This document shows positions 1 to 50,286 of a DNA stretch of 50,286 nucleotides, in pieces. Source of the DNA: a virus; IMG/VR virus record IMGVR_UViG_3300025617_000935, positions 1-50,286 of that record; one strand, written 5' to 3'. The notes under the pieces were generated by a model that worked only from the letters and a program-made list of their open reading frames with translations, searched no databases and had not been told where the DNA came from. The translations under genes were made by a program, and so were the position numbers. Each line of letters opens with the position of its first letter. The stretch's first letter is position 1.

Positions 1-1
1 C

Positions 2-688
2 GGCGGCGCAAGCACAACTAGCTCTCGTACTACAAGTTTTGGTGGATCTGCAGACGCAGTTAAAGTTATATCACACGAAGTTACAGTTGATTTTGGATCG
101 CATCAAAACTTTTTATATTTTTTAGCAGCAGGCGGCGAAATACGATTTGCAGCAAATGCATCCGGCGGCACTACAGGAACTCAATATACAAAAGATTGGG
201 ATTGGGCACAAGTATTAAATGATGCTGGACAAATACGATTTGGCAGGGTAAATCAAACAACATGGCGTTGTGATTCGGTAACTGGCACCGGAACAGGATA
301 CAGTAATGCAAGTATTGCAACCGGCGCTCCGACCACAAAGATTTTTGAAAAGCAAGGTGGCGGCAGAGTAGGCGGCAATCCTGGTGATGTACCTGTAGCA
401 CAGATTTATGATGATAACTTTTTTAGGATTTATGCAAGTACTAACACTGCATTTAACACAGCAACACAGCTAAAGTTTAAAATAGAACTAGACGACGGCG
501 ATTCAGGAACAGGCGGCCAAGCAGAACCAGGCGGCCCAGCTGGACAGCTAGTAGACGAAAGTGTTACAGCAACTATCAATAGTACAGTTTACACTTATAC
601 ACCTTCTAGTGATTTTGTATGGGATAGTGTTACTTATAACGCTATTGCGTTGCCTACACCAACTGGAACAAAAGATTCCGATTTTTAA
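2..688 (+). CDS. Virion structural protein, 3' part (partial)
   Basis: The frame is open from the left edge of the window to a TAA at 686-688, giving about 228 residues with no start in the window. The protein is rich in Gly, Ser, Thr and Asn. It contains a segment AAGGEIRFAANASGG followed by KDWDWAQVL and GQIRFG. This resembles a segment I recognise from virion structural proteins of T4-like marine phages, where an AGGxIRF stretch is followed by a DW-containing stretch. The C-terminal third is threonine-rich and beta-like. The role is probably in a tail fibre, baseplate or other virion part; the family link is by memory of the pattern. A sigma70-type promoter for the next operon starts two bases after the stop. 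Confidence 0.72.
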   Translation, partial: GGASTTSSRTTSFGGSADAVKVISHEVTVDFGSHQNFLYFLAAGGEIRFAANASGGTTGTQYTKDWDWAQVLNDAGQIRFGRVNQTTWRCDSVTGTGTGYSNASIATGAPTTKIFEKQGGGRVGGNPGDVPVAQIYDDNFFRIYASTNTAFNTATQLKFKIELDDGDSGTGGQAEPGGPAGQLVDESVTATINSTVYTYTPSSDFVWDSVTYNAIALPTPTGTKDSDF

Positions 689-689
689 C

Positions 690-718
690 TTGACAACCTA
701 GTCTAATGGATATATACT
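690..718 (+). promoter_or_regulatory. Sigma70-type promoter TTGACA-N17-TATACT
   Basis: A perfect -35 (TTGACA, 690-695) and a near-consensus -10 (TATACT, 713-718) are separated by exactly 17 bases, directly upstream of the ORF at 742. In T4-like phages, strong sigma70 promoters drive early genes. The leader carries an AGGAG ribosome site just before the ATG. This probably drives the operon 742-5599. Confidence 0.8.
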
Positions 719-741
719 ACTATTACTGGTAGGAGAAATTT

Positions 742-1089
742 ATGGACGAACGCTTAGAAAAAGCATTAGATTTTAGCAATTATATGATTACATTGAATAA
801 TCAAAAACGATTGCTAAAAGAACAGTATCACGAAAACCTTGTTTATTACTTTAACGGTGGCCAGTTTTCAGTAACAAAAGATCTTATAAGTTTTTGTCAG
901 AGTTTACTAGCACTACATCAAACTGAAACTATCTTAGTTGATGACAGCAGCATACCTATTGAAATTGAAGCACTGCAAGAGTTTGCTAATGAACTAGTAA
1001 ATGTTTATTGGCAATCAACAAACAAATACCTAACTGAATATAATAAGTTAAAAACAAACAGAACAGTTGAAAGTATTATGGATTTATGA
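742..1089 (+). CDS. Conserved small T4-like marine phage protein, unknown function
   Basis: 115 residues, starting with MDERLEKAL; acidic, mostly helical in appearance. The start is supported by GTAGGAGAAATTT just upstream. The opening (DERLEKAL...NYM..LNNQKR.LKE) and the YFNGGQF segment resemble a short conserved protein that I recall in T4-like cyanophages; it has no assigned function there. It is the first gene of the sigma70-driven operon and its stop overlaps the next start as ATGA, indicating translational coupling to the glycosyltransferase behind it. No enzymatic motif is visible. It may be a small structural or assembly protein carried into this transcription unit. Confidence 0.75.
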   Translation: MDERLEKALDFSNYMITLNNQKRLLKEQYHENLVYYFNGGQFSVTKDLISFCQSLLALHQTETILVDDSSIPIEIEALQEFANELVNVYWQSTNKYLTEYNKLKTNRTVESIMDL

Positions 1090-1925
1090 CAAAGGGTGTA
1101 TTGTTATTTGCAAGTAACAACAAATCGATTGATTATGTAAAGCAAGCTATTTTCCTTGCAAAGCGCATACGCAAGTATATGGACTTGCCCACATCGATTG
1201 TTACAGATACAGACATTGAAAATATGTATCCAAATGATACTGATGTATTTGATTATGTTATACATTCAAATGACATGGCTAAAAACAGTACTAATAAAAG
1301 ATATGCTGACGGAGATTTTAGCGACAAAACATTAAAGTTTAATAATAAAAACAGATCAATGGCATATGATTTAACACCGTATGATTCTACTATTGTAATG
1401 GACACTGATTATATTATTAGTAATAATATTTTAAATAACTGTTTTGCACAGCAAAAGGATCTTTTGCTATACAAGGATGCTACGCATATTGGCATACATA
1501 AAATAGTACCTGAGTTTGAAAAAGTTAGTGATACTAGTGTAGATTTTTATTGGGCTACAGTTTTCTTTTTTAGAAAAACAGAAGAAAACAACATATTTTT
1601 TAATCTAATCAGTCATATTGAAGAAAACTATATACACTATCGTAATATGTATCAGTTTAAAACAAGTGTTTATAGAAATGATTTTGCATTTAGTATTGCA
1701 GTTCATATTATGAATGGTTATCAAAAAGGAAACTTTGTTGGTAGTTTACCAGGTACAAAGTTTTATGCAACCGATAAGGATGTAGCTATTGATATCAAAG
1801 ACGATGAAATAAAAATATTAGTGCAAAAAAATAAGAGACTTGGAGAATACACTGGTGTAAATCTCAAAGGTAGTAACTGTCATATAATGAATAAGTTTAG
1901 TTTGGAGAGAATTATTGACCAATAA
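1086..1925 (+). CDS. GT-A-like glycosyltransferase
   Basis: 279 residues. The N-terminus (LLFASNNKSIDYVKQAIFLAKRIR) looks like the opening of a GT-A fold nucleotide-sugar transferase, and a DTD motif at residues 106-108 (context STIVMDTDYI) fits the metal-binding DxD of that fold. The layout resembles GT8-like transferases. The next gene is a paralogue with the same opening (DFDYVRQACLAAMSI) and its own DTD, so the pair arose by duplication. It would transfer a sugar from a nucleotide donor in the cytoplasm; the acceptor (host glycan, phage DNA or a virion protein) is not evident. Starts at the ATGA overlap with the gene before. Confidence 0.75.
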   Translation: MTKGVLLFASNNKSIDYVKQAIFLAKRIRKYMDLPTSIVTDTDIENMYPNDTDVFDYVIHSNDMAKNSTNKRYADGDFSDKTLKFNNKNRSMAYDLTPYDSTIVMDTDYIISNNILNNCFAQQKDLLLYKDATHIGIHKIVPEFEKVSDTSVDFYWATVFFFRKTEENNIFFNLISHIEENYIHYRNMYQFKTSVYRNDFAFSIAVHIMNGYQKGNFVGSLPGTKFYATDKDVAIDIKDDEIKILVQKNKRLGEYTGVNLKGSNCHIMNKFSLERIIDQ

Positions 1926-2757
1926 CTTTACAATGTTAGCACAGAATAGTGACTTTGATTATGTTAGACAAGCATGTTTAGCAGCAATGAGTATACATGC
2001 TACAAACAAAGATGTTAGTATTTGTCTTATTACCAATAATAGTGTACCTACAAAATATAAACCTTTGTTTGATCATATTGTAGAAATACCATGGGGAGAT
2101 CACGCTGCTGATGAAGATTGGAAAATCAGCAATCGTTGGAAAATATACCATGCTATTCCGTATAACGAAACTGTTGTAATCGATACAGATATGTTAATAC
2201 TTGAGGATATTAATAGTTGGTTTGACTTTTTAAAAAACTATGATTTATTCTATACTAGTAATGTATATACATATCGTGGCGAACTAGTTGACGATAACTA
2301 TTATCGCAAAGCATTTAAAAAATACAGTCTTCCAAACTTGTATAGTGGGTTCCATTGGTTTAAGAAATCAGATTTAGCACATGAGTTTTATACTTGGCTT
2401 GAGATGATAACAAATAACTGGGAGCAGTTTTACAAAGCAGCCGGCAACGGTAAGAAGTTTGCATTGCGTCCGAGTATGGATGTAAGTGCAGCAGTTGCAT
2501 GTAAAATAATGGATATAGAACATTTGATTACAAATAGTAAAGTTAAAAATCCTACATTTACACATATGAAACCAAAGGTACAAAACTGGGATGTTAACTT
2601 TGCATACCGTTGGCAAGATAGAGTTGGTGTTTATTTTGATAGCAACTTGAGTCTAAAAATAGGAAATCATCAACAATCAGGTATTTTTCATTACACTGAA
2701 AAAGATTTCTTAAATAATAATCTAATGAAAAAATATGAAAAATGTTTAGGAATATAG
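1915..2757 (+). CDS. GT-A-like glycosyltransferase, paralogue of the preceding gene
   Basis: 280 residues from a TTG start overlapping the stop of the preceding gene. A GGAGAG stretch around 1903-1908 sits at the right distance for this TTG; the alternative ATG at 1933 would remove the first strand. The DxD motif is DTD at residues 90-92 (context VVIDTDMLILEDI). The middle has aromatic-rich segments (WFDFLKNYDLFYTSN, YSGFHWFKKSD) typical of GT8-like or sugar-processing transferases. Probably acts together with its neighbour on the same glycan. Donor and acceptor are not identifiable from sequence. Confidence 0.75.
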   Translation: MTNNFTMLAQNSDFDYVRQACLAAMSIHATNKDVSICLITNNSVPTKYKPLFDHIVEIPWGDHAADEDWKISNRWKIYHAIPYNETVVIDTDMLILEDINSWFDFLKNYDLFYTSNVYTYRGELVDDNYYRKAFKKYSLPNLYSGFHWFKKSDLAHEFYTWLEMITNNWEQFYKAAGNGKKFALRPSMDVSAAVACKIMDIEHLITNSKVKNPTFTHMKPKVQNWDVNFAYRWQDRVGVYFDSNLSLKIGNHQQSGIFHYTEKDFLNNNLMKKYEKCLGI

Positions 2758-2758
2758 T

Positions 2759-3301
2759 ATGAAACGATTTGTATGTTTTGACGATGATGGAAATATCTAT
2801 AAAATTTCAAAAGAATCTGATGACAGATTTAAGTTTATTGAATGCGATTTTGAAGATGTTAAGAAGTTTATAGAAGGACATTGGAGTTTATTAGATTATA
2901 AAGTTGAATACGATTTTATAGATAAAAAATATCATATTAAAAATCAAACACAAATTGACGAAGATAAGTTGATGTGGGCATTTATGTATCAGATTCCTAA
3001 AACAGTGCCTGACAATAAACAAATAGTCTTTACCAAAGATAATATAAAAAATGTTTGGAAAATATCAGCTGATCCAAGTTTCATAGAAGATTTAAATGAT
3101 AAAAATCTTTCAATTGATCTTTCAAACTATTATTTTAGTATAACAAAAAAAGACGATCCAAATGTATTATACAGATTAATACGTTTTAGTAATGGTAACG
3201 AAGTGCCATTTGAATATGACTTTGAACTTGACGACACTGAAGTTTCAGTATATACTATGCGTAGGTTTGATACATATCATTATGAGGAAATAAATGGCTA
3301 A
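2759..3301 (+). CDS. Hypothetical acidic protein in the glycosyltransferase operon
   Basis: 180 residues, starting one base after the previous stop. It is rich in Asp, Glu, Lys and aromatic residues, with no signal peptide, membrane segment or catalytic motif that I recognise. The opening (KRFVCFDDDGNIYKIS) looks like a beta-strand/turn start and the rest alternates beta-like segments. The gene overlaps the next by 8 bases, so it is translated with the glycosyltransferases on either side. I do not recognise a family. Confidence 0.7.
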   Translation: MKRFVCFDDDGNIYKISKESDDRFKFIECDFEDVKKFIEGHWSLLDYKVEYDFIDKKYHIKNQTQIDEDKLMWAFMYQIPKTVPDNKQIVFTKDNIKNVWKISADPSFIEDLNDKNLSIDLSNYYFSITKKDDPNVLYRLIRFSNGNEVPFEYDFELDDTEVSVYTMRRFDTYHYEEING

Positions 3302-4226
3302 TACGTTTAGAGTTATTGATTGCGATATTATATACTTGTCATACGACGAGCCTAATGCAGAACAAAACTATGCAGATTTATGCAAGAAAGTTCCGTGGGC
3401 AGAACGTGTACATGGTGTAAAAGGCAGTGATAGCGCACACAAAGCCGCAGCCAATAAATCAACCACTGATAGGTTTATTACAATCGACGGCGATAACATT
3501 ATTGATGAAAAGTTTTTATCACAGGCAATGGACTTTGATGAAAACACAGACTTAACAAATAAAGTGATTAGTTGGACAGCTCGCAATACTATTAATAATC
3601 TTACATACGGCAACGGCGGCATCAAGTGTTGGCCTAAACAGCATGTATTAAATATGCGTACACACGAAAATGCACCAGAATCTAATCCTCATGCACAGGT
3701 AGATTTTTGTTGGGATACACAATACATTCAAATGAATGGTACATATAGTACAATCCACAATAATGCAACTGCACATCAAGCATGGCGTGCTGGTTTCCGA
3801 GAAGGCTGCAAAATGGCATTGGACCAAGGCTTGCGTGTAACTACAGAAGACTTTTATAAGAATCATTGGAAAAATTTACATCGTTTGTATATTTGGCTAA
3901 TGGTAGGCGCAGATGTAGAAAATGGACGTTGGGCTATATACGGCGCCCGCGAAGGATTATACAAAACAATGTGTACTGACTGGAACTTTATTAATGTAAG
4001 AGACTTTGATTGGCTTAACGAGTATTGGGATAGCACAGTTTCGCTTAATGTTAGTGAAGAAAATTTGTTAGAAGAAACAGAATCTTTAGGAAATGCATTA
4101 ATAGATAATCTTGAACTTCCAATTGCAATGACTCCTTTTGATGCAGCACAAAGCCAGTTTTTTAAATCAGTATATCAAAATCCTACACGCGATAACAGCA
4201 AACAATTCTTAGATAGAGAGCAATAA
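3294..4226 (+). CDS. Glycosyltransferase-like protein related to the C-terminal domain of the repeat protein at 8762-10717
   Basis: 310 residues from an ATG preceded by GAGGAA. Visible blocks are IIYLSYDEPNAEQNY, RVHGVKG...AHKAA, FITIDGDNI, TYGNGGIK and, near the end, RDFDWLNEYWD. The same blocks occur in the same order in the last 220 residues of the protein at 8762-10717, so the two are homologous. The IDGDN block fits a DxD-type metal site of a GT-A glycosyltransferase. The operon context, next to two DTD transferases, supports sugar transfer. The family is not one I can name with certainty. It ends with TAATG overlap to the rSAM gene. Confidence 0.7.
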   Translation: MANTFRVIDCDIIYLSYDEPNAEQNYADLCKKVPWAERVHGVKGSDSAHKAAANKSTTDRFITIDGDNIIDEKFLSQAMDFDENTDLTNKVISWTARNTINNLTYGNGGIKCWPKQHVLNMRTHENAPESNPHAQVDFCWDTQYIQMNGTYSTIHNNATAHQAWRAGFREGCKMALDQGLRVTTEDFYKNHWKNLHRLYIWLMVGADVENGRWAIYGAREGLYKTMCTDWNFINVRDFDWLNEYWDSTVSLNVSEENLLEETESLGNALIDNLELPIAMTPFDAAQSQFFKSVYQNPTRDNSKQFLDREQ

Positions 4227-5599
4227 TGGAACGCAGCGAAAGCGAAGAAATCAAGCGGATTGATAAAATCACGCAGGAAATATCTCCTACGTTTTGTTTT
4301 GCTAAATGGTATCACGCAAACATTTATTTTCAAACAGGTGAGACACACAGTTGTTATCACCCTGCACCGCACAAGATTGATGCAGCACCGTTATTAACCA
4401 ATCCGAGTGCTATACACAATACTGTACAAAAGAAAGCAGAACGTGCTGCTATGATGAAAGGTGAACAACCTAGTGGATGCAACTATTGCTGGAAGATTGA
4501 AGCAATGGGCAAAGACTATGTTAGTGATAGAAAACAACGCAACCAAACTATCTTTTTCAAAGAACGCTTGAAAGCTGTTAAAGAAGGTGGTGCAGAGTTT
4601 GATGTAAACCCAGAATACTTAGAAGTTTCGTTTGGCAACGAATGTAACTTCCGTTGCGGATACTGTCACCCTAAAGCTAGTAGCCGTTATTACAACGAAA
4701 TCAAACAACACGGTCCTTACACAAATGTAAAAAATCATAGATGTGATATTGATTGGTTTGAAATATTTGAAGAACAAAATAATCCGTATTTAGATGCATT
4801 TTGGAAATGGTGGCCCGAGCTTAGTAAAGACTTGCACATTTTGCGTATCACTGGCGGAGAGCCTACAATACAACAAAGTACATACAAGTTGTTTGATATG
4901 TTGGATGCTGATCCTAAACCAGAGTTAGAACTAAACTGCAACAGTAACTTAGGCGGCAAACCAAAACAGTTGGAAAAGTTTACAAACCGTGTAAATGATT
5001 TGCTTACAAATAATAAGATTAGACGTTTTAAAATGTTTACAAGTATTGACACTTGGGGCAAACGTGCAGAGTATATCCGTGATGGTTTAGACATCGAAGT
5101 TTTTGAACGCAACTTAGATTACTTTATGCGTAACTGTGAAGCACCGATGGTTATTATGATTACATTTAATATTTTCAGTGTAACTACATTCCGTACATTG
5201 CTTGAAAAGATTCTTGAATGGCGTAAAAAATATAATGATGTTGAAACACACAGATGGCAACGTTTAGGATTTGATACTCCGCATCTTAAAGAGCCGTTGC
5301 AGTATGATATTAATATCTTGCCTAAAAACTACATGAGTTATATGCACGATCATTTGCAGTTTATAAAAGAAAATACAGATGACAATCGTAAAGATGCATT
5401 TAGTACTATTGAATATGAAAAATTTCGTCGTGTAGTTGATTACATGGAGTCTACAGAATATCCACTAGACAAAGTTATTCAAGGACGTAGAGATTTTCAT
5501 AACTTTTTTGAAGAGCAAGGACGTAGACGTAATGTTAATCACGAAGAAGTGTTTCCAGAAATGACAGACTTTTTTGATCTATGTAAGAAATATGTCTAA
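4226..5599 (+). CDS. Twitch-domain radical SAM protein (N-twitch type)
   Basis: 457 residues. The rSAM cluster motif is C140-x3-C144-x2-C147 (ECNFRCGYCHPKAS), followed by the glycine motif RITGGEPT that helps bind S-adenosylmethionine. The N-terminal region carries further cysteines (C24, C43, then C85-x2-C88) in a pattern of the N-terminal twitch rSAM family found in marine phages and bacteria, expected to hold an auxiliary iron-sulfur cluster. The substrate is unknown. It is the last gene of the early-type operon and shares TAATG with the glycosyltransferase-like gene before it. Its 3' end overlaps the convergent gene 5579-6175 by 21 bases. Confidence 0.85.
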   Translation: MERSESEEIKRIDKITQEISPTFCFAKWYHANIYFQTGETHSCYHPAPHKIDAAPLLTNPSAIHNTVQKKAERAAMMKGEQPSGCNYCWKIEAMGKDYVSDRKQRNQTIFFKERLKAVKEGGAEFDVNPEYLEVSFGNECNFRCGYCHPKASSRYYNEIKQHGPYTNVKNHRCDIDWFEIFEEQNNPYLDAFWKWWPELSKDLHILRITGGEPTIQQSTYKLFDMLDADPKPELELNCNSNLGGKPKQLEKFTNRVNDLLTNNKIRRFKMFTSIDTWGKRAEYIRDGLDIEVFERNLDYFMRNCEAPMVIMITFNIFSVTTFRTLLEKILEWRKKYNDVETHRWQRLGFDTPHLKEPLQYDINILPKNYMSYMHDHLQFIKENTDDNRKDAFSTIEYEKFRRVVDYMESTEYPLDKVIQGRRDFHNFFEEQGRRRNVNHEEVFPEMTDFFDLCKKYV

Positions 5600-6175
5600 A
5601 GCTTCTTTGGTCTCAGGCCAAATGGTTTCATTAAGTTTCTTCAAATAAAACTCTACATCAACACGCCAAAATGTTTGGAAAGATCCTTTGTATTCTAGTT
5701 CGATTGGATCTTTCAGATATCCTTGGTCGTGCATAATTTTAGACCAAATTCGGTGTACTTTACTTTGACTTCCTACTTCATTGGTGTTAGTACTAATGTA
5801 TTGCGGCTTGTCTAGCCCTACAGCGTACATACAAACAGGTGTAAGCATTTGGCTAGTCCAGTGGTTCATAGGAGAGTGTCTGTAGTTGTGTACACTGTGT
5901 GCCCTTGTGCCGCCTATGTAGTCATTGATTACACAAGTCCTGGCGCTGATACGATATGCGTTTTTGCCTAATATTCCAAGTTCTTTCAAACTGTGACACA
6001 CACTTGTACCAACAACTCTATCATTCCAGTACAATAAAAACATCTGTGTATCGTTGTATTTTTCGATATAATCAAGCAGCATTTCTTTGCTGCTATTATT
6101 ATAGAATCCTTTAGCTTCTGCATCTTTGTAAAACTGTGTAAGATCTTGGCTGCTATATTTCTCTAGTTTATACAA
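5579..6175 (-). CDS. GNAT-like acyltransferase
   Basis: 198 residues. The start is TTG at 6175, overlapping the stop of the ligase gene; AAGGA lies about nine bases upstream. The segment FLLYWNDRVVGTSVCHSLKEL resembles the central strands of a GNAT N-acyltransferase. The C-terminal half (QYISTNTN.VG..SKVHRIWSKI) matches the protein at 36657-37172 (IYITTNTN.DYSGKMLKLNKLYHIL), so the two are paralogues. Both copies lie near a minimal AMP-forming ligase, which suggests that an activated acyl group is passed to an amine. The GNAT assignment is fold-level only. It converges with the rSAM gene with a 21-base tail overlap and no room for a terminator. Confidence 0.6.
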   Translation of the reverse strand: MYKLEKYSSQDLTQFYKDAEAKGFYNNSSKEMLLDYIEKYNDTQMFLLYWNDRVVGTSVCHSLKELGILGKNAYRISARTCVINDYIGGTRAHSVHNYRHSPMNHWTSQMLTPVCMYAVGLDKPQYISTNTNEVGSQSKVHRIWSKIMHDQGYLKDPIELEYKGSFQTFWRVDVEFYLKKLNETIWPETKEALDIFLT

Positions 6176-7229
6176 ACTTTTGTGTCCTTACAATCTTTTT
6201 TAGATTATCGTCTATCTCAATATTATTTACTGCTCGTAGTCTAAATCGTGGAATGTATTTGTGATTATCATTAAATGTTTTTATATCTTCTATATCGCCT
6301 GTATAGTATAATACACAATGATTTCCTACTTGCTGACATAGTGCTAGTTCGGCTCCTGCCGCAACAGCAGCTTTTTCTATCTGTTCAGGATATACACGTA
6401 CTGTATTTTGTTTAAACATATTTGGAACACGCCCATTTAGTGTAAACCGATTCCTATCTCCTTCAACACAATCGCCACTTATCCAAATGTCTGATTGGCT
6501 ACTCCATTTACAGGCAATCTGGTTATTTACAATATCTAGCTCAGCACCTTCTGCAATGTTGTTTATTGTATAAGTATTTTCTTCTTCGCTGTACAACACC
6601 ATTGGCGGCACCTCGGTGCTACCGTATACATTATAAACTTTTCCAGGGTTATGTTCACGTAGTTCGTCCAACATACCAGTTGGTGTAAAATCGCTGCCGG
6701 TGATGACAGTTTCTAAACTACTGTAATCTAATGTGTTCCATTTAGGATGCTTGTGTAATGTTTTCCAAACATTAGGCAATAATAGTGTATGTGTTGGACG
6801 TATATCGTGTATGCGATTTATATAGTCTATACCGTTAAATGTTTCAATATATAAATCGCAATCAAGTTTTAGTGCTAGGTATACACTGAGTACACTGAAC
6901 GCAATACCTTTTGGGCTATAGTAACTGAGTATTTTACTATTTTTATTTAGACCTAGTATTTTAATATTAGAATCAACTGCCTGTTCGATAGTTTCTCTTG
7001 AATGACCGATGTGTTGTGGAAATCCAGTTGTACCACTTGTACTAAGATTTAAAAACTTATCACCTCTGTAACCATAACTATATCCAGAATCTGAATACCA
7101 GTTGTGTAATAACTTTAAAACGTTTTGTTCCCAGTCAGGTTTGTCACTGTAGCAATCTACTGGACTACTAATAGTATAGTCGCTAATCCATTGTTTTGAA
7201 ATTTGTTCGCCGTTAATAAAAATCCGCAC
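6168..7229 (-). CDS. Minimal ANL-type AMP-forming ligase
   Basis: 353 residues from a GTG start preceded by AGGAG. It carries the core signatures of the acyl-CoA synthetase/NRPS adenylation/luciferase superfamily: LSTSGTTGFPQ (TSGTTG at 64-69, phosphate-binding), NVYGSTEVPP (adenine-binding region, near residue 204), WISGDC and LNGRVPN. It is short: usual members exceed 500 residues. Most of the N-terminal subdomain is missing and the C-terminal lid is small, though the end (DDNLKKIVRTQ) may hold the lid lysine. Expected reaction: carboxylate + ATP to acyl-adenylate. It forms a two-gene operon with a GNAT-like protein, an obvious acceptor partner. Confidence 0.8.
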   Translation of the reverse strand: MRIFINGEQISKQWISDYTISSPVDCYSDKPDWEQNVLKLLHNWYSDSGYSYGYRGDKFLNLSTSGTTGFPQHIGHSRETIEQAVDSNIKILGLNKNSKILSYYSPKGIAFSVLSVYLALKLDCDLYIETFNGIDYINRIHDIRPTHTLLLPNVWKTLHKHPKWNTLDYSSLETVITGSDFTPTGMLDELREHNPGKVYNVYGSTEVPPMVLYSEEENTYTINNIAEGAELDIVNNQIACKWSSQSDIWISGDCVEGDRNRFTLNGRVPNMFKQNTVRVYPEQIEKAAVAAGAELALCQQVGNHCVLYYTGDIEDIKTFNDNHKYIPRFRLRAVNNIEIDDNLKKIVRTQKFV

Positions 7230-7253
7230 TTGTGCTCCTATGATCTTTTTTTA

Positions 7254-7282
7254 ACTATAACATATATTTTAACCTAAGTCAA
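7254..7282 (-). promoter_or_regulatory. Sigma70-type promoter TTGACT-N17-TATAGT (minus strand)
   Basis: Read on the minus strand, TTGACT (7282-7277) and TATAGT (7259-7254) are separated by 17 bases. The -35 lies inside the last codons of the fibre-like gene that ends at 7269. It drives the ligase/GNAT pair and gives a short leader with AGGAG before the GTG start. Confidence 0.72.
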
Positions 7283-8684
7283 CCCAAGAAGTTCCGTTGT
7301 ATCCTTGAAACTTGTTGTTACTGGTATTAAATAATATCATGCCTGCTTCTGGAGTCATACTATCTCTGTCAGCAAATGTTGTACCTCTTGCTTTAAATAC
7401 CGGAACTTCTAATACACCTTTATTAGTAAACTCTAGTTTGTTTGCTGTATTAGTAACATGTGTATTAGTTGGCGTACTTAGCTGAACACCAAAACTTGAA
7501 GGTATGGCATTTCCGTTTGCATCAGGAGTACCGTCGACTTTAAAACCAAATAGTCCACCACGTTTATATTCAGTTCCGTTGTATCCCCAACTTTCAATAG
7601 TTAAAAGTTCATCATTGTTTAATAGTGACGTTTTAGCATCACGTGATCCTCTATGCGAAAGCGAGTCAATGGTATCAGTTTGAAAGTGTATGCTATCACC
7701 AGTGATATTAACTTCATCGTTTTCATCACCAATAGTTATTATATCATTTACTGAACTAATACTTGTGCCATTATTTGAACCTGATACAATATTAATAAAT
7801 CCACTATCACCTTGTGTGTCATATGCAACTGCTCCAATAAGTCTTCCCATAAAATCGGCTTTGTAAGTTGGCAAACTTTCCAAAGACAATCTCATTACTG
7901 GTGTGCCATCGTAATGATTTAAGTTGGCTCTTACTTCTGTGTCAGCTCTAGTTGCACCAATATTTACTATAGGACCACGTGCAACTGCATCCTCTGCAGG
8001 ATAAACAGGATGAGCAAGTCCACCGTAAAACTCCCATTGATCGTATCCACCAGTATTGTTGTGTCCAGTAAGTCGTGTAGCAATATCATCGCCTGGCTGT
8101 ATAGCAAGCAGTTCGCCGGTAAGATTGCCTGTGACATTGCCTGTGACATCACCTACTACATCGCCTACTACCTCGCCTGTGTGTGTACCTGTAGTATCGC
8201 CAAAAAAGTCTCCATAGCTTGTGCCATTAAAGTCTCCATTAAATGTGCCATATATTACACTATCCGCAGTTATATTACCTGTAAGTTCTCCGTAAAATGA
8301 TCCAGTAATACTATCAGCAGTAATAGATCTTGCTCCAGCATTAACAATAGGATCGCCATTGCTATCTACAACATTTCCAATAACATTGGCAATAACCAAT
8401 CCAGATTCGCCATCAAATGCCAAAGCACCGTTGTCGTCGTAGACACTACCAGTAACACTACCAGTTAGATTGCCTGTGGAAGATAAAATAGTATTACCTT
8501 CGGTATCTTCGATGGTTCCAATCAAAGAACCATACAAGTTTCCAGTTTCGACATCAACTAATATAATACCGTTGACATCAACAACACTTGCTTTAACCTG
8601 TCCCTGCCAGCTATCGACAATCACTGTCTCGTCTGCTGTAATAATATCTAGTCGGTATGCTTCACCTGGTATAAAATCGGTCAT
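7269..8684 (-). CDS. Tail-fibre-like structural protein with GDV/GNVTG repeats
   Basis: 471 residues. A longer frame opens at a GTG at 8717, but that codon lies within the GATAAATA late box; the ATG at 8684 (MTDFIPGEAY) has AGAGGAA upstream and is chosen. Residues about 60-210 consist of short beta-turn repeats such as GTIED, GNLTGSVTGSV, GDVVGDVTGNVTGNLTG. This is a common fibre architecture in marine T4-like phages. The C-terminus (GMILFNTSNNKFQGYNGTSWVDLG) matches segments repeated in the protein at 46907-48598. Likely a distal tail fibre or virion decoration. It sits between two enzyme operons, far from the other structural genes in the window. Confidence 0.8.
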   Translation of the reverse strand: MTDFIPGEAYRLDIITADETVIVDSWQGQVKASVVDVNGIILVDVETGNLYGSLIGTIEDTEGNTILSSTGNLTGSVTGSVYDDNGALAFDGESGLVIANVIGNVVDSNGDPIVNAGARSITADSITGSFYGELTGNITADSVIYGTFNGDFNGTSYGDFFGDTTGTHTGEVVGDVVGDVTGNVTGNLTGELLAIQPGDDIATRLTGHNNTGGYDQWEFYGGLAHPVYPAEDAVARGPIVNIGATRADTEVRANLNHYDGTPVMRLSLESLPTYKADFMGRLIGAVAYDTQGDSGFINIVSGSNNGTSISSVNDIITIGDENDEVNITGDSIHFQTDTIDSLSHRGSRDAKTSLLNNDELLTIESWGYNGTEYKRGGLFGFKVDGTPDANGNAIPSSFGVQLSTPTNTHVTNTANKLEFTNKGVLEVPVFKARGTTFADRDSMTPEAGMILFNTSNNKFQGYNGTSWVDLG

Positions 8685-8707
8685 TTTTGTTGGTTCCTCT
8701 TCTCTAG

Positions 8708-8715
8708 TATTTATC
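8708..8715 (-). promoter_or_regulatory. T4-like late promoter box GATAAATA
   Basis: The minus strand reads GTGATAAATACT, matching the T4-like late consensus (TATAAATA type). It lies 23 bases upstream of the fibre gene start at 8684. The same octamer precedes 43348 and 48598, supporting function. Confidence 0.72.
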
Positions 8716-8726
8716 ACATTCTGTTC

Positions 8727-8755
8727 TTGACTTGTTGATTAAAATATGTTATAAC
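8727..8755 (+). promoter_or_regulatory. Sigma70-type promoter of the biosynthetic island, apparently leaderless
   Basis: TTGACT (8727-8732), a 17-base spacer, then TATAAC (8750-8755). The first good ATG (8762) lies seven bases after the -10, where transcription would begin. No Shine-Dalgarno sequence fits between. The transcript would therefore start at or next to the start codon. It is divergent from the late box at 8708-8715. Confidence 0.7.
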
Positions 8756-8761
8756 TACTGT

Positions 8762-10717
8762 ATGTATGATATAATATTTATTGGCGAAAAAAATAAACAA
8801 TGGAAATCAGCAAAACACCGATTTCCTCTGTTAAAACATGCAAATACACTAGATGATGCAAAGCGTATTTGTATTACTAAGATGTTTTGGGTAGTGTGGC
8901 CTGACATTACAATAAACGATGATTTTAACTTTGATTACGAGGTAGATGCGTGGAGCACTGATTATGTTCATGTATTTAAAAATAATGAGTTTTATGATGG
9001 CGTTTCGCTAATACCTAAAAATGCAACAATCTCAGATAGAGAGTTACAGCATCGATTTTTTGTTAACAAAAAAGAAGTAGATATACAAGTTAGTAAACCT
9101 CGTCCGTATGATGTATTTAATGTTGATACATACGAAGAATATATAAACGCATTAGAAACTAGCACAACTGATATGTTTTGGATGAGTACCGCTAATATTA
9201 GTATTGATACAGAATTTGTTAACACGTTCTACATATCACATCACGAACAGATTGACAGAAAACAAAACCATGTATTTATACATCAAGTAGATGGCGAAGA
9301 TTTGTACAATGGTTTATTTTTATGCAGCAAACACGTTCCGTTAAGTAAACGAGAAGTAGAATATAGATTTCCTGTAAATCGAAAAGAACACGATATAGTT
9401 GCAAGCGGCCCTTGTAAGTATGATGTATTTGAAATAGATACTTATGAAGATTATTTACAAGCAATTGAAACTAGTACAACTGAGATGTTTTGGATGAGTA
9501 GTCCTAACATTGATGTAGATACTAATGTTGTTAACACGTTCTACATACCACATCATATTCAGATTGACAGAAAACAAAATCATGCATTTATACATCAAGT
9601 AGATGGCGAAGATTTATACAATGGTGTATTTTTGTGCAGTAAACATTTACCTTTATCCAAAAAAGAAGTAGAATATAGATTTCCTGTAAATCGAAAAGAA
9701 CACGATATAGTTGCAAGTGTTGCTGGTAAGTACAATATATTTAATGTTGATACATATGAAGAATATATAAACGCATTAGAAACTAGCACAACTGAGATGT
9801 TTTACATTATTCCTCCAACGGTAACAGTTTGTAAAGATTTTATGTTTGATGATTATTTTGAACATTCTAATACTTTTGATAGACGTATTAATCATGTATT
9901 CCTAAATGGTAAGTTTCATGATGGTATTATACTTTGCAGTAAATATGCTAAAATCAGTAAACGTGAATGGCACTTTAAATTTATTGCTAACAAAAAAGAA
10001 GTTGATATACAAGCAAGTACACCTAACCCTTACGATATTGTTTTTATTAGTTATCAAGAACCAAATGCAGATGAAAACTTTGAAAATTTAAAAACTAGAT
10101 TTCCAGACAGAGTAATACATAGAGTACACGGAGTTAAAGGAATACATCAAGCACATATTGAAGCAGCAAAAGTATGTGATACACCTATGTTTTATATAGT
10201 TGATGGTGATGCCGTAGTTGTTGATGATTTTAATTTTGATTGGCAAGTTCCTGCTTGGCAGTATAATCACGTACATGTATGGCGCAGTAAAAATCCAGTA
10301 AATGGATTGGTTTACGGATATGGTGGCATTAAGTTATTTCCGAGACTCGAAACACTTAATATGGACACTAGCAAACCTGACATGACTACAAGTATTAGTG
10401 ATAAGTTTGTAGCTATGCCAAAGGTTTCAAATATCACAGCATTTAATACAGATCCTTTTAATGCGTGGAAAAGTGCATTTAGAGAATGTGCAAAGTTATC
10501 AAGTAAAGTCATTGATAGGCAAAAGAGTAAGGAAACTAATGAACGTTTAAGGACTTGGTGTATACATATGATACCCGATACTCCGTTTGGAGAAGATGCT
10601 CTGCAAGGAGCAAAGGCAGGAACAGCATATGGTACTAGAAACAAAGGCAATGTTGAAGCATTAAAAAATATTAATGACTTTGATTGGTTAAAGGAAAAAT
10701 TTAATGGAAATACATAA
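8762..10717 (+). CDS. Repeat protein with C-terminal glycosyltransferase-like domain
   Basis: 651 residues from the ATG at 8762; an upstream in-frame TTG (8732) lies inside the promoter and is rejected. The protein has an N-terminal divergent unit (to about residue 114) and three units of about 104 residues, each with YDVF.(V/I)DTYE(E/D)Y, E(T)STT(D/E)MF, a FYI.HH block, a LYNG or HDG block, and a conserved (V/A)NRKEHDI-type end. The last 220 residues are homologous to the protein at 3294-4226 (SYQEPNADENF, RVHGVKG, IVDGDA, YGYGGIK), a GT-like domain. The repeats look like truncated, partly degenerate versions of the same N-terminal lobe. First gene of the island. Role unknown; sugar transfer is an inference. 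Confidence 0.75.
   Translation: MYDIIFIGEKNKQWKSAKHRFPLLKHANTLDDAKRICITKMFWVVWPDITINDDFNFDYEVDAWSTDYVHVFKNNEFYDGVSLIPKNATISDRELQHRFFVNKKEVDIQVSKPRPYDVFNVDTYEEYINALETSTTDMFWMSTANISIDTEFVNTFYISHHEQIDRKQNHVFIHQVDGEDLYNGLFLCSKHVPLSKREVEYRFPVNRKEHDIVASGPCKYDVFEIDTYEDYLQAIETSTTEMFWMSSPNIDVDTNVVNTFYIPHHIQIDRKQNHAFIHQVDGEDLYNGVFLCSKHLPLSKKEVEYRFPVNRKEHDIVASVAGKYNIFNVDTYEEYINALETSTTEMFYIIPPTVTVCKDFMFDDYFEHSNTFDRRINHVFLNGKFHDGIILCSKYAKISKREWHFKFIANKKEVDIQASTPNPYDIVFISYQEPNADENFENLKTRFPDRVIHRVHGVKGIHQAHIEAAKVCDTPMFYIVDGDAVVVDDFNFDWQVPAWQYNHVHVWRSKNPVNGLVYGYGGIKLFPRLETLNMDTSKPDMTTSISDKFVAMPKVSNITAFNTDPFNAWKSAFRECAKLSSKVIDRQKSKETNERLRTWCIHMIPDTPFGEDALQGAKAGTAYGTRNKGNVEALKNINDFDWLKEKFNGNT
9104..10027 (+). 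repeat. Three tandem coding repeats of about 312 bp
   Basis: Units run at about 9104-9415, 9416-9727 and 9728-10027. Parts are identical at the DNA level: 9352-9405 equals 9664-9717 (54 bp, offset 312), and a stretch starting at 9121 recurs nearly unchanged at 9745 (offset 624). The retained DNA identity indicates recent duplication or gene conversion. Confidence 0.85.
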
Positions 10718-11744
10718 GATATTAGATAGATTTGAAATATTAAATCCACAAGATGAATATTTTAAAAACTTACGCCGTGCATATATTGATTCCGATTTGA
10801 GTTCTATATTAGAGTTTACGCCTAATGATGATCTGCGTAGTGCTATTTTAACAAAAAATATTTACAGTATTTTTCGATGTATAGACAATACACGAGCTGT
10901 CGGCGACATTGAAGACTTGCGTAAAGCAGTATTAGAACAAAATATACATAGTTTATTTAGATTGCTTCCGGGCAACGAAGATTTAAGAAAAGCAGTTCTT
11001 GAAGATAATATGCATAGTATTTTTAGATTAGTAGGCAACGAAGATCTAAAAAAAGCTGTAATGGATGACAATATATGGAGTCTATTTAGGCTGTTAAAAT
11101 ATAAAAGCAGTACATATTTTGTTGATGCATTTAAAAACTTTGAAACCAATGATATTCAAATAGACGAAGATTGTTTTAGTAGAGGACAACTTCGGAGTAA
11201 ACTTTGGTTAGTAGATGAACTTAAAAAGTGTAATGTCGAACTAGGTAAAGTATTTCTATGTGCAGGGTGGTATGCTACTCTTGCTACTATGTTATTTGAA
11301 AGTGATATAAAAATAGATTTTATTCGGAGTTTTGATGTTGATCCAGATGTTTGGAAAATAGCCGAAGTATTTAACAAACCTTGGGTTGCCGATAACTGGA
11401 AGTTTAAAGCCAGCACCGAAGACATACACAAAATAAGATTTGACGAACATGTATACGATGTAAACAAAACAGACGGTACAACTCAGCGATTGTGGACAAC
11501 TCCAGATACTGTTATCAACACAAGTTGCGAACATATAAATAACTTTGATAGTTGGTATGACAGCATAGCATACGGAAGTTTAGTAATAATGCAAAGTAAT
11601 AACTATTTTGAAATCAACGAACATGTTAACTGCCACGAAACACTTGAAAGTTTTGCAAAACAAGTACCCCTTGGCGAAGAGTTATACAGTGGCGAACTAG
11701 AACTAGAAAAATATAAAAGGTTTATGCGAATTGGATATAAGTGA
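10704..11744 (+). CDS. Short-repeat protein fused to a class I methyltransferase-like domain
   Basis: 346 residues, overlapping the previous gene by 14 bases. Residues about 22-131 hold five helical repeats of 21-28 residues with the core DLRKAVLE.N(I/M)HS(I/L)FRL. From about residue 150 the sequence looks like a Rossmann methyltransferase: KVFLCAGWYATLATML followed by IRSFDVDPDVW, the usual glycine-strand and acidic-strand positions, then VINTSCEHI. The SAM-binding glycine motif is degenerate (CAGWYA), so activity is uncertain. Target unknown. The repeats may be a scaffold or a modification substrate. Confidence 0.65.
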   Translation: MEIHKILDRFEILNPQDEYFKNLRRAYIDSDLSSILEFTPNDDLRSAILTKNIYSIFRCIDNTRAVGDIEDLRKAVLEQNIHSLFRLLPGNEDLRKAVLEDNMHSIFRLVGNEDLKKAVMDDNIWSLFRLLKYKSSTYFVDAFKNFETNDIQIDEDCFSRGQLRSKLWLVDELKKCNVELGKVFLCAGWYATLATMLFESDIKIDFIRSFDVDPDVWKIAEVFNKPWVADNWKFKASTEDIHKIRFDEHVYDVNKTDGTTQRLWTTPDTVINTSCEHINNFDSWYDSIAYGSLVIMQSNNYFEINEHVNCHETLESFAKQVPLGEELYSGELELEKYKRFMRIGYK

Positions 11745-11955
11745 TTTAAATGTACGTGAGTTACAAAAAGAAAGTGCAAGAGCTCTTAGTACAATACAAG
11801 CAACCAACAATAATATTTGGCAGTTTAATAAGAAAGCACATCATAATAGTCAAAACTGGTACAAGGCTGTTATTGAATGGTATATAGAACAGTATGGCGA
11901 CCTGCCTAGCAAGGTTGGTCCTGGTAAAGATGTAAAGTTGATAATGGATGTATAA
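11731..11955 (+). CDS. Small hypothetical protein, 74 aa
   Basis: Starts at a TTG that overlaps the previous stop and ends 8 bases into the next rSAM gene, so it fills the gap exactly as an operon gene would. The sequence is helical and polar, with a tryptophan/asparagine-rich middle (NNNIWQFNKKAHHNSQNWYKAVIEWYIEQYG) and a C-terminal GDLPSKVGPGKD. No family recognised. Its position immediately ahead of four rSAM genes makes it a possible substrate or carrier peptide, but no leader or core repeat is visible. Confidence 0.55.
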   Translation: MDISDLNVRELQKESARALSTIQATNNNIWQFNKKAHHNSQNWYKAVIEWYIEQYGDLPSKVGPGKDVKLIMDV

Positions 11956-13027
11956 GTACGAAGATATAAAAACAATACATTTAGAAAACACACAAAACTG
12001 TCAAGCAAGTTGTCCGATGTGTGATCGCAATCAAAACGGTGGCGCACTAAATCCTCATATAGATCTAAGCGAACTTACAATAGATGATTGTAAACGTATA
12101 TTTGAGCCTGAGTTTATTGCACAACTGAACACTATGTATATGTGCGGCAACTTAGGTGACCCTATTGTAGCAAGAGATACATTGGAAATATTCAAATACT
12201 TTAGACTGCATAATCCTACAATGTGGTTGAGCATGAATACCAACGCTGGAGCAAAGAGTGTCGAATGGTGGGCAGAGCTTGCAGATGTTATTAATAACAA
12301 AGGCGCAGTTATATTCAGTGTAGACGGGTTGCGTGATACTAATCATCTTTATCGACAAGGCGTAAACTGGGACAATGTAGAGCGTAACATGCGGGCGTTT
12401 ATAGATGCTGGCGGTAGAGCACGTTGGGACTTTTTAATATTTGAACACAACCAACATCAAGTTGAAGAAGCAGAAGCACTTGCAAATGCTTGGGGATGCG
12501 AAAGATTTGTTAAGAAGAAAACTGGCAGATTTGTAACAGCACAAAGTGAAAAGAAAGAATCACATCAAGCAGTAAATCGCAAAGGTGAACAAACTGCCAA
12601 ACTTAAAAAACCTGATGCCAAGTATTTAAACAAGGCACTCGAAACATACGACAAAGTAAAAGAAAAACACGGAAGTATGGATACTTATTATGATCGTGCT
12701 GCTATACATTGTAAAGTAAAAGACGAAGGCAACTTGTTTATTACAGCAGAAGGACTTGCTATGCCGTGTTGTTGGACAGCTGGACGTATGTACAAATGGT
12801 GGCACAAAGATCCTAAGCAAGAACAAGTATGGGATTTTGTTGATGCAGCTGGAGGCAAAGATGCTATTAGTGCTAAAAAACATGGATTACGTGCAGTATT
12901 TGAAACAGGCATTTTTGATAATATACAAAATAGTTGGGATAAGAAAAGTATAGCTGATGGAAAACTAAAAGTATGCAGCATGAAATGCGGAGTTGAGTTT
13001 GATCCATTTGCAGAGCAGTTTAAATGA
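11948..13027 (+). CDS. Radical SAM protein with SPASM-like C-terminus
   Basis: 359 residues. Cluster motif C18-x3-C22-x2-C25 (NCQASCPMCDRNQ); CGNLGDPI takes the place of the usual GGEP. The C-terminal region has IHCKVKDEGNLFITAEG..MPCCW and, at the end, CSMKC, consistent with a SPASM/twitch auxiliary cluster. It is a paralogue of the genes at 14196 and 33188, which share the CGxxGDP/CGNVDEP and PCC(W/F) blocks. SPASM enzymes commonly modify peptides or proteins (established for the family); the substrate here is unknown. It overlaps the small ORF before it by 8 bases and shares ATGA with the next gene. Confidence 0.87.
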   Translation: MYKYEDIKTIHLENTQNCQASCPMCDRNQNGGALNPHIDLSELTIDDCKRIFEPEFIAQLNTMYMCGNLGDPIVARDTLEIFKYFRLHNPTMWLSMNTNAGAKSVEWWAELADVINNKGAVIFSVDGLRDTNHLYRQGVNWDNVERNMRAFIDAGGRARWDFLIFEHNQHQVEEAEALANAWGCERFVKKKTGRFVTAQSEKKESHQAVNRKGEQTAKLKKPDAKYLNKALETYDKVKEKHGSMDTYYDRAAIHCKVKDEGNLFITAEGLAMPCCWTAGRMYKWWHKDPKQEQVWDFVDAAGGKDAISAKKHGLRAVFETGIFDNIQNSWDKKSIADGKLKVCSMKCGVEFDPFAEQFK

Positions 13028-14199
13028 AGCCGTATTGGAAAGACAAAACATTTTGTTATGCACCATTTAACCAAATATATTTTGGAAGAAACGGCGTTGT
13101 AAAACCTTGCTGTGCAGCTACCAATAGTTTTGGCAACTACAACTATAGTTCTATAAAAAATGTGTACAACAGCAAATCTGCAAAGCTCACTCGCCAGGAT
13201 TTTTTACAAGGAAACTATCCTAAAAATAACTGTCAGTCGTGTAGTAGTTTTTACAATCAAACCGGCAGCATACACAATGTACAAATGTTTTCAAATGAAA
13301 ATGCATACAAGGCAATGCATCATAGTAAACAAGTAATGAATGCCGACCTAACAGATCAAAAACCTATTTTTGTTGATTTACTTGTAAGTAATAACTGTAA
13401 TTTTGCATGTTTAGGATGCGAATCCGAACTTAGTAGTACATGGGCAAAAAACTATACTGATATAGAAATACAAAGAGATTTAGATATACGACATACTAAT
13501 GTATCCAGCGAATGGAGTAATAATATAGATCCTATTATTGAATACATTTTAGAACATGCGGATACAATACAATCAATACATTGTAACGGAGGTGAGCCCT
13601 TCATGCAAGAACAATACTACAAACTATTTGATGTATTGATTGATAACAAAATATTTGACATACACATTACATCGCATACAAATGGCAGTGTAAGTACATA
13701 CAAAGGCAAAGATATTGTAAATGATTATCTGTCAAAGTTTACAAATTTTGATATCACATTTAGTCATGATCATTTTGGCAAGCGTGGCACATATATTAGA
13801 TATCCGCTGGTAGAAGAAAAATGGTTAAAAAACTACAACAGAATAAAACAAGTTGCAAAAGTACACGTACAAACAAGTTATAGTTTGTTTAATGCACTAA
13901 CTATAGATACACTAGAAGAATGGTATATTGACAACGGCATTGATATGGACAATTGGATTTTGTTACCATGGCACGGGCCAACAGCATACACTCCGGTTCT
14001 ACTAAATGATCAGCAAATGATGTTTGCAAATTCAAAGTTATACAAACTACAAAAAAATCATCGATTATTTGATTATCTAAATATACGTGAAGATAATCCT
14101 AATCTTCATCGTAACTTTAAAAAAACAATAGAGATGTGGGACCAAAAAAGGAATACTAACTTTGTAGAAACCTTTCCGGAGTTAGCAGAACTAATATGA
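13024..14199 (+). CDS. N-twitch radical SAM protein
   Basis: 391 residues. N-terminal Cys block FCYAPFNQIYFGRNGVVKPCC (C11, C29, C30) followed by C70-x2-C73, then the rSAM motif C125-x3-C129-x2-C132 (NCNFACLGCESELS) and SIHCNGGEPF. This is the layout of the twitch-domain rSAM family: an N-terminal auxiliary cluster ahead of the barrel. The C-terminus contains the family ending FVETFPELAEL, seen also at the ends of the proteins at 4226 and 15257. ATGA overlap on both sides shows tight coupling with the SPASM-type rSAM genes flanking it. Confidence 0.85.
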   Translation: MKPYWKDKTFCYAPFNQIYFGRNGVVKPCCAATNSFGNYNYSSIKNVYNSKSAKLTRQDFLQGNYPKNNCQSCSSFYNQTGSIHNVQMFSNENAYKAMHHSKQVMNADLTDQKPIFVDLLVSNNCNFACLGCESELSSTWAKNYTDIEIQRDLDIRHTNVSSEWSNNIDPIIEYILEHADTIQSIHCNGGEPFMQEQYYKLFDVLIDNKIFDIHITSHTNGSVSTYKGKDIVNDYLSKFTNFDITFSHDHFGKRGTYIRYPLVEEKWLKNYNRIKQVAKVHVQTSYSLFNALTIDTLEEWYIDNGIDMDNWILLPWHGPTAYTPVLLNDQQMMFANSKLYKLQKNHRLFDYLNIREDNPNLHRNFKKTIEMWDQKRNTNFVETFPELAELI

Positions 14200-15260
14200 T
14201 TAAAAAAGTTGAACTAGAAATAACCAGCGATTGTAATGCAGCCTGTCCAGGGTGTGCAAGAACACTCAACAAAGATTTGTTGCAAATAAACAGTTTTACA
14301 TTGCAAGATTTGCAACGTATTTTTCCACCTGCAGATTACAATGAAGTAGAGTTCAAGTTTTGTGGAGTGCTTGGAGATCCTATTACTAATCCTGATTGTT
14401 TGGCCATGACAGAGTACCTTCTTAGTCAAGGTGCTTATTGCGAATATAGTACCAACGGCGGATATAATAACGCAGCGTGGTGGAAACAACTAGGCGAACT
14501 TGCATCAATGTATATTGGAAAGTTGCATATACATTTTTGTATTGACGGACACAAAAACACCAATCACATATATAGAGTAAACACCAAATGGAGTGTTGTA
14601 GAACGCAACATTATAGCATTTTCTGAAGCAGCACCAGAACGTCATGCTACATGGATTTATATTATTTTTGATCACAATGAGCAAGAGTTAGTTACTGCTA
14701 GAGCACATGCCGCAGTATTAGGATTTGATTTTGCTACACGTACTGGAATGCGTAATAGTTATCACGATTGGGTTGCAAAAATAAAAACTAAAAAACAAAC
14801 GGAACAAAAAGTTATTACAACTACAGGCAGTAAAGAGCATAGTAAAAAAGATATAATGAAAGACTTGGATAAGTTTATTACTGAGTATAAATCTCATAAA
14901 GCTGATGCCGAAAAAACTAAAGAAGTAGTTGACAGTATTATATGTAAGTATATCCATGAAGGTGAAATATTTATAGCAAGTGATCAGACTATGTGGCCAT
15001 GTTGTTTTTTATGGGATAGTGCATTTAAAAACAGAGAAAGTATAATGCAGAAACTAAACAGATTTGAACCTGGTTGGAATAGTTTACTGTTGCACACCAA
15101 AGAAGAAGTAATGCAACACCCTTGGTATAAAGATCTATTAACAGCAAGTTGGCAACCAAGTCATCCATTACATCTTAGTAGATGTATTAGAACATGTGCA
15201 AAAAATAAAGCATATCACAATGAAATAAACTACGCAGATAAAGGTATAAGTACAGTATGA
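14196..15260 (+). CDS. Radical SAM protein with SPASM-like C-terminus (paralogue)
   Basis: 354 residues. Cluster motif C13-x3-C17-x2-C20 (DCNAACPGCARTL), CGVLGDPIT in the GGEP position, and a C-terminal block ICKYIHEGEIFIAS...WPCCFLWD ending with CIRTC. Same plan as 11948-13027 and 33188-34264. A lysine-rich linker of about 50 residues (KTKKQTEQ...SKKDIMKDLDK) sits between barrel and C-terminal cluster, also seen in the other two. Probably peptide- or protein-directed by analogy with SPASM enzymes. ATGA overlap with neighbours. Confidence 0.87.
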   Translation: MIKKVELEITSDCNAACPGCARTLNKDLLQINSFTLQDLQRIFPPADYNEVEFKFCGVLGDPITNPDCLAMTEYLLSQGAYCEYSTNGGYNNAAWWKQLGELASMYIGKLHIHFCIDGHKNTNHIYRVNTKWSVVERNIIAFSEAAPERHATWIYIIFDHNEQELVTARAHAAVLGFDFATRTGMRNSYHDWVAKIKTKKQTEQKVITTTGSKEHSKKDIMKDLDKFITEYKSHKADAEKTKEVVDSIICKYIHEGEIFIASDQTMWPCCFLWDSAFKNRESIMQKLNRFEPGWNSLLLHTKEEVMQHPWYKDLLTASWQPSHPLHLSRCIRTCAKNKAYHNEINYADKGISTV

Positions 15261-16654
15261 GCAAAGTAAGTGACACATTTTGTATTCTTCCATGGGTACA
15301 CCTAAGTACAAGGCCAGATGGCAGTATGAGAGTATGCTGTACAGCAAACGCTAGTAGTGTAGGTGCTACTAATGATAAAGAGCATGGCGGCCAAGTTGGC
15401 ATTCTTAAAACAGATGACGGCAAGCCAAACAACCTAAATGTAACAGACTTTCAAACTGCTTGGAACAGCAAGTATATGAAAAATGTACGCAAGCAGATGA
15501 TGAATGGCGAAAAACCTCCAAGTTGTTTAAAGTGCTACAGAGAAGAAGCAGCAGGACATAATAGCAAACGTATGTGGGAAACAGCGTATTGGAGTCAGCG
15601 TACTGATGTTGACAAACTGATTGCTGATACTACAGAAGATGGAGAAGTACCGCCTAACTTGGCATACATTGATTTACGCTTTGGTACCAAGTGTCAGCTT
15701 GCTTGTGTTATGTGTAGTCCGCATGATAGTAGTGGTTGGATTAAAGATTACAAATCAATTTTTCCTGAAGTAAAAAATGAAAGTCTCAAAGAGACAATGC
15801 AATGGCAAGACAAAGGCAGCACCAACGGTAGTAGCTACAACTGGCACAAACAAAATCCTGTATTTTGGCAACAGTTCTATGATCAAATGGGTAGTATGCA
15901 ACAGATTTATTTTGCCGGCGGCGAAAGTCTTATCATTGAAGAACACTACGAAATATTAGAACATGCTATTAAGATGGGTTATGCTAAAGACTTAGAACTA
16001 AGGTACAACTCAAATGGCGTAGAATGGCGAGACGATTTGTTTGATTTGTGGAAAGAATTTAAACTAGTACGTTTTCATTACAGTATAGACAGCATTAAAG
16101 AAATGAATGACTATATTCGTTATCCAAGTAAATGGAAACGTCAAGAAGAAGTATTTCATATACTTGACAACGAAACAAGTAACAATGTAGAAATCACTGT
16201 AGCATGTGCAGTACAAGCATTAAACATATATTACATACCAGATTTTATTCGTTGGAAACTAGAACAAAAATTTAAAAAGATTAATATGTGGCCATTTGGC
16301 GCCGGCGGCGTAAACTATCACTTTGTATACCATCCACCGCACCTAAATGTTAAAGTGCTGCCAGAATGGTTTAAAGCAGAAGTACGTAAAAAGTATGAAG
16401 AGTTTTATCCATGGTGGGAAGAAAACTGGGAACTAGGTATTCCTAGTTGGCACAAAGGTAAAGTAACCAAAGCAATGTTTGACGCCGCTCCTTATGGTAT
16501 TAAACGTCTTAACGGTATGCTACAGTTTATGGAATCAGAGGACTGGAGCAGACGCTTGCCGGAAATGCAAGAGTTTATAAACCTATGCGACAAACAACGT
16601 GGTATTACATTTGCTGAAACATTTCCTGAGATGAAAGATATTTTTGATGGATGA
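15257..16654 (+). CDS. N-twitch radical SAM protein
   Basis: 465 residues. N-terminal block FCILPWVHLSTRPDGSMRVCC (C9, C27, C28), then C90-x2-C93 (SCLKCYREEAAGHNSKR), the rSAM motif C146-x3-C150-x2-C153 (KCQLACVMCSPHDSS) and FAGGESLI replacing GGEP. Matches the twitch-domain rSAM family in length and order. Followed by a QueC-like gene that overlaps its stop by 8 bases; the rSAM/QueC-like alternation repeats in the next three genes. Substrate unknown. Confidence 0.87.
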   Translation: MSKVSDTFCILPWVHLSTRPDGSMRVCCTANASSVGATNDKEHGGQVGILKTDDGKPNNLNVTDFQTAWNSKYMKNVRKQMMNGEKPPSCLKCYREEAAGHNSKRMWETAYWSQRTDVDKLIADTTEDGEVPPNLAYIDLRFGTKCQLACVMCSPHDSSGWIKDYKSIFPEVKNESLKETMQWQDKGSTNGSSYNWHKQNPVFWQQFYDQMGSMQQIYFAGGESLIIEEHYEILEHAIKMGYAKDLELRYNSNGVEWRDDLFDLWKEFKLVRFHYSIDSIKEMNDYIRYPSKWKRQEEVFHILDNETSNNVEITVACAVQALNIYYIPDFIRWKLEQKFKKINMWPFGAGGVNYHFVYHPPHLNVKVLPEWFKAEVRKKYEEFYPWWEENWELGIPSWHKGKVTKAMFDAAPYGIKRLNGMLQFMESEDWSRRLPEMQEFINLCDKQRGITFAETFPEMKDIFDG

Positions 16655-17525
16655 TACTAAGTACTTAGGCTATTTAGAACTACATTATAAAAAAAGAAAT
16701 TTTGTCGATCAGTTTGAAAAAAAGAACTATCCTCGAAGATATCCCACTGTTTATAGAATAAACAACCTGCCTATACATCTTGATAAACATGCAAAAAAAA
16801 TATTAGTAGCATTTAGTGGAGGTGCCGACAGCAGTCTATTACTTTATATGTTGTGTACACTTATTAAAAGAGAAAAGCTAAAAACAAAAATAGATGTATA
16901 CACAATGATACGTTTTTGGGAACAAAAGCCTTGGCTAAAACCAATGGCGGAAGATGCTTTTAGATATTTAAAAAAACAGTTTCCAAATATCATTGGTATG
17001 CAGCATTGGGGATTCTTGCCACACGAATTTGAAACTGTACCTTTAAAAAATCTAAATCTACCCAACTTGACATTACCTTCAATGGCAAAATGCGATGTAC
17101 TAATAACTCACGGTTATCAAGAATATTTAATAAAATCTTATAACTATGAATGGGTATATAGCGGAACAACTATGAATCCTCCGATAGACAATGATCAGGC
17201 TCCTGAGTTTCGTAATGAAACAGTTGTTAAGGATAACTGGGATTGGGTTATTACAGGATCCTGCATTAATCCATTTGGACTACTTAGAAAAAACTATACA
17301 ATGGCACAGTACATTAACTATAGACTAGATGATTTATTAAAGTTAACACGAAGTTGTGAAGCTGGCATAGTTGATATTAAAGAAGATTACAAAACTAAAT
17401 ATCCTCCAGAATGCGGAACTTGTTTTTTCTGTCAGGAAAAAGAATGGGGCAAAAATAATGCACAAGGATTTTTATTAGATATGCCAAAACAAAAACAAAG
17501 TTTATGGGAGAAAATCTTTGGCTAG
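16647..17525 (+). CDS. QueC-like PP-loop ATPase
   Basis: 292 residues from the ATG at 16647. The pyrophosphatase loop is SGGADS at 57-62 (KKILVAFSGGADSSLLLYMLC). The C-terminus carries SCEAG...ECGTCFFCQEKEWG, the Cys-plus-CxxCxxC zinc arrangement of QueC-type enzymes. QueC adenylates a carboxylate and converts it with ammonia to amide and then nitrile (established for QueC). Here the insert between the loop and the zinc site is different and no other queuosine genes are present, so the substrate is probably not CDG. Four further copies lie at 18845, 27734, 32485 and 42591. Confidence 0.8.
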   Translation: MDDTKYLGYLELHYKKRNFVDQFEKKNYPRRYPTVYRINNLPIHLDKHAKKILVAFSGGADSSLLLYMLCTLIKREKLKTKIDVYTMIRFWEQKPWLKPMAEDAFRYLKKQFPNIIGMQHWGFLPHEFETVPLKNLNLPNLTLPSMAKCDVLITHGYQEYLIKSYNYEWVYSGTTMNPPIDNDQAPEFRNETVVKDNWDWVITGSCINPFGLLRKNYTMAQYINYRLDDLLKLTRSCEAGIVDIKEDYKTKYPPECGTCFFCQEKEWGKNNAQGFLLDMPKQKQSLWEKIFG

Positions 17526-18852
17526 TTTAGATTGCTATTATGCTATAAGCGGAATCAACCTTAAAAACGGGTTTGCAACTAGCTGTCCTACACAGCACGA
17601 AAAGTTTCAAATGCTTGATGACGAGTATCTGCCAAGCAAGTTTTTTAACAATGAAAACTTTAAAGATCATCGTAAAAAATTAATGAGTGGAACTTGGTGC
17701 AAGGGCTGCAATATGTGCGAGCATGTTGAACAAGCAAATGCAGGCAAGAGTATGCGCCAGGAACAAGAAGTTGATTTACAATATTATAATCACGAAACTG
17801 GAGAAACAGCATTTGAAGGATTGAAAACAATCGAAATGCGTTTCAGTCACAGTTGTAATATGAGTTGTTTGCATTGTAGTCAGGTATTCAGCAGCGGCTG
17901 GATGTCCAAGCTAAAAAAATATACACCTGACGAAGAAGATTATAAACACAATCTAATACAGCTAACCGGACAAATGCATCGACAGGATGCAGATGATGAT
18001 TACACTATAAGTATTAGTACATCTCGTGCTTTAGAAATAGTTGAAGATCTTAACACAAACTTTCCAAACCTTGAAAGAGTGGATTTCGCAGGCGGCGAAG
18101 TGTTGTATCAAAAACAGTTCTTTCCAACACTGAATAAACTAGCTGAACATCCTAATGCTGAAAATATGAAAATCATTTTTCATAGTAACTTTAATGCAGA
18201 TTTTGATGCAGTTGAGTTAAGCAGGCTACTAAGTTCTTTTGGCGATGTAAATATTCAAATAAGTGTTGATGCAGGTCCTAGATTATATCCGTATTTTAGA
18301 CAAGGCGATTGGCAAAAGTTAAAAGAAAATATAAATCGTTTTAAACAAGCCGACAATAATCATTGCGATATTAATGTAGTCTATACTACTGGAACTTATC
18401 AGCTTATGGAAATAAAAGATGCATTTCTTGGGTTTTTAGAACTTGACATTAACTATATTAATGTTAGTATAGTTTATACACCAGATTATCTAAATCCAAG
18501 TGTGATGTTGTTAAAGCATAGAAACTCGGTATTAAATGACATCGAAGAAACACGTAATGCTATATTTGGTGTAGACAAAAAAAGAAGAGAGAACGTAGAT
18601 ACGTCTAAAATGTTAAAAAGTCATTTCACTGTTGGAATAGAAAAGCCCTATGACATGTGGCAAGATATTACCAGTGCAGTTGCCGGACTTGAATACATAA
18701 GAAAATACATTCTAAACTACGATGCAAAAAAGTCTGACTGGACTGATTTTATGAAGTATATTGAAAAAACAGATAAAATATGGAAACAAGATTTCAACGA
18801 ACATATTGAAAACTATAAGTTTGTAGATGGAGAAGTTGTACGAAATGTTTAG
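17518..18852 (+). CDS. N-twitch radical SAM protein (divergent)
   Basis: 444 residues from a TTG start; GGGAG at a proper distance supports it, and the stop of the QueC-like gene overlaps it. N-terminal cysteines C6 and C23 are followed by WCKGCNMC (C61, C64, C67), then the rSAM motif C113-x3-C117-x2-C120 (SCNMSCLHCSQVFSSGW) and FAGGEVLY. The first cysteine block is less typical (DCYYAISGINL) than in the other twitch proteins. Lies between two QueC-like genes. Function unknown. Confidence 0.83.
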   Translation: MASLDCYYAISGINLKNGFATSCPTQHEKFQMLDDEYLPSKFFNNENFKDHRKKLMSGTWCKGCNMCEHVEQANAGKSMRQEQEVDLQYYNHETGETAFEGLKTIEMRFSHSCNMSCLHCSQVFSSGWMSKLKKYTPDEEDYKHNLIQLTGQMHRQDADDDYTISISTSRALEIVEDLNTNFPNLERVDFAGGEVLYQKQFFPTLNKLAEHPNAENMKIIFHSNFNADFDAVELSRLLSSFGDVNIQISVDAGPRLYPYFRQGDWQKLKENINRFKQADNNHCDINVVYTTGTYQLMEIKDAFLGFLELDINYINVSIVYTPDYLNPSVMLLKHRNSVLNDIEETRNAIFGVDKKRRENVDTSKMLKSHFTVGIEKPYDMWQDITSAVAGLEYIRKYILNYDAKKSDWTDFMKYIEKTDKIWKQDFNEHIENYKFVDGEVVRNV

Positions 18853-19669
18853 TACAAACAACTCATTATATAAAAATATTTCTAATGACGTACTACTTAC
18901 AACTTTTAGTAAGTTGACTATTCCATTTGATGAAAAATGGCAGCGTATTGGCATTAATCTTTCAGGTGGCGCCGACAGTGCGTTGTTAACATATCTGTTG
19001 TGTACAATCATACAGCGCAACAATCTAAATACAAAAGTAGATGTTATTACATACCAGCGTTGTTGGGAAACAAGACCTTGGCAAGGATATATTAGTTTAC
19101 AAGTATTTGACAAACTAAAAGACATGTTTCCTTATATTATTGAAAATAGATACACAACATATATTCCACCTGAAATAGAACATGGTGTAATAGGAGCTAG
19201 TATAAACGGCAAGAGTGGCGACCAGATTATAGTAGGAAGTTACAACAAGTTTGCAGCATGGGAATATAACTTGGATGCAGTGTACAATGCTACAAGTAAA
19301 AATCCAGATGACTTGCGTGAAGATCGCATGACCAATAGAGACAAAGATGCTGAGGATGGCGTAATAACTGACTTGTGGTTTTACAGCGGAAAAGTAAAAT
19401 CAACATTTGTACATCCTTTTAGATTTGTAAAAAAAGATTGGATTGTAGCACAATACCATATACACAATATACTAGATTTATACGACACAACACGCAGTTG
19501 CGAAGGCGATATAAATCACATGGAAAATATAAAAGAGGCATGTGGTCACTTTAGAGATTACAATGCAGGAATGTATATACCAGAATGCAAACAGTGTTGG
19601 TGGTGTGAAGAAAGAGATTGGGCAGACAAACAAGTAAAATCTGTCATTGAGGAAATAAATGAGCTTTGA
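18845..19669 (+). CDS. QueC-like PP-loop ATPase
   Basis: 274 residues from ATG 18845, chosen because GGAG lies about ten bases upstream; an earlier in-frame ATG at 18827 has no such site. PP-loop SGGADS at 40-45; C-terminal SCEGD...ECKQCWWCEERDWA, the same zinc-type ending as the other copies. Closest in layout to 16647-17525 (shared LCTxI.R..L.TKVDV.T and W...PW segments), so the two are a duplicated pair separated by one rSAM gene. Predicted to activate a carboxylate or similar group with ATP. Confidence 0.8.
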   Translation: MFSTNNSLYKNISNDVLLTTFSKLTIPFDEKWQRIGINLSGGADSALLTYLLCTIIQRNNLNTKVDVITYQRCWETRPWQGYISLQVFDKLKDMFPYIIENRYTTYIPPEIEHGVIGASINGKSGDQIIVGSYNKFAAWEYNLDAVYNATSKNPDDLREDRMTNRDKDAEDGVITDLWFYSGKVKSTFVHPFRFVKKDWIVAQYHIHNILDLYDTTRSCEGDINHMENIKEACGHFRDYNAGMYIPECKQCWWCEERDWADKQVKSVIEEINEL

Positions 19670-20813
19670 TACTATTGATTTGTTAACTGGAAAGTTGTTT
19701 CAAGTTACGTGGGATCTTGGAAGACGGTGCAACTATGACTGTAGTTATTGCCCAATACACAGACATGACAATTTTAGTAAACATGCTACATTGGATGAAC
19801 TAAAAGCCAATGTAGATTTCCTGTTTGAATACATTGACGTATACATGGAACATCGCAACTTCAAAGAAGCAAATGTTGGATTTACAGGAGGCGAGCCCAC
19901 AGTCAATCCTCACTTTATTCCTTTTGCAAAATATCTAAAAGAAGAATACGAAGCAAAATATCAAGACAAGTGGGAAGCTGATTTTGCTCTTACAAGCAAT
20001 GGCGCATTTAGTGAAAAAATGGGCCAAGCAATAATGGAAAACTTCTGTCACGCTACTATTAGCTATCACAGTGAAAGCGATAGCAAACTCAAACAGCAAG
20101 TAAAAGATAGAATATTACAGTTGCATTATCAAGGTGATATGTACGAGTGTACAGTTAGTGTGAATGTTATGTTTCACGCAGAATATTTTGATGAGTGCAA
20201 GGAACTATGCGAGTTTTTACAGCAGCACGGTGTTGATTTTGTTCCACGTGTCATTGGCGAAGAACCTGATAGCAAGCCCAGCTTTGCTCATCAGTACAAC
20301 GAAGAACAACTCGCATGGATGAAAAACTATTGGAAACAAAAAAATGATGCGCTGTATGCTAGTAGTGCAGTAGGTGATGTTGTAAAAAATGCAAAAAAAC
20401 TAGGAAGCAGTATAGGTCGTCCTTGCTGTGGCAGTAGAGACATGATGCTGCACAATGGTACAGAAAAACGTAAAAGCACATTTGTAGATTTTAGAGAGTT
20501 TAAAGGTTGGAAATGCAGTGTTAACTGGTTCTTCTTGCATTTAGAACAGCAAACAGATCAAGTGTTTCATCATCAAACCTGTCAAGCAAAGTTTAATGGC
20601 ACAAGAGGCGCAATAGGAAAAATAAGTGAAGGTAAAAAACTAGTAGATGATTTGAGAAAACAGATGCAATCTGGAACAATGCCTACTATTGTTTGTCCAA
20701 AACAGACATGTGGCTGCGGATTATGTGCGCCCAAGAGTATGCAAACAGACAAGTTATTAAACGTATTAAACAACCATATAGACATAGGAGTATTAGATGA
20801 TCATAACGGGTAA
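19659..20813 (+). CDS. Radical SAM protein with cysteine-rich C-terminus
   Basis: 384 residues. Motif C24-x3-C28-x2-C31 (RRCNYDCSYCPIHRH) and VGFTGGEPTVNPHF are classic. The C-terminal region holds GRPCCGSRDM, WKCSVNWFF, HHQTCQAKFNG and CPKQTCGCGLCAPKSM, enough cysteines for one or two auxiliary clusters. The same ending, GCGLC.PK(S/G), occurs in 30311-31507, its paralogue. Overlaps neighbouring genes by 11 and 17 bases. Substrate unknown. Confidence 0.88.
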   Translation: MSFDTIDLLTGKLFQVTWDLGRRCNYDCSYCPIHRHDNFSKHATLDELKANVDFLFEYIDVYMEHRNFKEANVGFTGGEPTVNPHFIPFAKYLKEEYEAKYQDKWEADFALTSNGAFSEKMGQAIMENFCHATISYHSESDSKLKQQVKDRILQLHYQGDMYECTVSVNVMFHAEYFDECKELCEFLQQHGVDFVPRVIGEEPDSKPSFAHQYNEEQLAWMKNYWKQKNDALYASSAVGDVVKNAKKLGSSIGRPCCGSRDMMLHNGTEKRKSTFVDFREFKGWKCSVNWFFLHLEQQTDQVFHHQTCQAKFNGTRGAIGKISEGKKLVDDLRKQMQSGTMPTIVCPKQTCGCGLCAPKSMQTDKLLNVLNNHIDIGVLDDHNG

Positions 20814-21351
20814 CAAAGACACAGGTGTAGCTGGAGCATTGGCAAAGATTTATCCTGATGCAGAGTTTATTAGTAGAAGTACTGGTTATGACTTTGGTAA
20901 AAAAGTTGATATGGAAAGATGTGCCGAAGCGGTGATACATCATGATGTGTTTATCAACTGTAGTGCGTTGTTTAGATTCAATCAAACCAGTTTACTTGAT
21001 ATTGTTTATAAAAAATGCATACTCGAAAATCACCAATGCCATATTATTAACATAGGCAGTACCACTGATAGAGTTAAAAAAGGCGGTGCCTGGTTGTACA
21101 ATGCAGAAAAGAAAGCATTGCGTGATTACAGTAATACATTAGGGCTTACTGGTATATGGGCAAGCGGCCCTAAAATAAGTTATATCAGTCTTGGAACACT
21201 TGACAACAATCAAGCAAAACATCCGGACAGAAAAACCATGGATATCAATCTAGCTGCTGAGTATATCAAATGGATAGTTGATCAGCCCAAGCATTTAAAT
21301 ATCAACGAGTTGAGCATTGATCCAATGCAACCGGAGAACTGGTATGCCTAG
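20797..21351 (+). CDS. Short-chain dehydrogenase/reductase-like protein
   Basis: 184 residues. The N-terminus (MIITGNKDTGVAGALAKIYP) is a glycine-rich Rossmann dinucleotide-binding start, FINCSALF a second strand, IINIGSTTD the serine strand, and Y101-x3-K105 (YNAEKKAL) the SDR catalytic pair. About 60 residues shorter than a standard SDR, mostly at the C-terminus and in the first helices. It would oxidise or reduce a hydroxyl/carbonyl using NAD(P)H. Embedded between rSAM genes with overlaps at both ends. Confidence 0.7.
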   Translation: MIITGNKDTGVAGALAKIYPDAEFISRSTGYDFGKKVDMERCAEAVIHHDVFINCSALFRFNQTSLLDIVYKKCILENHQCHIINIGSTTDRVKKGGAWLYNAEKKALRDYSNTLGLTGIWASGPKISYISLGTLDNNQAKHPDRKTMDINLAAEYIKWIVDQPKHLNINELSIDPMQPENWYA

Positions 21352-22489
21352 TATGCCAAAATATGCATGTGCGTTGCCATTTCATCACATGGCAATGCGT
21401 CCTGACGGTCAAATACGACCGTGCTGCGTATTTAGAGAAGAAGAAGTTCCGGATGATTTAAATGTTGCACACCCTGATCCGTTTAATCATGAATATATGA
21501 ACTATCTTAGACAAAAAATGTCTAGAGATGAGTATGTTCACGGCTGTAAAAAGTGTTATGATGATGAAAAAAGCAGTGCTAGAAGTATGCGCACCGATAT
21601 ACACAGCAGGCTTATAGGAGATTTTGGATTACCTACTGATGAAGAGGGCAGAGGAAAGATAAAAAAACTTACAAACATTGATTTGGCTCTAAGTAATGTG
21701 TGTAATAATAAATGTAGAATGTGTATGCCTGAACTTAGTACACATTGGTACAGTGATGCTAGAAAACTTGGTCGAAAAATACCAAAAGGCATCATCACAG
21801 ATAATACTATTGTCAATCATTATGATTTATCTGACTTGAGATTTATAAAAGTACTTGGCGGCGAGCCAATGATGGAACAAGATAAGTTGATCAAAGTACT
21901 CAACAAATGCAATCTTAGTCAGTTAAGTATATTATTAGTAACAAACGTGAGTATACTACCAAATGAACAACTAGTCAAACTATTACAACAATGTAAAAAA
22001 GTACATATTGATTTGAGTATTGATAGTTATGGAGAGCTCAATGAGTTTCTTCGTAAAGACAGTAAATGGGACACAGTTTATAATAATCTTATTTGGTACA
22101 AACAACATTTCAAGCACATAAATGTGCATAGTGCATTTAGTATATACAATGTAAACAAGATACACGAGATATTAGATTTTTGTATCGAGCAAGAGTTGTA
22201 TCATGAGTGTGTAGTTATTGACGGACCAGAGTGGATGCAACCACGTAACTTGCACGAAGATGTAAAACCTTGGATTTTAGAATATTTACAAAGCATTGAA
22301 AAAAACTATACTGTGTTATACCGTAAAATATTTGCGCAGCTTGTACACGAGATTAAACAGCCTGGCAACTTTGGATTGTTTTTAAGAAATGATGCTCAGT
22401 TAAACAAGATTAGAAAAGAACATTGGATGGATAAAAATAGCGATCTTTGGAACAAGTTGGAACATTTAATAACACCAGATCAGTTTTAA
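21344..22489 (+). CDS. N-twitch radical SAM protein
   Basis: 381 residues from ATG 21344, placed nine bases after GGAG and overlapping the SDR stop; an upstream TTG (21317) lacks such a site. N-terminal block YACALPFHHMAMRPDGQIRPCC (C9, C27, C28), then C68-x2-C71, rSAM motif C120-x3-C124-x2-C127 (VCNNKCRMCMPELSTHW), and VLGGEPMM. Last gene before the 44-base gap at 22490-22533, the largest break within this half of the island. Confidence 0.86.
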   Translation: MPSMPKYACALPFHHMAMRPDGQIRPCCVFREEEVPDDLNVAHPDPFNHEYMNYLRQKMSRDEYVHGCKKCYDDEKSSARSMRTDIHSRLIGDFGLPTDEEGRGKIKKLTNIDLALSNVCNNKCRMCMPELSTHWYSDARKLGRKIPKGIITDNTIVNHYDLSDLRFIKVLGGEPMMEQDKLIKVLNKCNLSQLSILLVTNVSILPNEQLVKLLQQCKKVHIDLSIDSYGELNEFLRKDSKWDTVYNNLIWYKQHFKHINVHSAFSIYNVNKIHEILDFCIEQELYHECVVIDGPEWMQPRNLHEDVKPWILEYLQSIEKNYTVLYRKIFAQLVHEIKQPGNFGLFLRNDAQLNKIRKEHWMDKNSDLWNKLEHLITPDQF

Positions 22490-22504
22490 TATTATAACCA
22501 AATA

Positions 22505-22522
22505 GTTAAATACATATATAAT
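22505..22522 (+). promoter_or_regulatory. Possible internal promoter in the island
   Basis: The 44-base gap holds GTTAAATA (22505-22512), one base off the late box GATAAATA, and TATAAT (22517-22522), a consensus -10 with no good -35. Either could fire; which, if any, cannot be decided from sequence. Confidence 0.35.
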
Positions 22523-22533
22523 GGAGAACATTA

Positions 22534-23913
22534 ATGACCTGTAACAGTAATACGTTGTGCCCGATTCCATGGATGAGTCAAAGTCTCCGTGCTAATGGCG
22601 ATATTCGTGTATGTTGTCAAGCACAACATGGACCAACAGGCGGCACACTCAAAGACGATACAGGCCGACCTTATAATGCTCGTACTGCTAATCTTAAAGA
22701 TACACGAAACAGTAAGTTAAGCAAAGAAATACGTCAATATATGATGAAAGATAAGTGGCATCCTGAGTGTGTTCGTTGTCAAACAGAATCCGAAGCAGGC
22801 ATGCGTAGTCGCCAAAGTTATGAAAATGAAATTTGGATTAATACTGGAGATTATAAATGGGATGAGTTATTATCTCATACACAAGAAGATGGCACTATCG
22901 ATGTAGATAAAATCGACTGTAGTTTTTATGATGTAAGATTTGGTAATCTTTGTAACTTACGTTGTCGTATGTGCGGCCCAACTGATAGTAGTATGTGGTA
23001 TGAAGACCAAGTTAAACTTTGGGGACCTAAATATAAAGATAGTCATGGCCCTGTTAACCTTGTTAAAAATACTAAAGGCAAGTTTGAACCAGATGTAAAT
23101 GTGTACGATTGGCATCAAAGCGACCATTACTGGGAACAAATGGACGCTAATATTAGTGAAATAAAAAAACTTTATATTGTTGGTGGCGAACCACTAATGA
23201 TTGACAGACATTATGAATTTTTACAAAAGTGTGTAGACGAAGGACATGCTCATAAAATTATTGTAGAGTATAATACCAATCTTACAAATGTTCCGCAACG
23301 TGCATGGGATGTTTGGAAACATTTTAAACGCATCAATATTGGTGCTAGTATTGACGGTATTGGAGAAATAAATCATTACATGCGATACCCGAGTCATTTT
23401 GATAAAATACACGAAAACCTACAAAAGTTTGCAACAGCCGAAGGCAACTATAAAGTATGGATTGCTGCTACTATCAATGTTTTTAATGCATTACATTTTC
23501 CTGAATTTATGGAATGGATTATTTTAAACAAAATGCCAAAAGTAAACGATGATAATTGGAGACCAGTAATAACTCCGCATCCGTTACACGGTCCACGTTT
23601 TCTAAATATGCGTATGTTGCCCAAGTTTGCAAAAGATGCAGTTCATGCCAAGTATGAAGAATATAAACCACGTCTTACAAAGTTAATCGATGACACAAAT
23701 TGGCCAGATCATAGAAAAGAAGCTTCTAAAAAAGAAGTAATAAAACTATTAGATCAGTACAGCAGTTATATGTATGCTAAAGATTTTAGCGATGCACTTC
23801 CGCAGTTTTGGGAAGCAACTCGTAGATTGGATAAGATACGTAACCATAGTATTGAAGATTATATTCCAGAGCTTTACGATTTATTAAAGGATACAGAACC
23901 TAAAGATGAGTAA
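22534..23913 (+). CDS. N-twitch radical SAM protein
   Basis: 459 residues; ATG preceded by GGAG. N-terminal block LCPIPWMSQSLRANGDIRVCC (C9, C27, C28), C79-x2-C82 (ECVRCQTESEAGMRSR), rSAM motif C140-x3-C144-x2-C147 (LCNLRCRMCGPTDSS) and IVGGEPLM. The next gene is its close paralogue (shared NxDIRxCC, WHPEC.RC, CRMCGPT, YNxNLTNV, IGASIDG), a tandem duplication. The C-terminal segments (RRLDKIRNHSIEDYIPELYDLL / NRLDKIRNQNILDIVPQYKDLF) also match. Substrate unknown. Confidence 0.88.
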   Translation: MTCNSNTLCPIPWMSQSLRANGDIRVCCQAQHGPTGGTLKDDTGRPYNARTANLKDTRNSKLSKEIRQYMMKDKWHPECVRCQTESEAGMRSRQSYENEIWINTGDYKWDELLSHTQEDGTIDVDKIDCSFYDVRFGNLCNLRCRMCGPTDSSMWYEDQVKLWGPKYKDSHGPVNLVKNTKGKFEPDVNVYDWHQSDHYWEQMDANISEIKKLYIVGGEPLMIDRHYEFLQKCVDEGHAHKIIVEYNTNLTNVPQRAWDVWKHFKRINIGASIDGIGEINHYMRYPSHFDKIHENLQKFATAEGNYKVWIAATINVFNALHFPEFMEWIILNKMPKVNDDNWRPVITPHPLHGPRFLNMRMLPKFAKDAVHAKYEEYKPRLTKLIDDTNWPDHRKEASKKEVIKLLDQYSSYMYAKDFSDALPQFWEATRRLDKIRNHSIEDYIPELYDLLKDTEPKDE

Positions 23914-25255
23914 AACTTTTTGTCCTATGCCGTGGAATAGTATCAATATTAGAAACAATGGCGATATACGCATATGTTGTAACACCAATAGCTATACTAA
24001 GAATAGAGGTATAGTTAGGAAAGCCGACGGAACACCCTATAATATAGGCAAACATGAAATAGACGATGCAAGGAACGCAGAACTATTAAATGAAGTTAGA
24101 TTAAAGATGCTCAATGATGAATGGCACCCTGAGTGTGAACGTTGCCGACAAGAAGAAATAAACGGTATTAAAAGTCGAAGAGAACACGAAGTATTAGAAT
24201 GGGGAGAATACAGCGGAGATTTTGGTGTAGAAGCAGCTAGAGCTGTTACAAATGACGATGGCAGTATTGATACTAATGCTCAACCAATAGAGTTTTTTGA
24301 TATTCGTTATGGAAACTTCTGCAATCTAAAATGCAGAATGTGCGGGCCAACAGAAAGTCATACATGGTTTAATGATTATGTAAAGTTAAAAGGCAAACCA
24401 GAGTTTAACGACACTCATGGTACTGTTGTGTTAGAAAAAAACTCCAAAGGTAGATGGGAAACAGATAGTTATAACTGGTTTAAACAAAGCAACTGGTTTT
24501 GGAATCAGTTTGAAAAACACACAGGTAATACAAAACGTATGTACATTGTTGGCGGCGAGCCATTAATCATTGATGAACATCTAGAATTACTTGAAAGACT
24601 GGTAGCAAATGGAAACAGCAGTAATATTGAAATTGAGTATAACAGCAACTTAACAAATGTCACACCTAGTATTATTAAGTTGTGGGAACAGTTTAAACAA
24701 ATACGTATAGGTGCTAGTATTGATGGATTTGGCGATGTGTTTAATTATCAACGAGCTCCTGCAAACTGGAACAAAGTATATAAAAATATGGAGCTATTAG
24801 AAAAAAATAAAAATATAAACTTAAAAGGTTGGTTTACTTATACAGTAACTCCATTAAATCTTTTTCATTTGCCAGATTTTATGCGTTGGAAGTTAGAAGA
24901 AAGTGGATTAGAAAAGTTTAATCCAGTTACTACTGCTAAACCTATTATAACATATCACATGTGTCATGCTCCAAAATATTATAATGTTAAAATATTGCCT
25001 CAGTATTTAAAGGATAAAGTAAGTGATACATTTTTTGAACACAAACAATGGATTGATAGTACATCGTACAATGAAAAAATAAAAAATAACTTTGTTGACA
25101 TATTAAATAAAGTTGAACGCTTTATGCACAGCGAAGATTATAATGAACATCTTCCAACATTTATCGATACAACCAACCGGCTTGATAAAATACGTAATCA
25201 AAATATTTTAGATATAGTTCCACAATACAAGGATTTGTTTGATGAGAATAACTAA
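23906..25255 (+). CDS. N-twitch radical SAM protein, tandem paralogue
   Basis: 449 residues. N-terminal block FCPMPWNSINIRNNGDIRICC (C6, C24, C25), C77-x2-C80, rSAM motif C139-x3-C143-x2-C146 (FCNLKCRMCGPTESH) and IVGGEPLI. Duplicate of the preceding gene. Two different copies kept next to each other suggests successive or parallel modifications instead of simple redundancy (inference). Overlaps the previous gene by 8 bases and the next by 14. Confidence 0.88.
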   Translation: MSKTFCPMPWNSINIRNNGDIRICCNTNSYTKNRGIVRKADGTPYNIGKHEIDDARNAELLNEVRLKMLNDEWHPECERCRQEEINGIKSRREHEVLEWGEYSGDFGVEAARAVTNDDGSIDTNAQPIEFFDIRYGNFCNLKCRMCGPTESHTWFNDYVKLKGKPEFNDTHGTVVLEKNSKGRWETDSYNWFKQSNWFWNQFEKHTGNTKRMYIVGGEPLIIDEHLELLERLVANGNSSNIEIEYNSNLTNVTPSIIKLWEQFKQIRIGASIDGFGDVFNYQRAPANWNKVYKNMELLEKNKNINLKGWFTYTVTPLNLFHLPDFMRWKLEESGLEKFNPVTTAKPIITYHMCHAPKYYNVKILPQYLKDKVSDTFFEHKQWIDSTSYNEKIKNNFVDILNKVERFMHSEDYNEHLPTFIDTTNRLDKIRNQNILDIVPQYKDLFDENN

Positions 25256-26138
25256 TGAAAACCTTGATTGTTGTATATTAACTTTATTTGTTCATAATGT
25301 ATGTAACTTTAGTTGTAGTTATTGTAATGATTATCATAGAGACGGAAGCCATCGTTGGCCCGTAAACTGGCAACCATATCTTGATTTAATACAAGAAGTT
25401 AAAAAAAGAAACAAATATGTTTATGTAGAAATATTAGGCGGCGAACCTACTGTTTGGCCTAAGTTTCAAGAGTTTGTTGATACTATCAGTGACGAAGATG
25501 TGTTTGTTGAATATGCTACAAATGCAAGCCGGACACTTCGTTATTGGAAATCTTTTAAAGCACAAAGGTCGTTTGTATTTCTAAGCTGGCATGCAGAAGA
25601 AGCAGACGATGATCATTTTGTTGAAGTTGCTAAAATAATGCAGCATAAAGCAAGTGTAAGTATTCCTTTAATGATTGTACCTGACAACTATGAGAGAGCT
25701 AAAATTTTATACGAAAGACTATCAGAGCTTAATGTTGAAATAACCCCAAAGTTTACTAGAACCAGTATTGACGGAACTAGTTATTTTGAATATACCGAAG
25801 AACAAAGAGACTGGATACAAAATAATAGTTGTAATAAAATGAAACCATTTGGTATTGATTGGAAAATACCACAAACCTTACATTATGACGGAACACCAAT
25901 AAAGTTTATGAAAGTATTAGATCAAAACTTACATAAGTTTACAGGATGGTCTTGTACAGCAGGTATTAGACGTCTAATGGTAGAACCTGATGGAAATATC
26001 AAACGCTGTACTAAAGGTGTCGGCGGAAGTTTAGGTAATATTAAAACAGGCAAGTATACATTGCCCGATGATCCAATAATATGTGATTATCGTGCATGTC
26101 CTTGTAAGTTAGATGCGGTAGTTGAAAAATGGATATAG
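25242..26138 (+). CDS. Radical SAM protein with short SPASM-like C-terminus
   Basis: 298 residues from ATG 25242 (AAGGA upstream; the preceding TTG at 25239 is less likely). Motif C21-x3-C25-x2-C28 (VCNFSCSYCNDYHRDG), ILGGEPTVWP, then FTGWSCTAGIRRLMVEPDGNIKRC and a terminal ICDYRACPCK. The FKGW/FTGWSC.AG...EPDG..KR block is shared with 34301-35413, its paralogue. Compact: barrel plus one auxiliary cluster region. Substrate unknown. Confidence 0.87.
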   Translation: MRITNENLDCCILTLFVHNVCNFSCSYCNDYHRDGSHRWPVNWQPYLDLIQEVKKRNKYVYVEILGGEPTVWPKFQEFVDTISDEDVFVEYATNASRTLRYWKSFKAQRSFVFLSWHAEEADDDHFVEVAKIMQHKASVSIPLMIVPDNYERAKILYERLSELNVEITPKFTRTSIDGTSYFEYTEEQRDWIQNNSCNKMKPFGIDWKIPQTLHYDGTPIKFMKVLDQNLHKFTGWSCTAGIRRLMVEPDGNIKRCTKGVGGSLGNIKTGKYTLPDDPIICDYRACPCKLDAVVEKWI

Positions 26139-26821
26139 ATCCCTTTCTTACAGTAAGCACTTCAGATTTTTGTAATAAATCTCTTCTATTTCAAGATGCT
26201 AATGAAGAAAAGTTATTTTATCATAATAAAAAAAAGATAAAAACTTATAAGGACGGATTTTATTTTAAAAATCCTATAGATTATACTATAAATAAATTTG
26301 GATATAGATGCAATCATGTTTTGCCACCTGATACTGATTATATATTAGCATTAGGTTGTAGTCATACGTTTGGACATTCTCTGCACAAAGAACATAGGTA
26401 TACCGACTTACTAGAATCTCATTATAATATACCAGTATTAAACCTTGGAGTTTCAGGAGGATCGTGCAATCTTATAAAAGATAATTTATTACAACTATTA
26501 AATAGTGGATACAGACTACCAAAGATAGTTATATTACAATGGCCTAATAAACTTAGGCTGTTTTATGGAACAACTAGATTGCAAACTGATTTAAAACAAG
26601 CAACAGAAACTATGGAAAGTTTACAACAATATAGCGAAACATCACAATGCCAGACATATTGGTTGCTTGCTAAACATAATATATCTTTTGTAGATTTTTC
26701 AGTATTTGAACAGGATGATAATCATTTTTATATTGATGATGCAAGAGATTTTGATCATCTAGGGATTGATTCAAATATAAAAATATTTAAATATATCAAA
26801 GAGAGAATAGATGGAATATAA
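26129..26821 (+). CDS. SGNH/GDSL-like hydrolase
   Basis: 230 residues. ILALGCSHTFGHSL gives a block I nucleophile at S78; LNLGVSGGSCNLI fits block II; FDHLG close to the C-terminus fits the DxxH of block V. These are the marks of the SGNH esterase/acyltransferase fold. In phages such proteins often deacetylate or acylate glycans, and a family member could equally transfer an acyl group. No signal peptide, so cytoplasmic. It overlaps both neighbours by about ten bases. Confidence 0.7.
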   Translation: MDIDPFLTVSTSDFCNKSLLFQDANEEKLFYHNKKKIKTYKDGFYFKNPIDYTINKFGYRCNHVLPPDTDYILALGCSHTFGHSLHKEHRYTDLLESHYNIPVLNLGVSGGSCNLIKDNLLQLLNSGYRLPKIVILQWPNKLRLFYGTTRLQTDLKQATETMESLQQYSETSQCQTYWLLAKHNISFVDFSVFEQDDNHFYIDDARDFDHLGIDSNIKIFKYIKERIDGI

Positions 26822-27734
26822 CGATATAACATTTGATATGCTAGGAACAAGACGACAACGTCCTATGTACCTTAGTAAGTTTACAAAGTTTAGACAGAAT
26901 CTAAGTATGAACGATTATCCAAAAGATCCACACGCTTATACAGAAGTTTTTCTTAAAGAAGTAGACGCTTGGATACATGCACATAAACACGTAAAATACA
27001 CAGGATTAGAAAACTTTAAACGCAGAGACGCTATACTTGGCACTACACATCAATTAGATGAATTACACCAGCTGTACGGTGCTAACATAGCTACATACAA
27101 AGGCGAATACAAGTATCATCGAAGACTAACAGACTTTACTGTTAAACAGATTACACATTATAAAGACCTAAAACCAGGCGATGTATTTATTGTAAGCTAT
27201 CCAAGTTGCATTACTACAGGTTACCATGAGAACTTTGATTTGCTACTAGACTATTGTGACGAGCATAGTATACCAGTGCATATAGATGGTGCTTGGTTTG
27301 GACAATGCAGAAACTTTGATTTTGATGTTACACACCCGGCTGTAAAAAGTGTTAGTGTAAGTTTATCAAAAGCACTAGGCATGGGCAGTCAGCGTATAGG
27401 TATCAGATATACTAAAGAGAAAACTACTGGCCCGATAAGTATTATGAATGATTTTGCTTATGCAAATGTTAGCGATATGTGGATAGGTGTAGAAGCAATG
27501 AAACACTTTGGTCCTGATTATTGGTGGGCAAATTACGGAGATTTATATAGCAAAGTATGTAAAGATTTTAGTTTAAAAGAATCAGATAGTATACATGTTG
27601 GATGGATAGATGATGATGATGGAACTCATCAGTTTGGTGTACGTACACCGTTACGTTTTTTAATTGAAGGTATATTTGATGAACGTGGAACTGATAAAGG
27701 GTTGAACAAAATTGAAAGAGAAGAGAGATCGTAA
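26811..27734 (+). CDS. Fold-type I PLP-dependent enzyme
   Basis: 307 residues. IPVHIDGAWFGQC gives the aspartate (D159) that pairs with the PLP nitrogen, and SVSVSLSKALGMGSQRIG gives the Schiff-base lysine (K187). FIVSYPSCITTGYHENFDLLLDYC looks like the strand and loop before it. The layout matches aminotransferase class I/II-like or class V-like enzymes, but it is short (usual 380-450), chiefly at the C-terminus. Likely an aminotransferase, decarboxylase or lyase; the reaction is not decidable. Followed by TAATG into a QueC-like gene. Confidence 0.72.
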   Translation: MEYNDITFDMLGTRRQRPMYLSKFTKFRQNLSMNDYPKDPHAYTEVFLKEVDAWIHAHKHVKYTGLENFKRRDAILGTTHQLDELHQLYGANIATYKGEYKYHRRLTDFTVKQITHYKDLKPGDVFIVSYPSCITTGYHENFDLLLDYCDEHSIPVHIDGAWFGQCRNFDFDVTHPAVKSVSVSLSKALGMGSQRIGIRYTKEKTTGPISIMNDFAYANVSDMWIGVEAMKHFGPDYWWANYGDLYSKVCKDFSLKESDSIHVGWIDDDDGTHQFGVRTPLRFLIEGIFDERGTDKGLNKIEREERS

Positions 27735-28483
27735 TGGAACTACATTTTGAGCCAGGTGTAAAAAGAGTTGCAGTAAAGTTAAGTGGTGGAGCAGACAGTG
27801 CTATTGTTTATTATGCAGTGTGTGATTACTACAAAGACATGCCGGATGTTGAAATTTATACACTTACACTAGATACAAAATTAAAATGGTGGTACAGTCA
27901 TGGTGCTAATAATATAATCGAAAAAGTTGGCGAAATGACAGGCAAATATCCTACTGAGCGTATTGTACTTAACTATGATAAGTATGACAGTCCAACTGTT
28001 GGACATGAATACGAAAATGGTATTAAAATATTAACTAACGATGCAGTAAGTAAATACAACATTGAAGTTAGTTATTCTGGGCTAACTTTAAATCCGCCTG
28101 TAGATGAATTTAAACAATTCTTTGTGGACAATAATCATAAGTTTGAGTTAGATTTAGAAAGAGTAAACTATTCCATAGATATTAAAAGAGATAAAACGCG
28201 AGATACTGCTCATCCAGAGTATGGTAAAATAATTATGCGCGGCAAAGCGGTAGATAAAGCTGGCGGATTTACTGGTCCAAATTTTATAGGAGTAAGACCG
28301 TTTATGCAGTCAGATAAAAGAGCTGTAAGAGATTTATATCATCAATATGGTGTATTTGAAGACCTATATCCACTAACATTTAGTTGTGAAGATTTTCCTA
28401 GATTCTCTCATGATGATCTAGTTCATTGTAAATATTGTTTCTTTTGTTTAGAAAGATATTATGGGTTTGGCAGAATTGTATGA
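27734..28483 (+). CDS. QueC-like PP-loop ATPase
   Basis: 249 residues. PP-loop SGGADS at 17-22 (KRVAVKLSGGADSAIVYY) and C-terminal SCEDF...HCKYCFFCLERYYG. It shares the middle block YSGLTLNPP with YSGTTMNPP (16647) and YTGMTINAP (32485), probably a substrate or ligand loop particular to this phage set. Position between a PLP enzyme and two methyltransferases. Predicted ATP-dependent carboxylate activation; ammonia or amine acceptor not known. Confidence 0.8.
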   Translation: MELHFEPGVKRVAVKLSGGADSAIVYYAVCDYYKDMPDVEIYTLTLDTKLKWWYSHGANNIIEKVGEMTGKYPTERIVLNYDKYDSPTVGHEYENGIKILTNDAVSKYNIEVSYSGLTLNPPVDEFKQFFVDNNHKFELDLERVNYSIDIKRDKTRDTAHPEYGKIIMRGKAVDKAGGFTGPNFIGVRPFMQSDKRAVRDLYHQYGVFEDLYPLTFSCEDFPRFSHDDLVHCKYCFFCLERYYGFGRIV

Positions 28484-29127
28484 TAAGCAACGAAGCACCC
28501 TTATTAGATGGATGGGTATCAAGAGAAGAATGCGGTTTAGTAAGTAAATGGATGAAATCTGATACAGGTGATATACTCGAAACAGGCAGTGCAATAGGAA
28601 GATTGTTTGATTTTTTACATAGTCGACATAGACAATGGAACTATGTAAGTGTCGACCCGTTGCACAAAAGAGAAGTATTTATACAACTTGATTATAATAA
28701 ACGATATTGGGATGAAGGAAATCGTGGACCGCGTGTGACTAATGAAATGTTGCAGAATAATATACCTTTTGCCGAGCATCATGCTTGTGATTTTGAAAAT
28801 TTTAAAACTGATAGGAAGTTTGATGTTATTAGTATGGGTATGAATAATCCTAACATACATTGGCCCAAAGTTTATATAAAAGCATTTAAACTGTTAAAAC
28901 CTGGCGGAGTTATTATTGGAAGAAATATATACGATCGTACCGGTGCAATTAATAGACCAGACGGTCATCCTGGTGTAACATATTCTATTGCACATACTAT
29001 AAGAAAATATATCATATTAGATGCTAAAAAGGGAAGTTTTGTTATAGACGGAACACGTTGGAAAAATATACCAGAAAGCGATAGGTATTATGACGAAGAT
29101 TCATTAAGTTGGAAATTAAAGACATGA
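28480..29127 (+). CDS. Class I SAM-dependent methyltransferase-like protein
   Basis: 215 residues from ATG 28480 (ATGA overlap with the QueC-like stop; a longer frame upstream would overlap it by 45 bases without a ribosome site). DILETGSAIGRLFDFL is the glycine-rich SAM loop, YVSVDP the acidic strand end, KFDVISMGMNN the catalytic strand and KLLKPGGVIIG the typical post-fold motif. The next gene is its tandem paralogue. Target unknown. Confidence 0.75.
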   Translation: MISNEAPLLDGWVSREECGLVSKWMKSDTGDILETGSAIGRLFDFLHSRHRQWNYVSVDPLHKREVFIQLDYNKRYWDEGNRGPRVTNEMLQNNIPFAEHHACDFENFKTDRKFDVISMGMNNPNIHWPKVYIKAFKLLKPGGVIIGRNIYDRTGAINRPDGHPGVTYSIAHTIRKYIILDAKKGSFVIDGTRWKNIPESDRYYDEDSLSWKLKT

Positions 29128-29648
29128 TAACTGAAGGATGGATTAGTTTGCAGGAAATGGAGTTTGTAAAAAAACAAATGACATCACCTGTTGGAAATAT
29201 TTTAGAAGTTGGATCGGCAAATGGAAGATTATTTTCCTATCTTTATGATAGCTATCCTACATGGAAATATGTAGCAGTTGATCCGTGGGAGCAAGAAAAT
29301 GTAAGATTACAAGTTGACTGGGAAAAAGGATATTTTGATCCCGGAAACTTAAAAGAAGTTATAACCGTTGATATGTTTAAATCACACTGTCCTTATGCAG
29401 AAACACATGAGGTATATTTTGAAAATTTTGAAACCTCTCAAAAATATGATATTATAAGTATGGGACTGGTAAGTAGTAGTATAGATTGGAAAAGCTCTTA
29501 TAATAAAGCATTTTCGTTTTTAAAGGACAATGGTATTATTATAGGAAGAAACTTAACCCATAAAAAATATGGCCCAATAATTGAAAAAGTAATATGTGAT
29601 CATAAAATAGTTGATAAATGCAAAGGCTCGTTTATAATAAGGAAGTAA
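29124..29648 (+). CDS. Class I SAM-dependent methyltransferase-like protein, tandem paralogue
   Basis: 174 residues from ATG 29124, an ATGA overlap; the TTG at 29109 is less likely. NILEVGSANGRLFSYL, YVAVDPWEQENVRLQVDW, KYDIISMGL and SFLKDNGIIIGRNL align with the preceding protein block by block (ILETGSAIGRLF, YVSVDP, FDVISMGM, GVIIGRN). Shorter by loss of part of the C-terminal region. Probably acts in the same step or on a second position. Confidence 0.74.
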   Translation: MITEGWISLQEMEFVKKQMTSPVGNILEVGSANGRLFSYLYDSYPTWKYVAVDPWEQENVRLQVDWEKGYFDPGNLKEVITVDMFKSHCPYAETHEVYFENFETSQKYDIISMGLVSSSIDWKSSYNKAFSFLKDNGIIIGRNLTHKKYGPIIEKVICDHKIVDKCKGSFIIRK

Positions 29649-29649
29649 T

Positions 29650-30327
29650 ATGTATAATTTTGGTACACACAACATTGATTTAGATATAAATTTTCATAAA
29701 GAGTTAGCAAATAAGATGTTTAGTACATCAGATATAAAACTAACTGGTACAAAAAACTTTAATTATTTTTGTGCGGTTCCTAAAGATATTAAAAATAACT
29801 TACGTGATTTTGCAAATAATCTTACAGGAAATTTTAATGATTGGCATTTTGATTACTTTCATAGTGGCGAACCTGCAGGGTTGCATACCGATTTTGATAC
29901 AGTGCCTTGGGATGAAAAAATAGAATGTCATGTAGTTGTGGGTTTGATTATTCCACTTGAATGGAAATGCAAACAACCGTATACAGTAAACTATAATAGA
30001 GTTTCTGCTATTCCTCGAAAGTTAATCTATACAAAAGGCGAAATGCGATATCGTGATAATAACGAAGTATTTGTATATAGAGATAAATGGGAATACGATA
30101 AAGAAGTACAACGTTATAATCCTGCTGATACAGCATATGCTAAAGAGTATGCAGATTTAAAAGTTCATAGTGTATATGAATGGAAAATAGGAACAGCAAT
30201 GTTATTTGATGCAAAACGTTGGCATAGTAGCAGTTGGTTTTTAAGTAATAATAACTTACCCGAAACTTCGGTAGAATATAAACGTGCAATAATAGGATTT
30301 GGATCAATAGATGTTCAGCGCAATTAA
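29650..30327 (+). CDS. 2-oxoglutarate/Fe(II) oxygenase-like protein
   Basis: 225 residues. WHFDYFHSGEPAGLHTDFD gives an HxD iron-binding pair (H79, D81), RWHSSSWF the second histidine (H192), and KRAIIGFGS a basic residue where 2-oxoglutarate is held in the double-stranded beta-helix fold. Two hydrophobic strands (HVVVGLIIPLEW, GTAMLFDA) fit that fold. A hydroxylase or desaturase role is likely, though the family is not exact. Lies between methyltransferases and an rSAM gene. Confidence 0.66.
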   Translation: MYNFGTHNIDLDINFHKELANKMFSTSDIKLTGTKNFNYFCAVPKDIKNNLRDFANNLTGNFNDWHFDYFHSGEPAGLHTDFDTVPWDEKIECHVVVGLIIPLEWKCKQPYTVNYNRVSAIPRKLIYTKGEMRYRDNNEVFVYRDKWEYDKEVQRYNPADTAYAKEYADLKVHSVYEWKIGTAMLFDAKRWHSSSWFLSNNNLPETSVEYKRAIIGFGSIDVQRN

Positions 30328-31507
30328 TCAAGTAGATAATGATAGTTTTGATGTAGTATGGGATTTAGGAAGACGGTGTACATATGCTTGTACTTATTGT
30401 GGTCCCCATCATAGTAATAAAACTTCACCTAATACTACACTCGAAACTCTTAAACATACATTAGATGGTGTTGTTAAGTATAGTGAACTATATGACAAAT
30501 ATCGTGCAGTACCTAAAAAAACAACGTTAGCATTTACAGGTGGCGAACCAACTATCAACCCGGATTTTTTTGAATTTATCGAATATTGTAACGAGGCATA
30601 TCCTAAAGTAAAGACCAACATTACAACCAATGGATGTTATACTCCTAAAAAATGTCAACAGATCATTGATAACATCGACAGTTGTACATTAAGTTGGCAT
30701 GCCGAGCAAAGTAAACTCGAAGAAAAACTAGTTCGTAATAATATTATTGCAATGAAAGAAGCTGATTATAACTTTAGAATAAACTTGATGTTCCACAAAG
30801 ATTATTTTGACGAATGCATCGCTGTTGCAGATTGGCTAGATGAACTTGGTGTACGTTATACTCCTAGAATTATCGGTGATAGTGGAAATCCTAAAGATGT
30901 TGAAGATGGATCTGCACACATTTATACAGAAGAACAACATCAATGGTTCAAAGACTATTGGAGTAGAGGTAAAAAAGAAACAGTAAATAAAAAAGCCAAG
31001 AGTTGCGAAATGGCACAAAACATTGGTCGCCCATGTTGTGCCGGAAGAAAACTTGATTTGTGTATAGATGATAAATGGACAGTAGGATCCTTTGTTCCTA
31101 CTAACAACTTTAAAGGTTGGAACTGTATGATTAACTGGGATTTTCTTTTTATAAACAGTGAACTTGACGGAGTATGGCATCATCAGACTTGTCAAGTTAA
31201 TATGGATGGTCAAGTTGGGCCGATTGGTAAAGCAAGCCGCTTTGATTTGATCAATAACAACCTTGAAAAAACTTTAAGTGAAGGTAAGATTCCTTTTATT
31301 AAATGTCCTAAAAGCTATTGTGGCTGCGGATTGTGTTCGCCGAAAGGATTAAATACTAATACAGCGTTAGATATTTTTTATAAAAACACAAAGAACTTAG
31401 AACCAATTCTGCAAGAAGAGGTCAAAGAAGAAAATAAAGATTTATCTATAATACGTATGTTAAAAAATATAGATAAGGAAAACAAAAATGTATTACACCG
31501 CCGCTGA
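30311..31507 (+). CDS. Radical SAM protein with cysteine-rich C-terminus
   Basis: 398 residues. Motif C23-x3-C27-x2-C30 (RRCTYACTYCGPHHSNK), LAFTGGEPTINPDF, then GRPCCAGRK, FKGWNCMINWDF, WHHQTCQ and CPKSYCGCGLCSPKG. It is a clear paralogue of 19659-20813, differing by a C-terminal extension of about 40 charged residues. ATG overlaps the previous stop; a nitroreductase-like gene follows with 20-base overlap. Confidence 0.88.
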   Translation: MFSAINQVDNDSFDVVWDLGRRCTYACTYCGPHHSNKTSPNTTLETLKHTLDGVVKYSELYDKYRAVPKKTTLAFTGGEPTINPDFFEFIEYCNEAYPKVKTNITTNGCYTPKKCQQIIDNIDSCTLSWHAEQSKLEEKLVRNNIIAMKEADYNFRINLMFHKDYFDECIAVADWLDELGVRYTPRIIGDSGNPKDVEDGSAHIYTEEQHQWFKDYWSRGKKETVNKKAKSCEMAQNIGRPCCAGRKLDLCIDDKWTVGSFVPTNNFKGWNCMINWDFLFINSELDGVWHHQTCQVNMDGQVGPIGKASRFDLINNNLEKTLSEGKIPFIKCPKSYCGCGLCSPKGLNTNTALDIFYKNTKNLEPILQEEVKEENKDLSIIRMLKNIDKENKNVLHRR

Positions 31508-32495
31508 TATAGTCTTAGAAAATAAAGAAAATATAATATCAAACATACTTTTGTGGATTAAAAATACACATCCTAATAGAACAGATACCCTACGTAAATG
31601 TAATAGAGATTTACGTAATGTAATCAATGCATTTATTAATGGATTAAAATTTAACAATAAGGAACATATACAGTTTATAGTAGAAGAGTTTTATAGAAAT
31701 AATACATTACAACTGCAATCAACTGACGTTGAGGTTGCATGTTATACTATGTTAAAAGATCAAATAATAGAGCTATGCGGTGGCGACATACATGCAAACT
31801 CAGAATCACTTCAAGTAATCAATCATATTAAATACCTTTATTATGAATTAACAACTCAGCTAGTTAATGGACCAGTGTATACAGAAATGAATGTAGAAAA
31901 AGCAAGTTTTATAGCTGAAAGATGTCAGCGCAACTGGGATTATGATAATCCTGTAAGTATAGCTGATTATAATAGTATAATTCAATCAGCTACTACTATG
32001 CCATCAAAACAAAATCGACAATATTATAGCCTATTAGTAAGTACAAATAAAGATTTTAACCGATTATGTTATTCTTTAGCAGTTGATCGTACCAATCCTC
32101 ACTTCGATCAACCTATCCATCGTAATGGTCAAGTTCTTGCACCAATGTTAATGATTTTTATGCCAGCAGACGAAAGCAAAATAGATGATCCGTACAATGA
32201 TGATTTTGAAAAAAACTTTCATATAAGTATAGGCCTTTCTTCGGGTGTAGCTGCTCATTCTGCTGCTATGCTAGGATATAAAACTGGATTCTGTGCATGT
32301 GCAGCCTGGGAAGAGTTGTATACTGCATTAAATGAACAGTATAATATTCCAATACCAAGTTGGAATAGAGGATTAATGTTAGGCATTGGTAATCCTATTT
32401 GGGAGTATTCTAGACATAATGTCTTTGTAGATAATGTTTTATACAATACTAATGATTCTTATGATAAAATAGTGGATGTAGAATTTGTACATTAA
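31488..32495 (+). CDS. Nitroreductase-like flavoprotein with N-terminal helical extension
   Basis: 335 residues. The last 190 show FMN nitroreductase features: VSIADYNSIIQSATTMPSKQN (the family's start, ...ileaA..APSa.N), HRNGQVLAPMLMIFMP, HISIGLSSGVAAHSAAMLGYKTGFC and LMLGIGNP. Residues 1-130 are a polar helical extension not normal for the family. Some members dehydrogenate azoline rings or reduce carbonyls in natural-product pathways (established knowledge), which fits a biosynthetic cluster. FMN binding is inferred. Confidence 0.7.
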   Translation: MYYTAADIVLENKENIISNILLWIKNTHPNRTDTLRKCNRDLRNVINAFINGLKFNNKEHIQFIVEEFYRNNTLQLQSTDVEVACYTMLKDQIIELCGGDIHANSESLQVINHIKYLYYELTTQLVNGPVYTEMNVEKASFIAERCQRNWDYDNPVSIADYNSIIQSATTMPSKQNRQYYSLLVSTNKDFNRLCYSLAVDRTNPHFDQPIHRNGQVLAPMLMIFMPADESKIDDPYNDDFEKNFHISIGLSSGVAAHSAAMLGYKTGFCACAAWEELYTALNEQYNIPIPSWNRGLMLGIGNPIWEYSRHNVFVDNVLYNTNDSYDKIVDVEFVH

Positions 32496-33204
32496 TAAAA
32501 AACTTAAAAATATTGCAGTTGAGTTGTCAGGTGGTGCCGAAAGTAGTTTACTATACTACTTGGTATGCAAAAACTATCAGGACTCTAATATATATCCAAT
32601 AACATTAGTAACAGAAAAAAAGCCATTGTATGCCGATGTTGCAAAACGTATTATTGACAAAGTTGAAGAACTAACAAATAAATCACCAGCAAAGCACATT
32701 GTAGTACACGGATCACAATCTAATTATGTTGATGCACTTGATAAAGGTGTAGACGATACTGTTGAAAAATATAATATTGATATCATTTATACTGGAATGA
32801 CTATAAATGCTCCAGCAGAAGATGTTATTAAATGGGTCGAATCAAAAGAAATTCAAACAAAATATAATATAGAACTTCAACGTGCTAAAAAACATATAAA
32901 CGGAAGAGATAAAAGTAGAGATAACCCTCCATCACATGATACAATCACAACACTTGCACCAAAACATAAAATATTACATTGTAGTCCGTGGAATGATCAA
33001 AATAAGAAAGCTATAATAGGTATGTATTGTAGAGAGGAAATACATCAAACATTATTTCCTCTCACAATCAGTTGTGCAGACGATAAAATTTTTGACACAG
33101 TTGAAGAATATATACATTGTGGGGATCAGTGTTTTCCTTGTATTGAACGAACGTGGGCAATGGATACGTTTAAGAAAGATTATACAGATGAACAAATGGT
33201 TTGA
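32485..33204 (+). CDS. QueC-like PP-loop ATPase with SGGAES loop
   Basis: 239 residues from a TTG start overlapping the previous stop. The loop is SGGAES at 15-20: the usual Asp is Glu. The C-terminus is SCADD...HCGDQCFPCIERTWA, with Cys spacing CGDQCFPC instead of CxxCxxC. Both changes set it apart from the four other copies. It may be altered in ATP or metal handling. Shares IYTGMTINAP with the related loop in 16647 and 27734. Confidence 0.77.
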   Translation: MYINKKLKNIAVELSGGAESSLLYYLVCKNYQDSNIYPITLVTEKKPLYADVAKRIIDKVEELTNKSPAKHIVVHGSQSNYVDALDKGVDDTVEKYNIDIIYTGMTINAPAEDVIKWVESKEIQTKYNIELQRAKKHINGRDKSRDNPPSHDTITTLAPKHKILHCSPWNDQNKKAIIGMYCREEIHQTLFPLTISCADDKIFDTVEEYIHCGDQCFPCIERTWAMDTFKKDYTDEQMV

Positions 33205-34264
33205 AACAAGTCAAATAGGTAGAATACAAATAGAATTAACAAACTATTGTAATGCAGCATGTCCTCAGTGCGATCGTTATGAGCAGTATGTTGATTGGAA
33301 AAATGGAAAAATAAAAGATCTTGGATTAAATGATGCATGGTTTACTCTAAAAGATATTAAAAAAATGTTAAAAAATCATAAATGGGACAATCTTCAATTT
33401 GTACATATGTGCGGAAATGTCGACGAACCAACTGTAAATCCTCAAATGTTAGAAATTTCAAAATATATTGCAACAAATATCAAATGTAAAGTTGCTATTT
33501 CAACAAATGGCGGAACTAGAGACGAAGAGTTTTGGACAAATCTAGGAAAACTATCAAAAGAAACTAAAAATATTGTAGTTGTATTTGGAGTTGACGGTCT
33601 AGAAGATACTAATCACATTTATCGAGTTCATGTTGATTGGAAAAAACTACAGCGTAACTGGCGTGCTTATATTAATGCAGGCGGCTATGCCGAATGGCAA
33701 TTTATTGTGTTTGATCATAACAAACATCAAATAGAAGATGCAAAAAAAATGTCAATCGAAGAAGGCTTTTATAATTTTAAAATAGTACAATCCGGTCGTG
33801 CAGATGTACTTGATTTACCCAATAATGATACTAAAAAGAAACAACCTGAAAAAGTTAAAAAACAAGAAGTACAAACTCCAGAATGGTATAATAGCGTAAG
33901 TCCAAATACAATAGACGGTATTCCAGTAACGGAATTTAAAAAAACTTCTCCTCAACTTGAATGTGTACGCTGCCCAGCAAAGTTAAACTCTAGAATAACT
34001 AAGTTTCATAATGGCATAGATGGTAATATTTATATCAGTGCTAAAGGATATGTAACTCCATGTTGTTGGATGGGAAGTCCTAGAGAACTAGATAAACTTT
34101 GGAAAACAGCTCCTAATTTAGATCCAAAAACGCACAACGTTCGTTATCATTCACTTGAAGATATAATTAATGGAGATTGGTTTGAACATATTAATAACCA
34201 GTTACAAACACACGAGCTATGTGTGTTTAAATGTAAAAATCTAATAGGAGATATACATTTATAA
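33188..34264 (+). CDS. Radical SAM protein with SPASM-like C-terminus (paralogue)
   Basis: 358 residues from ATG 33188; a longer frame upstream (33074) lies wholly inside the QueC-like gene and is rejected. Motif C21-x3-C25-x2-C28 (YCNAACPQCDRYEQY), CGNVDEPTVNP, a lysine-rich linker (KKKQPEKVKKQEV), ECVRCPAK, then GNIYISAKGYVTPCCW and a terminal CVFKC. Same family as 11948-13027 and 14196-15260. It is the last gene before the internal promoter at 34267. Confidence 0.87.
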   Translation: MNKWFETSQIGRIQIELTNYCNAACPQCDRYEQYVDWKNGKIKDLGLNDAWFTLKDIKKMLKNHKWDNLQFVHMCGNVDEPTVNPQMLEISKYIATNIKCKVAISTNGGTRDEEFWTNLGKLSKETKNIVVVFGVDGLEDTNHIYRVHVDWKKLQRNWRAYINAGGYAEWQFIVFDHNKHQIEDAKKMSIEEGFYNFKIVQSGRADVLDLPNNDTKKKQPEKVKKQEVQTPEWYNSVSPNTIDGIPVTEFKKTSPQLECVRCPAKLNSRITKFHNGIDGNIYISAKGYVTPCCWMGSPRELDKLWKTAPNLDPKTHNVRYHSLEDIINGDWFEHINNQLQTHELCVFKCKNLIGDIHL

Positions 34265-34266
34265 GG

Positions 34267-34294
34267 TTGACCTTTACTATAGAAATGTTATTAT
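34267..34294 (+). promoter_or_regulatory. Internal sigma70-type promoter, apparently leaderless
   Basis: TTGACC (34267-34272), 16 bases, TATTAT (34289-34294), then the ATG at 34301, again seven bases past the -10. No Shine-Dalgarno sequence lies between. Same geometry as the promoter at 8727-8755, and both are followed by ACNGT directly before ATG. Confidence 0.6.
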
Positions 34295-34300
34295 TACAGT

Positions 34301-35413
34301 ATGAATGAAGATTTAAAATGGTCCAACTATGACTTTACAAAAATACCTTTTGACGACATTGTTAGTGTTGGTCAGCGTACCCTGCTGTATCGTGATATAT
34401 TTACTGTTAGTTGGCTCCTTGGAAGATTCTGCAACTACAAATGCTCTTACTGTTGGCCTTATGCCCGCAGTGACCGTAAAGACCACCGTCCTACAGAACT
34501 ATGCTTACGGACCATAGATGAGATAAAGAGGCAGGCACGTGAAAACGGATTTAATAGTTATCATTTTAGTCTTAGTGGCGGGGAGCCTACTTTCCATCCT
34601 GGCTACTTGGATATTCTACAGCATCTGGCTGATGACGTAGACAACACCAACTATACCAGTGTACATATGACATCTAACTGTAGTCGAAACATGGCTTGGT
34701 TTGAAAAGTATGTAGAAGCAGTTAAGCCATTCCACCGTGCCAGCATTACAGCAAGTTTGCATACAGAACATTTAAATACAGTTGAGAAGATGCAAGACTT
34801 TGCAGACAAACTAATCTTCTGTCAGGAGCACGATGTTCAAGTTACAATCAATATGGTTATGGTTCCAGACTGGTTTGAACGAGATTGGGAAAACGCCCTA
34901 TTCTTCCACGAGCAAGGAATCAACGTTACACTCAAGCCGCAATCAGACCCTACTGCTAGTAGGGTGGTTGATGGATACAAACCGGAGGACCTAAAACGGT
35001 TACACAATGGTATGCCACAACGTGCATACACTGAAAACAAACGCAAGTGGCATGGTCGCCCAAGTCCTAACTTTGATATACCTAAAGATATGATGTACAT
35101 GCCTGATGCAAAAGTGCCTTGGCATATGCAAGTAGAATTTAGAGATAAAGCCGGTAAAGCATGGTATATGGATCAAGCAGAACGTTTTAATGCTTTCAAC
35201 TTTAACAAGTTTAAAGGTTGGAGTTGCAATGCTGGATATCAAGGTATCATTATACGTGAACCAGATGGCAGTGTAAAGCGCAGTTACAGTTGCCACGATG
35301 TTCCTCTAGGAAACATTGAAACAGGGTTTAAACTGTTTGATAAGCCTATGCCTTGTATTACAGACAGTTGTGTAAGCAGTGCTGATAGTAAGATACCTAA
35401 AAGGAAAATATAA
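34301..35413 (+). CDS. Radical SAM protein with SPASM-like C-terminus
   Basis: 370 residues. Motif C44-x3-C48-x2-C51 (FCNYKCSYCWPYARSD), FSLSGGEPTFHPGY, then FKGWSCNAGYQGIIIREPDGSVKR with a downstream SYSCHDVPLGN and CITDSC. Paralogue of 25242-26138. First gene behind the internal promoter; the codon usage in its first half seems slightly more GC-rich than its neighbours, which could reflect recent acquisition (impression, not measured). Followed by P450 with TAATG overlap. Confidence 0.87.
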   Translation: MNEDLKWSNYDFTKIPFDDIVSVGQRTLLYRDIFTVSWLLGRFCNYKCSYCWPYARSDRKDHRPTELCLRTIDEIKRQARENGFNSYHFSLSGGEPTFHPGYLDILQHLADDVDNTNYTSVHMTSNCSRNMAWFEKYVEAVKPFHRASITASLHTEHLNTVEKMQDFADKLIFCQEHDVQVTINMVMVPDWFERDWENALFFHEQGINVTLKPQSDPTASRVVDGYKPEDLKRLHNGMPQRAYTENKRKWHGRPSPNFDIPKDMMYMPDAKVPWHMQVEFRDKAGKAWYMDQAERFNAFNFNKFKGWSCNAGYQGIIIREPDGSVKRSYSCHDVPLGNIETGFKLFDKPMPCITDSCVSSADSKIPKRKI

Positions 35414-36660
35414 TGAGGAAAAATGATTTTGAAATTGTTAATCCTGATTTTTTATACAAAATGGACGAGCATATAACGTTTTGTTTTGAAAACGAGCCGC
35501 GCGGCTTCTTTTGGCATCCTGTATATAAACATTGGATTATTTTCTCAATGGATAAACTTAAAGAAGCATCCAAACGGAATGAAGAGTTTAGTCTTGCAAC
35601 AACTTCGCCTGCGCCTTTTGATCCAACACCATTGGGCGGCGTTTGGAGAGCAGGATATGCTTTGACACTTCGTGAAGGACCGCATCATCACCTTGCTAAA
35701 AAACACAGTTTAGATTGGATCAAACGTCGAGCAGGTGATTTTACAAAAATCTTTACAGATAACTTATATAAAGATCTTGACTCGATTAAAAAGGGCGTTC
35801 CATTTAAAGCATACGATGTCATAGGCAAAACAGTAACAGATACTCAAATTCAATCGATTGAGTTTCCATGGGATATTTTGGATGTTACTGAAGATTATGT
35901 AAAAGATGGGTTTCACGAATGGATGCGTCCTGGCAATGTATTCTCAAACTTCAATCCAGACTTTGATTACGACAAACCTGTAGCAGAAACTACTAAATTT
36001 TATAGTATGTTCTCTGGTATAGTCAACAAAGCAATAGAATATTATCATAACGATGGTAAAGATTGCGATACTATGATTAATATGACTAAAAACCTTAGCG
36101 ATAAACAATCAGAATACAACGATAATCCTAAACTAATGGCGTATATGTTTATTCAATCTTTGTGGACAGTGGTTATTCCTACATTTTCATTAAGTTTATA
36201 TCAAAATATTTTAATGAACTTTTGTAAATATCCAGATATTGTTAAACGTATAAAAGAAGATAGATCTTTAGTTTCTGCATTTGCTAGAGAAAGTTTACGA
36301 TTAGCACCATTAAAAGGCGGCATACGAGATATTGTCGATGAAACAATCTTTCATGGTTATAAGTTTGATATTGGCGGCCGCATTTTGTTATATACATATG
36401 GTGCTAATCGAGATCCAAAATATTATAAAGATCCGTTAGTATTTAGACTCGAAAGAGATAACGAACCGTTACCGGTAACACTCGCATATGGGCCGCATCA
36501 TTGTACAGGTGATTTTCTTGTTAAGCATTTTTTAGAAATTATTACAACTGCATTATTAGATAGATTTGACACGTTTGAGATTACAAAACAGCCTGAACTA
36601 TTGCCTGCTATGTTTGGAAGTACAACAGTTTACAAGGATTTAGAAATGGTGTTTTCGTGA
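35413..36660 (+). CDS. Cytochrome P450
   Basis: 415 residues, normal bacterial P450 length. The K-helix ExxR is E293-SL-R296 (ARESLRL), followed by GANRDPKYYKDPLVF (the NRDP meander) and the heme loop AYGPHHCTGDF with C364 as thiolate ligand. The first two positions of the loop (FG in the usual FGxGxHxCxG) are LA. The I-helix lacks an obvious AGxDT, having IQSLWTVVIPTFSL. No membrane anchor, so soluble. Needs a ferredoxin/reductase from the host; none is encoded here. Would oxidise a substrate in the island's pathway. P450 genes are rare in phages. Confidence 0.9.
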   Translation: MRKNDFEIVNPDFLYKMDEHITFCFENEPRGFFWHPVYKHWIIFSMDKLKEASKRNEEFSLATTSPAPFDPTPLGGVWRAGYALTLREGPHHHLAKKHSLDWIKRRAGDFTKIFTDNLYKDLDSIKKGVPFKAYDVIGKTVTDTQIQSIEFPWDILDVTEDYVKDGFHEWMRPGNVFSNFNPDFDYDKPVAETTKFYSMFSGIVNKAIEYYHNDGKDCDTMINMTKNLSDKQSEYNDNPKLMAYMFIQSLWTVVIPTFSLSLYQNILMNFCKYPDIVKRIKEDRSLVSAFARESLRLAPLKGGIRDIVDETIFHGYKFDIGGRILLYTYGANRDPKYYKDPLVFRLERDNEPLPVTLAYGPHHCTGDFLVKHFLEIITTALLDRFDTFEITKQPELLPAMFGSTTVYKDLEMVFS

Positions 36661-37172
36661 TAGAAACTAGTATTATATCTAAACCTACTTTGCAGTTATT
36701 AGAATTCATTGACGAATGTGATAGGATAGGTTACAATAATAACAATAGTCTAGAGTCTATGAAATTTAATAACACATTGCGTATAGGTGGAAACTGGTTT
36801 GCTACTTTTAACAATAATAAAATAGTTGGCATAAGCGGAGTACATCCATTTCTTAATGGCGTACGAGCATTATTTAGAGGATGTCAACTTTATTCAATTC
36901 CTGGTGGATTAAGTAAAAATCATATGAATTGTTGGATGTTTCGCTATCATTTGCCTATAGTAATTAATATGTATAGCAATAAACCGATATACATAACAAC
37001 TAATACTAACACTGATTATAGCGGCAAAATGTTAAAGTTAAACAAACTTTATCACATACTTTCAAAAAAACAAATAGTAGAGCATCTAGGTTGTCAAAAG
37101 GTTTTTGACCACGATCAAAATATATGGAAACTAAATATAAAAGAATATTGTAAGATAAACCCGGAGATTTAA
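36657..37172 (+). CDS. GNAT-like acyltransferase, paralogue of 5579-6175
   Basis: 171 residues from a GTG overlapping the P450 stop (GTGA). WFATFNNNKIVGISGVHPF resembles GNAT central strands, and IYITTNTN...KMLKLNKLYHILSK matches QYISTNTN...SKVHRIWSKIM of the minus-strand copy. A minimal AMP-forming ligase lies two genes away here, and directly beside the other copy. Acyl transfer is inferred from fold and context. Confidence 0.58.
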   Translation: MIETSIISKPTLQLLEFIDECDRIGYNNNNSLESMKFNNTLRIGGNWFATFNNNKIVGISGVHPFLNGVRALFRGCQLYSIPGGLSKNHMNCWMFRYHLPIVINMYSNKPIYITTNTNTDYSGKMLKLNKLYHILSKKQIVEHLGCQKVFDHDQNIWKLNIKEYCKINPEI

Positions 37173-38360
37173 ATGAAGATTGCTATATTAGGTGCTGGAA
37201 GTGCAGGGGTATTAACTGCAGGTTGTTTACTTAAAGATTTTAAAAATCGCGGAATTGAGTTAGAGCTTACCCATGTATATGATCCAAGTAAGCCTATCCT
37301 CGGAGTAGGTGAGAGTACAACGTCAGAAGTAACCTTTGCTATTGGTCAAGCATTTAACTTTATATTTGCAACCGAGGCAGATGAACTTAAAAGTACTACA
37401 AAGTACGGCACACATTACATTGATTGGAGAGAGAATGATATTATTTTTCCTTTTCAATCAGGATATCATGCTATCCATTTTGATGCAAAAGATTTTGTTA
37501 AGATGGGTATGGAACGCTTAAAAAATTTATATAATAGTTATACTGTATTACACGGTAACGTAGAAAGAGTATCGCAGAGCTTTACTGATTATACCAACGA
37601 ATCAAAGGGCGGCGAACTAAGCGTAAACGGAAAACTGCACATATTTGATTATATTATTGATTGTAGAGGCAGACCAACAGATTTCACTGATTACGAAGAA
37701 TGTAACCTTGTTCTAAACTCTGCTTTGGTATATGATAATCAGACACCGTCTGATTTTGGGTTCACACGTCATGTTGCTCATAAGTATGGATGGATGTTTG
37801 TTATTCCCCTACAGCACAGAACATCGCATGGCTTTCTTTATAACAATAACTTTTGTACACGCGAAGAAGCTGAACAAGAACTTATTCGTATCACAGATGC
37901 AACAGATGCAGATACAAAAAACTTCCGTACATTTGATTTAAAACCATATTATTGTAATAAGACAGTTAACCAACGTTTATTAAAAAATGGAAACTGTGCG
38001 GTGTTTTTTGAACCAATGAGTGCAAATTCGTTGTATATGGCTGTTAAAAACTGTCAAATACTTTCTGATTATATGCGAGGCGAAATTAACGGCCATCGAG
38101 CAAACGAACTATGTATTTTAAACTATCGTGCAGTAGAAGATTTAATTAACTTAATCTATCATGGAGGCTCTATATACAAAAACGAGTTTTGGGATTGGGC
38201 AAAGAAAACATCTGCTGAACGTATAGAAAAGACCGATGTATTGAAACGATATGTAAAAGGGCAAAACGATGAAATGTTTAAAACCATTACTGAACGGTTT
38301 ATGGGTCATCACGTTTTAAAATACGTTGACCAAGAGTTTGGATTTCATTACTTTGATTGA
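37173..38360 (+). CDS. Flavin-dependent tryptophan-halogenase-like monooxygenase
   Basis: 395 residues; GGAG before the ATG. ILGAGSAGVLTAG (FAD Rossmann loop, G7-x-G9-x2-G12) and ILGVGESTTSE (44-49 region) are hallmarks of the tryptophan halogenase family, as is FFEPMSANSLYMA near residue 275. The WxWxIP halogenase signature is altered: W207-M-F209-V-I-P212, with Phe in place of the second Trp. KYGTHYIDW lies where the catalytic-lysine segment is expected; whether that lysine is kept needs an alignment. Shorter than usual (about 500). Could be a halogenase, a hydroxylase or an unusual FAD oxidase. Confidence 0.8.
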   Translation: MKIAILGAGSAGVLTAGCLLKDFKNRGIELELTHVYDPSKPILGVGESTTSEVTFAIGQAFNFIFATEADELKSTTKYGTHYIDWRENDIIFPFQSGYHAIHFDAKDFVKMGMERLKNLYNSYTVLHGNVERVSQSFTDYTNESKGGELSVNGKLHIFDYIIDCRGRPTDFTDYEECNLVLNSALVYDNQTPSDFGFTRHVAHKYGWMFVIPLQHRTSHGFLYNNNFCTREEAEQELIRITDATDADTKNFRTFDLKPYYCNKTVNQRLLKNGNCAVFFEPMSANSLYMAVKNCQILSDYMRGEINGHRANELCILNYRAVEDLINLIYHGGSIYKNEFWDWAKKTSAERIEKTDVLKRYVKGQNDEMFKTITERFMGHHVLKYVDQEFGFHYFD

Positions 38361-39093
38361 TAAATTAGAACATATTATTGTAAATGGCATAACTATTAAA
38401 ACATCAGGTACATCTGGAGTTCCAAAAGAGATATATCAGCCCCCAAGTAAAATAGTAGCAGATGCCAAATGTGCAATCCAAGTTCAAGATATTAATGTGC
38501 ATAGTTCTATATACACTTGTTTAAGTTTAGAGCGTGCCGGAGGATTGTTTGCCCAATCTATTCCAGGATTGATAGCTGGTGCAACAGTTTACTTTGATAC
38601 ATTTAACCTATATAAATACATTAAAGTAGCAGATAAGTATACTCATACACATTTAACGCCAAAGCAAGCAAAGGGTGTTATGTTAACAAAGGGATTTAAA
38701 ACACTTGACTTAACCGGTAAAACATTTTTAGTAGGATCTGAGCCCGTCACGTATGATATTATTGAAGGCTTTATCAATCGAGGTGCTCGAGTAATATGTA
38801 TATGGGGAATGACCGAAGTTGGAGTAAATGCTATTATGCATATATTTAATAACATAGAAGAAGTATATGCACTTAAAGATATTACGCCTGCTAACTCTAC
38901 TGTACTTGGTAATATATTTAACTGTGATTATAAGATAGACAAAGAAAATAGATTATTAATAAAAGGTGATATATCTGTATATGGGGACAACTGGTTTAAT
39001 ACACAAGACCAAGTAATAGAACAAGACGGAATATTATTCTACATTGGAAGAAATGGCACTCCAGTAGACTTTAATAATCCAAGGAAAGGATAA
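38326..39093 (+). CDS. Minimal ANL-type AMP-forming ligase
   Basis: 255 residues. The track of coding frame begins at a TTG (38326) inside the halogenase-like gene; a later TTG at 38353 is also possible and no ribosome site decides. Signatures: IKTSGTSGVPKEI (phosphate loop), CIWGMTEVGVN (adenine-binding region) and NTQDQVIEQDGILFYIGRNG. The C-terminal lid domain is wholly absent, so the second half reaction seen in full ligases is unlikely; adenylate formation is the plausible step. The shortest member in the window, less than half the usual length. Confidence 0.76.
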   Translation: MTKSLDFITLIDKLEHIIVNGITIKTSGTSGVPKEIYQPPSKIVADAKCAIQVQDINVHSSIYTCLSLERAGGLFAQSIPGLIAGATVYFDTFNLYKYIKVADKYTHTHLTPKQAKGVMLTKGFKTLDLTGKTFLVGSEPVTYDIIEGFINRGARVICIWGMTEVGVNAIMHIFNNIEEVYALKDITPANSTVLGNIFNCDYKIDKENRLLIKGDISVYGDNWFNTQDQVIEQDGILFYIGRNGTPVDFNNPRKG

Positions 39094-39094
39094 T

Positions 39095-41170
39095 ATGAAA
39101 ACATATGATGTTATAATCATGACCGAAGGCAGCGACCCAGTATTTAATGTAGCACGAGGTATCGGCGGCTATAAAATCGCATCTGCGTTACGTAACGAAG
39201 GATATAGTGTTTTTGTATTAAATAACTTTTCACATTGGATTAAAAATGGAATGATTAAACAAGTTCTTGACAAGTTAATCGGTGATAACACACTATGGGT
39301 TGGATTTAGTTCTTCGTTGTTTATGAGAAAGAATAACGAAGTATATACCAAACGGCATACACGAGATACTAACAAAAAAAATATTCTTTGGCGCTGGCCG
39401 ACTGAAGACGAAGATATTAGAAAAATGACTGATTATATTCGATATACCAAAGGTGTAAAAACTGTATATGGCGGTAGTATGTCGTATCATCGAGCTGAAG
39501 AAGTTAAAAATGAAATAGATTATTATGTAGTTGGAATGGGCGAACATACTGCATTAAACATTACCGATCACTTAAAAAATAGCGCCGATCTTAACTATAA
39601 TGCCGATCTCGGAACTACTCCTTATATATTTGATTATGATCAAAAAGGAGCGTTATTTGATTTTAGAAACACAAAAGTAAACTATATTCTAGAGGACTTT
39701 TGGAGTGCGGAAGAAGCTATGGGCATCGAATTTGGCCGAGGATGCATTTTTAAATGTAAGTTTTGTGCTTATCCATTGATAGGAAAGAAAAAAGGCGATC
39801 AGTCTTTTCTAAGAGATAAAGAATGTATCAAACACGAATTAAAACAAAACTATGAGTTATACGGCACTACAAAGTATATAATTATTGATGATACATTTAA
39901 TGAGCAGACTGTTAAGCTACAAGCTATTGCAGATGCCATAGACGAAATTAATCTACCAGAACAACTACAGTTTTCAGCATTTATACGTATTGATCTTGTA
40001 GCAAAATGGCCAGAGCAACTAAAACTACTTAAAAAAATTAATGTGTGTTCTTGGTTTCTTGGTGTTGAATCGTTGAATTATGAGTCAGCCAAGACTATTG
40101 GAAAAGGCTGTCCTAGCGCAACAATTTTTGAAACAATCAGAAAATCTCGAGAAGTATTTAATGGATCGCTAAGTGTCTACGGTAGCTTTATTGCTGGATT
40201 GCCCTATGATAGTAAAGAAACAATGGATATTTGGACTAAAGATGTTATTAAGAACAAAGATCTTTTTGATGCTTTTTCTTTTAGTCCACTAGAGCTTGGC
40301 ACAGCGTCCGAGCTTTCTAAAAACCCAGAACGTTTCGGCTATACAGTATATAAAGATAATGAAAAGCAAAACAAATGGCGTACTAAAGATTGGGATAGTG
40401 ACGAGGCTGTTGAATACGTAAAAGTACTTACAAAGGATTTTATCGATGATATTAAAGTTTCTACCTTCTTTTTAATGTTTTATCAGTGTCTTGGATATTC
40501 ATTTGAAGAACTTAGAAAAATGACATTTACTGAATTATTTACAAGTGCTGAGCCTCGTCGTAAAGCACGGCATTTTTTAGAAAAATCTTATTATTCAAAA
40601 GTTGAAAACCTCTTAGAAATAAAGAAGCCCGAACCTAGTATAAGATATATGAAAAACTTACCAGTTAACCAAGATTTAAAATCTAAACTAAGAAAAGAGT
40701 TTTATGAAAACAAGTCACTTGCTAAAGTATTTACTGCTTCCAACGAGCACGAAACAAAAAGCATTGATCATCTTCGTGTGATTAGACAAGACGATATGTC
40801 TAATTGTAACGTAGCAAATAGTATAGCAAATCGTGTTAGTTCTATTATTGGTTGCAAGGCTGTTCCTAGGTATTATATACAAGACGGAGATAGTTACCTA
40901 TCTCCTCATCGTGATCATGGAACAATAACTGCTTTAAATATAATACTAGATGGCGACGGTCCTATAACATGGAATAGTCCTATATCCTGGAACGAAGATA
41001 TTGATGTCTATTATGAAGGTGCTTTGCTTAATGTACAAGAAGAACACAGTGTACAAACATATAACGAAAGAGTACTTTTTAAACTAGCAATTTTTGATAA
41101 AAGTTATGACGAAGTATTGGAGTTAATCAACGGCAAAGAAGGAGATTTATTTGGCATTGATCTATTATGA
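39095..41170 (+). CDS. B12-binding-type radical SAM protein fused to a 2OG-oxygenase-like domain
   Basis: 691 residues; AAGGA before ATG. Residues 1-190 resemble a cobalamin-binding-type domain (ARGIGGYKIASALRNEGYSVFVLNN, ...VKTVYGGSMSY, YYVVGMGEHTALNI), though the DxHxxG cobalamin histidine is not seen. The rSAM motif C217-x3-C221-x2-C224 (GCIFKCKFCAY) follows. From about 560 on the sequence shows HxD (SPHRDHGT, near 608), a histidine (EEHSVQTYNERVLFKLAIF, near 650) and arginine, as in 2OG/Fe(II) oxygenases. The fusion implies two successive C-H functionalisations on one substrate (inference). Confidence 0.82.
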   Translation: MKTYDVIIMTEGSDPVFNVARGIGGYKIASALRNEGYSVFVLNNFSHWIKNGMIKQVLDKLIGDNTLWVGFSSSLFMRKNNEVYTKRHTRDTNKKNILWRWPTEDEDIRKMTDYIRYTKGVKTVYGGSMSYHRAEEVKNEIDYYVVGMGEHTALNITDHLKNSADLNYNADLGTTPYIFDYDQKGALFDFRNTKVNYILEDFWSAEEAMGIEFGRGCIFKCKFCAYPLIGKKKGDQSFLRDKECIKHELKQNYELYGTTKYIIIDDTFNEQTVKLQAIADAIDEINLPEQLQFSAFIRIDLVAKWPEQLKLLKKINVCSWFLGVESLNYESAKTIGKGCPSATIFETIRKSREVFNGSLSVYGSFIAGLPYDSKETMDIWTKDVIKNKDLFDAFSFSPLELGTASELSKNPERFGYTVYKDNEKQNKWRTKDWDSDEAVEYVKVLTKDFIDDIKVSTFFLMFYQCLGYSFEELRKMTFTELFTSAEPRRKARHFLEKSYYSKVENLLEIKKPEPSIRYMKNLPVNQDLKSKLRKEFYENKSLAKVFTASNEHETKSIDHLRVIRQDDMSNCNVANSIANRVSSIIGCKAVPRYYIQDGDSYLSPHRDHGTITALNIILDGDGPITWNSPISWNEDIDVYYEGALLNVQEEHSVQTYNERVLFKLAIFDKSYDEVLELINGKEGDLFGIDLL

Positions 41171-41729
41171 AAAAGTAAACTTACCTCAGTTTAACGGCTT
41201 AATACAAGAACTTGAATATCTAAATTTACAATGGTTTAAACCTTCTAATATATATAGTTCTCACCAGATATGTTTAAATGCCGCTCCAGGATATACAAAC
41301 GACATTAGTTTTGGTGCAGGATATTTTGCAGATAAAGGCAAATCAGATTTCTTTGTTAGACTTACTCCTAACGGTGATGTTCGTATACCAATGAAGCCAA
41401 GCTCAGTATATGATTGGGAGTTATGCGATGTATTTAAAGATACGTTGTTTGAAGATGTTTATAAGGCTATAGAAACAAAATACAATGTTGGTCGTATACG
41501 ACTTTTAAAGTCAACGCCTTTCACATGTATGAACTGGCACATAGATCCAATTCCAAGATTACATTATCCAATACAAACCGACGAGGGTTGTCTTATGATT
41601 ATCGAAGATGAAGTATACCATTTACCAAAAGATCAATGGACATTTACTCATACAGATAAAGGAAAACACACTGCATTAAATGCTAGTAATATTAACCGTA
41701 TTCATCTAGTGGTAGATATATTACCATGA
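41151..41729 (+). CDS. 2-oxoglutarate oxygenase (aspartyl/asparaginyl hydroxylase-like)
   Basis: 192 residues from TTG 41151, with AAGGAG at the right distance inside the previous gene. H130-I-D132 (MNWHIDPIPRLHYPI), then H173 (GKHTALNASNINRIHLVV) and R183, fit an aspartyl/asparaginyl beta-hydroxylase-like core. The ending HTALNAS..(N/D).R(I/V)HLV is shared with 48650-49210, so the island and the structural region hold paralogues. Hydroxylation of a protein side chain or small molecule is possible. ATGA overlap with the next gene. Confidence 0.75.
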   Translation: MALIYYEKVNLPQFNGLIQELEYLNLQWFKPSNIYSSHQICLNAAPGYTNDISFGAGYFADKGKSDFFVRLTPNGDVRIPMKPSSVYDWELCDVFKDTLFEDVYKAIETKYNVGRIRLLKSTPFTCMNWHIDPIPRLHYPIQTDEGCLMIIEDEVYHLPKDQWTFTHTDKGKHTALNASNINRIHLVVDILP

Positions 41730-41914
41730 TAGAACTATTTTTAATTCAGTATTTACTTGTAACTATACTTGCTATTATTGTAACTGAAAAGTTTGTACCA
41801 ACTGAGCAGCCGTGGCAATGGAAACAAGCTCATAAAATAGAAAGATATTTAGCTTGTTGCATTCCGGTATATAGAGAAATTATTATGTTAGCTATTTTAT
41901 GGAATAAAAAATGA
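41726..41914 (+). CDS. Small membrane protein, 62 aa
   Basis: Residues 4-22 (LFLIQYLLVTILAIIVTEK) form a single membrane helix; a second hydrophobic stretch with cysteines (YLACCIPVYREIIMLAILW) lies near the C-terminus. ATGA overlaps on both sides place it firmly in the operon. No family recognised. It may anchor the pathway to the membrane or act as a holin-like small protein, but nothing proves either. Confidence 0.6.
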   Translation: MIELFLIQYLLVTILAIIVTEKFVPTEQPWQWKQAHKIERYLACCIPVYREIIMLAILWNKK

Positions 41915-42588
41915 TATTTAAAAAACTTGATGTATTTAATATATTTAATCAGTTTGTAACTGACTACAGAAACAAAAAAGTACTAGACTTTGGAGGGAAC
42001 CGTGGTAATCTAATTAGTTATAGCAACGGCAAAATCCTTGAAAAAAACTATACTTGTGTAGATATAAATAAGGAATCTCTTGATGTTCTTTTAAATGAAC
42101 ATCCTGCTGCAAATGTAGTTCATTGGAACAGATATCATTCTATATATAATCCTACTGGTAGTAAAACTGAAGCATTTCCAAATATTGGAGAATTTAATAT
42201 TGCGTTTGCCAACAGTGTGTTTACTCATCATAACTTAGAAGAACTACTTTATTATGTAGAAAACCTATGTACTATATCTACATATGTGTATTTTACATAT
42301 ATTGATCCATCAAATCAAAAAATATTTGATATACTTCGTAATACGCATAAAACAATAGATGTATCAGAAGAACAAATGAAAAAAATACGCAGCAATAAAG
42401 TTTCTTATATTACAAACAAAGATAATATGTTGTGGTCGGTATTTGATACTAACGAACTTAAAAAGTCTATAAAAAACTATTCTAGATTTGAGTTATCTAT
42501 AGAAGACGGATTAACAGACGGATTTAACTGGATGAAAATTAAAGTGTTAGACAGAAATATTATTATACCATCTTTAATAGGATATTAA
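41911..42588 (+). CDS. Class I SAM-dependent methyltransferase-like protein
   Basis: 225 residues. NKKVLDFGGNRGNLISY is a clear SAM loop, YTCVDINKESLDVLL the acidic strand, FNIAFANSVFTHHNLEELL the motif III-like region. Target unknown; different in sequence from the tandem pair at 28480/29124. Two bases separate it from the last island gene, a QueC-like protein. Confidence 0.78.
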   Translation: MIFKKLDVFNIFNQFVTDYRNKKVLDFGGNRGNLISYSNGKILEKNYTCVDINKESLDVLLNEHPAANVVHWNRYHSIYNPTGSKTEAFPNIGEFNIAFANSVFTHHNLEELLYYVENLCTISTYVYFTYIDPSNQKIFDILRNTHKTIDVSEEQMKKIRSNKVSYITNKDNMLWSVFDTNELKKSIKNYSRFELSIEDGLTDGFNWMKIKVLDRNIIIPSLIGY

Positions 42589-42590
42589 CG

Positions 42591-43289
42591 ATGATTTTTA
42601 CAAGAGATGATTTTCCAGATGGGCCACCTGAGGAAGTTATATTAATGTTATCAGGCGGATTAGATTCTGCAATATTATTTTATTTAATTTGCAAACACTT
42701 TCCGAAAACTTATATTGTTCCGTTTTCGGGCGATGACGCATGTAATCCTGCAGATATACTTTGCGCTCAAGATATTTTAAAATTTATGCGTAAAAGATTT
42801 CCTAATACTAACATAGGAAAGCACGAAATATATAGTTTCAACACTAATGATACTTTTTGGTTTGAAAAAGCCAAAGATCAATTTAATAACTTTACGTTTT
42901 CGTCAATAGAAGGGTTATCAAAACATTTTCAGTTAGTGAAAGGTCTTAAGAAAGTCAGAGAACAAACTAATATATTAACATTTGTTAATGCAGTAACAGC
43001 CAATCCACCAAATGAAGAAATGAATCTGCACGGGTTAGAACACGGCGCGGATCAATATCGAAATGATTATATTAAGTCTCGACTGTCCAAAACTGTATAT
43101 AGAAATATTCTGTATAAACCATGGATAAACACAAACAAGCGTGATATAGCACAGATTTATAAGCAAGAAAACTTAATAGAATCTTTATATAAGTTAACAA
43201 AATCGTGTGTAGATTCTACTGCTACTTATGAAAATAGAGAATGTGGATCATGTTGGTGGTGTCGAGAAAAAAAATGGGGATTTGAATAA
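42591..43289 (+). CDS. QueC-like PP-loop ATPase, last gene of the island
   Basis: 232 residues. Loop SGGLDS at 21-26 (EEVILMLSGGLDSAILFYLIC), identical to the canonical QueC-type SGGxDS; end SCVDSTATYENRECGSCWWCREKKWGF with the full zinc-type arrangement. VNAVTANPP replaces the YSGLTLNPP block of the others. The most canonical of the five. No terminator follows; the next unit has its own late box. Confidence 0.8.
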   Translation: MIFTRDDFPDGPPEEVILMLSGGLDSAILFYLICKHFPKTYIVPFSGDDACNPADILCAQDILKFMRKRFPNTNIGKHEIYSFNTNDTFWFEKAKDQFNNFTFSSIEGLSKHFQLVKGLKKVREQTNILTFVNAVTANPPNEEMNLHGLEHGADQYRNDYIKSRLSKTVYRNILYKPWINTNKRDIAQIYKQENLIESLYKLTKSCVDSTATYENRECGSCWWCREKKWGFE

Positions 43290-43321
43290 TAATCAGATCT
43301 ATTTAACATGTTATATAAAAT

Positions 43322-43329
43322 GATAAATA
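43322..43329 (+). promoter_or_regulatory. T4-like late promoter box GATAAATA
   Basis: TGATAAATAT lies 18 bases upstream of the ATG at 43348, with AGGAG in between. Matches the boxes at 8708-8715 and 48627-48634. Confidence 0.72.
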
Positions 43330-43347
43330 TTTACACAGGAGAAGAAC

Positions 43348-43560
43348 ATGACAACATTAACAGCACATTGTAATAAAGCAAACACAGGATACTTTGGACA
43401 TTTTAAAATTGGTCTAAACATGGTCGTCTGGTCCGTAGCGGTGTTTGTAACAAGCTCAATACATGCTATATTTCCATTTGCTTTAGAAAAAACATCTATG
43501 AATGCAGCAAAAAAACTAGCGAGCTTAGTACAAGAAACATTTAATCACCACGAGGTATAA
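43348..43560 (+). CDS. DUF6356-like small membrane protein
   Basis: 70 residues; AGGAG upstream. The pattern HCNKANTGYFGHFKIGLNM...SSIHAIFPFALEKTSMNAAKKL matches, from memory, the DUF6356 family (short proteins with a hydrophobic centre and HAIFPF.FEKT). Function of the family unknown. One central membrane-type helix (MVVWSVAVFVTSSIHAIFPF). It is followed by a paralogue one base later. Expressed late, with virion genes, so a role in host membrane changes or lysis is possible. Confidence 0.72.
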   Translation: MTTLTAHCNKANTGYFGHFKIGLNMVVWSVAVFVTSSIHAIFPFALEKTSMNAAKKLASLVQETFNHHEV

Positions 43561-43561
43561 T

Positions 43562-43843
43562 ATGAAATTTGGCAATTTAGGTCGATACGGCTATTTGATT
43601 AATACAGAGCACCTTCATGAAGTCCGATCTGGGTATTTCCAGCATATGTGGTTTGCGATCAAAATTTCGTCTTGGAGTTTACTTAATCCGCTTACGGGTT
43701 TCATCCATGCATTTGTTCCGTTTCTATTTCCAAACACTCCACATAGGATTGCTCTGAGGACAGTCGAAATGGCAGAAGAACTCATCGCTGAGCTTAAATC
43801 TTCGATTGAAGCAGAAGACGCTAAAAAAACAAAAAATAACTAG
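43562..43843 (+). CDS. DUF6356-like small membrane protein, paralogue
   Basis: 93 residues. HLHEVRSGYFQHMWFAIKISSWSLLNPLTGFIHAFVPFLFPNTPHRIALRTVE repeats the plan of the preceding protein (GYFGHFKIGL.../HAIFPFALEKT), with an added charged C-terminal tail (AEDAKKTKNN). Same probable family, unknown role. Ends about 45 bases before the hairpin terminator shared with the convergent subtilase-like gene. Confidence 0.72.
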   Translation: MKFGNLGRYGYLINTEHLHEVRSGYFQHMWFAIKISSWSLLNPLTGFIHAFVPFLFPNTPHRIALRTVEMAEELIAELKSSIEAEDAKKTKNN

Positions 43844-43850
43844 TTTTAAG

Positions 43851-43883
43851 CATAATACCATTATTTAAAACATAATACCATTA
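43851..43883. repeat. Direct repeat of 13 bp
   Basis: CATAATACCATTA occurs at 43851-43863 and 43871-43883, 20 bases apart (two helical turns), just before the terminator hairpin. May be a binding site or residue of a small duplication. Confidence 0.6.
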
Positions 43884-43886
43884 ATA

Positions 43887-43915
43887 GGATAGAGGTCAAC
43901 CTCTATCCCATTTTT
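43887..43915 (+). terminator. Rho-independent terminator between convergent units
   Basis: Stem GGATAGAGG (43887-43895) and CCTCTATCC (43900-43908), loop TCAA, followed by CATTTTTG. The T-run favours termination of the + strand DUF6356 unit. The stem overlaps the final codons of the minus-strand subtilase-like gene. Confidence 0.75.
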
Positions 43916-46895
43916 GTATATAGTTTATTTGTACTCCGCTAGTGCGCAATCCAGATTTCATACTACTCTTACGCTTTGGAAATGCTGTTTGAGTAAACTG
44001 TGTTGCATCTTGGTATATAATCTTTGGTGCTTCATCAGTTTCTATACTAGGATAATCAGTCCAGTTTGAATCATTTACTGTAGTTGATTCTGTTCCGTAA
44101 TAGAAGTTGTCAGTTGTCTGTCCTGGCATATTAGAAAGATAGGTTTTAATATCAGCATATGTCCAGTTTCTATTAAACTGTATTAGAGTAGAAATAAATC
44201 CCGCCGCAACAGGACATGCAGCACTAGTACCACTAAATCCAACATCTTCTGGGACACCTGCGCCAGTGCCACTGTTACCAGTAAATCCAGCATACGTAGC
44301 AGGATATGTGCCTTCTGGTGCATAGCTTCTATTTGCTGCTAGTGTACCGTCTGCTGGCGCATACAAGTCTATGCCGTTGCCTCTATCACTGTATCCAACT
44401 TTTCGTTCTTTACCACCGGTAGAATGATCGTCGTCTAATGCACCAATGTTGATTGTTTTATATGTAACTTCGCCTGTTTCGCCGTTTACTGTTTTGCCAC
44501 CTTGCTGAGGGAACCCACGTCTGTTAGTAGTACCCGTAACATCAATACCAAACTCTTGAAATGTACTTTGTTCTAAAGTGTCTGTATTATTTTGTGCAAT
44601 GTAGTTGTCAAAGTCAGGATGTCCCCAGTTTGTTTGTTTTTGATTACTATTACCAGCAGCACATACAAATATTACACCTGAATCGCAAAGTTCATCAAGT
44701 GCTTCGGTGTACGAATTAGATTTCATTTCACCTTTCCAACGTCCTAAATCGCCTTGTGACCCCATATGACTTAGCCAGCTAATACCGGTTTCTGTTGTAT
44801 ATGCTGTTGCAGCACCACCTCTAAAGTGATGATAAAGTGTAGCAGCTTCAGAACCACCTGGAGATTTAACAGCTCGGTATCCCCAACTGTTTGAACTTAC
44901 AGTAGGATCTTGTGTGCCGTATACAGGATTTATAGGTTTTGTGTTATGAAAGATTTTCTGCATGTCAAAACCAGGTTCGATATCAGCACCATTTGTACCA
45001 TACAAGTTTAGTGTCCATTTGTTAGCATTGTATGCCCAACCTTGTGATCTGCCGTATGTAAGCGCCATACAGGGCGTACAGTGCTCTCCTACAGTGCTTT
45101 GTGCTGTATTGCTGCCGTTGCAGTATGCTCGTGTATAACCGCTTGTAATAGACGATACAACACCAGCACTTGGAAACTTTGCATTAAATGCACTACTTCT
45201 ATTTGCAGTACTTGTCCACCAACTACGTGCGTCACTTTCTACAGGAACAGTTGTACCGTCCCAGCGTGTCTCTAGTCTGCTTACGTCAACAACATATCCT
45301 GACGCACCTGCTAGTGTTGGATCGTCTTGGTCTGGCGTATTGCCATCTTGGAATATGCTTCTAATAGTAGCAAGTGATGGCTTACTAATAACCGGAGCAA
45401 TATATGAATTGTGTAGTGCATACCCTAGAGGGTTATTAGATTGTATGCCTGCTGGTGTACGCATACTATCGCTCCATTCAGGACTAAGGCTTCCGCCGTC
45501 CCATAGACTTGAATAATCAAACATACAAAAGTTTAGTAGATACAAATATTCTTTTGCAGCCACTTCAAATGCATCTCCATTAGTCTTCCAAGCATTTCCG
45601 CCATATCCTGATGAATCCCAGAATCCGCCGTCGTATGCTTCTACCATTGCATTATACAATGGCCCAGTGTTCCAATCTGAACTTAAAAAAGGATACAACT
45701 TTAATGTTTGTGCATCTAAGCCATGCATATGTATTGTGTGAAATACGTGTTCAATAACTTCTTGTGCATCTTGATCGCCATCGCCGTAACCATCACCAGT
45801 TGAATTTAAATACCACACCATATCGTTTTGAACAGTATTATCAAACAAGTCTGTTAGGTTCCAAAATATAATGCCAGCATCTGTTAAAAAGTTTGTGCTA
45901 TAGTCTGCACCAGCACCTCTTGCTACTCTTTGTATTGTTGGTTTGCCTACATGATATGTTCCTGCGTCACCACTTAGTGTTTGGATCATTGCTCTTTGGA
46001 ATGTTTGATTAATACCTGCGCCGTTTGGATCTGTAAACAATTCAAACATACGTGCTACTTTTTCTAGCCACGCATCTGGAACTGCAACTTGTCCACCTAC
46101 ACCACCTGCACCCATAATTCTTACACCGTTGGTTGTAACTTCACGTTTGAAGAAATCACTGCCATCGCCTGTAACATTGCTAACTGCGCCATTGTTGTAT
46201 TCTGAATCTATATTATTAAAATAATCAGGATCTAAGTAGTATGGTGCATCTAAACATAAATCTAATACATCACAGCTACCATTTCCAGGTAACAGATTGC
46301 CACCTGTGTATCCGTTAGGCTTTTCACCTTCTGTGTCTCGATTAAACTCGGGGTGTCCAAGCCAGCCAGCACCGTCATCTGCTACAATAACATCAACATG
46401 CTTGCCATCACCCCATTGCGGTATCTTACTTGTTTTTACAACATTTGTAGCATCGCTACCTGCAACCCATGGATCAACTAGTGTACTACCTCTTAGTGTC
46501 CCCCAGTTGCTTCTATTGATATCTGCTGCTCCAGGTGTTCCTGGTAGAGTGTTAGAATCTTCAAATTCTTTATAGATTTTAACTGTATTTTTATATCTAT
46601 TAAAGTTTTTTGGAGCACTTGCATACAACTCATCAGGTGGTGCTTTGTACGTATCAGGATACTTAGAGTAATCAACATTAATAAACTTTATACGAGGATC
46701 TGCTCTTAGTGCAGTTGCTTCTTCGTCTGTTAATGAAAACGAGCCTCTTGTAGGACTATGAACCTTTTCGTCTGTACAAGTACATTCTCTATCTGGAATA
46801 TTTGCAATTCCATTGGTTGCTTCACAAAGTTGATCGTGTATTTCGATATATTGTTCTGCTGTATTCGTTCCTAACGAATAATACTGTTCGCTCAT
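43896..46895 (-). CDS. Subtilase (S8)-like virion-associated protein with large insertion
   Basis: 999 residues. Subtilase elements in order: the Asp region VDVIVADDGAGWLGHPEF (near residue 171), the His element as EHCTPCMALTYG (near 604), oxyanion Asn in FVCAAGNSNQ (near 748), and Ser in GFSGTSAACPVAAG (near 889). The Asp-His spacing of over 400 residues reveals a huge insertion; the His motif is far from HGTHVAG. No signal peptide. It lies between fibre-type genes and likely is a structural or processing protein of the virion. Catalysis is likely but not certain. Starts 11 bases after the fibre gene stop. Confidence 0.8.
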   Translation of the reverse strand: MSEQYYSLGTNTAEQYIEIHDQLCEATNGIANIPDRECTCTDEKVHSPTRGSFSLTDEEATALRADPRIKFINVDYSKYPDTYKAPPDELYASAPKNFNRYKNTVKIYKEFEDSNTLPGTPGAADINRSNWGTLRGSTLVDPWVAGSDATNVVKTSKIPQWGDGKHVDVIVADDGAGWLGHPEFNRDTEGEKPNGYTGGNLLPGNGSCDVLDLCLDAPYYLDPDYFNNIDSEYNNGAVSNVTGDGSDFFKREVTTNGVRIMGAGGVGGQVAVPDAWLEKVARMFELFTDPNGAGINQTFQRAMIQTLSGDAGTYHVGKPTIQRVARGAGADYSTNFLTDAGIIFWNLTDLFDNTVQNDMVWYLNSTGDGYGDGDQDAQEVIEHVFHTIHMHGLDAQTLKLYPFLSSDWNTGPLYNAMVEAYDGGFWDSSGYGGNAWKTNGDAFEVAAKEYLYLLNFCMFDYSSLWDGGSLSPEWSDSMRTPAGIQSNNPLGYALHNSYIAPVISKPSLATIRSIFQDGNTPDQDDPTLAGASGYVVDVSRLETRWDGTTVPVESDARSWWTSTANRSSAFNAKFPSAGVVSSITSGYTRAYCNGSNTAQSTVGEHCTPCMALTYGRSQGWAYNANKWTLNLYGTNGADIEPGFDMQKIFHNTKPINPVYGTQDPTVSSNSWGYRAVKSPGGSEAATLYHHFRGGAATAYTTETGISWLSHMGSQGDLGRWKGEMKSNSYTEALDELCDSGVIFVCAAGNSNQKQTNWGHPDFDNYIAQNNTDTLEQSTFQEFGIDVTGTTNRRGFPQQGGKTVNGETGEVTYKTINIGALDDDHSTGGKERKVGYSDRGNGIDLYAPADGTLAANRSYAPEGTYPATYAGFTGNSGTGAGVPEDVGFSGTSAACPVAAGFISTLIQFNRNWTYADIKTYLSNMPGQTTDNFYYGTESTTVNDSNWTDYPSIETDEAPKIIYQDATQFTQTAFPKRKSSMKSGLRTSGVQINYIQKWDRG

Positions 46896-46906
46896 ATTTT
46901 TAGCCC

Positions 46907-48598
46907 TTAGATTAAGTTAGCCCAAGCACCGTTCTCATATCCTTGGAATTTGTTGTCAGTTGTGTTGTAGATCATATCGCCATTTTCTGCACTCAAAGCA
47001 TCACGTTCTACAGTAGTAAAACTTGCTAGTTTAAACGGACTGCTAGATACTTCAACTCTTGTTCCGGCAGCAAGTATAATATCAGTATCACTTGATATCT
47101 CTGGTGTGCCACTAGCATTAGTGATAATGTTTTCAACTTCGATAGTATCGGCAATGATCTTATTTGTAACTATAAGATTGTTTTCTACATTAACATCACT
47201 ACTAAATACAACTGCTGGAACAACTGTGATTGCACTTGAGTCTGAACTGTCTATTGTTCCTGACAAAACAGGGTTGGTGCTTTCAATAGGACCAACAATC
47301 TTTCCAGCTACTCCGTCAATAAGCATTGTCGAATCATCACCAAATACACTACCTGTTACATCAAACGCGGATCCTGCTTGTATAGCATCAGTAATACCAT
47401 ATCCTGCTAATGTAGTTGGAGTCACACCCAAATCAGTAAAGTCTATAACTGTACCAGTAATAGTTATATTGCCTTCTGCATCACTTGCTGTAGTAATGCC
47501 TGCACCGCCAAGTATACCAATAGTTTCTTGACCATTAACAACTCTTAATGTACTATCGTCTGCTGTAATATTCCAATGTGAATAGTTGTCAGTACTTCCG
47601 CCGCCACCGCTAGATACTTCACGCATGTTTAACCAGTTGCCAGCTTCATATATTTGGAATCTACTATTTGTTGTATTGTAGATCATCATACCGTTTGCAC
47701 CAGTTAGTGCGTCACGTTCTGCTGTTGTAAAACTACCAATTTTAACATCGCCAGCAACATCTAATGTTGCTGCTGGAGTAATCGTACCAATACCAAACTT
47801 TTTTTCCTTAAATGCAAAATAGTCAGTAGGATCTGCAAAAGCACCAGTTGATGATGATGAAAATAACAAGGCATTTTCTCTACCTACGATTATCCCTGTT
47901 TCCAATGGACCATTTGAATCATTTCTTGAAAATCGTATCATACCGTAGTTTATTGCAGTATTTCCAGTTAAATCTAATTCACTTTCTCTTTGAATTTCTA
48001 AAGCGCCAAAATTGTTAACTGAGTTTACTACAATTCTTGATGACGAAGCTTCGGTATCATTTCCAAAATTGTAGTTGTTAGATACACTTTTATATCTTTC
48101 TACATGTATGCTACTATTTACGCTGTCGACTATTATAGCCGAATCGTCAGCAAACACACTACCAGTCATATCACCTGTGTGATAACCTTCGCTGTTGCCT
48201 ATTAAGTTGCCGGCAACATCGCCGATTACATTACCTGTTACGTTACCAACGAGATCCCCTACAAGACTATTAGCGGTTATTATGCCAGTACCTGCACCGC
48301 TTGCTGTAATATCTCCAGAAATATTAATATCACCATCACCGACAATTTCTTGTCCGGTAATACTTAAATCAGCATCTATGCTTATAGTTGCATCACCAAG
48401 TGTTAATACTGATACTGTAGCATTGTCAGTAATACCAGTTAAGCTACCTCCGCCGCTGCCTCCTTGTAGTACACCTCCTGGCGTAGTTCCATCACCGACA
48501 TATAGTTTTTTGGTATCAGTAACATATATTATTTCGCCCTCGGCTGGCGTAATACTTGTCCTGTTTGCTTCTGTTCCGCGTCTTAGCTTTAAAGCCAT
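46907..48598 (-). CDS. Tail-fibre-like structural protein with MALKLRRGT N-terminus
   Basis: 563 residues. The start MALKLRRGTEANR...AEGEIIYVTDTKKLYVGDGTT is a module common at the N-terminus of fibre and neck proteins of T4-like marine phages. It continues with GDLVGNVTGNVIGDVAGNLIG repeats and, twice, a block (T)TAERDALTGANGMMIYNTTNSRFQ.../ERDALSAENGDMIYNTTDNKFQGYENGAW, shared with the fibre-like protein at 7269-8684. Likely a long tail fibre or decoration protein. Behind a GATAAATA box. Confidence 0.87.
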   Translation of the reverse strand: MALKLRRGTEANRTSITPAEGEIIYVTDTKKLYVGDGTTPGGVLQGGSGGGSLTGITDNATVSVLTLGDATISIDADLSITGQEIVGDGDINISGDITASGAGTGIITANSLVGDLVGNVTGNVIGDVAGNLIGNSEGYHTGDMTGSVFADDSAIIVDSVNSSIHVERYKSVSNNYNFGNDTEASSSRIVVNSVNNFGALEIQRESELDLTGNTAINYGMIRFSRNDSNGPLETGIIVGRENALLFSSSSTGAFADPTDYFAFKEKKFGIGTITPAATLDVAGDVKIGSFTTAERDALTGANGMMIYNTTNSRFQIYEAGNWLNMREVSSGGGGSTDNYSHWNITADDSTLRVVNGQETIGILGGAGITTASDAEGNITITGTVIDFTDLGVTPTTLAGYGITDAIQAGSAFDVTGSVFGDDSTMLIDGVAGKIVGPIESTNPVLSGTIDSSDSSAITVVPAVVFSSDVNVENNLIVTNKIIADTIEVENIITNASGTPEISSDTDIILAAGTRVEVSSSPFKLASFTTVERDALSAENGDMIYNTTDNKFQGYENGAWANLI

Positions 48599-48626
48599 GT
48601 TAAAGTCTCCTAGGTACTGTTTTATA

Positions 48627-48634
48627 TATTTATC
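48627..48634 (-). promoter_or_regulatory. T4-like late promoter box GATAAATA
   Basis: The minus strand reads GTGATAAATATA 28 bases ahead of the ATG at 48598, with TAGGAGA as ribosome site. Identical octamer to the boxes near 8708 and 43322. Confidence 0.75.
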
Positions 48635-48649
48635 ACTTCTGTGCAGAAA

Positions 48650-49210
48650 CTATTTATTAGAAATACAAAAAACTAAGTGTACCCGAGGATCCTTGCTTGC
48701 ATTCAATGCAGTATGTTGTAATGTAGTATTTACAAGATATACATCACCAACTGGAAGTCTTACAACATGATCGTCGATAATCATCATACATTTTTCGTTT
48801 GTATAGATTGGAATATGTATCCTTGGCGATTGATCAGTGTGATAAGTTAAACAAGTCTTATGCTCCATTAGCATAAATCTACCTCTTGTAATATTGTATT
48901 GTTGACTGACTTGATCAACAACTGTTTCAAAATACGTGTTTTTATAGATATTGCATAATTCTGTAAAAACTTCTTGCTTATATATATATTTTCTTATTGG
49001 CATTTTTCCGTTAGGATTTTTATCGTATTCTACCCAGTCATAGAAAAGACTGCCGCAACTTTCATACAACTGTGTGTCTGTTGGACAGTCTTTCCTACAT
49101 TGCAAGGCAACTTGTTTTAAGTTACTTTGTAGTAAGTTATCTATATTTAAACTGTTATATGTATCAATAATTTTGTTATAATCGATATTTATATTAAGTT
49201 TATCTATCAT
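48650..49210 (-). CDS. 2-oxoglutarate oxygenase (aspartyl/asparaginyl hydroxylase-like)
   Basis: 186 residues. LTYHTDQSPRIHIPI gives H124 and D126; QHTALNASKDPRVHLV gives H166 and R176. The cysteine-rich N-terminal half (QCRKDCP, YESCGS) is unlike the island paralogue at 41151-41729, but the C-terminal 80 residues align. In T4-like marine phages, 2OG oxygenase genes are common near virion genes (established). ATGA overlap with the gene upstream (49207-49500). Confidence 0.77.
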   Translation of the reverse strand: MIDKLNINIDYNKIIDTYNSLNIDNLLQSNLKQVALQCRKDCPTDTQLYESCGSLFYDWVEYDKNPNGKMPIRKYIYKQEVFTELCNIYKNTYFETVVDQVSQQYNITRGRFMLMEHKTCLTYHTDQSPRIHIPIYTNEKCMMIIDDHVVRLPVGDVYLVNTTLQHTALNASKDPRVHLVFCISNK

Positions 49211-49500
49211 TTGTTTACTTTAAGAAAACGTGTTGTTCTTTTTTGAATATCTTGCTTCAAACGTTCAGTATCTAATCTAAAATCAACTTTATCTATTGTT
49301 TCGTCATATTCTTGAAAAAAATCTTCTAGTATAGAGTCAACATCATCAGTACTTTGTTTGGTTTTTTTGATATCAATTTCCCATTCTTTCCCATCAATAA
49401 ACCCGACAATAACAGTATTGATATATTCTAATGGAATAAAATCCATGTCAATATCATTTAGTATTTCCTCCCAATACTCGTCTTTGCTTTTATCTGTCAC
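49207..49500 (-). CDS. Conserved small T4-like marine phage protein
   Basis: 97 residues, very acidic. GTG start at 49500 overlaps the preceding stop by 11 bases. The plan DEYWEEIL..., FIPLEYINTVIVGFIDGKEWEID, ...IDKVDFRLDTERLKQDI..RTTRFLKVNK matches, from memory, a short protein next to structural or packaging genes in T4-like cyanophages. No known function. The acidic middle suggests a chaperone or assembly partner. Confidence 0.74.
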   Translation of the reverse strand: MTDKSKDEYWEEILNDIDMDFIPLEYINTVIVGFIDGKEWEIDIKKTKQSTDDVDSILEDFFQEYDETIDKVDFRLDTERLKQDIQKRTTRFLKVNK

Positions 49501-50131
49501 TGGTTTCAGTTTTCTTTTCTGTCACCTTCGCTTTCTTCTTGATTGTCGGCACCAATTCTTCAGCTTGTGCTCGTAATGCTTTTGCTTCTTTGTATAAAGC
49601 ATCAGCTTGTGATCTATATTGTGCAGCTAGTGCATTATCATCAAGCACTCCGTCTGTAGAGACTGTAGTTTCGTTAGTATAAACTGCGGTAGGATCAACA
49701 GCTGGCTCTGATTGATTATTTGGCTGTGGAGCAGTTTTCCCACCAGGTCCTTTAAGTGCGAGATCGTTTACTGTAACACCTTGTTGTTCTGCAATAGTGT
49801 TATTCAACTCATTGAGCGCAATAGTAGTATTACCATTTGGAGTCATTTCAATAGCTTGTGTTGGAACTTTTCTAAGTTTTCCAGTTTGTTGAAATCCTGC
49901 CAGCATATTGCGTCCGTCTGGCAAGTATGCACGAGCCATTGCTTCTGCAAACTCGTATGCTTCTTGCCCGGCAGCAGATTCGACAACTCTAATCAAACTG
50001 TCATGCTCGTCTGCCGAAAGATTTTCTGTTTGTACAACCAAGCAGTTATCAGGATCACCTGGAATAACTCGATATGCTACAATCACTTTACGTCTATTGG
50101 CGGCAACTCTGCCTACATGTTTAAGCGCCAT
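49490..50131 (-). CDS. Conserved T4-like marine phage protein (MALKHVGR type)
   Basis: 213 residues from ATG 50131 (MALKHVGRV). The earlier ATG at 50137 is just one base past AGGAG, whereas 50131 is at a good distance. Blocks: YRVIPGDPDNCLVVQTENL, ESAAGQEAYEFAEAMARAYLPDG, NMLAGFQQTGKL, MTPNGNTTIALNELN. This strongly resembles a conserved protein of T4-like cyanophages, gene order near neck and tail genes. The C-terminus is coiled, Lys/Glu-rich (KEAKALRAQAEELVPTIKKKAK). Function unknown; likely virion-associated. Confidence 0.8.
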   Translation of the reverse strand: MALKHVGRVAANRRKVIVAYRVIPGDPDNCLVVQTENLSADEHDSLIRVVESAAGQEAYEFAEAMARAYLPDGRNMLAGFQQTGKLRKVPTQAIEMTPNGNTTIALNELNNTIAEQQGVTVNDLALKGPGGKTAPQPNNQSEPAVDPTAVYTNETTVSTDGVLDDNALAAQYRSQADALYKEAKALRAQAEELVPTIKKKAKVTEKKTETSDR

Positions 50132-50285
50132 CTTCATTCTCCTGTGGAGTTTCTGTCATTGCTGCTTCAGCACCTTCTTTTGCTGCCTTAGCTTGTGCTT
50201 CTACTTCTTTTAGAAAAGCATCTAGTTTGTTATATAACGCACCTACATTAGCCAATTCATTAGCTTTAAATGTACCACGTTCTGT
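50121..50285 (-). CDS. Conserved phage protein, 3' part (partial)
   Basis: The frame enters from the right edge and ends with a TAA at 50121-50123, overlapping the MALKHVGR-type gene. About 54 residues are visible: RGTFKANELANVGALYNKLDAFLKEVEAQ followed by an Ala/Lys/Glu tail (AKAAKEGAEAAMTETPQEN). It looks like the C-terminus of the conserved gene that precedes the MALKHVGR type gene in marine T4-like phages. Family not named. Confidence 0.68.
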   Translation of the reverse strand, partial: TERGTFKANELANVGALYNKLDAFLKEVEAQAKAAKEGAEAAMTETPQENEDGA

Positions 50286-50286
50286 T

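Follow-up and report, generated by a model that had tools for sequence, protein, structure and literature searches.

A marine virus of bacteria carries an operon of 35-44 kb adjoining its tail-fibre genes. The virus belongs to a marine lineage of T4-superfamily phages, and the operon forms a modular island of enzymes under selection, placed in the tail-fibre/baseplate slot. The island was analyzed in a 50,286-nucleotide stretch of viral DNA (IMG/VR record IMGVR_UViG_3300025617_000935), referred to here as the window. The island is composed of two modules with different distributions rather than a single unit: module A (g11-g37, 8.7-35.4 kb) and module B (g38-g48, 35.4-43.8 kb). Because many marine phages carry the operon as well, and Bdellovibrio-like chromosomes hold part of it, these phages probably run a long biosynthetic pathway, and the surface of the cell or of the virion is most likely what the pathway remakes.

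Extent and Conservation of the Island

Positions 8732-43843 hold 38 consecutive open reading frames, all on the + strand, with a coding fraction of 99.6% and a widest intergenic gap of 58 nt. Neighboring frames overlap at 29 of the 37 junctions, and at 34 of the 37 they either overlap or lie no more than 2 nt apart. The first frame probably starts at the ATG at 8762 rather than at 8732, as most homologs align only from residue 11. A first-pass annotation of the window had described 36 coupled genes on one strand between 8762 and 43289, and 36 of the 38 frames indeed end by 43289, with mostly overlapping junctions. Those limits were too narrow, however, since two DUF6356 genes reaching 43843 also belong to the operon; the view of a single island likewise needs revision, as the slot runs on leftward to the window edge (g01-g07) and the two modules differ in distribution. 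No RNA features or tRNAs were found.

The enzyme classes named in that annotation were correct according to Pfam and motif evidence. Radical-SAM genes with CxxxCxxC number 14 inside the island, with one more outside it at 4226-5599, and the island also encodes five QueC-like PP-loop proteins with the SGG(A/L)(D/E)S loop, a P450, a member of the Trp-halogenase family, an AMP-binding enzyme, an Asp/Arg hydroxylase and three methyltransferases. Pfam scores for these families often fall under the cut-offs while the catalytic motifs are nevertheless intact, and several of the functional labels are weak profile matches.

The module A core recurs in more than 100 viral contigs with its order largely kept, and purifying selection acts on most island genes (dN/dS 0.005-0.3), though single-gene ratios are meaningless for g26, g27, g32 and g36, where some dS values are near zero. 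Since independent contigs conserve both gene order and sequence, and the selection is purifying, the island is not a chance assembly of genes, and the original description of a real, phage-borne biosynthetic island holds. An assembly chimera or bacterial contamination might be suspected, given that the window is a linear viral fragment and that island relatives occur on bacterial chromosomes. However, the left edge, the A/B join and the right edge are all crossed by other contigs (G016/G017; G013, G018, L062, L063), so that a chimeric break at 8.7 or 43.3 kb is rejected as far as contigs can show, and the bacterial g17 relatives are only 53-64% identical and lack most island genes. The probability of such an artifact is therefore negligible.

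Genomic Setting and Phage Lineage

The leftward continuation of the slot, g01-g07, consists of glycosyltransferase-like and radical-SAM genes. Within its + strand arm, g03-g06 (1086-4226) are collinear at 84-94% in contig G016; g03 and g04 resemble nucleotide-sugar transferases with a DxD motif, and g06 is related to the C-terminal GT-A domain of g11. The adjoining g07 (4226-5599, +) is a radical-SAM gene with the motif CNFRCGYC, 98% identical in G016. The + strand array is then broken up by a - strand tail-fibre patch (5579-8717) of GNAT-like g08, the short AMP-ligase g09 and tail-fibre-like g10. At the right border, g49-g53 (43896-50137, -) comprise baseplate wedge/protease-like and tail-fibre genes, among them the baseplate-wedge relative g49 and the fibre-like g50. 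The T4-like setting and phage structural flanks proposed at first reading are both supported.

Contigs G016, G018 and G021 have the flanking backbone in common (about 30-83%) while their island content varies, and in G016 long tail genes lie on the other side of the slot from g49-g53. A related 182-kb contig encodes a TerL closest to those of giant PA5oct-like phages (55%). An assignment to cyanophages, made from an 80% nucleotide match, was withdrawn because the match is confined to one 317-residue stretch of g49 and psbA was not found in 12 contigs. Two terminases of the lineage were found in one 1.2-Mb gammaproteobacterial MAG; Bdellovibrionota were rejected as hosts, with no terminase of the lineage in 291 genomes. 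An A-type Fe-S carrier was also dismissed as a regular companion, being present in only 2 of the 12 contigs tested.

Module A

All genes of both modules lie on the + strand. Module A opens with g11 (8762-10717), a glycosyltransferase-like protein in which a C-terminal domain of GT-A fold stands behind repeated degenerate copies, whose number differs from phage to phage. The AF2 model of a g11 homolog (pLDDT 91) has Foldseek matches that are nearly all glycosyltransferases, at TM-scores that are low (0.2-0.3) because g11 is a degenerate multi-repeat protein. Its partner g12 (10704-11744) is methyltransferase-like with N-terminal helical repeats of about 22 residues, and in the phage contexts examined g12 or a relative adjoins a glycosyltransferase. 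The phage-specific g13 (11731-11955) is 74 residues long, highly conserved over its full length and predicted to form a three-helix domain. As it has no PDB fold match and no leader/variable-core pattern, g13 was rejected as a carrier protein or RiPP precursor.

Together with g06/g11, g12 and g13, the module A core comprises three radical-SAM enzymes: g14 (11948-13027), also present in Bdellovibrionota; the twitch-domain enzyme g17 (15257-16654); and g37, which closes the module. Against a curated NF033640 cut-off of 170 bits, g17 scores 420 bits and g25 359 bits, both retaining CxxxCxxC, and g17 homologs are 85-99% identical across 80 viral contigs. The stretch between g14 and g37 is exchangeable, with other radical-SAM, PP-loop, PLP, nitroreductase, SDR, SGNH and methyltransferase genes gained or lost there. 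In the window these are the radical-SAM genes g15 and g16 (13024-15260); PP-loop g18 and g20 alternating with radical-SAM g19 and g21 (16644-20813); g22 (20797-21351), short-chain-dehydrogenase-like by a weak match; radical-SAM g23-g26 (21317-26138), of which g24 and g25 are of the twitch type; SGNH-hydrolase-like g27, PLP-enzyme-like g28 and QueC-like PP-loop g29 (26129-28483); methyltransferases g30 and g31 with the AspH-like, 2OG-oxygenase-like g32 (28435-30327); and radical-SAM g33, nitroreductase-like g34, PP-loop g35 and radical-SAM g36, followed by g37 (30311-35413).

Module B

Module B is an oxidative tailoring cassette that moves independently of module A; about 20 contigs from several phage lineages keep it as one block in the same order. 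It begins with the cytochrome P450 g38 (35413-36660), which scores 43.8 bits against a Pfam cut-off of 22.8, has ExxR and keeps the heme-Cys loop in 15 of 15 sequences. In place of the I-helix AGx(D/E)T, all 15 have an invariant WTVVIPT; exceptions to this motif are known in the P450 superfamily. After GNAT-like g39 (36657-37172) comes the Trp-halogenase-family flavoenzyme g40 (37173-38360); the FAD motif GxGxxG and an aligned catalytic Lys are found in 16 of 16 g40 sequences, while WMFVIP replaces WxWxIP and EPMSANS replaces EPLES, the site of the Trp-halogenase Glu, in the same 16. These substitutions suggest that g40 may be a monooxygenase rather than a halogenase; its single NCBIfam match, weak at 24 of 240 bits, is to the peptide-acting monooxygenase QhpG.

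The short AMP-forming ligase g41 (38326-39093) lacks N- and C-terminal parts. It is followed by g42 (39095-41170), a B12-type radical-SAM protein with a C-terminal AspH-like domain that is a separate gene in some other phages. The CxxxCxxC cluster is present in 16 of 16 g42 homologs; the cobalamin-binding domain scores 23.5 bits against a Pfam cut-off of 32.1, and the best NCBIfam models are B12-radical-SAM types, with scores under the cut-off. Asp/Arg-hydroxylase-like g43, the 62-residue g44, methyltransferase g45 and QueC-like PP-loop g46 (41151-43289) precede the two small DUF6356 proteins g47 and g48 (43348-43843), conserved mid-protein, that end the operon. DUF6356 appeared to be a strict partner of the halogenase-like enzyme within module B, but tail-fibre patches break this pairing both ways, and an obligate partnership was rejected.

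No relative of the module B P450 and B12 radical SAM was found among 50,697 phage records. Scanning 84,980 prokaryote genomes for the P450 gave no match, with peptide patterns so narrow that absence is unproven. In other lineages module B is adjoined by GT8- and GT34-like genes and, in contig G012, by a UDP-sugar dehydrogenase.

Relatives on Bdellovibrionota Chromosomes

On Bdellovibrionota chromosomes (contigs up to 936 kb; L262, L263, L265, L266 and others), relatives of g14, g17 and g37 are adjacent to one another and occur together with g06/g11 and g12, beside glycosyltransferases and with QueC-like and AspH-like genes. Unlike the island, these clusters are of mixed orientation and have added GT2 enzymes, and neither g13 nor module B was found in them. 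Locus L263, for example, holds GT2 glycosyltransferases, a UDP-galactopyranose-mutase-like FAD enzyme, QueC and AspH. A search for g13 in 192 Bdellovibrionota genomes was empty, in a set containing no positive control. The viral g17 sequences form a single clade (support 0.985) nested among the bacterial ones, and the phage core is probably derived from a Bdellovibrionota-like surface-polysaccharide locus. The first-pass annotation had counted homologous loci forming a known bacterial pathway as evidence against its proposal; part of module A does lie on bacterial chromosomes, though not as a known pathway.

Proposed Function and Alternatives

The best explanation, a tentative one, is that the island builds or decorates a surface glycoconjugate and thereby remodels the host envelope. 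Glycosyltransferases would assemble or extend the glycoconjugate during infection, radical-SAM enzymes would act on unactivated carbons of its sugars or of groups attached to it, QueC-like PP-loop enzymes could amidate or thiolate carboxylates via an acyl-adenylate, and module B would add oxidised, acylated or halogenated groups. Such a glycoconjugate might remodel the host envelope and block competing phages, with decoration of the phage's own tail fibre less likely. Consistent with this reading are the GT-A fold of the g11 homolog, the glycosyltransferases beside g12 relatives and beside module B elsewhere, the slot position with varying content, and the Bdellovibrionota core with GT2 enzymes in L263. 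As in bacterial O-antigen or capsule loci, glycosyltransferase-like genes are present, but the window shows no recognisable gene for a flippase, polymerase, O-antigen ligase or lipid carrier, and the host would have to provide a full route of export. Characterised SPASM/twitch radical-SAM enzymes mostly act on peptides, not sugars.

More doubtfully, a widespread marine lineage could possess a modular assembly line that phages captured from Bdellovibrionota-like bacteria and diversified while competing with one another, and that makes a range of related, novel hypermodified glycoconjugates for surfaces. A fixed core of glycosyltransferase, g13 and three radical-SAM enzymes would then be combined with swappable tailoring cassettes, and the products would be radical-edited, amidated, oxidised and perhaps halogenated. 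If the glycoconjugate reading is right, metabolic pathways encoded by lytic phages would rank among the longest of any virus, and their numbers of radical-SAM genes would be unusual, a single 257-kb contig giving 19 matches. Surface chemistry at the tail-fibre slot would explain radical-SAM-rich marine phage genomes formerly assigned to Fe-S metabolism. The islands would also be a source of dozens of radical-SAM, PP-loop, P450 and flavin enzymes that are uncharacterised and have conserved partners, and the phage islands would be tied to Bdellovibrio-like chromosomal loci where the core is genetically testable.

A peptide, protein, base, glycan or small molecule had been listed as possible products; the evidence leans toward a glycoconjugate and away from a base or a classical RiPP. 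It is rather improbable that the product is a diffusible secondary metabolite, such as a toxin, a signal or a siderophore-like compound, directed at the host or at competing microbes. The P450, halogenase-like, AMP-ligase, GNAT, B12-radical-SAM and methyltransferase genes of module B, travelling as a unit through several lineages, are the hallmark of such clusters, and a short AMP-ligase with a GNAT-like gene is found repeatedly beside tail fibres. However, the island has no recognisable NRPS, PKS, terpene synthase, carrier protein or exporter, a lytic cycle leaves little time to gain from a diffusible compound, module A keeps company with glycosyltransferases, and g40 is without the Trp-halogenase Glu and a strict WxWxIP. 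RiPP-like modification, in which radical-SAM and PP-loop enzymes act on a phage protein, g13 or the DUF6356-type small proteins, is also unlikely. Twitch/SPASM enzymes are usually peptide-acting, the small and highly conserved g13 keeps its place near g14, the weak QhpG match of g40 points the same way, and the operon closes with two small DUF6356 genes. Against this, neither g13, conserved throughout its three-helix domain, nor DUF6356, conserved mid-protein, has the conserved leader and variable core of a RiPP precursor, and g13 is unlikely to be a required substrate of g14, g17 and g37, since no g13 was found alongside those enzymes in the bacterial relatives retaining them.

The tail-fibre genes within (g10) and next to (g50) the island, and the acyl-ligase and GNAT-like genes sharing a - strand unit with g10, might instead indicate that the island glycosylates the virion's own tail fibre or capsid, or modifies it in another way. 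This is improbable: the core is present on bacterial chromosomes without phage proteins of the g10/g50 type, and adjacency is expected simply from location in the tail-fibre slot. Synthesis of a modified DNA or tRNA base is very unlikely, despite the five QueC-like proteins and the known precedent of 7-deazaguanine in phage DNA. Of that modification set only QueC-like proteins were found among the island genes searched, with FolE, QueD, canonical QueE, the DpdA transglycosylase and a nucleotide kinase not detected, and the island contains far more other enzymes than needed.

Comparison With Described Phage Systems

The earlier statement that no described phage pathway has this content needs qualifying, as there are three precedents. 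The host recognition clusters (HRCs) of marine T4-like myophages (pelagimyophages and cyanomyophages) are hypervariable islands among tail-fibre/baseplate genes, averaging 34-45 kb with fibres included; in pelagimyophages they hold glycosyltransferases, interpreted as modifiers of the host surface, and radical-SAM genes, which are described there simply as additional cassettes (PMC7029224). The present island shares the tail-fibre/baseplate surroundings and the variable content within a conserved backbone; VrlC and the neck gene gp14, which bound HRCs, were not located in G016, G018 or G021, and the window is too short to include them. Unlike the published clusters, it has 14-15 radical-SAM genes whose order is mostly the same in more than 100 contigs, a P450/halogenase-like cassette and a lineage terminase closest to PA5oct-like phages.

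The T4-like marine environmental genome TARA_ERS488813_N000010 (about 183 kb) is likewise radical-SAM-rich, with 12 such genes interpreted as Fe-S metabolism; in the portion of that account consulted, gene order, a glycosyltransferase link, g13, module B and a bacterial counterpart do not feature (PMC5332604). The cultured Pelagibacter phage Mosig EXVC030M (MT647606) has a smaller, similar island between its tail fibres and VrlC, with three MoaA-like radical-SAM, AspH-like, nitroreductase, aminotransferase and methylase genes; identity to g14 is about 25% over half its length, and no P450 or halogenase is annotated in this stretch. Finally, VirX1 and other cyanophage flavin-dependent halogenases belong to the same Pfam family as g40, with the catalytic Lys aligned (PMC8407142). 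Unlike VirX1, g40 lies inside a P450/AMP-ligase/B12-radical-SAM cassette, with an altered WxWxIP and no Trp-halogenase Glu, whereas in the cyanophage isolates examined the halogenase is an isolated gene, 27-34% identical to g40.

Organization and integrity of the island

All 38 ORFs between positions 8732 and 43843 lie on the + strand, with overlaps at 29 of the 37 ORF junctions and a coding fraction of 99.6% of bases, bearing out the first-pass annotation of tightly coupled enzyme genes on one strand; the true start of the island is probably 8762 instead of 8732. Checks with Pfam, NCBIfam and motifs also recovered the enzyme classes it had proposed (radical SAM, QueC-like, P450, halogenase-like, methyltransferase and ligase). 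The CxxxCxxC motif is present in all 14 radical-SAM genes of the island and in a fifteenth, g07, at 4226; five QueC-like PP-loop genes carry the loop SGG(A/L)(D/E)S. The same checks identified a P450, a flavoenzyme of the Trp-halogenase family, a truncated ligase of the AMP-forming type and a B12-type radical SAM with a fused AspH-like domain, as well as methyltransferases, AspH-like oxygenases and two DUF6356 proteins. Putative labels assigned by reading the sequence are SDR-like for g22, SGNH-like for g27, PLP-type for g28, nitroreductase-like for g34, and GNAT-like for g08 and g39. A search of the window for RNA families and tRNAs found none.

A chimeric join at 8.7 or 43.3 kb, which would make the island an assembly artefact, is contradicted by related viral contigs. 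G016 and G017 cover 1 to 35.4 kb and cross the left edge, while G013 covers g37-g53 at 70-98% identity and crosses the right edge. The P450 follows g37 in G018, L062 and L063, each independently, and the orders of the module A array and of module B are each kept in independent viral contigs. Where dS is usable, nearly every gene has a dN/dS of about 0.005-0.39 against G016, G013 and G018. Block-by-block differences in dS along the island point to recombination, and the island is a gene set in use and exchanged, not debris. Against G016, dS is ~0.02-0.3 across most of g23-g36 and ~0.3-1.1 to its left, suggesting recent exchange of this sub-block between phages.

Two modules in one slot

Judged by distribution, a single slot holds two modules, A (g11-g37, 8.7-35.4 kb) and B (g38-g48, 35.4-43.8 kb). 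Module A is an ordered array recurring in a different and larger set of contigs than module B, and searches with g11 and g17 returned 108 and 185 relatives, respectively, the best 80 of the 185 at 85-99% identity. G016 and G017 are collinear with g01-g37, mostly at 82-100% identity (g08 at 56% in G016), and hold other genes at the module B position. In G016 (75507-85388, oriented coordinates), these are three other B12-type radical-SAM genes with AspH-like and nitroreductase-like genes.

Relatives of g11 (8732-10717) in L097, L196, L198 and L208 range from ~430 to 1080 aa because a degenerate GT-like repeat differs in copy number. In g12 (10704-11744), helical repeats of ~22 aa (LRKAVLExNIHSLFRLL) follow one another in tandem, in numbers that vary among phages. 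One 1058-aa ORF of G021 combines relatives of g06, g11 and g12. The 257-kb viral contig G022 (IMGVR 3300023175_000005) has 19 radical-SAM matches, mostly in one ~47 kb cluster (~140-187 kb) exceeding the island of the window. Two bacterial MAGs, one of Rickettsiales (MED657, L264) and one of Neisseriaceae (L260), also include phage-like module A arrays that have g13; these are likely phage contigs.

Searches for module B recovered 15 viral contigs with the halogenase-family protein, all 15 with the B12-type radical SAM, and 20 with the P450. The order P450, GNAT-like, flavoenzyme, AMP-ligase, B12 radical SAM, AspH, methyltransferase and DUF6356 pair is kept with only small gains and losses; the flavoenzyme and DUF6356 are jointly missing from G018, L062 and L063. 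These contigs mostly lack the remaining genes of the window, and their backbones differ, with DnaB/topoisomerase II on G001/G006 and baseplate genes on G005/G009. P450 identity is 76-83% across them (94% in G013), whereas relatives of g49 are only 25-30% identical outside G013 and G018, which marks module B as a cassette travelling from phage to phage. Its P450 and B12 radical SAM had no match among 50,697 phage records.

The g38 P450 retains the heme loop and ExxR, with the I-helix AGx(D/E)T replaced by an invariant VVIPT. The g40 flavoenzyme retains its FAD motifs and the aligned catalytic Lys and shows WMFVIP and EPMSANS, for which reason "halogenase" is best read as the name of a family, not of a function. 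The g41 ligase is missing N- and C-terminal parts. A GNAT-like and short AMP-ligase pair recurs within the tail-fibre patch, with or without a flavoenzyme and DUF6356. This second pair adjoins the tail fibre in the window (5579-8717, - strand) and in G016 (L241), joined in some phages by a DUF6356 gene and a second, 498-aa member of the halogenase family.

A bacterial counterpart in Bdellovibrionota

Scanning genomes with an alignment of the twitch radical SAM brought up long Bdellovibrionota contigs (936, 328 and 103 kb) that carry relatives at 53-64% identity, as well as phage-like contigs in other MAGs. On the Bdellovibrionota contigs, relatives of g14, g17 and g37 adjoin one another, beside relatives of g06/g11-g12 and g24/g25/g28, QueC-like and AspH-like genes, GT2 glycosyltransferases and a UGM-like FAD enzyme. 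Matches to g17 at E below 1e-100 occur in 10 of 192 Bdellovibrionota genomes, and in a g17 tree rooted on window paralogs the viral sequences form one clade (support 0.985) inside the bacterial ones. Between phage and bacterial loci, g13 was found only beside the phage versions. Against the twitch radical-SAM model NF033640, the genomes of L262, L263 and L266 each have 22-28 matches, a substantial share of them above the model cut-off, an expanded family.

Precedents and proposed function

The first-pass view that no described phage pathway has this content needs narrowing. Islands of the host recognition cluster (HRC) that combine glycosyltransferases with radical-SAM cassettes have been described (PMC7029224), 12 radical-SAM genes have been reported in one T4-like genome (PMC5332604), and the island of Mosig EXVC030M, of cultured phages the nearest to have a related one, was also known. 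A cyanophage halogenase, VirX1, is also on record (PMC8407142). In the open-access papers searched, no description was found of the long conserved array with the g13/triad core, of the mobile P450/flavoenzyme cassette or of the Bdellovibrionota counterpart.

The best single guess for the island product, still a tentative one, is a surface glycoconjugate, because the high-confidence predicted structure of a g11 homolog (91.3) has glycosyltransferases as its best PDB matches, a GT adjoins the g12 relative in the phage and bacterial contexts looked at closely, the slot is that of tail fibres, the bacterial counterpart is rich in glycosyltransferases, and HRC glycosyltransferases have been read as modifiers of the host surface (PMC7029224). 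The radical-SAM, PP-loop and module B enzymes would then take part in making the glycoconjugate. However, no export gene was recognised in the window, which counts against this reading, as does the usual preference of SPASM/twitch radical-SAM enzymes for peptide substrates.

Phage lineage and host

The 182-kb contig G021 carries part of module A at the same position, and its backbone is common to G016 left of the slot and G018 right of it (about 30-83%). Its terminase is of the T4 superfamily, at 55% to PA5oct-like Pseudomonas giant phages and 31% to Pelagibacter phage Mosig. The 80% match between g49 and cyanophages at the nucleotide level is limited to one 317-aa stretch, and psbA was not found in 12 contigs, six of them 137-257 kb. 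Taken together, the terminase, the limits of the g49 match and the missing psbA indicate a marine lineage of the T4 superfamily, and one that probably does not belong to the cyanophages. One 1.2-Mb gammaproteobacterial MAG contains two terminases of this lineage, as a pointer to the host only a lead.
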